Of a stretch of DNA of 64,000 nt, positions 1 through 64,000 are shown piece after piece. The stretch is from contig NC_134400.1 of NCBI RefSeq assembly GCF_050003625.1, positions 61,938,241 to 62,002,240 on the forward strand, written 5' to 3'. This DNA is from Haematobia irritans. Taxonomy: Eukaryota > Arthropoda > Insecta > Diptera > Muscidae. Positions within the stretch are counted from its first letter, which is position 1. Each line of letters opens with the position of its first letter. The position numbers and the translations under genes are program-made. The notes under the pieces are model-generated. The model did no database searches. It was not told the origin of the DNA and worked only from the letters and a program-made list of their open reading frames with translations.

Positions 1-1299
1 GGATACAAGCGAGAACTGAGAAATGCTCAGCAAAACTCTTGGAATGATTACTGCAGCAGTATTGAGAATGCGTCAGAGGCTTCCAGACTACGGAAGGTTC
101 TAGCATCCACCAACTCCGCTCCAGGTTTCATTAAAACATCGGAGGGCAATTGGACAACGTCCAGTGAGGAGACGCTGTAGGTACTATTGGACACACATTT
201 TCCTGGAAATCAGACGGTTGAACCAGGTTCTGGCGGTGCCAGAGTGGCTGAGCGGTCGTTTCCTATCGAGGAAATTGTATCGGAATCTAGAATAAGATGG
301 TCGTTAAATAGCTTTGGACCATTCAAATCCCCCGGACCTGATGGAATTACTCCGGCGGAGTTACAAGCAGTGACTGACAAGATTATCCCCTGGTTATCGG
401 CGATATATAAAGGATGTATCAACTTATCATATATCCCAGGAAAGTGAAGAGAAACAAAAGTCGTTTTCATACCTAAAGCGGGAAAAGTCTCACTCTGATG
501 ACTCCAAATTGGATGGACAATTGGGTTTCGGAATATATTCTAAAGATCTGGAACTTCGAATAGCGAAAAGATTACCTAATCACTGTAGTGTTTTTCAGGC
601 TGAAATATTAGCAATAAGAGAGGTGACGAATTGGCTGTGAAGTAATGTTCCAAAAAATGTGGGCATTAATATATACTCAGACAGTCAACCTGCAATAAAA
701 TCCTTGGACTCTGTGTTCCTCAACTCGAAAACGGCCATCGATTGCCGCAAATCTCTCAATGAGATGGCTGAGCAGTACAATATTCACCTAATATGGGTGC
801 CTGGCCATAGGAACATACCGGGGAACTGCGAAGCGGATGAGTTGGCAAGGCTAGGGACTACCTTACATATTCCAGGGGAACTAGAATTTGTTGGTATGCC
901 CCTAGCTACCTGCAAGCTCATGCTGCGTGAGAAGGCTGTTATGATGGCAAATGTTCGATGGGAGAATTGCAAGGGTTGTAACGACACCAAGCAAATATGG
1001 CCCCATTTCAACTTAAACCGCACACTAGATATGCTAATGTTCTCGAGACGTCAGATATCACTCCTGTTATCTGCTATAACGGGGCGCTGCCTGATAGGCG
1101 ATTTTGCAAAAACTATTGGTGCGAAGTATAATGACTATTGTATGAGCTGTCATGATGCGGATGAAAAGGAATCAATAAAACACCTCTTGTGTGAGTGTCC
1201 TGCATTTTGTGTAAGGCGTAAGCAAATTTTAGGGGCATATAGCTTCAGATTACTGGCGGACCTGGAAAACGTTAAGTTAAGCAGTCTGCTAATGTTTTG
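1..1299 (+). pseudogene. LINE ORF2 fragment (RT start joined to RNase H), I/R1/LOA group
   Basis: Decayed remains of a non-LTR retrotransposon polyprotein, cut by the window edge. Reading in, the frame matches the linker and RT start of the full-length LINE at 37-42 kb (NSFGPFKSPGPDGITPAEL motif). It has in-frame stops at about 178 and 445. Near 490 the sequence jumps from KAGK directly into the RNase H domain, so the RT palm with its YADD box is deleted. RNase H keeps IYSDSQPAI and GNCEADELARLG, followed by the Cys/His-rich tail (CMSCHDADEKESIKHLLCEC). The longest open piece is 659-1300. Unlike the full-length copy it retains MAEQYNIHLIWVPGH in RNase H, so it helps define the intact family sequence. 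Not functional. Confidence 0.88.
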
Positions 1300-1470
1300 A
1301 AACAATCTGGTTGGTTCAACAGAAGAAGATAATCGAGAAGGTTCAGCGGTTAAAACTAGAAGTGCCCATATGTAATAGGTACTTTTAGTTAATGTGGTAT
1401 CACAATGGACTGAATATTCTAAGTGAGCCTGAATCTTAACCGGGCTGCCAATTTAACCTAACCTAACCTA
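1300..1470 (+). mobile_element. LINE 3' UTR with (CCTAA)n tail
   Basis: Continues the LINE fragment. The stretch tatcacaatggactgaata followed by a gggctgcca box and a short TAACCTAACCTAACCTAA tail matches, on the opposite strand, the 3' end of the full-length LINE (37,024-37,165) and the SINE tail at 61,279. It ends at the HINE-type sequence starting about 1471, its apparent target. Confidence 0.85.
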
Positions 1471-1511
1471 AATCTGAACCGATTTCCTCCAAAATCAATG
1501 GGGTTCTATTC

Positions 1512-1640
1512 AGGGATCCGGAGCGGTCCATTTTTTTCGCTCCGCTCCGCTCCCGGAGAAAAAAAAACCGCTCCGTTCCTCGCTCCGCTCCGAGAAAAAA
1601 AAAATCGCTCCGCTCCACGCTCCGCTCCGCTCCTCTTCGA
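1512..1640. repeat. Left subterminal GGAGC/GCTCC pentanucleotide block of the hAT element
   Basis: Runs of GCTCCGCTCC broken by A-rich strings. The matching block at the other end is 4202-4330. In hAT elements such subterminal repeats are usual transposase-binding arrays; that role is inferred here. Confidence 0.7.
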
Positions 1641-1694
1641 GAAAATTATAGTACAAACATTGTATTATTTGTTCAATTGAGTTTTATTTTATTT

Positions 1695-2333
1695 AGAAAA
1701 ATCGGGCGGTACATATATGGGAGCTATAGCTAAATCTGAACAGATTTCGATGATTTTTTGCACATATAGTTAGTGCTATAGAAGATTACATTTCGCCAAC
1801 TTTGAGTAAGATCGGTTGATAAATAAGGGTTTTATGACCTAATTTGACAAAATCGGGCGATACATATATATGGGACCTATATCTAAATCTGAACCGATTT
1901 CGATGAAATTTTCAGACCTAAAGGGTGATACAGAAGATTATTTTGTGCTAAATTTGACGACGATCGGTTAGTAAAAAAAGTGCAACGTGACCCCATTTGT
2001 CGAAATCGGGCAATACATAAATATGGGAGCTATATCTAAATTTGATCCGATTTCTTCCAAATTCAGTAACGTTCGTCCTTGTGCCCAAAAAAACTCCCTG
2101 TACCAAATTTCATCAGAATTGGTTAATAATTGCGACCGAAATCCTGTGAACAACAAATACATGGACAGACGGACGGATGGACGGACGGACGCCAAGCGCT
2201 AGATCGACTCAGGAGGTGATTCTGAGTCGATCGGTATATATTTTATGGGGTCTAAAATCAATATTTCTTGTAGGCACATTTTTTGGCAGATCAAACTTGT
2301 TATACCCTAACCACTATGTGGTTTAGGGTATAA
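1695..2333 (+). mobile_element. HINE-type interspersed repeat, family D (mini-me/DINE-like)
   Basis: Contains atatgggagctat boxes, aaatctgaaccgatttc phrases, a GACGGACGGACG microsatellite near 2165-2190, a tcgactcag box, and a terminal hairpin, TATACCCTAACCAC / GTGGTTTAGGGTATA, at 2301-2332. A related copy lies in reverse at 62,778. This is the organisation of non-autonomous Helentron/DINE elements in flies. Inserted inside the hAT element. Confidence 0.65.
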
Positions 2334-2804
2334 TGACTTTAAAACAATGTGTTGAAATATTTTATTAATTTTTTTAGAAATATTAAATCCATTTTGACTT
2401 CATTAAAGGAAGCATTCTAGGAAGCATATGTTAATTTTTCATTTTTTTAGATTTTTTTCGTCAGTTGTTATCAAAATCCTTTAAAAACGAGTTAACGAGT
2501 TACTTTTTTTCCATATTAAGACTCGACTTCCAGTAGAAATTATGCTATGTTTCAAGTAAAAAGCGTCTTTAAAATAAAGTGTTGAAAAACATGTCTTATT
2601 TTTTAACGATTTTTTGCTTTGTAGGCAAGATGCAAAACGGAAACAAATTTAAAGACAATTTTATTAATTTTAAAGAATTTTTCTTAATTATTAAAGTCAA
2701 AAATTTTATCTTTCATGTTATGATACACATTTTTAAGTAAAATCACTTAATTATAAGGACATTACAACTTCATTCAAAAGTTTATTGCATTTTGGACAAG
2801 AAAA
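2334..2804. other. AT-rich interior of the hAT element, nothing recognised
   Basis: No open frame or known motif seen; probably old filler of the hAT element. Confidence 0.5.
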
Positions 2805-3817
2805 CAAGTATATACAGCACTAAGTTCGGCCGGGCCGAACCTTAAATACCCACCACCATGAACCAAATATTAGGGTTTCCTTTGAAATTTTAGGAGGACT
2901 TGAGGACACTTCCCGAAGATAAATTTAAAGATTTCACCTATGAGGACTATATCAGATTCTGGATTTATAAGAACCATTTTTGTTTGAGTTTTAGAGGAAT
3001 CATTAACATCTCTTGTAAGTGTGCAAGAAAATTATAAAATAACGTCTTGATTTGACATCTTAAATATGTAGAAGTAAAATCTGGAAATTTTACATTGAGT
3101 TTCAAGCAATTCAAGTGAAGTCGGTCTATATGGAGGCATTACCAAATGGACCGAGCCTAAAATACCAGAATATTTACAATTTCAGGCAAATCAGATAAAA
3201 ATTACGGTTTCTAGAAACCCAAGGAGTTAAATCGGGAGATCGTTCTTATGGGGACTATACTAAAACATGGACCGCTACTCACCGTTTTCGGCACACCTCT
3301 TTATGACCCGAAAATACCTCTAGATTTCCAATTTCAGGTAAATTGAATAAAAACTGCGGTTTCTATAAGCCCAAGAAGTAAAATCGGGAGATCGGTCTAT
3401 ATGGGGGCTATACCAAAATATGGACCGATACTTACAATTTTTGGCACATGTATTTGTGGTCCTACAATACCTCTAGATTTCCAATTTCAGGTAAATTGAA
3501 TAAAAACTGCGGTTTCTATAAGCCCAAGAAGTAAAATCGGGAGATCGGTCTATATGGGGGCTATACCAAAATATGGACCGATACTCACCATTTTTGGCAC
3601 ACCTCTTTACGGTCATAAAATACCTCCAGATTTCAAATTTCAGGCAAATTGGATAAAAAATACGATTTCTATAAGCCCAAGACCCCAAATCGGGAGAATT
3701 TCTCCCTGATCAAGAATATATATACTTGATATAGTCGGAAATCGATATTTCGATGTGTTACAAACGGAATGACAAACTTATTATACCCCCGTCACCATTC
3801 TATGGTGATGGGTATAA
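2805..3817 (+). mobile_element. HINE-type repeat, family B
   Basis: Begins CAAGTATATACAGC, then a hairpin-prone aagttcggccgggccgaa box and an aaatacccaccaccatga box. The middle has 153-bp type B monomers (tctatatgggggctatacc ... ttggcacacctc). It ends with a TATACCCCCGTCACC / GGTGATGGGTATA hairpin at 3782-3816. Same plan as the copies at 4625 (reverse) and 36,907. Confidence 0.75.
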
Positions 3818-4200
3818 AAAACTTTATTTTAGAGAAATACGTCTTCCATGTTAAGCAAAATTTGCATTCTTATTCTAAGGACATGGAATCTTTGACTTCA
3901 CGACAATATTTTTTTCAGTGTAGAAAACTAAAAAATTAAATATAAATAAGATCGTTTAATTGCATTTATTTGACGTTCATTACAAACATCTTTGTAGTAA
4001 TACGGGATGAAATTGACATTTGCCGTTTTTGAAAACAATTACTAAAAAACACGTTGTGTTTTCCCCAATGTACGTACGTACAAAAATACATATCGTACAT
4101 TTTAAACGTTTACTCACACTACGCTAAGTACTAGCTAAATTTGAAATTACCTACACAGTGTAATTTCAAAGTTACACATTTCATTCAAGTAATATTTTAT
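3818..4200. other. AT-rich spacer in the hAT element
   Basis: No gene or repeat recognised between the HINE B hairpin and the right pentanucleotide block. Confidence 0.5.
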
Positions 4201-4330
4201 TCGGAGCGGAGCGGTTTTTCATTTGGAAACCGCTCCGCTCCCGCTCCGCTCCGGATTTTAGAAATGCCGCTCCCGCTCCGCTCCCGCTCCGGCAAAAAAA
4301 GGGCTTGCTCCGCTCCGCTCCGGATCCCTG

Positions 4331-4594
4331 GTTCTATTCTGACCCCAAAAAAATATACTTGTGCCAAATTTAAAGTCGATTGGACCAAAATTGCGGCCTA
4401 GAATTTGATCACAAAAATGTGTTCACAGACAGACAAATGGACATGGCTAGATCGACTCGGGGACCGACCCTGAGCAATATTGCCAAACCCAGAAGGAGAT
4501 GAGATAGACATATGGTGTCTATCTCATCTCCTTCTGGGTGTTGCAAACATATGCACTAACTTTTAATACACTGTTCCCCAGTGTGGCGCAGGCA
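4331..4594 (+). repeat. 3' half of the HINE-type repeat split by the hAT element
   Basis: Continues the sequence that stops at 1502. It resembles the distal part of family C (ttgtgccaaatttaaagtcg, cagacagacaaatggacatg, agatcgactcgg) and ends in a decayed terminal hairpin, cactgttccccagtgtgg. Interrupted near 4488 by an inverted duplication. Confidence 0.65.
4488..4538. repeat. Perfect 23-bp stem, 5-nt loop hairpin
   Basis: 4488-4510 (cccagaaggagatgagatag plus aca) is exactly complementary to 4516-4538, with loop tatgg. The right arm runs into the normal HINE tail (cttctgggtgttgc), so the left arm appears to be an inverted copy made in place. Confidence 0.9.
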
Positions 4595-4624
4595 CGGCAC
4601 ACAGTGGTTCCAAATCGCTTTTTT

Positions 4625-6420
4625 TATACCCACCACCATAGAATGGTGACGGGGGTATAATAAGTTTGTCATTCCGTTTGTAACACATCGAAATATCGAT
4701 TTCCGACTATATAAATTATATATCTTCTTGATCAGGGAGAAATTCTGAGACGATATAGCCCTGTCCGTCTGTCTGTTGTAATCACGATACAGTCTTCAAT
4801 AATGAAGCATTCGTGCTGAAATTTTGCACAAACTCGTCTCGCAGGCAGGTCAAGTTCGAAGATGGGCTATATTGGTCCAAGTTTTGATATAGTCCCCATA
4901 TAAACCGACCTCCCGATTTGGGGTCTTGGGCTTATAAAAACTTTAGTTTCTATCCAATTTGCCTGAAATTGAAAATCTAGAGGTATTTTATGACCACAAA
5001 GAGGTGTGCCAAAAATGGTGAGTATCGGTTCATGTTTTGGTATATCCCCCATATAGACCGATCTCCCGATTATATTACTAGGGCTTCTAGAATCGACAGT
5101 TTCTATCCAATTCGCCTGAAATTGGAAATCTAGAGGTATTTTAGCACTATAAAGAGGTGTGCCAAAAATGGTGACCGTCGGTTGATGTTTAGGTATAGCC
5201 CCCATATAGACCGATTTCCCGATTTTACTTCTTGGGCTTCTAGAATCCGTAGTTATTATCCAATTTGGTTGAAATTTGAAATCTAGAGGTATTTTAGGAC
5301 CATAAAGAGGTGTGCTAAAAATGGTGAGTATCGGTCCAGGTTTTGGTATATCCCCCATATAGACCGATCTCCCGATTTGGGGTCTTGGGCTTATAGAATC
5401 CGTAGTTTTTATCCAATTGGCCTGAAATTGGAAATCTAGAGGTATTTTAGAACAATAAAGAGGAGTGCCGAAAATGGTGAGTATCGGTCCATGTTTTGGT
5501 ATAGCCCCCATATAGACCGATCTCCAGTTTTTACTTCTTGGGCGTCTAAAATCTGTAGTTTTTTTCCAATTTGCCTCAAATTGGAAATCTAGAGGTATTT
5601 TAAAACCCTTAAGAGGTGTGCTGAAAATTATGAGTATCGGACCATGTTTTTATATAGCCCCCATATAGACCGATTTCCCGATTTTATTCTTGGGCTTATA
5701 AAAACCGTAGTTTTTATCCAACTTGCCTCAAATTGGAAATCTAGAGGTATTTTAGGACCATAAAAAGGTATGCCGAAAATGGTGAGTATAGGTCCATGTT
5801 TTGATATAGCCGTCAGATAGACCGATCTCCCGATATTACTTTTTGGGCTTCTAGAAACCGTAATTGTTGTCCACTTTGCCTGTAATCGAAAATCTGGAGG
5901 TTTTTAGGAATACAAATAGGTGTGCAAGAAATGCTTTTATTTTTTAGGCTTCTAGAATCCGTAGTTTTTATCCAATTTGCCTGAAATGAGAAATCTACAG
6001 GTATTTTAGGACCTTAAATATGAGAGCCGAAAATGACGTGTATTGGTCCATGTTTTGGTTTATCTCCCAAATAGACCGATCTCCCGATTTTACTTCTTGG
6101 GCTTTTAGAAACCATAGTTTTTATCAAATTTGCATGAAATTTTAAATCTAGAAGTATTTTAGGAACATAAAGAGTGCCAAAAATGGTGAATATCCATGTG
6201 CACTGATAATGAAAATTGCTTGAAACTGAATTATAGTTTCCAGATTTTACTTCTGGTAATCATTTAAATAATGGGGGTAAAGATCTACAGATATTAGTTT
6301 TTAAATCAAGGCGTTATTTCATTTTCATTTTGAAATCCTAATTTGTGGACTTTATAACTTTTAATCTAAAGCACATAAGTACACATCTCTTTCTTCTAGA
6401 ATTCGTGGAATTTTATAGGG
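4625..6420 (-). mobile_element. HINE-type repeat, family B, reverse, with about eight 153-bp monomers
   Basis: Opens (in reverse) with the TATACCCACCACC / GGTGACGGGGGTATA hairpin at 4625-4659, then ttccgtttgtaacacatcg and degenerate type B monomers to about 6180. Beyond that is the proximal B segment (ttgcttgaaactgaat; aaatcaaggcgttattt). The cggccgggccg start is missing, so the 5' end is truncated. An apparent 214-codon frame at 4867-5511 exists because 153 is divisible by three; it is not a gene. Confidence 0.7.
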
Positions 6421-6823
6421 AATTACGAATCCACTCAAAAACGGAACTTCTCCGTTCAAAATACTGACCCCACTTTGTCAAAATTTTGCAAAAAAATAAA
6501 TTGTGGGGCCTATATCTTGCGAACGGTCAAAGATAATTGCACATGCACGCAAACTTTTTTATAGAGCTTTACAAGTTCTACCCAACAAAGAAAAAATCAT
6601 CGAAATCATCGGTTCAAAATTGCGGAGTTAACAGCTAACAAAATTTCATACCCCCGAGGTGACCAACTTTTAACGCCTACAGGTCAGCCCGTGGACCCAC
6701 TAGGGACCCACAAACTTAGAGGAAAACACTTCAGCTTTCACACACAGAAAAAATTATGTGATATCTTTATCCGTTCAAAAGTTACAGAATTATTTCCAAA
6801 AAAATCGATTTGGAACCACTGTG
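6421..6823. other. Right interior of the Transib-like element
   Basis: Contains phrases such as ttgcgaacggtcaaagataa and cccgtggacccactaggg, ending at the CACTGTG terminus. No coding frame seen. Confidence 0.5.
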
Positions 6824-6828
6824 CGGCA

Positions 6829-7202
6829 GAGGTTAGACCTATAATGTTATATGGTGTTGTGGTCTAGTGGCCTTCAGAAGTCGACAAGTTTAGATTCAGT
6901 CCTCAAAATAATGCCACATGTGCCAAACGTAGTATATTACTATCTGGCAAACCGCTTTTCGGCAAAAAGTTTGAAACTAATTTCCAACAGTGGGCACACA
7001 AACCCCTGGGATTAGACGTTATATAGATTTTTACACCGATGGCTGCAAATAGAATGGAGTATATTTTAAAGACCTGGAAATTAAAATAGCGAAACGATTA
7101 CCCAATCACTGTAGTGTTTTTCAGGCTGAAATATTAGCAATAAGAGAGGTGGCGAATTGGCTGAGAAGTAATGTTCCAACAAATGTTGGCATTAATAGCT
7201 CT
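6829..7202 (+). pseudogene. LINE fragment (end of RT into RNase H)
   Basis: Resumes LINE sequence just after the Transib duplication (ggttagacctataatgttat = RPIMLYGVV). It continues with deletions through the tethering region to the RNase H start (ttttacaccgatggctgcaa = FYTDG) and AEILAIREVANWL. Several stops; not functional. Its 3' part forms the start of the tandem duplication described next. Confidence 0.75.
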
Positions 7203-7631
7203 GTTCGAGAACCCGATAATTTTTGATAACTATCACAAATTTTTACTGGATGTCGTTCGTTCACACCAAAAAGCCAGCAAAAAAAGAGAGCCGGAGAGAG
7301 ACTAGATTTGACAGTTATCAGATAGAGAAATTGCGATGGCTGCAAATAGAATGGAGTATATTTTAAAGACCTGGAAATTAAAATAGCGAAACGATTACCC
7401 AATCACTGTAGTGTTTTTCAGGCTGAAATATTAGCAATAAGAGAGGTGGCGAATTGGCTGAGAAGTAATGTTCCAACAAATGTTGGCATTAATAGCTCTG
7501 TTCGAGAACCCGATAATTTTTGATAACTATCACAAATTTTTACTGGATGTCGTTCGTTCACACCAAAAAGCCAGCAAAAAAAGAGAGCCGGAGAGAGACT
7601 AGATTTGACAGTTATCAGATAGAGAAATTGC
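7038..7631 (+). repeat. Perfect tandem duplication, 2 x 297 bp
   Basis: Units 7038-7334 and 7335-7631 are identical as read. Each joins about 160 bp of LINE RNase H to about 135 bp containing aaaaagagagccggagagag and a cagttatcagatagagaaat end. Identity points to a recent duplication or an assembly duplication. Confidence 0.92.
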
Positions 7632-7657
7632 ATGTTTTTGCTGGAGATTTCTCCCCA

Positions 7658-8633
7658 CACCCTCACAAAAAATCGCCTCTGTAATATATACTCCCAAACA
7701 TATTTTGCTTCAAGCATATACATTTTTGGGTATTGCCCAAACATTTATATGTTTGATCTCTTCCAATATATAATATGTTTGAAAGCATATTGGTCTAAAC
7801 AATATATGTTTGGGTAGTCAAAGTTCCAAACATTTTGTATTTTTGCATCCAAATTCAATAATGTTGTCTTCCAAAAAACAATATGTTATTTTGTGAACAT
7901 ATAATATGTTTGGAAGCATTTTGCACCCAAAAATATTATATGCTTAAAAAAATTCTCCCAAACAATATTGTGCTCAAAATTTTATTTATTTATTTATATA
8001 TTTACAATCATAATGAATTATGAAAATAAACAGGTAATATAGGTGCTAACAACATAGGTTTTCGACCTGAATGCTCAAAATATTTTTTTCTGCCTAATTG
8101 TATATTCCCCCACATCTTTCTCACTTCCACGACATTTTTTAGTTCTTAGCACCTTTTTCTGTAATACAAACATTGTAGAAGAAATTATTCAATTGTATGA
8201 TTTTTTTATTTTAATTTTACCTTTTGCCGGACGGGGATTCGAACAGCGGACCACACAGTTTGTAAGGATCAAAAAAGTAGCTGATCAATTGCCCAAGGAA
8301 AAATAAAATGTTAATTTTGTAATAACAAGCAACAACCACCAACTTAATTCAATATCGCTCCCTGTTAAATAGCGCTCCAAGCTACTAAACACATATATGT
8401 TTATAGGCTATTTCTAAATTAATATATGTTTGCATCCAAGCATATTATATTTACAAACATTTTATGTCCCAAACATAATATGTTCTAACATATTAACATA
8501 TATGTCCCAAACATGTTATGCTAGTTTATGAACATTATATGCTTGCACTCAAAAATATTGTGTTTAAAAATTTGTGTTCCAAACATATAATGTTTATAGC
8601 CAAACATATGAAAAACAGTCTTTTTCATCCGTG
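7658..8633. mobile_element. MITE with CACCCTCA-type end and a tRNA-like module
   Basis: Left end caccctcacaaaaaatcgcc matches the reverse complement of the right end of the MITE at 22,048-22,875 (gcgatttttttgagggtg). Both have interiors full of aacatatgtttg phrases. The right end is degenerate (gaaaaacagtctttttcatc). Boundaries approximate; no clean TA pair seen. Confidence 0.6.
8219..8290 (-). repeat. tRNA-derived module (B box intact)
   Basis: On the minus strand, ctgttcgaatccccgtccgg is a good Pol III B box with T-arm-like surroundings, preceded by ccttacaaactgtgtggtcc as an anticodon-arm-like part. The A-box half is eroded. Not a functional tRNA. Confidence 0.55.
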
Positions 8634-8943
8634 CAGTATAATCTTGCAAACCATAGCACACGTGCCAGCTGGTTGTTGAAAACAAACAAAGCTCCAGTAC
8701 AATGTACATGTTCCGCAACTACAACTGGAAGTTAACACAAGTATATACGGCCGTAAGTTCGGCCAGGCCGAAGCTTATGTACCCTCCATCATGGATTGCG
8801 TAGAAACTTCTTCTAAACACTGCCACCCACAATCGAATTACTTAAGTTGCGATAACGCTTTCCGATGGCAAGGTATCTTAAAACCTCCTAACACCATCTT
8901 CTAAATTGTATGTAAGTCCATACGTGGTATATATTAAATCAAA

Positions 8944-11003
8944 CAAGTATATACGGCCGTAAGTTCGGCCAGGCCGAAGCTTATGTACCCTCCATCATGG
9001 ATTGCCTAGAAACTTCTTCTAAACACTGCCATCCACAATCGAATTACTTAAGTTGCGGTAACGCTTGCCGATGGCAAGGTATCTTTAAACCTCCTTACAC
9101 CATCTTCTAAATTGTATGTAAGTCCATACGTGGTATATATTAAATCAAAAAAGATCGATCCAATACTTATATAATTCAGTTTGACAAAGTAGACATACAA
9201 TTTTGACAAAATTTTCTACAGAAATAAAATTTGAACAAAATTTTCTATAGAAATAAACTTTTGACAAAATTTTCTATAGAAAAAAATTTTTGGTAGATTA
9301 TTTTTGGCTCTAGTGGCAACCATGATTATGAACCGATATGGACCAATTTTTGTGTGATTGGACCAATTTTGGTATGGTTGTTAGCGACCATATACTAACA
9401 CCACGTTCCTAATTTGAACCGGATCGGATGAATTTTGCTCCTCCAAGAGGCTCCGGAGGTCAAATCTGGAGAACGTTTTATATGGGGGCTATATATAATT
9501 ATGGACCGATATGGACCAATTCTGGCACGGCTGTTAAAGATCATATACTAACACCATGTTCCAAATTACAACCGGCTTGGATGAAATTTGCTTCTCTTGG
9601 AGACTTCGCAAGCCAAATCTGGGGATCGGTTTATATGGGGGCTATATATAATTATGAACTGATGTGGACCAATTTTTGCATGGTTGTTAGAGACCATATA
9701 CCAACATCATGTACCAAATTTCAGCCGGATCGGATGAAATTTGCTTCTCTTTGAGGCTCCGCAAGCCAAATCTGGGGATAGTTTTATATGGGGGTTATAT
9801 ATAATTATGGACCGATGTGGACCAATTTTTGCATGATTGTTAGAGACCATATACCAACACCATGTACCAAATTTCAGCCGGATCGGATGAAATATGCTTC
9901 TCTTAGAGGCTCCGGAAGCCAAATCTGGGGATCGGTTTATATGAGGGCTGTATATAATTATAGACCGATGTGGACCAATTTTTGCATGGTTGTTAGGGAC
10001 CATATACCAACACCATGTACCAAATTTCAGCCGGATCGGATGAAATTTGCTTCTCTTTTAGGCTCCGCAAGCCAAATCTGGGGATCGGTTTATATGGGGG
10101 CTATATATAATTATGAACCGATGTGGACCAATTTTTGCACGGTTGTTAGAGACCATATACCAACACCATGTACCAAATTTCAGCCGGATCGGATGAAATA
10201 TGTTTCTCTTAGAGGCTCCGGAAGCCAAATCTGGGGATCGGTTTATATGGCGGCTATATATAATTATGGACCGATGTGGACAAATTTTTGCATGGTTGTT
10301 AGAGACCATATACCAACACCATGTACCAAATTTCAGCCGGATCGGATGAAATTTGCTTCTCTTTTAGGCTCCGCAAGCCAAATCTGGGGATCGGTTTATA
10401 TGGGGGCTATATATAATTATGGACCGATGTGGACCAATTTTTGGCATGGTTGTTAGAGACCATATACCAACACCATATACCAAATTTCAGCCGGATCGGA
10501 TGAAATTTGCTTCTGTTTTAGGCTCCGCAAGCCAAACCTGGGGATCGGTTTATATGGGGGCTATATATGATTATGGACCGATGTGGACCAATTTTTGCAT
10601 GGTTGTTAGAGACCATATACCAACACGATGTACCAAATTTCAGCCGGATCGGATGAAATATGCTTCTGTTAGAGGCTCCACAAGCCAAATCTGAGGGTCC
10701 CTTTATATGGGGGCTATACGTAAAAGTGGACCGATATGGCCCATTTTCAATACCATCTGACCTACATCGATAACAACTACTTGTGCCAAGTTTCAAGTCG
10801 ATAGCTTGTTTCGTTCGGAAGTTAGCGTGATTTCAACAGACGGACGGACGGACGGACGGACGGACGGACATGCTTAGATCGACTCAGAATGTCACCACGA
10901 CCCAGAATATATATACTTTATGGGGTCTTAGAGCAATATTTCGATGTGTTACAAACGGAATGACAAAGTTAATATACCCCCATCCTATGATGGAGGGTAT
11001 AAA
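8944..11003 (+). mobile_element. HINE-type repeat, family A (inner, complete)
   Basis: A second caagtatatacggccgtaag start 206 bp after the first, then the gatcgatccaatact segment, 28-bp A-rich repeats, eight or so 153-bp monomers (9480-10,690), the GACGGACG microsatellite (about 10,838-10,868) and the terminal hairpin at about 10,972-11,001. It contains its own uninterrupted copy of the site it landed in. Confidence 0.75.
9480..10690 (+). repeat. 153-bp tandem monomers, type A (inner HINE)
   Basis: The phrase ctggggatcggtttatatgg recurs at 153-bp steps (for example ggggat at 9621, 9774 and 9927). Each monomer also has gtggaccaatttttgcatgg and tttcagccggatcggatgaa. Central tandem repeats of about 150 bp are typical of Helentron-derived DINE/HINE elements. 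Long frames here are by-products of the period being divisible by three. Confidence 0.85.
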
Positions 11004-11035
11004 AAGATCGATCCATTACGTATATAATTCAGTTT

Positions 11036-11440
11036 GACAAAGTAGACATAAAATTTTGACAAAATTTTATACAGAAATAAAATTTTAACAAAATTTTCTA
11101 TGGAAATAAAATTTTCACAAAATTTTCTAAAGAAACAAAAGTTTTAACAAAATTTTCTATAGAAAGAAAATTTTGACAAAAATGTCTACAGAAATAAAAT
11201 TTTAACAAAATGTTCTATAGAAATAAACTTTTGATAAAATTTTCTACAGAAGATTATTTTAGATTATTTTTGGCTCGAGTGGCAACCATGATTATGAACC
11301 GAATAAAATTTGAACAAAATTTTCTATAGAAATAAAATTTTGACAATGATGAAAATTTTATTATAAATTTATATTTTAACAAAATTTTCTCTAGAAATAA
11401 ATTTTTGACAAAATTTTCTATAGAAATAAAATTTTGGTAG
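11036..11440 (+). repeat. A-rich minisatellite, about 28-29 bp units
   Basis: Repeats of gacaaaattttctatagaaa taaaatttt with scattered changes; the same array occurs at 9195-9290 in the inner copy. Part of HINE family A upstream of the 153-bp monomers. Confidence 0.75.
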
Positions 11441-11619
11441 ATTATTTTTGGCTCTAGTGGCAACCATGATTATGAACCGATATGGACCAATTTTTGTGTG
11501 ATTGGACCAATTTTGGTATGGTTGTTAGCGACCATATACTAACACCACGTTCCTAATTTGAACCGGATCGGATGAATTTTGATTCTCCAAGAGGCTCCGG
11601 AGGTCAAATCTGGAGAACG

Positions 11620-12530
11620 TTTTATATGGGGGCATATATAATTATGGACCGATATGGACCAATTGTTGCAAGGTTGTTAGAGACCATATACCAATACCAT
11701 GTACCAAATTTCAGCCGGATCGGATGAAATTTGCTTCTCTTAGAGGCTCCGCAACCCAAATCTGGGGACCGGTTTATATGTGCGCTATATATAATTATGG
11801 ACCGATGTGGACCAATTGTTGGACGGTTGTTAGAGACCATATACCAATACCATGTACCAAATTTCAGCCGGATCGGATGCAATTTGCTTCTCTTTGAGGC
11901 TTCGCAAGCCAAATCTGGAGATCGGTTTATATGGGGGCTATATATAATTATGAACCGATGTGGACTAATTTTTGCATGAATGTTAGAGACCATATACCAA
12001 CACCATGTACCAAATTTCAGCCGGATCGGATGAAATATGCTTCTCTTAGAGGCTCCACAAGCCAAATTTGGGCATCGGTTTATATGGCGGCTATATATAA
12101 TTAAAGACCGATATGGACCAATTTTTGCATGGTTGTAAGAAACCATATACCAACATCATGTACAAAATTTCAGCCGGATCGGATGAAATTTGCTTCTCTT
12201 AGAGGCTTCGCAAGCCAAATCTGGGGATCGGTTTATATGGGGGCTATATATAATTATGGACCGATGTGGACCAATTTTTGCATGGTTGTTAGAGACTATA
12301 TACCAACACCATGTACCAAATTTCAGCCGGATCGGAAGAAATATGCTTCTCTTAGAGGCTCCACAAGCCAAATCTGGGGATCGGTTTATATGGGGGCTAT
12401 ATATAATTAAGGACCGATATGGACCAATTTTTGCATGGTTGTTAGAGACCATATACCAACACCATGTACCAAATTTCAGCCGGATCGGATGAAATTTGCT
12501 TCTCTTAGAGGCTCCGCAAGCCAAATCTGA
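11620..12530 (+). repeat. 153-bp tandem monomers, type A (outer HINE)
   Basis: About six monomers of the type seen at 9480-10,690, more diverged (gcaacccaaatctggggacc at 11,750; taattaaagaccgatatgg at 12,100). Confidence 0.8.
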
Positions 12531-12839
12531 GGGTCCCTTTATATGGGGGCTATACGTAAAAGTGGACCGATATGGCCCATTTTCAATACCATCCGACCTA
12601 CATCGATAACAACTACTTGTGCCAAGTTTCAAGTCGATAGCTTGTTTCGTTCGGAAGTTAGCGTGATTTCAACAGACGGACGGACGGACGGACGGACATG
12701 CTTAAATCGACTTAGAATTTCACCACGACCCAGAATATATATACTTTATGGGGTCTTAGAGCAATATTTCGATGTGTTACAAACGGAGTGACAAAGTTAA
12801 TATACCCCCATCCTATGATGGAGGGTATAAAAACAGCAT

Positions 12840-13619
12840 CTGTGTTTTGTTTTTAATATTTTTTAAGCTGAAAATTGTGAATATACAAATAGTTACTAGA
12901 TGTCGTTCGAGTACTTTTCAGCAATTTTAAGCAAAGAGTGTAAAATGCAGTCTTACTCACTTGCTAGTTTTTACTGAAGAAGTACGCGAACAGACCTATG
13001 ATATACTCAGGCAGTCAACCTGCAATAAAATGCTTGGACTCTGTGGTTCTTAACTCGAAAACGGCCATCGACTACCGCAAATCAACGAGATGGCTGAGCA
13101 GTCTGGCCTGCCATAGGAACATAGCGGGGAATTAGAATCTGTTGGTATGCCTCTGGATACCTGCAAGCTCTGTTATGATGGCAAATGTTCGATTGCAAGG
13201 ATTGTAACGACACCAAGTGTATGTTAGTGTTTTAAAGACGTCAGATATCACTCCTGACATATAACGGGTCGCTGCCTGATAGGCGAGTTTGCAAAAATAT
13301 TGGCGTGATGACTTCTGTAAATATGACCTGCTATGATACGGAGGAATAGGAATCAATTAAATACCTCTTGTGTGAGTGTCCTGCATTTTGATTAGATTAC
13401 GTTAGATTACTGGCGGATCTGGAAAACGTTAACTTAAGCAGTCTGCTAATGTTTTTGGAACAAACTGGTTGGTTCAACAAAAGAAAATAATCGAAAAGGT
13501 TCAGCGGTTAAAACTAGAAGTGCCCATATGTAATAGGTACTTTTAGTTAATGTGATTTCACAATGGACTGAATAGTCCAAGTGAGCCTGAAACTTAATCG
13601 GGCTTCCACTTTAACCTAA
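12840..13619 (+). pseudogene. Decayed LINE RNase H and 3' end
   Basis: From about 12,994 it matches the same LINE family with many small deletions: atatactcaggcagtcaacc (YSDSQ), then ctggcctgccataggaacat (GHRNI), a degraded Cys/His tail, and a 3' UTR (gtgcccatatgtaataggta; cacaatggactgaatagtcc) ending ttaacctaac. No open frame survives. The first 150 bp are unassigned. Confidence 0.8.
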
Positions 13620-13734
13620 CTTTAGACCGTTCCAAAAATCCAATTGTAACATAATTTTCTCGAAGTTGGTTTTCAAACAAAGTTTTTACAAAAATCGCCG
13701 AAATTTGAAGAAAGCTATATATTTTAGAAAGAAG

Positions 13735-13920
13735 AGAATGGCGATAAAGGGTCCTGGATTCAGTTCCGACCGATCACCAAAATAACGATGGGTTATCCCC
13801 ACTTTGTAATGCTAGTGACATTTCTCTAAGTTCTAAGAAGTTCACCACTGCGACACACAATGGACTGAATAGTCCAAGTGCACCTGAAATAGCGGGCTGT
13901 CACTACACCTGACCTCACCT
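13735..13920 (+). mobile_element. Decayed tRNA-headed SINE, internally deleted
   Basis: Carries the distal head (ccgaccgatcaccaaaa), the body words gtaatgctagtgacatttct and gttcaccac, and the shared tail cacaatggactgaatagtcc ... gggctgtcac ... cctgacctcacct. Compare the better copies at 19,781 and 61,279. Confidence 0.65.
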
Positions 13921-14320
13921 AAATATTCAGGCTCTGTGTTCCGAGTTTATGCCACATCGGTTCAGATATCTGTGGAGTCGTTCTTAGCTTACATATTGTT
14001 TGAATATGAATAATCTTATGAAAATGTATTTCGAATGTGGTTTGGATTGATACTACAATGCCAGTTTTCGTTTTGGACATATTTTGTCATTGCTAATTAA
14101 AAATTAGCCATGGCATATCAAATTCGCGAGCTAAACTACAGGCGATTTCAATTGGACTAAATGTTGTGAATTGGGGTAACCACAACACGACAAAAAAAAG
14201 CTAGTTATAAAAAATATAAATTATAAGCATTTTTGATGTATTTTAAGCGCCTGTATTACAACATAATATTTGATCCCCTTATTATATTAAATGGACTCGC
14301 TATAAGCAATCTCCTCCCAT
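13921..14320. other. No feature recognised
   Basis: AT-rich sequence without coding potential or a repeat I can match inside the window. Confidence 0.5.
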
Positions 14321-14321
14321 C

Positions 14322-14800
14322 CCAGCAAGAAAATTTGGAAGTTCTTCTAAAGGCACAACTTTAAAAGCACTTCCAAATATGTTCTCCCAAAGAAGTTTTT
14401 TAATTATTTTTTTTTCATAACTCAAATTTTTCATATTTTTAATGGGTAAATTTAAATTTGTTTTTGTTAGATCCATTGCGACAAATTGCGAAAATATTTG
14501 AGGTCAAGCGTTTCAGAAAAGCGTTAGAATGTCTTAAAAATCAAAAAAAAAAAAAAAATAAAAATTATTTATTTTGCAAAATATCATAAAATTTTTTAAT
14601 TCACATTCAAAACACTGAATTCGGATCACACCTTAAGAAGTGATGTATATTCAGTTTAATGGTGGACATCAGTCCTATTACAAACCCTTGATGGAATTTA
14701 GTACTCAAATTTATTTCGTGTTCATAGGTATGACCACCACAGATCTGAAAAATGATTCTTATAGCAACACCAACAAATAAGAGTTTTAACCCATTAAACG
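14322..14800 (-). mobile_element. CCCAGC-ended MITE, diverged copy
   Basis: Related in reverse to the intact MITE at 45,509-46,080: cccagcaagaaaatttggaa, then aaggcacaactttaaaagca, the ttgcgaaaatatttgaggtc and gtgatgtatattcagtttaa segments. The right end is eroded. Confidence 0.7.
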
Positions 14801-14883
14801 CCAATACCATTTAAAATAAAAAACAAATTTAAATTAATTTATATATTTACACTTAACTTCAGTTAAAAATATAAAAAACAAAA

Positions 14884-14945
14884 ACAAACAAGTATATACG
14901 GCCGTAAGTTCGGCCAGGCCTAATCTTATGTACTTTCGTCTGATG
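14884..14945 (+). repeat. 5' stub of HINE family A
   Basis: aacaagtatatacggccgta then gttcggccaggcctaatctt, after which the sequence changes. A 5'-end-only fragment. Confidence 0.65.
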
Positions 14946-14949
14946 CGAT

Positions 14950-15560
14950 AAACGAAAAGTATGGATCTAACACCGTAAAGACAATACACAAAGGATGATA
15001 GGGAATGGGCTACTGAGGAGATCAAACCATTTACGGTGTTAGTTTCAAAGGCAGTGCACGAAATAAATTTCCTTACACGGGAAAATGTAATTTTTTTGTT
15101 GTTGCCTAAAATTTAACATTGTTTCATTAAGAAAATTAAGTTTTTCATTTAAAAAATAAAAATGAAAAACAAATAAAAAAATTACAAACATGTAAGGCAA
15201 AAACAATAGATGATGAAAACGGGAGAATGGGCGACGTCATACCAAAAGTTGCATTTACGGTGTTCGATACATACACGTTCGTTCATTTTTAATTTGCAAT
15301 ATTTTTTGTTAAAAACTCACAAATGATGTTAAATTTTGTGTAAATAATAATGAGAAACTTTTGACCGATTGTTCTACGTCATTCCCTGATATAAATTTCT
15401 TTTTATTCTTAGTTTAATTTGTGGAACAAAAAATCATAAACGACACGTTTGCATCGAACGCCGTCAATGGTTTTTATGATATTTTCATCTTCCATTGTTT
15501 TTGATGTAAGGAACTAACATGGTAAATGCAACATTTGGTATGACGCAAGCCAATTTCCTA
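14950..15560. repeat. Foldback module(s) with short inverted arms
   Basis: Contains inverted words ctaacaccgtaaa (about 14,967) / tttacggtgttag (about 15,029), and a second pair cgtcataccaaaagttgcat (about 15,235) / atgcaacatttggtatgacg (about 15,525). Similar words recur at 21,180-21,480 and 46,530-46,590, so this is a diverged member of the foldback family there. Confidence 0.55.
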
Positions 15561-15589
15561 TCTTCCTACAATTTATAATCTTTGGTATT

Positions 15590-15745
15590 GAATATCTCTA
15601 CAAATGCAACACCGCAAAACAAAATTTACGTGATTCAATGTAGGATGGATTTAATCTTGGACATTCCATCAAGTTCGAATCGAAAATTCGAAATTTTCGA
15701 GCTCCGTCCGATTTGGCTCCAGTTGGGTACAGTGTTGCATTTTGT
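15590..15745 (+). repeat. Diverged terminal fragment of the P-like foldback family
   Basis: catcaagttcgaatcgaaaa, then ttcgagctccgtcc and gggtacagtgttgcattttg, match in order the subterminal 100 bp of the giant palindromes (24,140-24,240). Confidence 0.65.
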
Positions 15746-15759
15746 GTTTATTGAAACCA

Positions 15760-16080
15760 AATAGTATAAATAAATGTGGTTTTGATGCGGTGACTTGCGA
15801 TTCGTTCTTATAATTTTTTGTTCTTATAATTTTTATGAATGTTAAAAAGCAACTCCACGCGAAGATCTATTGAAAAAAGTGAAAGTGCCCTGGAGTATTT
15901 TACCTTAAGCCTAGTATTCATCTCCAGTCGAAATTTCATGCATGTACCCATTCAGTTGTTTTTGAAAATGCTTGCCTAAATATGTTAAAATCATATTATC
16001 ATAAAAATAACACTAATTTTATTGTTTAACGATCTTTAATAATTTGTCTAAAAGAAGAAATCTTTTCGAATGAATGTTTT
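15760..16080. other. No feature recognised
   Basis: AT-rich; no coding frame or matched repeat seen. Confidence 0.45.
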
Positions 16081-16433
16081 GGGTCATAGAATCATAGATT
16101 TAGCAAACAAAAACATTTTTGGTCCTTTTTGGCATTTTTCTTTTTGGTGTGAATCGAAGAATTTAATTTCAACATAACTAAAATATAATATTGCAGAACA
16201 CTCCTTATATTATTTCCAAGTCATCAGCCGTAAAAAAAATGTTGTGGCTTTTGACAGTGTTGCCAGGTGACTCTTGAATCTTCCCCCCAAATAGTAGAAA
16301 AAACCTCCAAATTGTTCTAGATTTGTTTTAAAAACCCCCATTTTTTTATGTAGTTAGAAACATTATGTTCTTCTAAATTTTATTAAAAATCATGTAGTAA
16401 TACACTTCAAAAATTCAATTTAACAAAAATATA

Positions 16434-17085
16434 TTAATATGTATTTCCATTTAAATAGCACGTAAAATAAATAAAATAAAATTCTGTGTATAAACAAAAA
16501 AAAAAATCACTAAATAAAGAAAAATTAAACTCAGTATATTTAAAAAAATATTCGCCAAAAGAATCCAAAATTTCTAGGTCTTCTGCAGTTTCAGTATACA
16601 AATTTTTTGAATTAAATAATTGAATCAAATTACTTGTAGGAGTAAAATTATGACACCCGCCATTTAATGAATATTTTACTCCTAAAATACTTTCAGCTGT
16701 TGAAGATAACAACTGATTTCTTAATTTGTTTTTAATTATGCTGAACTTTGAAAACGCCCTTTCAACAGAAGCATTTGAAAAGGGTAGCGAAAATAATGAT
16801 AATGCCAATTTACTTATATTTCGGAACATGGGTTGACGTCCCGCATCTTGTTTTTCCCTAACTTCTTTCCAAAATTGTCCATTTTATTAGGTGTAGATTG
16901 TTCCACTCGTTTATAGTCTCATCAATGTCGTTAATGATACTTTTAAAGTGAACAAAAACATCAGTTATATCAGGTTTATTTGATTTTTGTGCATTATCGG
17001 GTGAAAATAATGAAATATTTTTTTTTTCCATAACATTAATATTTTCCGGAAGACGTTGGCGGAATTGAGTGTACAGTTCAATCAA
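16434..17085 (-). pseudogene. hAT transposase C-terminal pseudogene, copy X
   Basis: Two open pieces on the minus strand, in order 17,085-16,858 then 16,829-16,434. The second carries the hAT dimerisation signature (LALSLFSLPFSNASVERAFS followed by KFSIIKNKLRNQL; SxASVERxFS is the family hallmark). The first (RQRLPENINVMEKK ... IINDIDETINEWNNLHLIKW) is the preceding region, separated by a frame break. It lies within a repeat found again at 34.7-46.6 kb. The upstream part beyond 17,100 is decayed and split by a MITE. hAT transposases cut and paste DNA and this domain mediates their oligomerisation; this copy cannot work. Confidence 0.85.
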
Positions 17086-17420
17086 AAGATCCCTACAGTA
17101 TTACTTTATTCGCAATAATTCATCAGAAGGCAGTAATACCGCGGCTTGCGTAAATGCATAGCCCATTTAGATCGTCTCGGTACACGCAAAAGAATAATTC
17201 TTTCCTCCCAAACAAAATTTTAGACAAACAAAGTTCGTTTCTCATTTGCTTTTCGTTGAAACGAAGTGTATTTGGAAGAAAAGTATATACTTTTTGTGAT
17301 AAACGTTTATTCTTTTTCAGGATGTAAAAACAATTTCATAAAGACTAACTCAAAAAAAAAATTTTCTGGCTAATTGCATAGAATAAGTTATACGATTTTA
17401 TAAAATTAAAATTTTTTTTT

Positions 17421-17502
17421 ACCTTTCGCCTGGACGGAGAATCGAACCGCTGACCATGCAATTTGTAAGCCAACACACTATCCACTGAGCTATGTAGCCG
17501 TT
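17421..17502 (-). repeat. tRNA-like module with A and B boxes
   Basis: On the minus strand: ggctacatagctcagtggat (A box) and gcggttcgattctccgtcca (B box), spaced as in a tRNA, with a ggcttacaaattgc anticodon-like arm (TAC at the anticodon position). Stem pairing is imperfect. Together with about 75 flanking bases it matches 22,425-22,575 in another MITE. Confidence 0.6.
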
Positions 17503-17610
17503 ATTGTCATCAATAGACAATTACCCATATAAGTTATATTTATATAGCATAGCTTGCGGCGCCCACGAGCCGATTAAACAAAGTTTATTTAACAGAAAAA
17601 TACATTTAGT

Positions 17611-17685
17611 TGGGCACCGTGGAGCAGTGGTTGCTACGTCCGACTTGCATGCCAAGGGTCGTGGGTTCGATCCATGCTTCGACCA
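17611..17685 (+). repeat. Second tRNA-like module (SINE-head type)
   Basis: gggcaccgtggagcagtggt (A box) and gtcgtgggttcgatccatgc (B box), with a TGC anticodon-like position. It resembles the head of the SINE at 19,781 (minus strand). Only the head is present. Confidence 0.6.
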
Positions 17686-18009
17686 AAGTTTTTTTTTTAC
17701 AGATATGGTCGGAAGATTCCGAAAAAATGTTCAACATTACATTTTACTATATTAAGTTTTTACTATGAACTTTAAAATGTGTCTTATTAAATTCCTAAAG
17801 TCAGAAAAGAACAGTGTTTGAGATAAACGAAATGGACTGTGTTTTTGGTTCAGAAATAACTTTTTTATTGAAAAAATAAAAATTTTGAAACAAACGAATT
17901 TTTTTGGGTGATAAAAGTGTATACTTTTCGAAGCAATTCAAAAAACTCTAACAAAAGAAACACGTTTTCGGTACACGTTTCCCAAACGTTTTTTTTTTCT
18001 TTGCGTGTA

Positions 18010-18697
18010 GGCATTAAATATTGCGTAAATTCAAAACTTATGTAGAGGCCTTATTCTGTCCTGCCAATATATCTGAATGTATAATTCTTTTTACAATACA
18101 AAGATAACACTCTTTCAAATCGTCGAATATTTTTAAGTTTCGCTGTGTTCTCCTTGAAATAGGGTATTAAGCCTCATTACGGATTTTAAAGCATCTTTTA
18201 GAAATATGAAATATAATGCTATACATTTTTGATAGAATACTATCAGTAAAGCATTTCTCGCTAAAGCTAGTAAAGCTGCTATTAGACGATATATCGACGA
18301 ATAATCATTTGTCGTTTACTACTATGGAAAAACCAAGCATTTGTTTCACGTATAAAATCAATTTCAGGTGGCAAAGACTTTCCACTTGCCTTCTCTGCAG
18401 CAAGATGTAATAAACGGCAAATACATTTTACGGTTAGCATATGTGGAACAATGTCCTTTAATCTAGTGCAGAGCTTCCCAACCCAATTTGCTTTGTGTCC
18501 CCAAGAAAATGTATAAATTTGGTTGCGTCCCCCAACCTAAAACAAATTATGTTTACCCATATAAACAGAAATAAATATTAACAAAAGCTGAAATTATGAT
18601 TAAAAATAATTAATTATATAACTAAAACTAAAAATGTTGATGAATATTAATATAAAAGAGTTTATCAATCAGTGGGAAATTTGGCAATTGTTCCTTC
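18010..18697 (-). pseudogene. Upstream part of the hAT-bearing repeat, copy X
   Basis: aggcattaaatattgcgtaa onward matches 44,915-45,505 nearly throughout (atttctcgctaaagctagta; aaccaagcatttgtttcacg). No usable frame; presumed decayed transposase and flanking element DNA. Confidence 0.6.
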
Positions 18698-19067
18698 CAT
18701 TGCACTATGGGGCCAACGACCGGATTTTGAGGCAAAAACTACAAAAATGCACTTATCGGTTTAAAATTTTGAACACATGTTGTGCATAACGTCAGAAGAG
18801 CTCATAGAATCGATCGATCCGCCCACAGACACGCCCTCTGAAACCTTTAATATTTATACCCTGCACTAGACTGTGGTTTTGTCTAGGTCGCTATTTTAGA
18901 CCAATTGACTTTAAATTTTGCACATGTATGTCAGGATAGAGTCCTATTAATTTTGGAGGAAATCGGTTAAGATTTAGCTATAGCTCCCATATATATCTTA
19001 CGCCCGATACGCACATATAAAGCCCAAGAAGCCTAGTTTCCTCCCAATTTTCTTCAAATTTCAAATT

Positions 19068-19312
19068 GAGTTTTAAAAAATATTCAATTAAAAATTTAAT
19101 TGATTCAACAAATTTTTTAATTGAAACAAAAATCAATCACAAAAATAATAGTATCAATTAATTTTTTAATTGGATCAATTAACTTTTTAATTGACCTTCA
19201 ATTAATTTTTTAATTGATACTATCATTTCTGTGATTGAAGACATTTCAATTAAAAATTAATTGGATCAATTAATTTCGTGATTGAATCAGAAAATTTTTT
19301 TTGTTTGTATAT
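19068..19312. repeat. AT-rich block of nested ATTAAAAAATTAATT palindromes
   Basis: Many inverted copies of caattaattttttaattga in both orientations, plus the pair atcaatcacaaaaataatag / atcatttctgtgattgaaga. Probably a small foldback MITE; exact ends not defined. Confidence 0.6.
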
Positions 19313-19386
19313 ATGCTTCGTCCGTTTTACACAAATGTGACCACAGAGACCAAAGTTTTACTCCGATTTACGTGAAGGGAACACAG

Positions 19387-19527
19387 TAGAGGTGTGTACG
19401 TGAGTAATATTTTACTCATGCACACTCACGACGGAAAAATCTTACTCACGCACGATATTTTTTATTAGGACTCACGCACACTCACGAGGTGTGCACGTGA
19501 CAATTTCGTGTCACGTGCACGCCTCTA
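19387..19527. mobile_element. 141-bp hAT MITE, TAGAGGTGTG ends
   Basis: Inverted ends TAGAGGTGTGTACGTGA and TCACGTGCACGCCTCTA, flanked by the 8-bp duplication gaacacag (19,379-19,386; 19,528-19,535). The interior is short CTCACGCACACTCACG repeats. Confidence 0.88.
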
Positions 19528-19780
19528 GAACACAGGGAGCAGAATTAACATTCTAGCAATACATGCCAAATTTGGTGGAAATCGGTTCAGATTTAGATAT
19601 AGCTTTCATATACATCATTCACCTTATATGCACTTTATTGGTCCCGGAGGCCAGAGTTTCACCTTAATTTGTTTCAAATTGCACACAAAGATGGCTCTTT
19701 TGAAAAGACCTCTTATTCTGTGAATCCTCGAATCCTTCTTTGCATGATCAAGTCTTTATTATAACATTTGTTTCTATTTA

Positions 19781-19902
19781 GGTTAGGTGGGATGATCCAC
19801 CGTTGAAAAACTTTTTGGTGTTCGGTCGAAGAAGGAATCGAACCCACGACCTTGTGTATGCAAGACGGGCATGCTAACCATTGCACCACGGTTGCTCCCT
19901 TA
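19781..19902 (-). mobile_element. Short tRNA-headed SINE with 10-bp duplication
   Basis: On the minus strand: gcaaccgtggtgcaatggtt (A box), then gtcgtgggttcgattccttc (B box), tcgaccgaacaccaaaaagt, and a short body ending ccacctaacc. Direct repeats tttctattta at 19,771-19,780 and 19,903-19,912 mark the target duplication. An internal deletion removes most of the SINE body seen at 61,279. Confidence 0.85.
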
Positions 19903-20661
19903 TTTCTATTTAGTGAAGCATTTCCCGCAAACAGCCAATGAAACGCATCTGATCTTTTTGTTTCTTCCATTTTTGTTTGGCTCGAGCGAAAATATATTAC
20001 ATGTTTTCTTAATTATTAATGCCATGCAAGCTTACTTTCCATTCCTTGAAAATTTGGAATACGACACGAAAGGAATTCCCAATGTTACGAGTTCAATTTT
20101 TTTTTATTTTTAGAAACACCGAATTTTTTAAATTTTTTCATTATAAGCCGGACTCTGCCGGAATTAAACTTAAAACCACATGAAAGTACACACAATAACC
20201 TTTCTTCCCATACTAAAATGTCGGTGAATACTCGTGAATACAGAATGTACCATTCCACGAAACACAAACATTACATGAAAATTATAAAACAAAAACTTAC
20301 CACTTTAACACAACACATTTCTTTTCGCACAAACGAATTTTTAATATTTTTGTAATATTTTACGTACTTGTAGTACTATTTTCCATTTTACACAATGTAG
20401 ATTCGCATATTAGTTTATTTTTTACAGCCAATTTTCTACAATGTGTTTCTTTGACTAGCGATTCAAAAAGTAAACTATCTAAAAACAGCCAACTTTGCCA
20501 GCTTGTTTTAAAAGCAATGATTTGCCATATGTTTCCAATATTTTGTATTTCGAGCTACTGGGATGTCTGAAACAGAATGACGTTATCAGTTTTTCCAATT
20601 TAAACTACCGAAAAACTGACTTTTTGCCGCAGAATCCGTTCATTTGCCCCATAGTGCATTG

Positions 20662-21100
20662 GCTAGATTTTTAATATTTGGTACTATTACTGATAAAGTA
20701 CACCTCAAATCAGTTTCAACATGAAGGCAAGACAGTTATTTTGACTTTATGTCTAAAAGTGACGAAAATGGTTTCAAAATTTTTAAAATGTGTGAATACA
20801 AAAGTGGATACTGGTTATGATATTTTAGCAAGAAATTTAGCCGTTGCAAATAAAGTGAACGACTAATAATGGAAAACCTACAACAAATTACAGAATTGCA
20901 TGTAACTTCCATTCTTTTCTCACTGTGGCTACAAAAGAAAATTTCGAAATGTACGAAAGATATGCTCTTTTGTAGTATACTATTGATGTTTTGTTGAACT
21001 TAACAATTTGTTTTCTTTTAACAAATTTAATGATATAAAACCTGCTCAACCAAAAATGACGCTGGGGGAAACCCCCTAAACTGGCAATACAGGTTTTTGA
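20662..21100 (-). repeat. Continuation of hAT-bearing repeat, copy X
   Basis: Matches 46,114-46,440 (gtacacctcaaatcagtttc; ttagccgttgcaaataaagt). Traces of transposase-like sequence on the minus strand (LAKISEPVSTFVF type) are seen in the paralogue; frames are broken here. Confidence 0.5.
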
Positions 21101-21107
21101 ACGTATC

Positions 21108-21500
21108 GTAAATGAGCGATTTTGACCAAAAGGTAAAAATTAATAAAGAGGGTCGAAATCGCTCATTTACTACACGCAATGTAGGGAAAGATGGGAAATT
21201 GGCTTTCGTCATACCAAATGTTGCATTGACGGCGCTAGGTCCATACATGTTTGTATTTTTTTTATTTGCATTTTTTTAAACGAAAAACTTAAGTTTTTAA
21301 ATTGAACAGTGATAAATTTTGTGCAATAAATCAAAAATTACATTTTCTCACTTATTCCAAGATATGCAACTCTTAATTTCTTTTTATTTAATGTGTCGAA
21401 CGAAACGCGTAAACGACTAGTAAGGACCTAGCGCCGTCAATGGTTTGATGTACTCAGCAGCCAATTTCCCATCTTCCTAAATTTATTCTCTTTGGTATGT
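21108..21500. repeat. Foldback module with gcgctaggtcc arms and a tail hairpin
   Basis: Hairpin aatgagcgattttgacc / ggtcgaaatcgctcatt (about 21,110-21,172, one mismatch). Then the arm gatgggaaattggctttcgt ... cattgacggcgctaggtcc is answered by ggacctagcgccgtcaatgg ... gccaatttcccatcttcc at 21,424-21,480. The right side ends attctctttgg, like the CTCTTTG termini of the giant palindromes. Confidence 0.6.
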
Positions 21501-21509
21501 AGCAATGTA

Positions 21510-21636
21510 GGCCATATAATTTCTTAAAATAAACTAACGACATTAATTTTCTCTAAACCAAAATTACAACACTGTACCCCAAAAGTTACGAGATCCAAAC
21601 TTCGAATTTTCGATTCGAACTTGATGTCGAAGATTC
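21510..21636. repeat. Terminal fragment of the P-like foldback family
   Basis: ttaattttctctaaacc ... caacactgtaccccaaaagt ... cttcgaattttcgattcgaa is the right-end sequence of the family, abutting the left end of the next element. Confidence 0.7.
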
Positions 21637-22047
21637 GAAAGAGATTGCATCAAGTTCGAATCGAAAATTCGAAGTTTGCGAGCTCCTTCCAACATTGGAT
21701 CCCGTAACTTTTGGGGTACAGTGTTGCAATGTGGGCTTAGAAAATATTAATGTCGTTTGTTTTTTTACGAAATCAGATTGGCACTACATTTCCATTTACA
21801 TGACATCAACATAGCATAGAAAAACCTGCCCATATACGATTACAAACAATTAACAGCAGCTATACTAAAGAATGTTATGATGAAATTCTCATTTCGAATT
21901 TGGAAATATGTTAATACCAAAGAGTATGGATAACTAAAGAGGGTCGAAACGTCTCATTTTTGAAATATCATATAAATGCCATAGATTAGGGTCGAACATG
22001 TTGCAAAACGGTACCAACATTTTCTTCGTATTCCCTTTTGTTATCTA

Positions 22048-22875
22048 CACTCTTAGAAAAATATGTTTTTCATATGTTCCGATATAAACAAAATGTGTTT
22101 CGGGCACAATTTTAAAACACAATATATTTAAGTGCAAACAAGGTGTGTTCCTAAACTAACACTAAATGTTTGGGACATCTATGTTAATATGTTAGAATAT
22201 ATTATGTTTGGGGCATAAATGTTTCATAAAAATCATATGTGTGAATGCAAACATATATAAATTTACAAATTTCGACTAAACATACATATGTTGTGATATT
22301 TTATTCAAAGCGACAGAGAGAGTATAGAGAAAGAAATAGAGATGGAAACCGGGAGAGTTGACGGGAGAGTCCACGTGGCAAACAAATGTATGTTTCTGTT
22401 AAATAATGTTATGTTTGCATGGGCTCGTGGGCGCTGCAAACTATGCTATATAAGTGTAACTTATAACGATAATTATCTACTGGTGACTATAACAGCTACG
22501 TAGTCCAGTGGGTAGTTTGTTGGCTTACAAACTGTATAGTCCTCGGTTCGATTCTCCGTGCAGGCGAAAGGTAAAATTTAAAAAATTTATAAAAGTGAAT
22601 AATTTCTTCAACATTATTTGTATTACAGAAAAAGGTGCCAAGAACTAAAATATTTCGAGGAAGTGAAAATTACGAGTATGTTAGGCAATGAGCACAATCG
22701 TCTTTGGGAAAAATTCTTCCAAGCATATAATATTTTTGGGCTCAAAATGCTTCCAAACATATGATATGTTCACATAAAACAAACATATTAATGTTTCGGC
22801 AGTATCCTATAATATATGTGCTTCCAGCAAAATATGTTTGGAACATATGTTAAAGAAGCGATTTTTTTGAGGGTG
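22048..22875. mobile_element. TA-flanked MITE (CACTCTTAG / GAGGGTG ends) with tRNA-like module
   Basis: Flanked by TA at 22,046-22,047 and 22,876-22,877. Removing it restores gttatctacggcttttcac, which the opposite foldback arm confirms (gtgaaaagccgtagataac at 23,292-23,310). The interior has aacatatgtttg phrases as in the MITE at 7658. Confidence 0.82.
22494..22570 (+). repeat. tRNA-like module
   Basis: gctacgtagtccagtgggta (A box) and ctcggttcgattctccgtgc (B box). The same module, with the preceding gggctcgtgggcgctgcaaa stretch, is inverted in the MITE at 17,183. Confidence 0.6.
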
Positions 22876-22888
22876 TACGGCTTTTCAC

Positions 22889-23280
22889 CAAAGACCATTA
22901 ATAAAGAAGACGTGAGATAGCTTGCTCTTCCTCTTTTTCTTGAAAAAACAGAGATTAATATCATACATGTTCCATGAGACGTTGCAACTTTTTTCGGTTT
23001 CTCTTTTCATTTTGCATTCGTAACAAAACTTAATTCGCTTATTTTAGCAATTTTTTAACTCTTAAACGAACAAAAACACTTTGTGAAACATTTTATTAAT
23101 AATTTAGTGCAACCGACACAGAAATTTGCGTGAAATGTTGGAGAAAATAGCTAAATAAAAATTGTCTGCATCAAACCAGTAAGTTCGGAGCGCTTTTCCA
23201 ACAAGTTTGCTATTGATCTCCGTTTTCTATTACTAACACTATCAAAGCCCAATTCACGTCTTCTTTATTAATGGTCTTTG
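22889..23280 (+). mobile_element. 392-bp MITE, CAAAGACCATTAATAAAGAA ends, copy 1
   Basis: Inverted ends CAAAGACCATTAATAAAG... and ...CTTTATTAATGGTCTTTG. No target duplication found at this copy, which sits in the loop of the foldback. Confidence 0.85.
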
Positions 23281-23489
23281 ATCAAAACCATGTGAAAAGC
23301 CGTAGATAACAAAAGGGAATACGAAGAAAATGTTGGTACATGTTCGACCCTAATCTATGACATTTATACGATATTTCAAAAATGAGACGTTTCGACCCTC
23401 TTGTTTATCTATACTCTTTGGTATTAACATATTTGCAAATTCAAAATGGGAATTTCATCATAACATTCTTTAGTATAGCTGCTGTTAAT

Positions 23490-23883
23490 CAAAGACCATT
23501 AATAAAGAAGACGTGAATTGGGCTTTGATAGTGTTAGTAATAGAAAACGGAGATTAATATCAAACTTGTTGGAAAAGCGCTCCGAACTTACTGGTTTGAT
23601 GCAGACAATTTTTATTTAGCTATTTTCTCCAACATTTCACGCAAATTTCTGTGTCGGTTGCACTAAATTATTAATAAAATGTTTCACAAAGTGTTTTTGT
23701 TCGTTTAAGAGTTAAAAAAATTGCTAAAATAAGCGATTTAAGTTTTGTTACGAATGCAAAATGAAAAGAGAAACCGAAAAAAGTTGCAACGTCTCATGGA
23801 ACATGTATGATATTAATCTCTGTTTTTTCAAGAAAAAGAGGAAGAGCAAGCTTATCTCACGTCTTCTTTATTAATGGTCTTTG
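23490..23883 (-). mobile_element. 394-bp MITE, same family, copy 2, opposite orientation
   Basis: Near-identical to copy 1 in reverse. Flanked by the 8-bp duplication ctgttaat (23,482-23,489; 23,884-23,891). The 8-bp duplication points to the hAT or P superfamily. Confidence 0.88.
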
Positions 23884-25909
23884 CTGTTAATTGTTTGTCA
23901 TCGTATATGGGTAGGGTTTTCTATGCTATGTTTATGTCATGTAAATGGAAAAGTAGTGCCAATCTGATTTCGTAAGAAACAAACGACATTAATATTTTCT
24001 AAGCCCACAATGCAACACTGTACCCCAAACTTCGAATTTTCGATTCGAACTTGATGCAATCTCTTTCTAAATATATACTTTGCCAAAGATATATGATTGT
24101 CCGTGGGGTTTATGTGGGTAAGTCAAAGAGTATATATTTAGAAAGAGATTGCATCAAGTTCGAATCGAAAATTCGAAGTTTGCGAGCTCAGTCCAACATT
24201 GGATCCCGTAACTTTTTGGGTACAGTGTTGTATTTTGGGTTTAGAGAAAATTAATGTCGTTTGTTTTTTACGAAATTGGATTGGCACATACATTTCATTA
24301 ACATAGCTTAGAATAGAAAAAAATGAGAAACAATTAAATAAATGAAATGTTAGTGCTCATGAAATGTTGCTACTGACCCTCCAAACATTCTGAGAGTCTT
24401 AGGATGGCTGATTCATTGGAATGACTATTTAAAGACTTCGACTGATGTTCAATTATGGATTAATTATCATCATGAGTAATTTTTTACTCTTTAGTTATTT
24501 AAAAATGTGACTTTCTCACTTTCATAACTCATTTTGTAGAATATTTTCTTCATCACTCAAGATTGTGTGATGAAACACATTAAAGAGTATATTCTTAATC
24601 TTTTTGTTTTAATATGCTGATTTTCAGAAGAAAAAAGCTAACGCTCATCAAACAAGCATACATGTAATTGATAAATCATCGTTTATTGTTTGCTTTGGTT
24701 TGACAATTTATATGTCTGAGAAATAGAATACATATTTTTTCAGTTGAATAAAATATGCTAACACAATAAGCCCATATCATTTATAATGCATTTTACGGAC
24801 ATGAAACAAATCAATAGTTACCATATTTTTTACGTTCTTTTCTTATTTGATATGTAATAATGCAAACTATTAGATAATAGAAAAAAATAAAAAAGAAAAC
24901 ATCACATGTAAAGACTCATGAACGAACATTTCTGCGAAATGCACAATCAATCACAAAAATGATTATTTAAAGAGTAATATGGATAAAAATCTTTTTGAGG
25001 GCACACATTCTTTATACAGAATACTCATATTTGACTCCGAAATGTTTATATAAAAGGAGTGCTACATCGATCACTAAAATGATTATTTAAAGACTCACTG
25101 AGGCAAATCGTTTTGAGGGCACAATTTCTTTATGCAAAATACTCATATCTGACTTAAAAATCATATCGCATATGATTGATTTATTCAGTTTGAAGAATCA
25201 TTTATGAGTCAAATGTGATTGAAAATGTTTGAAGGGGATGTTCCCATTTTGCATTTGGATATATGTGGATGTGCAGTAAGTAATGAGGTTTACAAATTCT
25301 CATTTCTCCTCTTGTGCTTATTTTATAAAGGTAACAAAAATCAAAATTGCAGTCCAAATTATAATAATAATAACTAATAATTATTATTTATGTGTATATA
25401 ATACAACAAAACAATTGGATTGAAATTGAAAATATTGGGATCTCAGAAAATAATATAGGTTATTTTTGAGAAACTATGCATGCATACATATACGGGTTAG
25501 CTGCTAATAGCTTTACATGAAAAAACGGCCAAAATCAAATCTTATCATTTTAATTCTCAATATATGGAAGTGTATGTGTGAAAATGTACCTTTATGCATA
25601 CGTTCTCCATATTGAAAAACTGCTCTTTCTCTCTCACTGCATGTTAACATTTATACACGAAACACTTAGAAACCATCATTTAAGCAAGAAAGACTATAAA
25701 AAATATCATATTTGTATGAAAAATACCATATTTGTATATGAAAACACGTACTTGTATTTGTAAATTTACTACTACATAGACAAGAACGGAAAATAAAATT
25801 GAATATCCATTCAAAAGTTCATATTTTAGTCATCTTCATCGTCGACCCTTCATCAGTCGTAATATTTTTTGGCTTTTGTATTCTCCGTATATATAAATAA
25901 TATATAAAA

Positions 25910-26134
25910 ATGAATTGTTTAGTGAAAAATTGCCCGGGAAAAACATCTCAAAACATTAAAATGTTCAGAATACCAAATAGGTATATTAAAAAATGGTGTT
26001 ATAATATTAAAGTGAACTACAAAGACTTAACACCATCTTCCCGTATATGTAGCCGTCATTTTCATAACGATTGCTTCGGACATGCAAAATTGAAAATTGG
26101 TTCTATGCCAACACAAGAATTAGGTAAATTTTAA
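25910..26134 (+). CDS. THAP-A zinc-finger exon (first exon, left arm of palindrome 1)
   Basis: A 74-codon frame whose protein has the THAP C2CH signature: Cys3 and Cys8 (MNCLVKNC), the FRIP proline segment at 19-22, Trp29, and the CSRH pair (Cys47, His50). THAP domains bind DNA and head P-superfamily transposases. A TATA-like run tatataaataatatataaaa immediately precedes the ATG. Near the end, gaattaggtaaat offers a splice donor, so the frame is probably a first exon and not a whole protein. It points toward the palindrome centre. No partner exon is proven; it could belong to the transposase or to a separate small repressor-like product. Identical frames sit at 32,759-32,535, 50,615-50,839 and 58,274-58,050. 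Confidence 0.7.
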   Translation: MNCLVKNCPGKTSQNIKMFRIPNRYIKKWCYNIKVNYKDLTPSSRICSRHFHNDCFGHAKLKIGSMPTQELGKF

Positions 26135-26534
26135 GATTTTATGTTATTATTAATATTAAGGTTATCAAATACTTATTTATTTTTATGTTTATACTTTGTG
26201 TAAAAAAAAATATGGTAATTAATTGTTTGGTTGTGGTTGTCTTTATTATATTAATCCAATTCGGTTAATATATAATTTCTAAATTTCGAAACTATTTTTA
26301 TTAAATTTTAACAATGTATACAATAATAACACCACCGTTTTTAGTCGTAGTTATTTTGTACGAACTATATCGTTGAATATTTTCCCTTTTGAAACATAAA
26401 AAGTATGATGCCATTTCTTCTGTAATTTTTTTTTAACTTTTCTTTAATTTGCTTTCCGTTTCTTCTTTGTTTGAAATATCATAATTTATATACGACTACA
26501 AAGACAAAAAAAACAAATTAATTTGGCCATCTTA

Positions 26535-27051
26535 CACTCAAAAAAAAGTGAACTCTCTATTTCACTAAAGCCATATTAACTTTATATTAGTTCATACAAT
26601 CATTATGTTTGGAAAAAGTTTATTTTAGTCAAATAATTGTTTGCGTATGTTAGTTAAATGAACTAAAAAACGGGAAAAAGTTATACACAAATAAAGCATA
26701 AAGATTTCCTAATTTCGTATTTCTTACAAAATAGTTCATTATTTCTTTAAATTTGTAAATTTTACCAAAAATGTGTCCATCATGAACTTCGTATGTCACT
26801 AAAGACATTCTTGCAATTTTGAACTCCAAGATTTCTCTTAAAACTACAAAATTTTCTTTAACTACTGAAAAAATTTAGTTATGTCTAATAAATTTTCTTG
26901 AATTTGTCGAAAAATATTTACTTATTTTTGCCATATCGGAGTGATGCCAGCGCTTGTAATACCGTTTAGTTAAAATTTTCTAAAAAAGTTCCAAATTTTC
27001 TAAAATTAATCGAAAGTTATCTTTCCTGGTGGGTTCACTGTTTTTTCAGTG
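26535..27051. mobile_element. 517-bp TA-flanked MITE inside the arm (CACTCAAAAAAAAGTGAAC ends)
   Basis: cactcaaaaaaaagtgaact and gttcactgttttttcagtg are imperfect inverted ends, flanked by TA at 26,533 and 27,052. Present in all four arms (31,618-32,134; about 51,240-51,756; about 57,133-57,649), so it predates the spread of the palindrome. Confidence 0.75.
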
Positions 27052-27591
27052 TACATCTCATCGTGTTACAGAATATATAAAATAAATTACAAAAATATAT
27101 TGTAAGACTTCATGTTTATAAATATTTTAATAATTATTTAGGATGGTGGCTAATTAATTTAAATTAATTAAAAAAACAAAATAAGAATACGACAACAATA
27201 TTCGAATTTTATATTCACAAGTATAAATGATTTTCAATGTAACTTTCTATATTCACTAAAAAAGAACGACTTTAATGTTTGTGTATTTATTTTTATTTTT
27301 ATTACAACTATAATAAAAACCATTAAATAAAAAATAATTTTTCGAATTACAACAATGTATATTAATTAAATTTAACCCTCAATTGTTGTTGGTAAATTTA
27401 AATATGATCATCATCTCAATACCTTGATTTTATACTTGAGAATAGCATCATTATTTTTATGGAATTTTTAATTTGTTCCTAGACCAACGAAGCGTTACAA
27501 ATAGTTCATTGGAAACATAATTATTGTTGAGATATTGTCCTCAAGTTGGAAAACTTGCTTGTTTTAGTGCAAAAATCATATTTTTTAAGGA

Positions 27592-27789
27592 TTATTGTTC
27601 CTTAGTAATATATTTGTTTTTACCAGTGTGATTTGATTTGAACTCTTTAACTGCTTTGTACAAGATTGGTATGATACACTGTTTTCTAAATAAATTCACA
27701 GCCTTTCCATTATATTTCACAAATAATATAAATAACTTATTGAGAATAACTCTTAAAAAGGTGTTTTCCCTCAGGACCAATTGCGTCAT
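27592..27789 (-). CDS. Unrecognised 65-codon frame in the arm, outward-pointing
   Basis: Encodes a basic peptide with MTQLVLRENTFLRVILNK at the start and KEFKSNHTGKNKYITKEQ at the end. I do not recognise it. It is conserved in all four arms (30,880-31,077; 52,297-52,494; 56,395-56,592) simply because the arms are near-identical, so conservation is no evidence of function. It could be a late exon of the transposase or chance. Confidence 0.3.
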   Translation of the reverse strand: MTQLVLRENTFLRVILNKLFILFVKYNGKAVNLFRKQCIIPILYKAVKEFKSNHTGKNKYITKEQ

Positions 27790-28100
27790 TTTCTTATGTC
27801 GTAATACTATTAGAAAATAATTAGTCCTGGTTTGGATTATTTAATCACATGTCAATTATTTTATTTGGTGGAAGAAGCTTAAATAAAATCGAAATTTAGG
27901 ATATTCATATTTAACAAATATTTGACAGATATCAAAAGTCGTTGCCATAATCATTCCAACAAACAAATTTAGCTCGCATTGAATATAAAAAAATGAAAAT
28001 GGAGTGTTCCCAAAATACCATTCAATAACTTACTCTCGTCAAATATTTGCTCAATGTGACATTACCCTAGGCTTCAATACAGTGCCTTTAAGTAATTACA

Positions 28101-28605
28101 CCCAAAGATTTTTAATTACACCCAAAGAAATTTGTTAGTAGGGACAGCAGAAAAGTCTGCTAAAACAGCAGAAAGTCTGCTGAAAAAGGGACAGCAGCCA
28201 CTGTTTGCTGAAATAGCAAACATTTTCTGCTGTTTTTTAAGCTCGATTACACTAAAACATATTTTATTTTGGCTGAAACAAATAAAAATGTTAACTTGAG
28301 AGCTATCCGAACATAATTAAAAAAATAGTTTATGAATATCTATGTGTTTGACCAAAAATGTGAATATTTATCGAATTGAGGCATAACAGCAAACAAAATA
28401 TTTGCTGATCGTATTTAGGAGCTTCTATGTATATTACAGTGTAAAAAAATATACCAAAAACTACTTTTGTTTCTTAAATAGGCTTTGGGGAAATTTTTAT
28501 AACCTAAAAATTTTATAAATTGTTGTTCATTAGGCCCTGAAGTACAAAAATATAACAGCAGACATCGACTGCGCTTTGTAGCAGACTTTTTTCTATGAGT
28601 GTAAA
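28101..28605. mobile_element. MITE in the arm with GCAGACTTTTCTGCTG repeats
   Basis: Right-arm counterpart 30,066-30,548 starts CACTCATAGAAAAAAGTCTG and ends TTTCTTTGGGTG, flanked by TA; the short tttgggtgtaatt end is doubled. Interior words cagcagaaagtctgctg are short palindromes. Confidence 0.65.
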
Positions 28606-29093
28606 TATAGTTTAATCTAAATATCTAAATCAAAATATCTTAATCTAAATCAATTTTCTGTGATCCTCTCCATTCCAAAGACTATAGGTTGTCATAGTTG
28701 AAATTCGGAACACATCCCAAAACTGCTCATGATTCGCTTGAACGGTTAACAGCAGCGAGGTTGTTAGTCTTCGTAATTTAGCTACACTGCCTGAAAATAA
28801 ACAAGACATTTTTTGTTATTAATATTCAAATTAATAAAAAATTCGCTTCTTGTACCATCTTTCAAGAGAATCGGATACAAGAGCTTCAAGAGTGCTTAAT
28901 AAATCAAATATTAGGAAAGAGTTTATATGGTAGTTATATTTAATTGTTGACCGATTCTGTTCATATTGAGTCACAATCTATATATAAGAAGAATAATTTT
29001 TGCAAATCAAAGTATACATGTACATGTTAGGTTCGGATACCAATAATTTATAATGTTATTTTAATTCCTTCTGTAATTTTAATAAAAATATAC

Positions 29094-29470
29094 ATGATTT
29101 CATCATGCATAGGTCACAGCGCTGAAGAAGGGCTCTTTCAACCCAACTTTTCCACTTATATTGTTGAAAAAGAGCGCCGAAGAATATGTTGTGTTGGGGG
29201 ATGCAGTTCATCAAGTCCGCCAAGCAAATTATATTCATTTCCTATAAACGAAGAAATTCGGGAGTCATGGATATCTGTTTGTTCGGTAGACGACGAAATG
29301 CTACAATTAAAAAATTTGTATATATGCGAACGACATTTCCGCAAAGAAATGCTTGGTAAAACCCGTCTTCGTCGAAATGCATTTCCAACATTAAATTTGT
29401 ATGATGAAGGGGATTATACAAACGAAGATTTGGAAAATATTTGTTTGGAATTTGAAACCACTGGAAATAA
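29094..29470 (+). pseudogene. THAP-B domain and start of P-superfamily transposase (truncated, palindrome 1)
   Basis: Frame begins in the left arm and runs into the 274-bp loop. The protein has a THAP C2CH finger: Cys33 and Cys37 (CCVGGC), FPINEE around 49-54, Trp59, Cys78 and His81 (YICERHF), then LRRNAFPTLNL, the usual THAP C-terminal AVPTIF-like box. After GNN the frame enters the opposite arm and becomes antisense nonsense, so nothing after the DNA-binding domain remains. A short peptide of this kind could still bind element ends and act as a repressor; this is speculative. The same region is more complete at 55,088-54,012. Confidence 0.8.
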
Positions 29471-29876
29471 CAACACAACATATTCTTCGGCGCTCTTTTT
29501 CAACAATATAAGTGGAAAAGTTGGGTTGAAAGAGCCCTTCTTCAGCGCTGTGACCTATGCATGATGAAATCATGTATATTTTTATTAAAATTACAGAAGG
29601 AATTAAAATAACATTATAAATTATTGGTATCCGAACCTAACATGTACATGTATACTTTGATTTGCAAAAATTATTCTTCTTATATATAGATTGTGACTCA
29701 ATATGAACAGAATCGGTCAACAATTAAATATAACTACCATATAAACTCTTTCCTAATATTTGATTTATTAAGCACTCTTGAAGCTCTTGTATCCGATTCT
29801 CTTGAAAGATGGTACAAGAAGCGAATTTTTTATTAATTTGAATATTAATAACAAAAAATGTCTTGTTTATTTTCAG

Positions 29877-30022
29877 GCAGTGTAGCTAAATTACGAAGAC
29901 TAACAACCTCGCTGCTGTTAACCGTTCAAGCGAATCATGAGCAGTTTTGGGATGTGTTCCGAATTTCAACTATGACAACCTATAGTCTTTGGAATGGAGA
30001 GGATCACAGAAAATTGATTTAG
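29877..30022 (+). CDS. Candidate terminal exon after a strong splice acceptor (outward)
   Basis: tcttgtttattttcag is a good splice acceptor. It is followed by a 47-codon open frame (KLRRLTTSLLLTVQANHEQF and on to DHRKLI) ending in TAG. It points outward, so a transcript starting at THAP-A/B in one arm and crossing the loop would meet it in the other arm, as a last exon of the transposase would. Copy 2 equivalent: 55,392-55,537. I cannot name its domain. Confidence 0.4.
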
Positions 30023-32534
30023 ATTAAGATATTTTGATTTAGATATTTAGATTAAACTATATTTACACTCATAGAAAAAAGTCTGCTACAAAGCGCAGTC
30101 GATGTCTGCTGTTATATTTTTGTACTTCAGGGCCTAATGAACAACAATTTATAAAATTTTTAGGTTATAAAAATTTCCCCAAAGCCTATTTAAGAAACAA
30201 AAGTAGTTTTTGGTATATTTTTTTACACTGTAATATACATAGAAGCTCCTAAATACGATCAGCAAATATTTTGTTTGCTGTTATGCCTCAATTCGATAAA
30301 TATTCACATTTTTGGTCAAACACATAGATATTCATAAACTATTTTTTTAATTATGTTCGGATAGCTCTCAAGTTAACATTTTTATTTGTTTCAGCCAAAA
30401 TAAAATATGTTTTAGTGTAATCGAGCTTAAAAAACAGCAGAAAATGTTTGCTATTTCAGCAAACAGTGGCTGCTGTCCCTTTTTCAGCAGACTTTCTGCT
30501 GTTTTAGCAGACTTTTCTGCTGTCCCTACTAACAAATTTCTTTGGGTGTAATTAAAAATCTTTGGGTGTAATTACTTAAAGGCACTGTATTGAAGCCTAG
30601 GGTAATGTCACATTGAGCAAATATTTGACGAGAGTAAGTTATTGAATGGTATTTTGGGAACACTCCATTTTCATTTTTTTATATTCAATGCGAGCTAAAT
30701 TTGTTTGTTGGAATGATTATGGCAACGACTTTTGATATCTGTCAAATATTTGTTAAATATGACCATATCCTAAATTTCGATTTTATTTAAGCTTCTTCCA
30801 CCAAATAAAATAATTGACATGTGATTAAATAATCCAAACCAGGACTAATTATTTTCTAATAGTATTACGACATAAGAAAATGACGCAATTGGTCCTGAGG
30901 GAAAACACCTTTTTAAGAGTTATTCTCAATAAGTTATTTATATTATTTGTGAAATATAATGGAAAGGCTGTGAATTTATTTAGAAAACAGTGTATCATAC
31001 CAATCTTGTACAAAGCAGTTAAAGAGTTCAAATCAAATCACACTGGTAAAAACAAATATATTACTAAGGAACAATAATCCTTAAAAAATATGATTTTTGC
31101 ACTAAAACAAGCAAGTTTTCCAACTTGAGGACAATATCTCAACAATAATTATGTTTCCAATGAACTATTTGTAACGCTTCGTTGGTCTAGGAACAAATTA
31201 AAAATTCCATAAAAATAATGATGCTATTCTCAAGTATAAAATCAAGGTATTGAGATGATGATCATATTTAAATTTACCAACAACAATTGAGGGTTAAATT
31301 TAATTAATATACATTGTTGTAATTCGAAAAATTATTTTTTATTTAATGGTTTTTATTATAGTTGTAATAAAAATAAAAATAAATACACAAACATTAAAGT
31401 CGTTCTTTTTTAGTGAATATAGAAAGTTACATTGAAAATCATTTATACTTGTGAATATAAAATTCGAATATTGTTGTCGTATTCTTATTTTGTTTTTTTA
31501 ATTAATTTAAATTAATTAGCCACCATCCTAAATAATTATTAAAATATTTATAAACATGAAGTCTTACAATATATTTTTGTAATTTATTTTATATATTCTG
31601 TAACACGATGAGATGTACACTGAAAAAACAGTGAACCCACCAGGAAAGATAACTTTCGATTAATTTTAGAAAATTTGGAACTTTTTTAGAAAATTTTAAC
31701 TAAACGGTATTACAAGCGCTGGCATCACTCCGATATGGCAAAAATAAGTAAATATTTTTCGACAAATTCAAGAAAATTTATTAGACATAACTAAATTTTT
31801 TCAGTAGTTAAAGAAAATTTTGTAGTTTTAAGAGAAATCTTGGAGTTCAAAATTGCAAGAATGTCTTTAGTGACATACGAAGTTCATGATGGACACATTT
31901 TTGGTAAAATTTACAAATTTAAAGAAATAATGAACTATTTTGTAAGAAATACGAAATTAGGAAATCTTTATGCTTTATTTGTGTATAACTTTTTCCCGTT
32001 TTTTAGTTCATTTAACTAACATACGCAAACAATTATTTGACTAAAATAAACTTTTTCCAAACATAATGATTGTATGAACTAATATAAAGTTAATATGGCT
32101 TTAGTGAAATAGAGAGTTCACTTTTTTTTGAGTGTAAGATGGCCAAATTAATTTGTTTTTTTTGTCTTTGTAGTCGTATATAAATTATGATATTTCAAAC
32201 AAAGAAGAAACGGAAAGCAAATTAAAGAAAAGTTAAAAAAAAATTACAGAAGAAATGGCATCATACTTTTTATGTTTCAAAAGGGAAAATATTCAACGAT
32301 ATAGTTCGTACAAAATAACTACGACTAAAAACGGTGGTGTTATTATTGTATACATTGTTAAAATTTAATAAAAATAGTTTCGAAATTTAGAAATTATATA
32401 TTAACCGAATTGGATTAATATAATAAAGACAACCACAACCAAACAATTAATTACCATATTTTTTTTTACACAAAGTATAAACATAAAAATAAATAAGTAT
32501 TTGATAACCTTAATATTAATAATAACATAAAATC

Positions 32535-32759
32535 TTAAAATTTACCTAATTCTTGTGTTGGCATAGAACCAATTTTCAATTTTGCATGTCCGAAGCAATC
32601 GTTATGAAAATGACGGCTACATATACGGGAAGATGGTGTTAAGTCTTTGTAGTTCACTTTAATATTATAACACCATTTTTTAATATACCTATTTGGTATT
32701 CTGAACATTTTAATGTTTTGAGATGTTTTTCCCGGGCAATTTTTCACTAAACAATTCAT
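32535..32759 (-). CDS. THAP-A zinc-finger exon (right arm of palindrome 1)
   Basis: Exact inverted counterpart of the exon at 25,910-26,134, with the same C2CH residues, the same upstream TATA-like run and the same putative splice donor. Confidence 0.7.
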   Translation of the reverse strand: MNCLVKNCPGKTSQNIKMFRIPNRYIKKWCYNIKVNYKDLTPSSRICSRHFHNDCFGHAKLKIGSMPTQELGKF

Positions 32760-34545
32760 TTTTATATATTATTTATATATACGGAGAATACAAAAGCCAA
32801 AAAATATTACGACTGATGAAGGGTCGACGATGAAGATGACTAAAATATGAACTTTTGAATGGATATTCAATTTTATTTTCCGTTCTTGTCTATGTAGTAG
32901 TAAATTTACAAATACAAGTACGTGTTTTCATATACAAATATGGTATTTTTCATACAAATATGATATTTTTTATAGTCTTTCTTGCTTAAATGATGGTTTC
33001 TAAGTGTTTCGTGTATAAATGTTAACATGCAGTGAGAGAGAAAGAGCAGTTTTTCAATATGGAGAACGTATGCATAAAGGTACATTTTCACACATACACT
33101 TCCATATATTGAGAATTAAAATGATAAGATTTGATTTTGGCCGTTTTTTCATGTAAAGCTATTAGCAGCTAACCCGTATATGTATGCATGCATAGTTTCT
33201 CAAAAATAACCTATATTATTTTCTGAGATCCCAATATTTTCAATTTCAATCCAATTGTTTTGTTGTATTATATACACATAAATAATAATTATTAGTTATT
33301 ATTATTATAATTTGGACTGCAATTTTGATTTTTGTTACCTTTATAAAATAAGCACAAGAGGAGAAATGAGAATTTGTAAACCTCATTACTTACTGCACAT
33401 CCACATATATCCAAATGCAAAATGGGAACATCCCCTTCAAACATTTTCAATCACATTTGACTCATAAATGATTCTTCAAACTGAATAAATCAATCATATG
33501 CGATATGATTTTTAAGTCAGATATGAGTATTTTGCATAAAGAAATTGTGCCCTCAAAACGATTTGCCTCAGTGAGTCTTTAAATAATCATTTTAGTGATC
33601 GATGTAGCACTCCTTTTATATAAACATTTCGGAGTCAAATATGAGTATTCTGTATAAAGAATGTGTGCCCTCAAAAAGATTTTTATCCATATTACTCTTT
33701 AAATAATCATTTTTGTGATTGATTGTGCATTTCGCAGAAATGTTCGTTCATGAGTCTTTACATGTGATGTTTTCTTTTTTATTTTTTTCTATTATCTAAT
33801 AGTTTGCATTATTACATATCAAATAAGAAAAGAACGTAAAAAATATGGTAACTATTGATTTGTTTCATGTCCGTAAAATGCATTATAAATGATATGGGCT
33901 TATTGTGTTAGCATATTTTATTCAACTGAAAAAATATGTATTCTATTTCTCAGACATATAAATTGTCAAACCAAAGCAAACAATAAACGATGATTTATCA
34001 ATTACATGTATGCTTGTTTGATGAGCGTTAGCTTTTTTCTTCTGAAAATCAGCATATTAAAACAAAAAGATTAAGAATATACTCTTTAATGTGTTTCATC
34101 ACACAATCTTGAGTGATGAAGAAAATATTCTACAAAATGAGTTATGAAAGTGAGAAAGTCACATTTTTAAATAACTAAAGAGTAAAAAATTACTCATGAT
34201 GATAATTAATCCATAATTGAACATCAGTCGAAGTCTTTAAATAGTCATTCCAATGAATCAGCCATCCTAAGACTCTCAGAATGTTTGGAGGGTCAGTAGC
34301 AACATTTCATGAGCACTAACATTTCATTTATTTAATTGTTTCTCATTTTTTTCTATTCTAAGCTATGTTAATGAAATGTATGTGCCAATCCAATTTCGTA
34401 AAAAACAAACGACATTAATTTTCTCTAAACCCAAAATACAACACTGTACCCAAAAAGTTACGGGATCCAATGTTGGACTGAGCTCGCAAACTTCGAATTT
34501 TCGATTCGAACTTGATGCAATCTCTTTCTAAATATATACTCTTTG

Positions 34546-34735
34546 AATTAACACACCTAATCTAATTTTCTAATGACACGTAAGCGCCATCTAGTAACAT
34601 ATTTGTTTAACATGTCTATATTATAAATCTATGTTTGATAGCGGCGTTGTACTTTATAAAGGTCTGCATCGAATAACTTTTCACTACATGTATGCAATTC
34701 GCTGTCGAGTGTGGGTAGGGTTGCCATAATAGAAT
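34546..34735. repeat. Repeat shared with 62,228-62,412
   Basis: Runs such as cgtaagcgccatctagtaac, ggtctgcatcgaataacttt and gggtagggttgcca match the second site in order and orientation. Family unknown. Confidence 0.7.
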
Positions 34736-36206
34736 CATAGATTTAGCAAACAAAAGCAATTTTTTAATTTCAACATAACTAAAATATAATATTGCAGAAC
34801 ACGCCTTCTATTATTTCCAAGTCATCAGCCGTAAAAAAACAGGTTGCGTGTTGACTCTAAACTGTGTTTTTTGACAGGTTTGCCAGGTGATTCCCCCCAA
34901 ATAGTAGAAAAAAACCCATTAATTGTTCTACATTTGTTTTAAAAACTCCCATTTTTTGATGTAATTAGACACATAATGTTCTTCTACATTTTATTAAAAA
35001 ATCCAGTTTAAAAATCCAAATTATAATGGATACTTCGAAGTAAAAAATATTTTCTTATCCTAAAATTTAGGTTGCGTAATCTTTAATAATACGTAAATAT
35101 TTTTCAGTGTACACTTCAAAAACTCAATTTAATAAAAATATATTAATATGTATTTCCATTTAAATAGCACGTAAAATAAAATAATTCAAGGTATAAATAA
35201 TTGAGATGAAATTAATTTAAAAAATTTATAAGTGAAATTTGGGTTAATGAAATTCAGAAAAATAAAATTCAGTAAATAAACAAGAATACAATTCTTTGCA
35301 TAAACAAAAAAATTCACTAATAAACTCAGTAAATTAAAAAAAAAATATTCACCAAACGAATCCAAAATTTCTAGGTCTTCTGCAGTTTCAGTATACAATT
35401 TTTTTTGATTTAAATAATTGAATCATATTACTTTTCGGAGTAAAATTATGACACCCACCATTTAATGAATATTTTACTCCTAAAATACTTTCAGCTGTTG
35501 AAGTTAATAACCGATTTCTTAATTTGTTTTTAATTGAAAACGTCCTTTCAACAGAAGCATTTGAAAAGGGTAGCGAAAATAATGATAATGCCAATTTACT
35601 TATATTTCGGAACATGGGTTGACCTCCCGCATCTTGTTTTTCCCTAACTTCTTTCCAAAATTATTCCGAATTTAGTTGGGAATTGTTCCATTTTATTAGG
35701 TGTAGATTGTTCCACTCGTTTATAGTCTCATCAATGTCTTTAACGATATTTTTAAAGTGAACAACAACTTCAGTTATATCAGGTTTATTTGATTTTTGTG
35801 CATTATCGGGTGAAAATAATGAAATTTTTTGAAATTTAAATAATTGAATCATATTACTTGTAGGAGTAAAATTATGACACCCACCATTTAATGAATATTT
35901 TACTCCTAAAATACTTTCAGCTGTTGAAGTTAACAACCGATTTCATAATTTGTTTTTAATTACGCTGAACATTGAAGACGCCCTTTCAACAGAAGCATTT
36001 GAAAAGGGTAGCGAAAATATTGATAATGCCAATTTACTTATATTTCGGAACTTGGGTTGACCTCCCGCATCTTGTTTTTCCCTAGCTTCTTTCCAAAATT
36101 GTTCCTAATTTATTTGGGAATTGTTCCATTTTATTAGGTGTAGATTGTTCTACTCGTTTATAGTCTCATCAATGTCGTTAATGATACTTTTAAAGTGAAC
36201 AAAAAC
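34736..36206 (-). pseudogene. hAT transposase C-terminal pseudogene, copy Y, with a 426-bp tandem duplication
   Basis: Paralogue of 16,090-17,100: same 5' flank (agaatcatagatttagcaaa) and the same hAT dimerisation signature (SLFSLPFSNASVERTFS at 35,615-35,388). Within it, about 35,411-35,836 is repeated in tandem from 35,837 (taaataattgaatcatatta starts both units), so two copies of the ASVER region exist, both broken. The gene is then cut at 36,206 by a hAT MITE and resumes at 44,707. Confidence 0.8.
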
Positions 36207-37165
36207 TAGGCTGTCCATTACATCTCTTTTAAAGAGAACATGTTCTCTTTTTGTGTTCGTATCTTTTTGTTCACTCTCTTTTTTGGTGCCGTATTTTTAT
36301 GTCCAATAGTGCTCTTTATGTACTCTATTTCAAAAAAAAATCCTAGATTGATGGAATTTTATTTATTTAGTAGGAATTCGCCACAATTGTTCGCCACCAA
36401 TTGTTTACTGGGTTAAATCTGTTGACATATTAAAGGCCGGAACACAATTGCGACGTTTCGACGTACGGCGTAAAAATTAGAAATAGATGTAATTGAACGA
36501 ACGACGTAAATACGCCAATACGTTGTCGTCGTCAATTTATTTTGTTTATTTTTTAAGGAAGTGTGATTCTTTTTGTTTTTTATTGTTTTATTATATATTT
36601 ATTTCGTTGTTTCTATCATTAGAAACTATTATTATTTTAATTTTAACATCAATAAAACAAGTAAGGAAAGTCTAAAGTCGGGCGGGGCCGACTATATTAT
36701 ACCCTGCACCACTTTGTAGATATAAATTTTCGATACAATATCACATCCGTTAAATGTGTTGGGGGCTATATATAAAGGTTTGTCCCAAATACATACATTT
36801 AAATATCACTCGATCTGGACAGAATTTGATAGACTTCTACAAAATCTATAGACTCAAAATTTAAGTCGGCTAATGGACTAGGGTGGAACACAATGTTAGT
36901 AAAAAACAAGTATATACAGCAGTAAGTTCGGCCGGGCCGAATCTTAAATACCCACCACCATGAACCAAATATTAGGATTTCCTTTGAAATTTCAGGAGGG
37001 CTTGAGGACACTTCCCGAAGATAGGTTAGGTTAGGTTAGGTTAAAGTGGCAGCCCGATTAAATTTCAGGCTCACTTAGACTATTCAGTCCATTGTGATAC
37101 CACATTTAACTAAAAGTACCTATTACATATGGGCACTTCTAGTCTTAACCACTGAACCTTCTCTA

Positions 37166-40100
37166 TTATTTACTTTTGTGGAACCAACCAGATTGCTCCA
37201 AAAACATTAACAAACTGCTTAAGTTAACGTTTTCCAGGTCAGCCAGTAATCTAAAGCTATATGCTCCTAAAATTCGCTTACGCCTTACACAAAAAGCAGG
37301 ACACTCACACAAGAGGTGTTTAATTGATTCCTTTTCCTCCACGTCATGACAGCTTATACAATAGTCATTATACTTCGCACCTATAGTTTTTGCAAATTCG
37401 CCTATCAGGCAGCGACCCGTTATAGCAGATATTAGGAGTGCTATTTGACGCCTTGAGAACACTAGCATATCTAGTGTGCGGTTTAAGTTTAAATGGGGCC
37501 ATATTTGCTTGGTGTCGTTACAACCCTTGCAATTTTCCCATCGAATATTGGCCATCATAGCAGCCTTCTCACGCAGTAAGAGCTTGCAGGTGGCCAGAGG
37601 CATACCAACAGATTCTAGTTCCCCTGGAATATGTAAGGTAGTTCCTAGCCTTGCTAACACATCTGCTTCACAGTTCCCCGGTATGTTCCTATGACCAGAC
37701 TCGTTGAGAGATTTGCGGCAGTCTATGGCCGTTTTTGAGTTAAGGAACACAGAGTCCAAGGATTTTATTGCAGGTTGACTGTCTGAGTATATATTAATGC
37801 CAATATTTGTTGGAACATTACTTCTCAGCCAATTCACCACCTCTCTTATTGCCAATATTTCAGCCTGAAAAACACTACAGTGATTAGGTAATCTTTTCGC
37901 TATTCGAATTTCCAGATCTTTAGAATATACTCCGAACCCCACTTGTCCATTCAATTTGGAGCCATCAGTATAGAAATCTATATATCTTTTATTCCCCGGG
38001 GTATGTGTACACCACGCCTCACTGTTGGGAATTAGAGTTTCAAACTTTTTGTCGAAAAGTGGTTTTGCCAGGGTGTAATCCACTACGTTAGGCGCATCTG
38101 GCATTACTTTGAGGACCGAACTATGACCGTATATTTTTTCCGACCACAGCGATAGCTCGCGCAACCGCACAGCCGTTGTTGCAGCTGACTGTTTGGCCAA
38201 AATGTCTAAAGGCAATAGATGTAGCATGACATTAAGGGAGTCTGTTCCTGTCTTACTAAATGCGCCTGAGATACATAAACTCGCCATACGCTGAACTTTA
38301 TCTAAACAAGTCGGTTTCAGAAGTGCCGGCCACCAGACTACAACACCATATAGCATTATAGGTCTAACCACTGCCGTGTATAGCCAATGCACAATTTTTG
38401 GTCTTAGTCCCCACTTTTTCCCTATTGCCTTTTTGCACGAGTACAAAGCTACCGTGGCTTTTCTCGCCCTCTCTTCAATATTAAGCCTAAAATTCAGCTT
38501 CCTGTCCAAACTAACGCCAAGGTATTTTGCACACTCACCAAAGGGAATTTCAGTACCCCCTAAGGAAATGGGCCTAACCGTGGGAGTTTTGCGATCTTTG
38601 CAGTACATGACTATTTACACTGGATTTACACCAAGACCATTATCTTTCGCCTATTTCTCAGTCATCCGGAGAGCTCTCTGTATAATATCTCTGATTGTGG
38701 ATGGGAATTTTCCCCTGACTGCTAGCGCCACATCATCTGCGTATGCCACCACTTTTATCCTTTCTTTTTCTAGAGAAACCAGAAGGTGGTTTATAGCAAC
38801 ATTCCAAAGAAGAGGTGATAGAACTCCTCCTTGGGGAGTGCCTCTGTTCACATACCTTTGTATGTTTGCTTGCCCTAGTGTGGCTGAAATACGTCTCTTT
38901 ATTAGAAGTTCGTCTAACAGCCTAAGTATACCTGGATCAACATTCAGAGTTGTCAGTCCATTTAATATCGAGCTCGGATGGACATTATTGAACGCCCCTT
39001 CGATGTCTAGAAACGCCACGATTGTGTATTCTTTGACAGATAGTGAGCTTTCAATAAAGCTGACCAGTTCATGCAATGCGGTCTCAGTAGACCTGCCCTT
39101 CGAGTATGCATGCTGTCGTTTCGAGAGCAAACTTGAATCCACGCTAGTTCTAAGATACATGTCTATCATCCTCTCCAGGGTCTTAAGTAGGAATGAGGAT
39201 AAGCTGATTGGTCGGAAATCCTTCGCACTCGAGTGAGAGGCTTTTCCTGCTTTAGGTATGAAGACGACTTTTGTTTCCCTCCACTTTTCTGGAATATATG
39301 CTAAGTTTACACATTGTTTATATATCACCGTCAACCAGGGGATAATTCTTTCAGCCACTGCATGTAACTCCGCCGGAGTAATTCCATCAGGTCCGGGGGA
39401 TTTGAATGGTCCAAAGCTATTTAAAGCCCATTTTATTCTAGATTCCGACACAATTTCCTCGATAGGAAGTGATCGCCGAGCCTCTGTTACACCGCCGGAA
39501 CATGGTTCAACCGTCTGATTTCCAGGGAAGTGTATGTCCAAAAGTACCTCCAACGTCTCCTCACTGGACGTTGTCCAATTTCCCTCCGATGTTTTAATGA
39601 AACCTGGAGCGGTGTTAGTGGATGCTAGTACCTTCCGTAGTCTGGAAGCCTCTGACGTATTCTCAATACTGCTACAGTAATCATCCCAAGAGTTTTGTTG
39701 AGACCTTCTCAGTTCTCGTTTATATTCTCTCAGATTCATCTTGTAAGTGTCCCAATCCTCCGGAGCTCTTGTGGACTTTGCTTTGTTAAAGAGCTTCCTG
39801 CAGGATTTCCTCATATTACTTAACTCCGTAGTCCACCATGGCGGCCGATTTTTTCCCCTTGGCTTTCCTCTAGGGCAAGCAGCTTTCAGTGAAATGTTGA
39901 AGGCCTTCGTAATCCGCTCCACTGCGTGTTCGATATCTTGCACAGTGCTCATATTTGTCTCCGGCATTTCCGGTATCATCAAATTTAACGATTCCCTATA
40001 CCTATTCCAATCAGCTTTCCTAACATTTGGCGGAAATATGGTCTTTGAAGTACGAACAGCCAATCTGGAACTGATGTAGCGATGATCTGAGAAGATATGT

Positions 40101-40714
40101 TCCCTCAAAACTTGCCACTCAGATATCTTATCATTCAGTTCCGGAGAGGTCAACGTTACGTCCAAAACCTCTTGTCTGTTCCTGGTGACGAAGGTTGGTG
40201 CATCTCCCTTATTGCAAACTACCAGGTTAGTACGCAAAATAAACTCTATTAGCGACTCTCCCCTTGCATTAGTATCACTACTTCCCCAAATACTATGATG
40301 TGCATTTGCATCGCATCCCATAATGAGTTTTGTCTTTGTTTTTAGTGACTCCTCAACTAAGGTCTTAACGGCACAGGGTGGCATATCCCTATCATGTCCC
40401 ATGTAGACCGAAGATACCCAATATTTGCATGTGGATATCTCTAGACTGGCTACGACAGTGTCTGCATTGCTCAATGAAGGAAGCAGAAACAAGTTTAGTT
40501 CGTTTTTAGCAATTATACATGCTCGATTTATATCGTTACCCGTATTATGCAAAAGTTTGAAACCCGGAGTGCTTAATTCACAGATCTTGTTCTTATATAT
40601 GTATGGTTATTGAATAAGAACTATATCTATGTCTCCTTTCATCAGGAGAACTTTTAAGGCAGCACAAGCGGCCTTACAATGGTGAAGATTTATCTGGAGG
40701 AACCGTAGAACCAT
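37166..40714 (-). pseudogene. LINE ORF2: endonuclease, reverse transcriptase, RNase H (in frame, three stops)
   Basis: From ATG at 40,714-40,712 the whole 1183-codon span stays in one frame. Order: APE-type endonuclease (RFLQINLHHCKAACAAL; CDANAHHSIWG; SDHRYI), reverse transcriptase (SPGPDGITPAEL; FRPISLSSFLLKTLERMID; GTPQGGVLSPLLWN; AYADDVAL catalytic box), RNase H (DFYTDGSKL, AEILAI, YSDSQPAI, EADVLARLG) and a Cys/His-rich end (CISCHDVEEKESIKHLLCEC). Stops: TAA at 40,607-40,609, exactly where the endonuclease catalytic Glu (QEPW) is expected; TAG at 38,651-38,653; TAA at 38,615-38,617. RNase H lacks about a dozen residues (SLNESGHRN here against SLNEMAEQYNIHLIWVPGHRN at 745-815). RNase H inside ORF2 places it in the I/R1/LOA group. 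Confidence 0.93.
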
Positions 40715-40732
40715 CCAAATTTTCAACCACCG

Positions 40733-41896
40733 TCACATCAGCCGCTTCAACTGAGTCATCAAGGGCTTCCTCTTCACAGATCTCGGTGACTCTCGCAACA
40801 ATCCGCGGTTCAGCTTTGGTGAGGCTTGAGCCTGTAGAAACTTCCGCATATGATTTTCGCCATAGTCTGCCGGTTTTATGTCTCCTTCGGCTTCGCTAGG
40901 AGATTTTTTCACTGCTGACTCTACCGGTGGCTTGTCCGTTTCGGTATCCTTTGGCTGATCGCTTTTGTATACCTTCATATGGATATCATGAAAGCCATAA
41001 CTTACGCGTCCTTGGGTCTGGGCTAGATGTGGCAGCGACTCTATGTTTAATATAAACACCGCATGTCGTCTTGGTCCATCCACCTCATCCAAACGACCAA
41101 CCTTCCAATCGGCGGTTGGAAGATCTGGGTTACATTCTTTTAGTCTCTCTAGTATTGACTCAGGATCAGGAGGGTTTGCCGGTATCCATGCATGTGCTCT
41201 AGGTTTAGCCGGTATGTCTTTTTTATCGACTAACTCCAAAGCGGCTCCTTCCCAAACTTCACCAATTCGCATCAATGCAGCTTTAAAGCAATCCATAGAC
41301 CTCAGGTCTGCAAAAGCTATTAACTTATATCGTCCTTGATACCATCCAGCCTCTTGCTGTCGAGGACTTGGTCCGGGAAACTTTTTTCGCACCTCTGAGT
41401 AGACACCAGACATCGCGTTCTCAATTTCCCCCCATTTTTGCCTTGGAATCATACCGTCCAATGCTCCTTTATTAATAATAGCCATCACAAGGCTGTCTTT
41501 TGCAACTGAGGCAAACGATCTTTGATCCCGTTTAGAGGATGGTAGCTCATCCGGTGATCATTCCCTTTTTCCAGCTTCAAGAATTCCTTGAGCCCATTTT
41601 AAGGAATCGCTTTGCTTAGCCGACAACGTGCTTGGGTCGACTGATCCTAATTTCTTTATGATAAACAAAGCATTTCTTCGTTCCTTGAATCTCTTTCGAG
41701 AGGGATTGCCTCCTTTTGATGTCGTCACCTTAGAAAAGGTTCGACTTGCCAAAGTGTCACCGCCAGTCGACCCGTCTACAGGTCGACTAATTGGGCCTGA
41801 CTCTTGGTCGCTGCCCAAATTTATAACTTCAGTCGTTACCCGTCCACTGGGCCCTGAAGTTAGCAACCCAGTGGATGACTTTGAATTTCGCTGCAT
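40733..41896 (-). pseudogene. LINE ORF1 with DUF4780-like domain, one in-frame stop
   Basis: 388-codon span in one frame. It is broken only by TGA at 41,558-41,560 (after GKRE); the next Met is 41,488. The N-terminal third is basic and Ser/Thr-rich (SRKRFKERRNAL). The middle (YKLIAFADLRSMDCFKAALM ... HAWIPANPPDPESILERL ... YGFHDIHMKVYK) resembles the DUF4780 domain common in ORF1-like fly proteins, recalled from memory. ORF1 proteins bind element RNA. At the 3' end, another frame (EICEEEALDDSVEAADVTVV) is acidic and protein-like and would end at about 40,678, overlapping ORF2; so a frameshift may also have occurred near 40,800. Confidence 0.8.
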
Positions 41897-42399
41897 GGTG
41901 GTTTATTATTTCCACCACACATGAAATTCGTAATAAGTACTTATTACGATGAAATACTCCGCTATTAGAAAACACGTCCGTTCAGTTCGACGGTTGAAAA
42001 AATGTTCCCGAAGATATATTTAAAGATTTCACCTATGAGGACTATATCAGATTCTGGATTTATAAGAACCATTTTTGTTTGAGTTTTAGAGGAATCATTA
42101 ACATCTCTTGTAAGTGTGCAAGAAAATTATAAAATAACGTCTTGATTTGAAATTTTAAATCTGTAGATTTTCACCCGAAAAATAAAATCTGGAAATTTTA
42201 CATTGAGTTTCAAGCAATTTTCATGATCAGTGCGCCTTCTATACTCACAAGAAGTGAAATTGGTCTATATGGAGGCATTACCAAATGGACCGATAAAAAC
42301 TTAATCCGATACACGTTTTTGTGAGCCTTAAATACGAGAATATTTACAATTTCAGGCAAATCGGATAAAAACTACGGTTCTTGGAACCTAAGGAGTTAA

Positions 42400-43070
42400 A
42401 TCGGGAAATCGTTCTTATGGGGGCTATACCAAAATACCGACCGATACTAACCGTTTTCGGCACACCTCCTTATGGCCCAAAAATACCTCTAGATTTCCAA
42501 TTTCAGGCAAATTGGATAAAAACTACGGTTTCTATAAGCCCAAGAAGTAAAATCGGGAGGTCGGTTTATATGGGGGCTATACCAAAACATGGACCGACAC
42601 TCACCATTTTTGGCACACCTCTTCAAGGTCCCAAAATATCTCTAGATTTTCAATTTCGCGCAAATTGGATGAAAACTACGGTTTCTATAAGCGAAAGACC
42701 CCAAATCGGGAGGTCGGTTTATATGGGGGCTATACCAAACCATGGACCGACACTCACCATTTTTGGCACACCTCTTCAGGGTCCCAAAATACCTCTAGAT
42801 TTTCAATTTCGCGCAAATTGGATGAAAACTACGGTTTCTATAAGCGAAAGACCCCAAATCGGGAGGTCGGTTTATATGGGGGCTATACCAAAACATGGAC
42901 CGACACTCACCATTTTTGGCACACCTCTTCAAGGTCCGAAAATATCTCTAGATTTTCAATTTCGCGCAAATTGGATGAAAACTACGGTTTCTATAAGCGA
43001 AAGACCCCAAATCGGGAGGTCGGTTTATATGGGGGCTATACTAAAACATGGCCCGATATAGCCCATCTTC
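42400..43070 (+). repeat. 153-bp tandem monomers, type B
   Basis: tcggtttatatgggggctat starts at 42,561, 42,714 and 42,867, exactly 153 bp apart, with ttggcacacctcttcaagg and tttcaatttcgcgcaaattg in each. The last three are almost identical. The 226-codon frame across them is a by-product. Confidence 0.9.
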
Positions 43071-43499
43071 GAACTTGACCTGCGCGCAGACAAAAGACGA
43101 TTCTGTGCCAAATTTCAGGACGATAGCTCCATTATTGAATGCTGTAGCGTGATTACAACAGACAGCCAGACAGACAGACAGACGGACATGCTTATATCGT
43201 CTTAGAATTTCTCCCTGATCAAGAATATATATATACTTTATATAGTCGGAAATCGATATTTCGATGCGTTACAAACGGAATGACAAACTTATTATACCCC
43301 GTCACCATTCTATGGTGGTGGGTATAATAATATGGGAAACATTTAAATCTGAAGCAATTTTAAGGAAACTTCGCACAAGTTTATTTATGATTCATTGATC
43401 GATATATATGTATTAGAAGTTTAGGAAAATTAGAGTCATTTTTACAACTTTTCGACTAAGCAGTGGCGATTTTACAAGGAAAATGTTGGTATTTTGACA

Positions 43500-44180
43500 A
43501 TTTTTGTCCAAATCAGAAAAACATATATATGGGAGCTATATCTAAATCTGAACCGATTTCAACCTAATTTGGCACACAAAGCAACAATGCTAATTCTACT
43601 CTCTGTGCAAAATTTCAACTAACTCGGACCAAAAAATTGGCCTCTGTGGTCATATGAGTGTAAATCGGGCGAAACCTATATATGGGAGCTATATCTAAAT
43701 CTGAACCGATTTCAACCAAATTTGGCACGCATAGGTACAATACTAATTCTACTCCCTGTGCAAAATTTCAATTAAATCGGAGTAAAAGATTGGCCTCTGT
43801 GGTCATATGAGTGTAAATCGGGCGAAAGCTATATATGGGAGCTATATCTAAATCTGAACCGATTTCAACCAAATTTGGCATACATAGCTACAATGCTAAT
43901 TCTACTCCCTGTGCAAAATTTCAACTAAATCGGAGCAAAAAAATTGGCCTCTGTGGTCATTTGAGTGTAAATCGGGCGAAAGCTATATATGGGAGCTATA
44001 TCTAAATCTGAACCGATTTCAACTTAATTTGACACGCATAGCTATAATGCTAATTCTACTCCCTGTGCAAAATTTCAACTAAATCGGAGCAAAAAATTGG
44101 CCTCTGTGGGCAAATGAGTGTAAATCGGGCGAAAGCTATATATGGGAGCTATATCTAAATCTGAACCGATTTGGCTGAAA
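43500..44180 (+). repeat. 153-bp tandem monomers, type C
   Basis: taaatcgggcgaaa starts at 43,661, 43,814, 43,968 and 44,121 (steps 153, 154, 153). Each has tatatgggagctatatctaa and attctactccctgtgcaaaa. Confidence 0.9.
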
Positions 44181-44706
44181 TTTTGCAATTTTTTCGAGAC
44201 TCATTATTGGGATGTACGCAATTTGAGGACGATCGGTTGATATACACGCCAATTATGACCAGATCGGTGAAAAATATATATGGCGGCTATATCTAAATCT
44301 GAACCGATTTTTTTCCAAAATCAATAGGGATCGTCTTTGAGCCGAAAAAAGACACTATACCAAATTTTAGGACAATCGGACTAAAACTGCGAGCTGTACT
44401 TTGCACACAAAAATACATCAACAGACAGACGGACAGACAGACAGACAGACGGACATCGCTAAATCGACTCAGAATTTAATTCTAAGACGATCGGTATTCT
44501 AAACGATGGGTCTCAGACTTTTCCTTCTTGGCGTTACATACAAATGCACAAACTTATTATACCCTGTACCACAGTAGTGGTGAAGGGTATAATTATTAAT
44601 TATTTAATAAAGAATTTTTTATTGTAAACTCTTTTTTAGTTAAAATGTTCTCTTTTTTTAAAGCGAAAGTTCTCTTTTGATGGAATATGGAAACCCTAAC
44701 AAAAAC

Positions 44707-45508
44707 ATCAGTTACATCAGGTTTATTTGATTTTTGTGCATTATCGGGTTAAAATAATGAAATTTTTTCCATAATATTAATATTTTCCGGAAGACGTTGG
44801 CGAAATTGAGTGTACAGTTCAATCAAAAGATCCCTACAGTGTTACTTTATTCGCAACAATTCATCAGAAGACAGTAATACCGCGGCTTGCGTAAATGCAT
44901 TGGATCGTCTCGGTAGGCATTAAATATTGCGTAAATTCAAAACTTATATAGAGGCCTTATCCTGTCCTACCAATATATCTGAATGTATAATTCTTTTTAA
45001 AATGCAAAGATAACACTCTTTCAAATCGTCGAATATTTTTAAGGGTGTTCTCATTACGGATTTTAAAGCATCTTTTAGAAATATGAAATATAATTTATGA
45101 GCATTGCTATACGTTTTTGATAGAATACTATCAGTAAAGCATTTCTCGCTAAAGCTAGTAAAGCTGCTATTAGACGATATGTCGACGAATAATCATTTTT
45201 CGTTTACTACTACGGAAAAACCAAGCATTTGTTTCACGTATAAAATCAATTTCAGGTGGTAAAGACTTTCCAATTGCCAACAGATCTTCCCAATTGCCAG
45301 CAGAGCTTCCCAACCCAATTTGCTTCGCGCCCCCAAAAATTGTATAAATTTCGTTGCGTCCCCCAACCTAAAACGAATTATGTTTACCCAAATAAACAGA
45401 AATAAATATTAACAAAAGCTGAAAATATGATTGAAAATAATTAATTAAATAACTAAAACTAAAAATGTTGATGAATATTAATATACTCGTAAAAGAGTTT
45501 ATCAATTA
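44707..45508 (-). pseudogene. hAT-bearing repeat, copy Y, continuation
   Basis: Resumes after the MITE (atcaggtttatttgattttt) and follows copy X (16,960-17,180 and 18,010-18,690) without its TA MITE: cggtaggcattaaatattgc at 44,911-44,930. Frames decayed. Confidence 0.65.
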
Positions 45509-46080
45509 CCCAGTAAAAAAAGCGTCGCCAAAAAAGTAGTGACAATGTTCTTTTTGGATAAGTAAGTGGTGCAAAATTGGCGCAGTAGTGATGATTTTAA
45601 CATGGGCTTGTCATAGAACGGATGTCCACCATTTCAACAGCCGTTGCACTGAATTTGCATCACTTCTTAAGGTGTGATGCGAATCTAGTGATTTGGATGT
45701 GAATAAAGAAATTTTGTGATATTTTGACGAATAAATAATTTTTAAATTTTTTTATGATTTTTAATGCATAATAACGTTTGTCTGGAACGTTTGACATCAA
45801 ATATTTTCAAAAATTCGCAATTTTTCTAGAAAGGATTTAGCATTTTTTCCGCAAAATTTAAAAAATTTGCACTATTTTATAAATTCTTAATCTGGTTTTA
45901 ACCCATTTGAAACAATAAAATTTTAAATTTCTTATTAAAAATATGAAAAAAGCGAGTTATAAAAAATTGGCTCAAATGAACTTCCTGTGCAGTTAAAATA
46001 AAGAACATCTCTGGGAGGACATTTTTGGAAGTGATTTTAAAGTTGTGCCTTAAGAAGAACTACCAATTTTTTTTGCTGGG
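45509..46080. mobile_element. 572-bp TA-flanked MITE, CCCAG(C/T)AAAAAA ends
   Basis: Ends CCCAGTAAAAAAAG and TTTTTTTTGCTGGG, flanked by TA (45,507-45,508; 46,081-46,082). Copy X has the empty site (atcaatcagtgggaaa at 18,665-18,680). A diverged copy is at 14,322. Confidence 0.85.
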
Positions 46081-46082
46081 TA

Positions 46083-46618
46083 GTGGGAAATTTGACAATT
46101 GTTCCTTCCATTGGCTAGACTTTTAATATTTGGCACTATTACTAATAAAGTACACCTCAAATCAGTTTCAACATGAAGGCAAGATAGATATTTTGACTTT
46201 ATGTCTAAAAGTGACGAAAATGGTTTTAAAATTTTTAAAATGTGTGAATACAAAAGTGGATACTGGTTCTGATATTTTAGCAAGAAATTTAGCCGTTGCA
46301 AATAAAGTGAAATACTAATAATGGAAAATCTACAACAAATTAATGAATCGCATGTAACTTCTATTCTTTTCTCACTGTGGTTATAAATGAACATTTCGAA
46401 ATGTACGAATGATATGTTTTAACAAATTTAATGATATAAAACCTGCTCAACCAAAAATGAGCGATTTCGACCAAAGAGTAAAAATTAATAAAGAGGGTCG
46501 AAATCGCTCATTTACTACACGCAATGTAGGGAAAGATGGGAAATTGGCTTGCGTCATACCAAATGTTGCATTGACGGCGCTAGGTCTATACTTGTTTGTA
46601 ATTTTTTATTGGCATTTT
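46083..46618. repeat. Copy Y continuation and foldback arm with hairpin
   Basis: 46,098-46,440 matches 20,662-21,050. At 46,456-46,512 a perfect hairpin aatgagcgatttcgacc / ggtcgaaatcgctcatt occurs. The arm cattgacggcgctaggt follows and ends at HINE C. Confidence 0.65.
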
Positions 46619-47801
46619 TATGCCCTTCACCACTACTGTGGTACAGGGTATAATAAGTTTGTGCATTTGTATGTAACGCCAAGAAGGAGTAATCATAGAC
46701 CAACCTTTTAGTATACGGATCGGCTTAGAATTAAATTCTGAGTCGATTTAGCGATGTCCGTCTGTCTGTCTGTCTGTTGATGTATTTTTGTGTGCAAAGT
46801 ACAGCTCGCAGTTTTAGTCCGATTGTCCTAAAATTTGGTATAGGGTCCTGTTTCGGCTCAAAGACGATCCCTATTGATTTTGGAAAAAATCGGTTCAGAT
46901 TTAGATATAGCTGCCATATATATTTTTCACCGATCTGGTCATAATTGGCGTGTATATCAACCGATCTTCCTCAAATTCCGTACATCCGAATATTTTATGA
47001 AACTTGCAAAATATCAGCAAAATTGGTTCAGATTTAGATATAGCTCCCATATATAGTTTTCGCCCGATTTACACTCATTTGCCCACAGAGGCCAATTTTT
47101 TGCTCCGATTTAGTTGAAATTTTGCATAGGGAGTAGAATTAGCGATGTTACTATGCGTGCCAAATTTGCTTGAAATCGGTTCAGATTTGGATATATCTCC
47201 CATATAAAGCTTTCGCCCGATTTACACTCATATGACCACAGAGGCCAATTTTTAACTCCGATTTAGTTGAAATTTTGCACAGGGAGTAGAATTAGCATTG
47301 TTACTATGCGTGCCAAATTTGGTTGAAATCGGTTCAGATTTAGATATAGCTCCCATATATATGTTTTTCTGATTTCGACAAAAATGGTCAAAATACCAAC
47401 ATTTTCCTTGTAAAATCGCCACTGCTTAGTCGAAAAGTTGTAAAAATTACTCTAATTTTCCTAAACTTCTAATACATATATATCGAGCGATAAATCATAA
47501 ATAAACTTTTTCGAAATTTCATTAAAATTGCTTCAGATTTAAACGTTTCCCATATTTTTTTACTAACATTGTGTTCCACCCTAGTGCATTAGCCGACTTA
47601 AATTTTGAGTCTATAGATTTTGTAGAAGCCTATCAAATTCTTCCAGATCGAGTGATATTTAAATGTATGTATTTAGGACAAACCTTTATATATAGCCCCC
47701 AACACATTTGACGGATGTGATATGGTATCGAAAATTTAGATCTACAAAGTGGTGCAGGGTGTAATATAGTCGGCCCCGCCCGACTTTAGACTTTCCTTAC
47801 T
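46619..47801 (-). mobile_element. HINE-type repeat, family C, reverse, uninterrupted
   Basis: Terminal hairpin cccttcaccactactgtggt acagggtata at 46,621-46,652, a GTCTGTCTGTCTG tract, type C monomers (tagctcccatatatagtttt), and the 5' end cggccccgcccgactttaga finishing near 47,801. It is the reference for the empty site of the B insertion at 36,907. Confidence 0.82.
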
Positions 47802-47921
47802 GGTTTTAAATGAAAAACTTTAAAAAATTTAAATTGAACAATGATAAATTTTGTGCAATAAATAAAAAAATACATTTTCTCACTTATTCCAAGATATCCA
47901 ACTCTTAATTTCTTTTTATTT

Positions 47922-48665
47922 GCAACTAGTAAACTTGACATTAATGTTCCTTCACGTGTTACGCGACAATATTTTCCATTGAAACTACCCGTCTGTAGAA
48001 ATAATTACGAGGAACACAGTTCCTTTTACCGGCTCTGTAAACATTATAATGAATTTAGCAACGTATTTGATTTATCTGATCCGATACATACTGTTAAACG
48101 GGTTTTGATAAACGTCGCACAGCATCGATCACCACTTTAAGCTTTGCCATGGAACTTCGTTATAATTCTACCTAAGTCTTTTTTCTCTGTACCTTGAAAA
48201 TTGGCTGTCTCGAGAATTGTTCCAGTAAACTTCTCTCCTGTTCTGATCGTATCACTGTTCCTGCCTTCCAAGTCCCTGCTAACCTATCTCAACTGTCAGC
48301 AAATTGTTCCTGCCTCTACCGTTCCATGTGTCTCTTCTATTTACTGTTTCCTGATCGTGTAATCTGATCACTTCAATTGTTCCTGTCAGCGGCTTACATT
48401 TTTTTGTTCCTGCTTGCGACTATTCCGTTATTATGCCAACGTACACCAGTTTTTTTCTCAACTTCTTTTTTTCTGGTTGTAATAGTCACATTTTAAAGAA
48501 GTTGAATCTATCTATTTTGTTCATAAAACCCAGTTTTTTATCCTTACTAATTTTTTTTCTGGTCCGTATTTTTTAACTTAAACGTAATTATAAACTTATT
48601 GTATTATTGAATTTATCTTGAATCTGGCTTACCATAGCTGAATAAATAAATACACACATAAATAA
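47922..48665 (+). mobile_element. 5'-truncated LINE 3' end, second family
   Basis: A 69-codon open tail (47,931-48,140; PSRVTRQYFPLKLPVCRNNY then SSFYRLCKHYNEFSNVFDLS) looks like the C-terminus of a Jockey/CR1-type reverse transcriptase ORF. It is followed by a 500-bp UTR rich in ttgttcctg phrases and an A-rich end (aataaataaatacacacata). Copy X is uninterrupted here (ctttttatttaatgtgtcg at 21,385), supporting insertion. Different family from the main LINE. Confidence 0.6.
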
Positions 48666-48669
48666 ACTC

Positions 48670-48821
48670 ATTTTAATATGTCGAACCAAACGCGTAAACG
48701 ACAAGAAAGGATCTAGCGCCGTATGTAGAAATATAGGCTATCTAATTTCGTAAAAAAAAACTTACGACATTAATTTTCTCGAATTTTCGATTCGAACTTG
48801 ATGTCGAAGATTCGACTTAGA
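48670..48821. repeat. Foldback terminal fragments flanking palindrome 2
   Basis: aacgcgtaaacgacaagaaa, acgacattaattttctcgaa and ttcgattcgaacttgatgtc match 21,405-21,625, the left neighbour of the 2.4-kb foldback. Confidence 0.65.
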
Positions 48822-48828
48822 TACATAT

Positions 48829-51800
48829 CAAAGAGTATATATTTAGAAAGAGATTGCATCAAGTTCGAATCGAAAATTCGAAGTTTGCGAGCTCAGTCCA
48901 ACATTGGATCCCGTAACTTTTTGGGTACAGTGTTGTATTTTGGGTTTAGAGAAAATTAATGTCGTTTGTTTTTTACGAAATTGGATTGGCACATACATTT
49001 CATTAACATAGCTTAGAATAGAAAAAAATGAGAAACAATTAAATAAATGAAATGTTAGTGCTCATGAAATGTTGCTACTGACCCTCCAAACATTCTGAGA
49101 GTCTTAGGATGGCTGATTCATTGGAATGACTATTTAAAGACTTCGACTGATGTTCAATTATGGATTAATTATCATCATGAGTAATTTTTTACTCTTTAGT
49201 TATTTAAAAATGTGACTTTCTCACTTTCATAACTCATTTTGTAGAATATTTTCTTCATCACTCAAGATTGTGTGATGAAACACATTAAAGAGTATATTCT
49301 TAATCTTTTTGTTTTAATATGCTGATTTTCAGAAGAAAAAAGCTAACGCTCATCAAACAAGCATACATGTAATTGATAAATCATCGTTTATTGTTTGCTT
49401 TGGTTTGACAATTTATATGTCTGAGAAATAGAATACATATTTTTTCAGTTGAATAAAATATGCTAACACAATAAGCCCATATCATTTATAATGCATTTTA
49501 CGGACATGAAACAAATCAATAGTTACCATATTTTTTACGTTCTTTTCTTATTTGATATGTAATAATGCAAACTATTAGATAATAGAAAAAAATAAAAAAG
49601 AAAACATCACATGTAAAGACTCATGAACGAACATTTCTGCGAAATGCACAATCAATCACAAAAATGATTATTTAAAGAGTAATATGGATAAAAATCTTTT
49701 TGAGGGCACACATTCTTTATACAGAATACTCATATTTGACTCCGAAATGTTTATATAAAAGGAGTGCTACATCGATCACTAAAATGATTATTTAAAGACT
49801 CACTGAGGCAAATCGTTTTGAGGGCACAATTTCTTTATGCAAAATACTCATATCTGACTTAAAAATCATATCGCATATGATTGATTTATTCAGTTTGAAG
49901 AATCATTTATGAGTCAAATGTGATTGAAAATGTTTGAAGGGGATGTTCCCATTTTGCATTTGGATATATGTGGATGTGCAGTAAGTAATGAGGTTTACAA
50001 ATTCTCATTTCTCCTCTTGTGCTTATTTTATAAAGGTAACAAAAATCAAAATTGCAGTCCAAATTATAATAATAATAACTAATAATTATTATTTATGTGT
50101 ATATAATACAACAAAACAATTGGATTGAAATTGAAAATATTGGGATCTCAGAAAATAATATAGGTTATTTTTGAGAAACTATGCATGCATACATATACGG
50201 GTTAGCTGCTAATAGCTTTACATGAAAAAACGGCCAAAATCAAATCTTATCATTTTAATTCTCAATATATGGAAGTGTATGTGTGAAAATGTACCTTTAT
50301 GCATACGTTCTCCATATTGAAAAACTGCTCTTTCTCTCTCACTGCATGTTAACATTTATACACGAAACACTTAGAAACCATCATTTAAGCAAGAAAGACT
50401 ATAAAAAATATCATATTTGTATGAAAAATACCATATTTGTATATGAAAACACGTACTTGTATTTGTAAATTTACTACTACATAGACAAGAACGGAAAATA
50501 AAATTGAATATCCATTCAAAAGTTCATATTTTAGTCATCTTCATCGTCGACCCTTCATCAGTCGTAATATTTTTTGGCTTTTGTATTCTCCGTATATATA
50601 AATAATATATAAAAATGAATTGTTTAGTGAAAAATTGCCCGGGAAAAACATCTCAAAACATTAAAATGTTCAGAATACCAAATAGGTATATTAAAAAATG
50701 GTGTTATAATATTAAAGTGAACTACAAAGACTTAACACCATCTTCCCGTATATGTAGCCGTCATTTTCATAACGATTGCTTCGGACATGCAAAATTGAAA
50801 ATTGGTTCTATGCCAACACAAGAATTAGGTAAATTTTAAGATTTTATGTTATTATTAATATTAAGGTTATCAAATACTTATTTATTTTTATGTTTATACT
50901 TTGTGTAAAAAAAAATATGGTAATTAATTGTTTGGTTGTGGTTGTCTTTATTATATTAATCCAATTCGGTTAATATATAATTTCTAAATTTCGAAACTAT
51001 TTTTATTAAATTTTAACAATGTATACAATAATAACACCACCGTTTTTAGTCGTAGTTATTTTGTACGAACTATATCGTTGAATATTTTCCCTTTTGAAAC
51101 ATAAAAAGTATGATGCCATTTCTTCTGTAATTTTTTTTTAACTTTTCTTTAATTTGCTTTCCGTTTCTTCTTTGTTTGAAATATCATAATTTATATACGA
51201 CTACAAAGACAAAAAAAACAAATTAATTTGGCCATCTTACACTCAAAAAAAAGTGAACTCTCTATTTCACTAAAGCCATATTAACTTTATATTAGTTCAT
51301 ACAATCATTATGTTTGGAAAAAGTTTATTTTAGTCAAATAATTGTTTGCGTATGTTAGTTAAATGAACTAAAAAACGGGAAAAAGTTATACACAAATAAA
51401 GCATAAAGATTTCCTAATTTCGTATTTCTTACAAAATAGTTCATTATTTCTTTAAATTTGTAAATTTTACCAAAAATGTGTCCATCATGAACTTCGTATG
51501 TCACTAAAGACATTCTTGCAATTTTGAACTCCAAGATTTCTCTTAAAACTACAAAATTTTCTTTAACTACTGAAAAAATTTAGTTATGTCTAATAAATTT
51601 TCTTGAATTTGTCGAAAAATATTTACTTATTTTTGCCATATCGGAGTGATGCCAGCGCTTGTAATACCGTTTAGTTAAAATTTTCTAAAAAAGTTCCAAA
51701 TTTTCTAAAATTAATCGAAAGTTATCTTTCCTGGTGGGTTCACTGTTTTTTCAGTGTACATCTCATCGTGTTACAGAATATATAAAATAAATTACAAAAA

Positions 51801-54036
51801 TATATTGTAAGACTTCATGTTTATAAATATTTTAATAATTATTTAGGATGGTGGCTAATTAATTTAAATTAATTAAAAAAACAAAATAAGAATACGACAA
51901 CAATATTCGAATTTTATATTCACAAGTATAAATGATTTTCAATGTAACTTTCTATATTCACTAAAAAAGAACGACTTTAATGTTTGTGTATTTATTTTTA
52001 TTTTTATTACAACTATAATAAAAACCATTAAATAAAAAATAATTTTTCGAATTACAACAATGTATATTAATTAAATTTAACCCTCAATTGTTGTTGGTAA
52101 ATTTAAATATGATCATCATCTCAATACCTTGATTTTATACTTGAGAATAGCATCATTATTTTTATGGAATTTTTAATTTGTTCCTAGACCAACGAAGCGT
52201 TACAAATAGTTCATTGGAAACATAATTATTGTTGAGATATTGTCCTCAAGTTGGAAAACTTGCTTGTTTTAGTGCAAAAATCATATTTTTTAAGGATTAT
52301 TGTTCCTTAGTAATATATTTGTTTTTACCAGTGTGATTTGATTTGAACTCTTTAACTGCTTTGTACAAGATTGGTATGATACACTGTTTTCTAAATAAAT
52401 TCACAGCCTTTCCATTATATTTCACAAATAATATAAATAACTTATTGAGAATAACTCTTAAAAAGGTGTTTTCCCTCAGGACCAATTGCGTCATTTTCTT
52501 ATGTCGTAATACTATTAGAAAATAATTAGTCCTGGTTTGGATTATTTAATCACATGTCAATTATTTTATTTGGTGGAAGAAGCTTAAATAAAATCGAAAT
52601 TTAGGATATTCATATTTAACAAATATTTGACAGATATCAAAAGTCGTTGCCATAATCATTCCAACAAACAAATTTAGCTCGCATTGAATATAAAAAAATG
52701 AAAATGGAGTGTTCCCAAAATACCATTCAATAACTTACTCTCGTCAAATATTTGCTCAATGTGACATTACCCTAGGCTTCAATACAGTGCCTTTAAGTAA
52801 TTACACCCAAAGATTTTTAATTACACCCAAAGAAATTTGTTAGTAGGGACAGCAGAAAAGTCTGCTAAAACAGCAGAAAGTCTGCTGAAAAAGGGACAGC
52901 AGCCACTGTTTGCTGAAATAGCAAACATTTTCTGCTGTTTTTTAAGCTCGATTACACTAAAACATATTTTATTTTGGCTGAAACAAATAAAAATGTTAAC
53001 TTGAGAGCTATCCGAACATAATTAAAAAAATAGTTTATGAATATCTATGTGTTTGACCAAAAATGTGAATATTTATCGAATTGAGGCATAACAGCAAACA
53101 AAATATTTGCTGATCGTATTTAGGAGCTTCTATGTATATTACAGTGTAAAAAAATATACCAAAAACTACTTTTGTTTCTTAAATAGGCTTTGGGGAAATT
53201 TTTATAACCTAAAAATTTTATAAATTGTTGTTCATTAGGCCCTGAAGTACAAAAATATAACAGCAGACATCGACTGCGCTTTGTAGCAGACTTTTTTCTA
53301 TGAGTGTAAATATAGTTTAATCTAAATATCTAAATCAAAATATCTTAATCTAAATCAATTTTCTGTGATCCTCTCCATTCCAAAGACTATAGGTTGTCAT
53401 AGTTGAAATTCGGAACACATCCCAAAACTGCTCATGATTCGCTTGAACGGTTAACAGCAGCGAGGTTGTTAGTCTTCGTAATTTAGCTACACTGCCTGAA
53501 AATAAACAAGACATTTTTTGTTATTAATATTCAAATTAATAAAAAATTCGCTTCTTGTACCATCTTTCAAGAGAATCGGATACAAGAGCTTCAAGAGTGC
53601 TTAATAAATCAAATATTAGGAAAGAGTTTATATGGTAGTTATATTTAATTGTTGACCGATTCTGTTCATATTGAGTCACAATCTATATATAAGAAGAATA
53701 ATTTTTGCAAATCAAAGTATACATGTACATGTTAGGTTCGGATACCAATAATTTATAATGTTATTTTAATTCCTTCTGTAATTTTAATAAAAATATACAT
53801 GATTTCATCATGCATAGGTCACAGCGCTGAAGAAGGGCTCTTTCAACCCAACTTTTCCACTTATATTGTTGAAAAAGAGCGCCGAAGAATATGTTGTGTT
53901 GGGGGATGCAGTTCATCAAGTCCGCCAAGCAAATTATATTCATTTCCTATAAACGAAGAAATTCGGGAGTCATGGATATCTGTTTGTTCGGTAGACGACG
54001 AAATGCTACAATTAAAAAATTTGTATATATGCGAAC
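48829..54036 (+). repeat. Left arm of palindrome 2 (5208 bp)
   Basis: As far as compared, identical to the left arm of palindrome 1 over 24,124-29,196, then 132 bp longer toward the centre. Complement of 54,851-60,060. Confidence 0.9.
50615..50839 (+). CDS. THAP-A zinc-finger exon (left arm of palindrome 2)
   Basis: Identical to the exon at 25,910-26,134, including the TATA-like run upstream and the gaattaggtaaat donor. Confidence 0.7.
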   Translation: MNCLVKNCPGKTSQNIKMFRIPNRYIKKWCYNIKVNYKDLTPSSRICSRHFHNDCFGHAKLKIGSMPTQELGKF

Positions 54037-55088
54037 TTTTCCTGCGGCCTTGTTTGTCCGTTGGCCATCTCCATAATCTTCAAAACCGTCAATCTTATCG
54101 GATTTTGAATTGTATTCCAATTCACAACGAATCGAAATTTCGTCCAATAAAATAATGCAATTTTTTCGTTATTGCTGAATGTCTTGGCCATTTGCTTCAA
54201 TGCCTTCTCTATTTCTTTGTTAATGCCCGGTTCCAATTTTTTAACTGGGCTCCAGCGATATAATGTTGATAATGACGGCATGTTAAAGTTTAATTCTGTT
54301 ATCATATATTTATACAGCTTTGATGAAATGTAGTTCATGTTTTGAAAAACATTTTTCAATTTCTCTGATACAACAACTTGCCTTTTTTTGTTTAAAATAA
54401 CCCGAGCGAATTCTACAATAACTTCATTGGCGCCGTCTGTCGCTATATATGTTTGTTTTATTTCGGACATTTCCTTTGCCAATAATTTCAAATTTGTTTG
54501 CATTTTTGTAATCGTCAATTCTTGTTCTTTGTATTTTGCTTCCATATCATATATTTTCTTCTGCAATTGATAACACTTTTTTCTATAAAAATCTTCATTT
54601 TTGCTAAATTTTTGACATTTCTTGCAAAAAGGTGCTTCTATTAATATATTGGATCTTTGTGACTCTATGCATGAGCTTATTGCATCATTAGAAGCATTTA
54701 TTGGAAAATTGTTATTTCCAGTGGTTTCAAATTCCAAACAAATATTTTCCAAATCTTCGTTTGTATAATCCCCTTCATCATACAAATTTAATGTTGGAAA
54801 TGCATTTCGACGAAGACGGGTTTTACCAAGCATTTCTTTGCGGAAATGTCGTTCGCATATATACAAATTTTTTAATTGTAGCATTTCGTCGTCTACCGAA
54901 CAAACAGATATCCATGACTCCCGAATTTCTTCGTTTATAGGAAATGAATATAATTTGCTTGGCGGACTTGATGAACTGCATCCCCCAACACAACATATTC
55001 TTCGGCGCTCTTTTTCAACAATATAAGTGGAAAAGTTGGGTTGAAAGAGCCCTTCTTCAGCGCTGTGACCTATGCATGATGAAATCAT
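54012..55088 (-). pseudogene. P-superfamily (THAP9-like) transposase, N-terminal two-thirds, frameshifted
   Basis: A 358-codon frame starting in the right arm and crossing the loop. Residues 31-95: THAP C2CH finger (Cys33, Cys37, Cys78, His81). Around 140-215: a Cys pair (CKKC) and a long coiled coil (LQKKIYDMEAKYKEQELTIT). Around 230-330: the P-element-type segment with NMPSLSTLYRW and LEPGINKEIEKALKQM, close to the conserved LPS..TL.RW...L.PG order of P and THAP9 proteins. The expected acidic catalytic start follows in another frame: LLDEISIRCELEYN then DKIDGFEDYG (about 54,145-54,050, minus strand). A one-base shift lies near 54,145-54,165. The rest of the catalytic core is deleted where the loop meets the left arm at 54,036. 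Confidence 0.88.
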
Positions 55089-55391
55089 GTATATTTTTAT
55101 TAAAATTACAGAAGGAATTAAAATAACATTATAAATTATTGGTATCCGAACCTAACATGTACATGTATACTTTGATTTGCAAAAATTATTCTTCTTATAT
55201 ATAGATTGTGACTCAATATGAACAGAATCGGTCAACAATTAAATATAACTACCATATAAACTCTTTCCTAATATTTGATTTATTAAGCACTCTTGAAGCT
55301 CTTGTATCCGATTCTCTTGAAAGATGGTACAAGAAGCGAATTTTTTATTAATTTGAATATTAATAACAAAAAATGTCTTGTTTATTTTCAG

Positions 55392-55537
55392 GCAGTGTAG
55401 CTAAATTACGAAGACTAACAACCTCGCTGCTGTTAACCGTTCAAGCGAATCATGAGCAGTTTTGGGATGTGTTCCGAATTTCAACTATGACAACCTATAG
55501 TCTTTGGAATGGAGAGGATCACAGAAAATTGATTTAG
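55392..55537 (+). CDS. Candidate terminal exon (right arm of palindrome 2)
   Basis: Same acceptor (tttattttcag) and 47-codon frame as 29,877-30,022. Here the transposase frame of the loop runs the other way, so in this copy the matching partner would be the left-arm mirror at about 53,490-53,345 on the minus strand. Confidence 0.35.
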
Positions 55538-58049
55538 ATTAAGATATTTTGATTTAGATATTTAGATTAAACTATATTTACACTCATAGAAAAAAGTCTG
55601 CTACAAAGCGCAGTCGATGTCTGCTGTTATATTTTTGTACTTCAGGGCCTAATGAACAACAATTTATAAAATTTTTAGGTTATAAAAATTTCCCCAAAGC
55701 CTATTTAAGAAACAAAAGTAGTTTTTGGTATATTTTTTTACACTGTAATATACATAGAAGCTCCTAAATACGATCAGCAAATATTTTGTTTGCTGTTATG
55801 CCTCAATTCGATAAATATTCACATTTTTGGTCAAACACATAGATATTCATAAACTATTTTTTTAATTATGTTCGGATAGCTCTCAAGTTAACATTTTTAT
55901 TTGTTTCAGCCAAAATAAAATATGTTTTAGTGTAATCGAGCTTAAAAAACAGCAGAAAATGTTTGCTATTTCAGCAAACAGTGGCTGCTGTCCCTTTTTC
56001 AGCAGACTTTCTGCTGTTTTAGCAGACTTTTCTGCTGTCCCTACTAACAAATTTCTTTGGGTGTAATTAAAAATCTTTGGGTGTAATTACTTAAAGGCAC
56101 TGTATTGAAGCCTAGGGTAATGTCACATTGAGCAAATATTTGACGAGAGTAAGTTATTGAATGGTATTTTGGGAACACTCCATTTTCATTTTTTTATATT
56201 CAATGCGAGCTAAATTTGTTTGTTGGAATGATTATGGCAACGACTTTTGATATCTGTCAAATATTTGTTAAATATGACCATATCCTAAATTTCGATTTTA
56301 TTTAAGCTTCTTCCACCAAATAAAATAATTGACATGTGATTAAATAATCCAAACCAGGACTAATTATTTTCTAATAGTATTACGACATAAGAAAATGACG
56401 CAATTGGTCCTGAGGGAAAACACCTTTTTAAGAGTTATTCTCAATAAGTTATTTATATTATTTGTGAAATATAATGGAAAGGCTGTGAATTTATTTAGAA
56501 AACAGTGTATCATACCAATCTTGTACAAAGCAGTTAAAGAGTTCAAATCAAATCACACTGGTAAAAACAAATATATTACTAAGGAACAATAATCCTTAAA
56601 AAATATGATTTTTGCACTAAAACAAGCAAGTTTTCCAACTTGAGGACAATATCTCAACAATAATTATGTTTCCAATGAACTATTTGTAACGCTTCGTTGG
56701 TCTAGGAACAAATTAAAAATTCCATAAAAATAATGATGCTATTCTCAAGTATAAAATCAAGGTATTGAGATGATGATCATATTTAAATTTACCAACAACA
56801 ATTGAGGGTTAAATTTAATTAATATACATTGTTGTAATTCGAAAAATTATTTTTTATTTAATGGTTTTTATTATAGTTGTAATAAAAATAAAAATAAATA
56901 CACAAACATTAAAGTCGTTCTTTTTTAGTGAATATAGAAAGTTACATTGAAAATCATTTATACTTGTGAATATAAAATTCGAATATTGTTGTCGTATTCT
57001 TATTTTGTTTTTTTAATTAATTTAAATTAATTAGCCACCATCCTAAATAATTATTAAAATATTTATAAACATGAAGTCTTACAATATATTTTTGTAATTT
57101 ATTTTATATATTCTGTAACACGATGAGATGTACACTGAAAAAACAGTGAACCCACCAGGAAAGATAACTTTCGATTAATTTTAGAAAATTTGGAACTTTT
57201 TTAGAAAATTTTAACTAAACGGTATTACAAGCGCTGGCATCACTCCGATATGGCAAAAATAAGTAAATATTTTTCGACAAATTCAAGAAAATTTATTAGA
57301 CATAACTAAATTTTTTCAGTAGTTAAAGAAAATTTTGTAGTTTTAAGAGAAATCTTGGAGTTCAAAATTGCAAGAATGTCTTTAGTGACATACGAAGTTC
57401 ATGATGGACACATTTTTGGTAAAATTTACAAATTTAAAGAAATAATGAACTATTTTGTAAGAAATACGAAATTAGGAAATCTTTATGCTTTATTTGTGTA
57501 TAACTTTTTCCCGTTTTTTAGTTCATTTAACTAACATACGCAAACAATTATTTGACTAAAATAAACTTTTTCCAAACATAATGATTGTATGAACTAATAT
57601 AAAGTTAATATGGCTTTAGTGAAATAGAGAGTTCACTTTTTTTTGAGTGTAAGATGGCCAAATTAATTTGTTTTTTTTGTCTTTGTAGTCGTATATAAAT
57701 TATGATATTTCAAACAAAGAAGAAACGGAAAGCAAATTAAAGAAAAGTTAAAAAAAAATTACAGAAGAAATGGCATCATACTTTTTATGTTTCAAAAGGG
57801 AAAATATTCAACGATATAGTTCGTACAAAATAACTACGACTAAAAACGGTGGTGTTATTATTGTATACATTGTTAAAATTTAATAAAAATAGTTTCGAAA
57901 TTTAGAAATTATATATTAACCGAATTGGATTAATATAATAAAGACAACCACAACCAAACAATTAATTACCATATTTTTTTTTACACAAAGTATAAACATA
58001 AAAATAAATAAGTATTTGATAACCTTAATATTAATAATAACATAAAATC

Positions 58050-58274
58050 TTAAAATTTACCTAATTCTTGTGTTGGCATAGAACCAATTTTCAATTTTGC
58101 ATGTCCGAAGCAATCGTTATGAAAATGACGGCTACATATACGGGAAGATGGTGTTAAGTCTTTGTAGTTCACTTTAATATTATAACACCATTTTTTAATA
58201 TACCTATTTGGTATTCTGAACATTTTAATGTTTTGAGATGTTTTTCCCGGGCAATTTTTCACTAAACAATTCAT
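58050..58274 (-). CDS. THAP-A zinc-finger exon (right arm of palindrome 2)
   Basis: Fourth identical copy of the THAP-A exon. In this palindrome it is on the same strand as, and about 3 kb upstream of, the THAP-B/transposase frame at 55,088-54,012, so THAP-A could splice toward it. Confidence 0.7.
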   Translation of the reverse strand: MNCLVKNCPGKTSQNIKMFRIPNRYIKKWCYNIKVNYKDLTPSSRICSRHFHNDCFGHAKLKIGSMPTQELGKF

Positions 58275-60396
58275 TTTTATATATTATTTATATATACGGA
58301 GAATACAAAAGCCAAAAAATATTACGACTGATGAAGGGTCGACGATGAAGATGACTAAAATATGAACTTTTGAATGGATATTCAATTTTATTTTCCGTTC
58401 TTGTCTATGTAGTAGTAAATTTACAAATACAAGTACGTGTTTTCATATACAAATATGGTATTTTTCATACAAATATGATATTTTTTATAGTCTTTCTTGC
58501 TTAAATGATGGTTTCTAAGTGTTTCGTGTATAAATGTTAACATGCAGTGAGAGAGAAAGAGCAGTTTTTCAATATGGAGAACGTATGCATAAAGGTACAT
58601 TTTCACACATACACTTCCATATATTGAGAATTAAAATGATAAGATTTGATTTTGGCCGTTTTTTCATGTAAAGCTATTAGCAGCTAACCCGTATATGTAT
58701 GCATGCATAGTTTCTCAAAAATAACCTATATTATTTTCTGAGATCCCAATATTTTCAATTTCAATCCAATTGTTTTGTTGTATTATATACACATAAATAA
58801 TAATTATTAGTTATTATTATTATAATTTGGACTGCAATTTTGATTTTTGTTACCTTTATAAAATAAGCACAAGAGGAGAAATGAGAATTTGTAAACCTCA
58901 TTACTTACTGCACATCCACATATATCCAAATGCAAAATGGGAACATCCCCTTCAAACATTTTCAATCACATTTGACTCATAAATGATTCTTCAAACTGAA
59001 TAAATCAATCATATGCGATATGATTTTTAAGTCAGATATGAGTATTTTGCATAAAGAAATTGTGCCCTCAAAACGATTTGCCTCAGTGAGTCTTTAAATA
59101 ATCATTTTAGTGATCGATGTAGCACTCCTTTTATATAAACATTTCGGAGTCAAATATGAGTATTCTGTATAAAGAATGTGTGCCCTCAAAAAGATTTTTA
59201 TCCATATTACTCTTTAAATAATCATTTTTGTGATTGATTGTGCATTTCGCAGAAATGTTCGTTCATGAGTCTTTACATGTGATGTTTTCTTTTTTATTTT
59301 TTTCTATTATCTAATAGTTTGCATTATTACATATCAAATAAGAAAAGAACGTAAAAAATATGGTAACTATTGATTTGTTTCATGTCCGTAAAATGCATTA
59401 TAAATGATATGGGCTTATTGTGTTAGCATATTTTATTCAACTGAAAAAATATGTATTCTATTTCTCAGACATATAAATTGTCAAACCAAAGCAAACAATA
59501 AACGATGATTTATCAATTACATGTATGCTTGTTTGATGAGCGTTAGCTTTTTTCTTCTGAAAATCAGCATATTAAAACAAAAAGATTAAGAATATACTCT
59601 TTAATGTGTTTCATCACACAATCTTGAGTGATGAAGAAAATATTCTACAAAATGAGTTATGAAAGTGAGAAAGTCACATTTTTAAATAACTAAAGAGTAA
59701 AAAATTACTCATGATGATAATTAATCCATAATTGAACATCAGTCGAAGTCTTTAAATAGTCATTCCAATGAATCAGCCATCCTAAGACTCTCAGAATGTT
59801 TGGAGGGTCAGTAGCAACATTTCATGAGCACTAACATTTCATTTATTTAATTGTTTCTCATTTTTTTCTATTCTAAGCTATGTTAATGAAATGTATGTGC
59901 CAATCCAATTTCGTAAAAAACAAACGACATTAATTTTCTCTAAACCCAAAATACAACACTGTACCCAAAAAGTTACGGGATCCAATGTTGGACTGAGCTC
60001 GCAAACTTCGAATTTTCGATTCGAACTTGATGCAATCTCTTTCTAAATATATACTCTTTGTACATATGCCCTAAGCAGTGTTGCCAACTCCCTAAGGCAC
60101 CAAACATATATTATAAATTCTAACATAACATACCACTTCCCACCACAAAATCGAAAATTAAATGCTCTACTAAAAAATATCCGTATTATAGATCTTTTGT
60201 GTATTGAATTTGTAATTTTATGAAGTTCGGAAACTTCTTAGCCTACCACAAAAAGCGCGGTATAAACAGACAAAAGTTAAGTGTTTTGGAAACTTCCATC
60301 TCTGTTATGAACACATGTTAAATTTTGTTTCGATCTGGCAACTCCTTCATATAGAAATATGTGTTCAAAAAAGACACATCCGCAATTTTTTTTACA

Positions 60397-61043
60397 ATGG
60401 AAAAATTAGAAATGCGTGCGTCATTAAATATTTACATCAAAAAGGTTTATCGGGACAAGAAATTCATAATGATATGGTGAATGTGTTAGGTGGAAGTGCT
60501 CCTTCATATGCAACAAGCATTGAAGACGAACCACGTAGTGTACTTCAAAAAACAGCAACAACAACAGAAATTGCAGCCAAAGTGCATGATATTTTATTAA
60601 ATGATCGACGAATAAAAGTGCGTGAAATTGCTAATATCATGGGCATCTCAAATGATCGTGTCCATTTAATTTTGCATGAAGAACTACAGATGAAAAAGCT
60701 TTCTGCAAGATGGGTACCGCATTTGTTAACAGTCGATCAAAAACGCATACGAATGAATATTTCTCAAGCTTGTTTGGATCGTTTTAAGCGAAATAAAATG
60801 GATTTTAAGCGTCGTTTCATAACTGTCGATGAGACTTGGATCCACCACTATACTCCAGAGAAAAAAAAACAATCCAAACAAAGGACTGAAGCTGGAGGAA
60901 GTGCCCCGAAGAAGGCAAAAACAATTCTATCGGCTGGTAAGGTTATGGCAACGGTTTTTTGGGACTTGAAAGGTATTTTATTGATTGACTATCTGCAAAA
61001 GGGTAAAACAATAAATTCAGAGTACTATTGCAACTTGGTGCTT
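60397..61043 (+). pseudogene. mariner transposase, truncated and frameshifted
   Basis: The natural start is probably the ATG at 60,397 (MEKLEMRA), with a one-base shift near 60,417 into the frame that continues VIKYLHQKGLSGQEIHNDMV (helix-turn-helix). A deletion follows SYAT (the second HTH part with its W..F motif is missing). Then TTTEIAAKVHDILLNDRR, WVPHLLTVDQKRIR (the WVPHxL linker motif), VDETWIHHYTPE (first catalytic Asp) and VMATVFWDLKGILLIDYLQK (second Asp in FWD). Homology ends at about GKTINSEYYCNL; the third Asp (HQDNAP region) is missing. A dead copy, close in style to irritans-type mariners. Terminal repeats not identified. Confidence 0.88.
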
Positions 61044-61278
61044 TTTAGAAATCAAAAAGCGCTAAAATTGGTGCTAAAAGCACCAAATTGGCATCACTGG
61101 CCCTAAGGTATTGCAAAGATAATTGAGTACATGGACCTTATAATACATAGATGGGCCATGGGTGTCAAACTATGTTTGACAGTTCCGAAGATTAAGAATA
61201 AACGAGAAAAATAAGAGCACGCTTACAATCTCTTTCGTTTTCCTTTTTGTAGTTTTACACAAAATTAGACCGTTTATG

Positions 61279-61537
61279 ATAGGTTAGGTTAGGTTAGGTT
61301 ATGTGGCAGCCCGATGTATCAGGCTCACTTAGACTATTCAGTCCATTGTGATACCACAGTGGTGAACTTCTCTCTTATCGCTGAGTGCTGCCCGATTCCA
61401 TGTTAAGCTCAATGACAAGGGACCTCCTTTTTATAGCCGAGTCCGAACGGCGTTCCACAATCCAGTAAAACCACTTAGAGAAGCTTTGAAACCCTCAGAA
61501 ATGTCACCAGCATTACTGAGGTGGTGCACCAGAGGAT
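61279..61537 (-). mobile_element. tRNA-type SINE, 5'-truncated, with LINE-like 3' tail
   Basis: On the minus strand: tgcaccacctcagtaatgct, agggtttcaaagcttctcta, acgccgttcggactcggcta, gaatcgggcagcactcagcg, then the tail tggtatcacaatggactgaa ... gggctgccac and (TAACC)n. The head present at 19,781 is missing. The last ~75 bp equal the LINE 3' end at 37,024-37,110. Confidence 0.82.
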
Positions 61538-62227
61538 TTATAAATAAATTAATATATTAAAAGTTCATATTTGAACAAAAAATTGTGACCAAAACCACGA
61601 AAATACGAAATTTAATTTTGAGCAGCATTGCTCTTTACGAACAACACAAAAGCAAATGCACGAAAATTAATGTTTGGGACTGACTCTTTACGAAAAAAAA
61701 ATGAATTTACGAAAAAAAAACGAAATGTCAGAAAATTAATTTTTGGAACTGACACATGTTTTTTAAAGAGAATATCTAATCTATGTATTATAAGGTCTAT
61801 GATTGAGTATAACAAGATTGAGCATTGTGCTCTTATCAAGAGAAGACAAATGTCAAGGTGTAGAGGGCTATGAGAAAAAAATTGTTTTATTTGTCAATTT
61901 TTTCCAAAGCAGCTCTGCCCAAGAATAAATTTAAACGGCAATATTCACATAAAACCATAATGAATATTTGCTTTAAAATACACATACGTTTTATTTTAAT
62001 TTTCTACAATCGTTTTGGTACTGCTTTTGTGGGTTTTTAATCAGAAATTTATGAAAAACACAAATGTTATGATATTTTCCGACGCAAACGGCAGCACATT
62101 TGAGAGACACGTCGACGCAAACTTTATGATATTTTGTTGACAGAGTCCTCTGGTGCTTCAGTTTTGCTATGACAAGACTGCATCTTCTTCTCAATTATCT
62201 TTGGGTATTGTGCGTTGTTGTTTATAC
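61538..62227. other. No gene; small local repeats
   Basis: Partial inverted pair ctatgtattataaggtctat (61,782) / ggaccttataatacatag (about 61,134). Two cgaaaattaatgtttgggac-like repeats at about 61,660 and 61,735. Otherwise AT-rich and unassigned. Confidence 0.45.
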
Positions 62228-62412
62228 CAATAAACACACCTAAAATAATTTTCTAATGTCACGTAAGCGCCATCTACTAACATATATGTTTAACATGTCT
62301 ACTTTATAAATCAATGTTTGATAGTGGCGAGGTTCCTAATAGAGGTCTGCATCGAATAACTTTTCACAACATGTATGGAATTCGCTGTCGAATATGGGTA
62401 GGGTTGCCAGAT
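62228..62412. repeat. Repeat shared with 34,546-34,735
   Basis: cgtaagcgccatctactaac, ggtctgcatcgaataacttt and gggtagggttgcca in the same order and orientation. Confidence 0.7.
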
Positions 62413-62776
62413 GGACTGGAATGGGCTAGAATTTCCAGATTTTCTATGTCCTGTCCAATTACAAGCTATACAATAACATTTCCAGCTAAATATACTTTTG
62501 ACATAATGTATCATTTTCATTCTCAATAAGGTGATTTTTGAGTGTTAATTACTTTTAACCAGCATTCAATTACACCCAGAGAGAGATAGAGAAAGCGTAG
62601 TAACGTAAAATTTTGAAATTTTCACTTTTCATTAAAAAACGATACACACTGTAAAATTCTTCCATTTTTTTTACTATTCTTTTATTAAAAGACGCCGTTA
62701 TGTCTCTTTTCTTGTCTTCACAGTTAATATTTTTTTGTCTCTACTGAAAAATAAAAAATTTAGAGTTACTACCTTT
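62413..62776. other. No feature recognised
   Basis: AT-rich; no coding frame or repeat matched. Confidence 0.45.
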
Positions 62777-62777
62777 T

Positions 62778-63650
62778 TATACCCTAAACCACATGGTGGA
62801 CAGGGTATAATAAGTTTGATCTGCCAAAAAATGTGCCTACCAGAAATATTGATTTTAGACCCAATAAAATATATACCGATCGACTCAGAATCACCTCCCG
62901 AGTCGATCTAGCGCTTGGCGTCCGTCCGTCTGGCCATGTATTTGTTGTTCACAGGATTCCGGTCGCAAATATTAACCGATTTTGATGAAATTTTGTACAG
63001 GTAGTTTTTGGGGCACAAGGACAAACGCTATTGAATTTGGAAGAAATCGGATCAAATTTAGATATAACTCCCTTATATATGAATCGCCCGATTTCGGCAA
63101 ATGGGGTCACGTTGCACTTTTTTACTAACCGATCGTCGTCACATTTAGCACAAAATAATCTTCTGCATCACCCTTTAAGTCTGCAAAATTTCATCGGAAT
63201 CGGTTCAGATTGAGATATAGCTCCCATATATATGTATAGCCCGATTTTCCCAATTTGGTCATAGAACCCTTATTTATTATCCGATCATACTCAAAATTGG
63301 CTAGATCCAGTCCTAGTACTAACGTTATGTGCAAAATTTCATCGAAATCGGTTCAGATGTAGATATAGCTCCCATATATGTATCGCCCGATTTTAAACAA
63401 TTTTCCACTCATATGTTAGCCTTATGTTTGACCATAGAGGCCTCATTTCTTAACTGATCTTTCTCAAATTTTGCACAAGGCAAAATATTATGCAAATTGG
63501 TTCAGATTTTCCCAAATTTGGCCATAATACTCTTATTTATTAACCAATGTTACTTAAATTTAAATTTTTGATGTACTAGCCGATCGTATTTATACGTACT
63601 TGTAGCTCTTACATAAGAATATTGCTCGATTTTTACAAATTTGGATTTAT
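62778..63650 (-). mobile_element. HINE-type repeat, family D, reverse
   Basis: Terminal hairpin accctaaaccacatggtgga cagggtat at 62,780-62,808, cgactcagaatcacctcccg, a GTCCGTCCGTC tract, then repeated atcggttcagattgagatat and tagctcccatatatatgtat monomers. The best match in the window is 1695-2333 in reverse. 5' end unclear. Confidence 0.7.
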
Positions 63651-63680
63651 TACACACACTAATTGATCGATTTTCTCTTT

Positions 63681-64000
63681 TTATACCCTCCATCATAGGA
63701 TGGGGGTATATTATTATACCCTCCATCATAGGATGGGGGTATATTAACTTTGTCATTCCGTTTGTAACACATCGAAATATTGCTCTAAGACCCCATAAAG
63801 TATATATATTCTGGGTCGTGGTGAAATTCTGAGTCGATCTAAGCATGTCCGTCCGTCCGTCTGTTGAAATCACGCTAACTTCCGAATGAAACCAGCTATC
63901 GACTTGTTATCGATGTAGGTCGGATGGTATTGAAAATGGGCCATATCGGTCCACTTTTACGTATAGCCCCCATATAAAGGGACCCTCAGATTTGGCTTGT
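63681..64000 (-). mobile_element. HINE-type repeat, family A, reverse, cut by the window end
   Basis: The terminal hairpin unit ataccctccatcataggatg ggggtatatta appears twice in tandem (63,682 and 63,714). Then gtttgtaacacatcgaaata, agtatatatattctgggtcg, the CCGTCCGTCCGTC tract and the start of type A monomers (cccccatataaagggaccct). Confidence 0.8.

What the first reader, a model, noticed from the sequence alone, without database searches (positions are those of the whole stretch)
24124..60060. Two giant palindromic P-superfamily transposons with about 5-kb inverted arms
Copy 1 (24,124-34,545) and copy 2 (48,829-60,060) begin and end on the same base, and copy 2 has a 7-bp target duplication (tacatat). 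Each is nearly all palindrome (arms 5073/5075 and 5208/5210 bp; loops 274 and 814 bp). Known P elements have terminal repeats of tens of bases, so kilobase arms holding THAP exons are very unusual for the superfamily. The arms would snap back as DNA and yield long double-stranded RNA when transcribed, which bears on transposition and on small-RNA silencing. I know of no described element of this form.
Basis: partly seen in the sequence, partly recalled or inferred. Interest (0 to 1): 0.92.

Follow-up and report, generated by a model that had tools for sequence, protein, structure and literature searches.

The report
Palindromic P transposons with paired transposases
The two structures are real: they are recently shortened copies of a jumping gene whose longest copy found in the same genome is a 25,000-letter mirror image carrying the jumping enzyme twice, and a second family in that genome shows how such a mirror image can form.

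Summary
Observation confirmed: 24124-34545 and 48829-60060 are near-perfect palindromes with the stated arms and loops; copy 2 has the 7-bp duplication TACATAT, copy 1 none. They are P-superfamily elements. The longest copy found in the same genome (chromosome C3, 25,292 bp) is itself a palindrome with ~12.4-kb arms and an intact, identical 906-codon transposase in each arm. The window copies are independent internal deletions of one palindromic parent: different 3-4 bp junctions, and a shared 2-bp deletion in left arms only. An older copy shares the C3 palindrome centre and has one deletion in both arms, suggesting arm-to-arm copying. A distantly related P family shows an in-situ birth: the 5' half copied inverted over the 3' half, leaving 24 bp of old 3' end and the 8-bp target duplication. 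Not found in print, within a limited search: whole transposase genes inside the arms, spread of a 5'-5' element, recurrence. Silencing and transposition mechanics are inferred.

The parts
24124..29196 (+). Copy 1 left arm (5' end of element at 24124)
29197..29470 (.). Copy 1 loop, 274 bp; coding continuation of the THAP stretch
29471..34545 (-). Copy 1 right arm, inverted
29471..29473 (.). Copy 1 deletion junction: C3-arm position 5341 joined to inverted arm position 5064, 3-bp overlap
29094..29564 (+). Frame for a THAP-only 156-aa product (truncated transposase)
48822..48828 (.). Target-site duplication TACATAT, left
48829..54036 (+). Copy 2 left arm
54037..54850 (.). Copy 2 loop, 814 bp, transposase N-terminal coding sequence on the - strand
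54033..54036 (.). Copy 2 deletion junction: C3-arm position 5199 joined to inverted arm position 6018, 4-bp overlap
54851..60060 (-). Copy 2 right arm, inverted
60061..60067 (.). Target-site duplication TACATAT, right
54012..55088 (-). Frame for a 358-aa product: THAP and N-terminal region (weak HTH match, 0.021, below Pfam's cut-off), then a shift of frame and a stop past the junction; no catalytic domain
53799..54155 (+). Copy 2 left-arm frame, 118 aa, cut inside THAP
   Evidence: start shifted from copy 1 by 24705; the arms are identical
25910..26131 (+). First THAP coding stretch, copy 1 left arm; in the C3 arm it ends at a donor-like GTAAAT (splice rule recalled)
   Evidence: copy 1 coordinates shifted from copy 2 by 24705
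50615..50836 (+). First THAP coding stretch, copy 2 left arm
30763..30764 (-). GG present in copy 1 right arm, missing from its left arm (27904/27905)
56278..56279 (-). GG present in copy 2 right arm, missing from its left arm (52609/52610)

Best explanation
The two structures are non-autonomous internal-deletion derivatives of a P-superfamily DNA transposon whose longest copy found is a ~25-kb palindrome: two 5' ends outward, two identical transposase genes converging on a ~400-bp centre. Shown from sequence: the palindromes; an intact transposase frame in both arms of the C3 copy; both window copies pointing to one palindromic parent; an old copy with the same centre and a symmetric deletion; a target duplication at copy 2; in family B, a palindrome that replaced the 3' part of an ordinary element inside its own target duplication. 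Inferred: (1) a break in the 3' part of an ordinary element is repaired by fold-back or template-switch copying of the 5' arm; (2) the product, with two 5' termini, is cut and pasted by the P-type transposase; (3) arms are kept alike by arm-to-arm gene conversion or by repair while the arms are paired; (4) incomplete repair after excision deletes the centre, giving copies such as 1 and 2; (5) these may act as repressors, by truncated THAP proteins or by hairpin RNA.
For: C3 copy 45043235-45068526: arms 12,456 bp at 99.76% by BLAST, loop ~402 bp, same termini. Each arm: 906-codon transposase, identical; PF21787 9.9e-31, PF21788 3e-20, PF05485 1.6e-12, PF21789 1.7e-6; PDB 6p5a P transposase 2.3e-17. 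The D, D, E motifs align; I matched them by motif to the residues named in PMC7776569 and did not check the chain's numbering. Window copies: unlike junctions, so neither derives from the other by deletion alone; GG present in C3, L012 and L013, missing only in both left arms. Transposase codons 1-309 of copy 2 differ from C3 by 3 synonymous and 0 replacement changes. C2c: left 4756|11915 and right 11915|4756, centre continuous with the C3 centre over 717 bp at 96.7%; its arms are 95.5% alike over 335 bp and 94.7% over 247 bp, so this palindrome is not new. C3 arm differences up to arm position 12,397: 7, all in the outer 2.4 kb. Family B: palindrome C5:12250338-12269093 with ACGCATCG | element | 24-bp remnant | ACGCATCG; the 24-mer is found at the 3' end of two ordinary copies; ordinary C5 copy and palindrome agree over ~8.4 kb (663 bp 100%, then 100% as rounded by the search).
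Against: Only 1 of 3 full family-A palindromes has a target duplication; copy 1 and the C3 copy have none, which fits later ectopic exchange but was not shown. The ordinary C5 family-B copy also lacks one. An 8-mer recurred within 43 bp in 101 of 20,000 random draws from repeat-rich flanks, so the family-B TSD rests also on its exact place behind the 24-mer. No ordinary (non-palindromic) family-A copy with transposase appeared in the capped lists, so its 3' end is unknown and birth is shown only in family B. The second family-B arm was read only at its two ends. The inner 10 kb of the C3 arms could be flattened by the assembler; no reads were available. Birth and conversion are reconstructed histories, not observed events.
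Confidence: 0.8

Rival explanations
1. Assembly fold-back or chimeric reads created the palindromes.
For: Nearly identical arms; the 25-kb copy exceeds many read lengths (recalled); no reads at hand.
Against: Window copies are only 10.4 and 11.2 kb; their arms differ by a GG indel that both copies share; TSD outside both termini of copy 2; the old C2c copy has ~5%-diverged arms with different insertions around the same centre; the family-B end is remnant plus TSD.
Confidence: 0.05
2. The palindromes are immobile by-products: each formed where it lies, from ordinary elements, by ectopic recombination or hybrid-element insertion, and none transposes as a palindrome.
For: Copy 1 and the C3 copy lack TSDs; family B shows in-situ formation; Galileo forms extended-TIR copies, explained there by recombination.
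Against: Copy 2 has a TSD directly at both 5' termini, unlike the in-situ product, which leaves a 3' remnant inside the TSD; both window copies carry the same one-sided GG deletion and no substitution; C2c and C3 share one centre.
Confidence: 0.15
3. Simple TIR growth of the Galileo type, nothing more: arms lengthen step by step, and the transposase is caught in them by accident and is not used.
For: Same superfamily and same kind of change; D. willistoni copy 147 has >500 bp of transposase in its TIRs and copy 112 has 4.2/4.7-kb TIRs.
Against: Whole open transposase frames in both arms of C3 and of family B; 3 synonymous, 0 replacement changes in 309 codons between lineages; in family B the whole ~8.5-kb arm appears in inverted copy next to a nearly identical ordinary copy elsewhere.
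Confidence: 0.15

Closest known systems
Galileo (P superfamily, Foldback-like), Drosophila; D. willistoni copies 112 and 147, D. mojavensis 2RT class
   Same: P-superfamily transposase, long TIRs, 7-bp TSD (7 or 8 in D. willistoni), TIRs extended by taking in internal sequence in inverted copy, chimeric copies without matching TSD (PMC4168063 passages; PMC3573991 parts 1-2 of Results and Discussion)
   Different: Published TIRs that I saw reach about 1.25 kb (D. mojavensis) and 4.2/4.7 kb (D. willistoni 112), the longest without transposase; here 12.4-kb arms each hold an open transposase frame, and a palindromic parent left derivatives
D. melanogaster P element and its KP deletion derivative
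   Same: THAP plus RNase H/GTP-binding transposase; internal deletions; truncated product (KP 207 aa) (PMC7776569 passages)
   Different: P has 31-bp TIRs, 8-bp TSD and unlike 5' and 3' ends (9 versus 21 bp spacing); here both ends are the same 5' sequence
Mu killer (maize MuDR)
   Same: Partial inverted duplication of the transposase gene with two copies of the same TIR (PMC3440606, abstract in search listing)
   Different: Mutator superfamily (recalled); hairpin silencing was proposed there, here it is only inferred
Fold-back inverted duplications in genomes
   Same: Inverted duplication attributed to fold-back (PMC3907307, PMC10622511, titles and abstract starts in search listing)
   Different: Here within a transposon, bounded by its own 5' terminus

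Membership tests
P superfamily of DNA transposons | THAP + RNase H-like domain with GTP-binding insertion | tested here: met
   families A and B: all of these above Pfam cut-off; family C: RNase H and GTP-binding domains, no THAP match; 6p5a match for A
P superfamily of DNA transposons | Catalytic D, D, E | tested here: met
   motifs align with 6p5a; D316, D406, E636 invariant in 3 of 3 families aligned; role of residues from PMC7776569; chain numbering not checked
P superfamily of DNA transposons | Target-site duplication of 7 or 8 bp | tested here: met
   family A: 7 bp at 1 of 3 full palindromes; family B palindrome: 8 bp outside a 24-bp remnant; ordinary B copy on C5: none
Galileo | Long TIRs (hundreds of bp or more) | tested here: met
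Galileo | Conserved ~40-bp terminus | not testable with these tools
   no Galileo terminal sequence in the text that I saw
Galileo | Transposase groups with Galileo rather than P or 1360 | not testable with these tools
   no Galileo or 1360 transposase at hand; protein search returned none
Galileo | TSD consensus GTAGTAC / GTATTAC | tested here: inconclusive
   single TSD TACATAT, not a match, n = 1
D. melanogaster-type P element | Short TIRs and unlike 5' and 3' ends | tested here: not met
   both ends identical for >5 kb in family A
Mu killer-like silencer | Hairpin transcript and small RNAs | not testable with these tools
   no RNA data

The most novel reading that the evidence does not exclude
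Head-to-head, two-transposase palindromes are a self-propagating form of P-superfamily transposon: born by copying the 5' half over the 3' half, moved by transposase acting on two 5' ends, and kept alike by arm-to-arm conversion. It arose at least twice (families A and B, 38% identical transposases), perhaps three times (family C), in one genome.
Probability: 0.55. Interest if true: 0.78.

Novelty: new variant of a known kind. Interest (0 to 1): 0.68.

Why it matters
P-element end pairing is described as asymmetric, with 9- and 21-bp spacings likened to the 12/23 signals of V(D)J recombination (PMC7776569, passages). A P-type element that moved with two identical 5' ends would be a natural test of that rule. 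The family-B locus freezes the step from ordinary element to palindrome, so a model proposed for Galileo TIR growth (PMC3573991) becomes directly testable. Palindromic deletion derivatives carrying the 5' part of the transposase resemble Mu killer and KP, which suggests that such birth may also create the element's own silencers.

Tried and rejected
Assembly artefact: judged unlikely on the GG indel, TSD and old copies. Loop orientation in C2c as proof of recombination: rejected, because a palindrome inserted the other way round gives the same picture. A 16-bp inverted repeat first read as a fold-back primer: rejected; ordinary and palindromic sequences part at about L037 position 7799, and I see no clear microhomology there. 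C2a/C2b as two halves split by an inversion: orientation does not fit a single inversion at the centre; left open, their other halves were not read. Remnants like that of family B next to copy 1 or the C3 copy: flanking 7- and 8-mers not found within 400 bp. The search for homologous proteins: 7434 candidates, none at E <= 0.001. C2 5' end of family B: my 80-bp fetch missed it. Nine paper searches (two searches returned 0 papers) are the basis for 'not found in print'; the library lacks most subscription papers.
Full report
WHAT IS THERE. The palindromes stand at the stated coordinates with the stated arms and loops. Within each copy the arms differ only by one GG indel; between copies, left arm equals left arm and right arm equals right arm over their shared length. 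Five Markov shuffles of the window gave longest exact inverted words of 16-18 bp. Copy 2 has TACATAT on both sides; copy 1 has no repeat of its flanking 7- or 8-mers within 400 bp; two random 7-mers from fetched flanks were equal in 53 of 200,000 draws. The arms hold two THAP coding stretches.

THE LONGEST COPY FOUND. The host genome (1.17 Gb, 181 contigs, unnamed; the repeats suggest a fly, recalled, not tested) was searched with 2 kb of the arm: 62 matches, 40 of 140 candidates scored. Besides the window, a C3 locus has both ends, 25,292 bp from end to end. Read in three contiguous pieces, it is a palindrome: BLAST arms 12,456 bp at 99.76%, loop about 402 bp. Each arm has a 927-codon open frame, 906 codons from the first ATG, identical in both arms. 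Pfam finds THAP, RNase H N, GTP-binding insertion and RNase H C; the P-type HTH (PF12017) is below its cut-off, E 0.043. The one solved relative at E <= 0.01 is the P transposase, 6p5a, 2.3e-17. A second THAP coding stretch lies about 3 kb upstream and ends in a donor-like GTAAAT; splicing is not shown.

HOW THE WINDOW COPIES AROSE. Aligned to the C3 arm, copy 1 is 1-5341 joined to inverted 5064-1, copy 2 is 1-5199 joined to inverted 6018-1, with 3- and 4-bp overlaps. Neither can come from the other by deletion alone. GG is present in the C3 arm and in two C2 copies (L012, L013), absent only in the left arms of copies 1 and 2. The simplest reading is one parent that was already palindromic with tellable arms. 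The window arms differ from the C3 arms by 1.47% over arm 3308-4756 and by 1.9-2.2% with gaps over whole arms. Copy 2's transposase codons 1-309 differ from C3 by 3 synonymous and 0 replacement changes, then the frame shifts. Copy 1 can encode a THAP-only 156-aa product, copy 2 a 358-aa product with THAP but no catalytic domain, comparable in kind to KP (207 aa, PMC7776569 passages); expression is not shown.

AGE AND UPKEEP OF THE PALINDROME. Inner arm 10266-12266 matched at full length only in the two C3 arms and in part at two C2 loci (40 of 2364 candidates scored, most rows being a dispersed repeat). Those loci, C2c and C2d, are 256 kb apart and duplicates of each other (99.7% over the longest, 16-kb piece), so they count as one. 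They show left arm 4580-4756|11915-12456, the centre, then 11915|4756 in the right arm; the junction letters are the same in both C2c arms and in two C2 copies of which one arm was found, C2a and C2b. The centre aligns through the C3 centre for 717 bp at 96.7%. A deletion in both arms of a palindrome that keeps the same centre was most simply copied across, or made while the arms were paired; two separate fold-backs at the same base are the alternative. C2c's arms are 95.5% alike over 335 bp and 94.7% over 247 bp (a further 50-bp piece 80%). In C3, up to arm position 12,397, the 7 small arm differences are all in the outer 2.4 kb; beyond 12,397 the arms turn ragged. If uniform the chance is about 1e-5, computed after seeing the pattern. 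Assembler flattening of the inner part is an alternative.

A BIRTH CAUGHT IN A SECOND FAMILY. The transposase protein against the genome gave 71 matches (50 of 271 candidates scored). In that list two further transposases come as inverted pairs with open frames: family B on C5 (932 codons, convergent) and family C on C5 (886 codons, divergent), 38% and 30% identical to A. Long frames without stops and without an inverted partner in the list: C2:141.0 Mb, C4:213.4 Mb, C1:89.8 Mb, C1:136.5 Mb, C5:83.3 Mb, and the family-B copies C5:16.75 Mb and C2:124.74 Mb. So the palindromic form is not the rule. The B pair is a palindrome, 12250338-12269093 (18,756 bp); its right arm was located by search (7,818 bp matched at 100% as rounded) and read only at its two ends. 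Ordinary copies at C5:16749862 (100% as rounded; outer 663 bp 100%) and on C2 (98%) run through the same arm and into the loop segment (1,002 bp compared for C5; its other part was compared only by eye over about 40 bp), then into a 3' region that both share (260-bp alignment). Outside the palindrome's right 5' terminus lie 24 bp and then ACGCATCG, which also abuts the left terminus. An 8-mer recurred within 43 bp in 101 of 20,000 random draws; here it sits exactly behind the 24-mer. The 24-mer occurs 9 times in the genome at <=1 mismatch (control 0), among them at the 3' side of both ordinary copies, twice in tandem in the C5 one. The reading: an ordinary element sat in an 8-bp duplication and its 3' part was replaced by an inverted copy of its 5' arm, ending at GTCTATG, which is shared by the 5' terminus and the 3' unit. 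The C5 ordinary copy itself has no TSD. This agrees with the model proposed for Galileo TIR growth (TIR1 copied over TIR2, PMC3573991 Discussion), here on the scale of a whole gene.

TERMINI. The family-A 35-bp terminus has 31 sites with <=3 mismatches: 6 are the ends of the three full palindromes, 5 are ends read in C2a, C2b, C2c, C2d and C3b, 20 were not read; two pairs among these 20 lie 1.2 and 3.0 kb apart in inverted orientation. So shorter two-ended members probably exist.

COMPARISON. Membership of the P superfamily is met. Galileo is the closest kind but not proven: its termini and transposase could not be compared. What I did not find in print, in nine searches of a partial library (listed under Tried and rejected), is an open transposase gene in each arm, evidence of spread with two 5' ends, or recurrence in one genome. 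How a transposase of a kind that pairs unlike ends in P would accept two 5' ends is unknown.

UNCERTAIN. No reads, no RNA, and the tool held no relatives of this genome. Family C is not bounded (arms of at least 7.5 kb, a 100-bp gap between matched pieces) and may not be a transposon palindrome. The centre search did not complete.

Noticed in passing
window 22886-23886: A 1-kb inverted-repeat element with ~400-bp arms (98%) just left of copy 1; related end sequence at 23939-24079 (73% to the arm end).
   Followed up: partly
window 21518-21824: Two related element ends joined head to head at about 21626-21634 with their last bases missing.
   Followed up: partly
window 9332-12692, 4859-6176, 42342-43056, 43524-44172: Arrays of ~153-bp tandem repeats; related repeats lie next to the C3 copy.
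   Followed up: no
window 7037-7630: 297-bp tandem duplication, 100% identical.
   Followed up: no
window 35397-36207: 438-bp repeat in about two copies, related stretch at 16603-17021.
   Followed up: no
G000 C2:101.0 and 101.25 Mb (L030-L036, L018, L019): Segmental duplication (99.7% over 16 kb in the longest piece) 256 kb apart carrying an old palindromic family-A copy.
   Followed up: partly
G000 C5:145484001-145506626 (L038): P-superfamily transposase as an inverted, outward-facing pair of open frames, arms at least 7.5 kb with a 100-bp gap between matched pieces.
   Followed up: partly
C3-arm positions about 254-1113 and 10548-10893: Dispersed repeats of the genome sit inside the arm: the first matches many places at 77-99%, the second at 79-93%.
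   Followed up: no
window 60229-62409: Repeats to the right of copy 2 recur in pieces beside copy 1 (34546-34726) and beside the C3 copy; insertion preference or plain abundance not separated.
   Followed up: no
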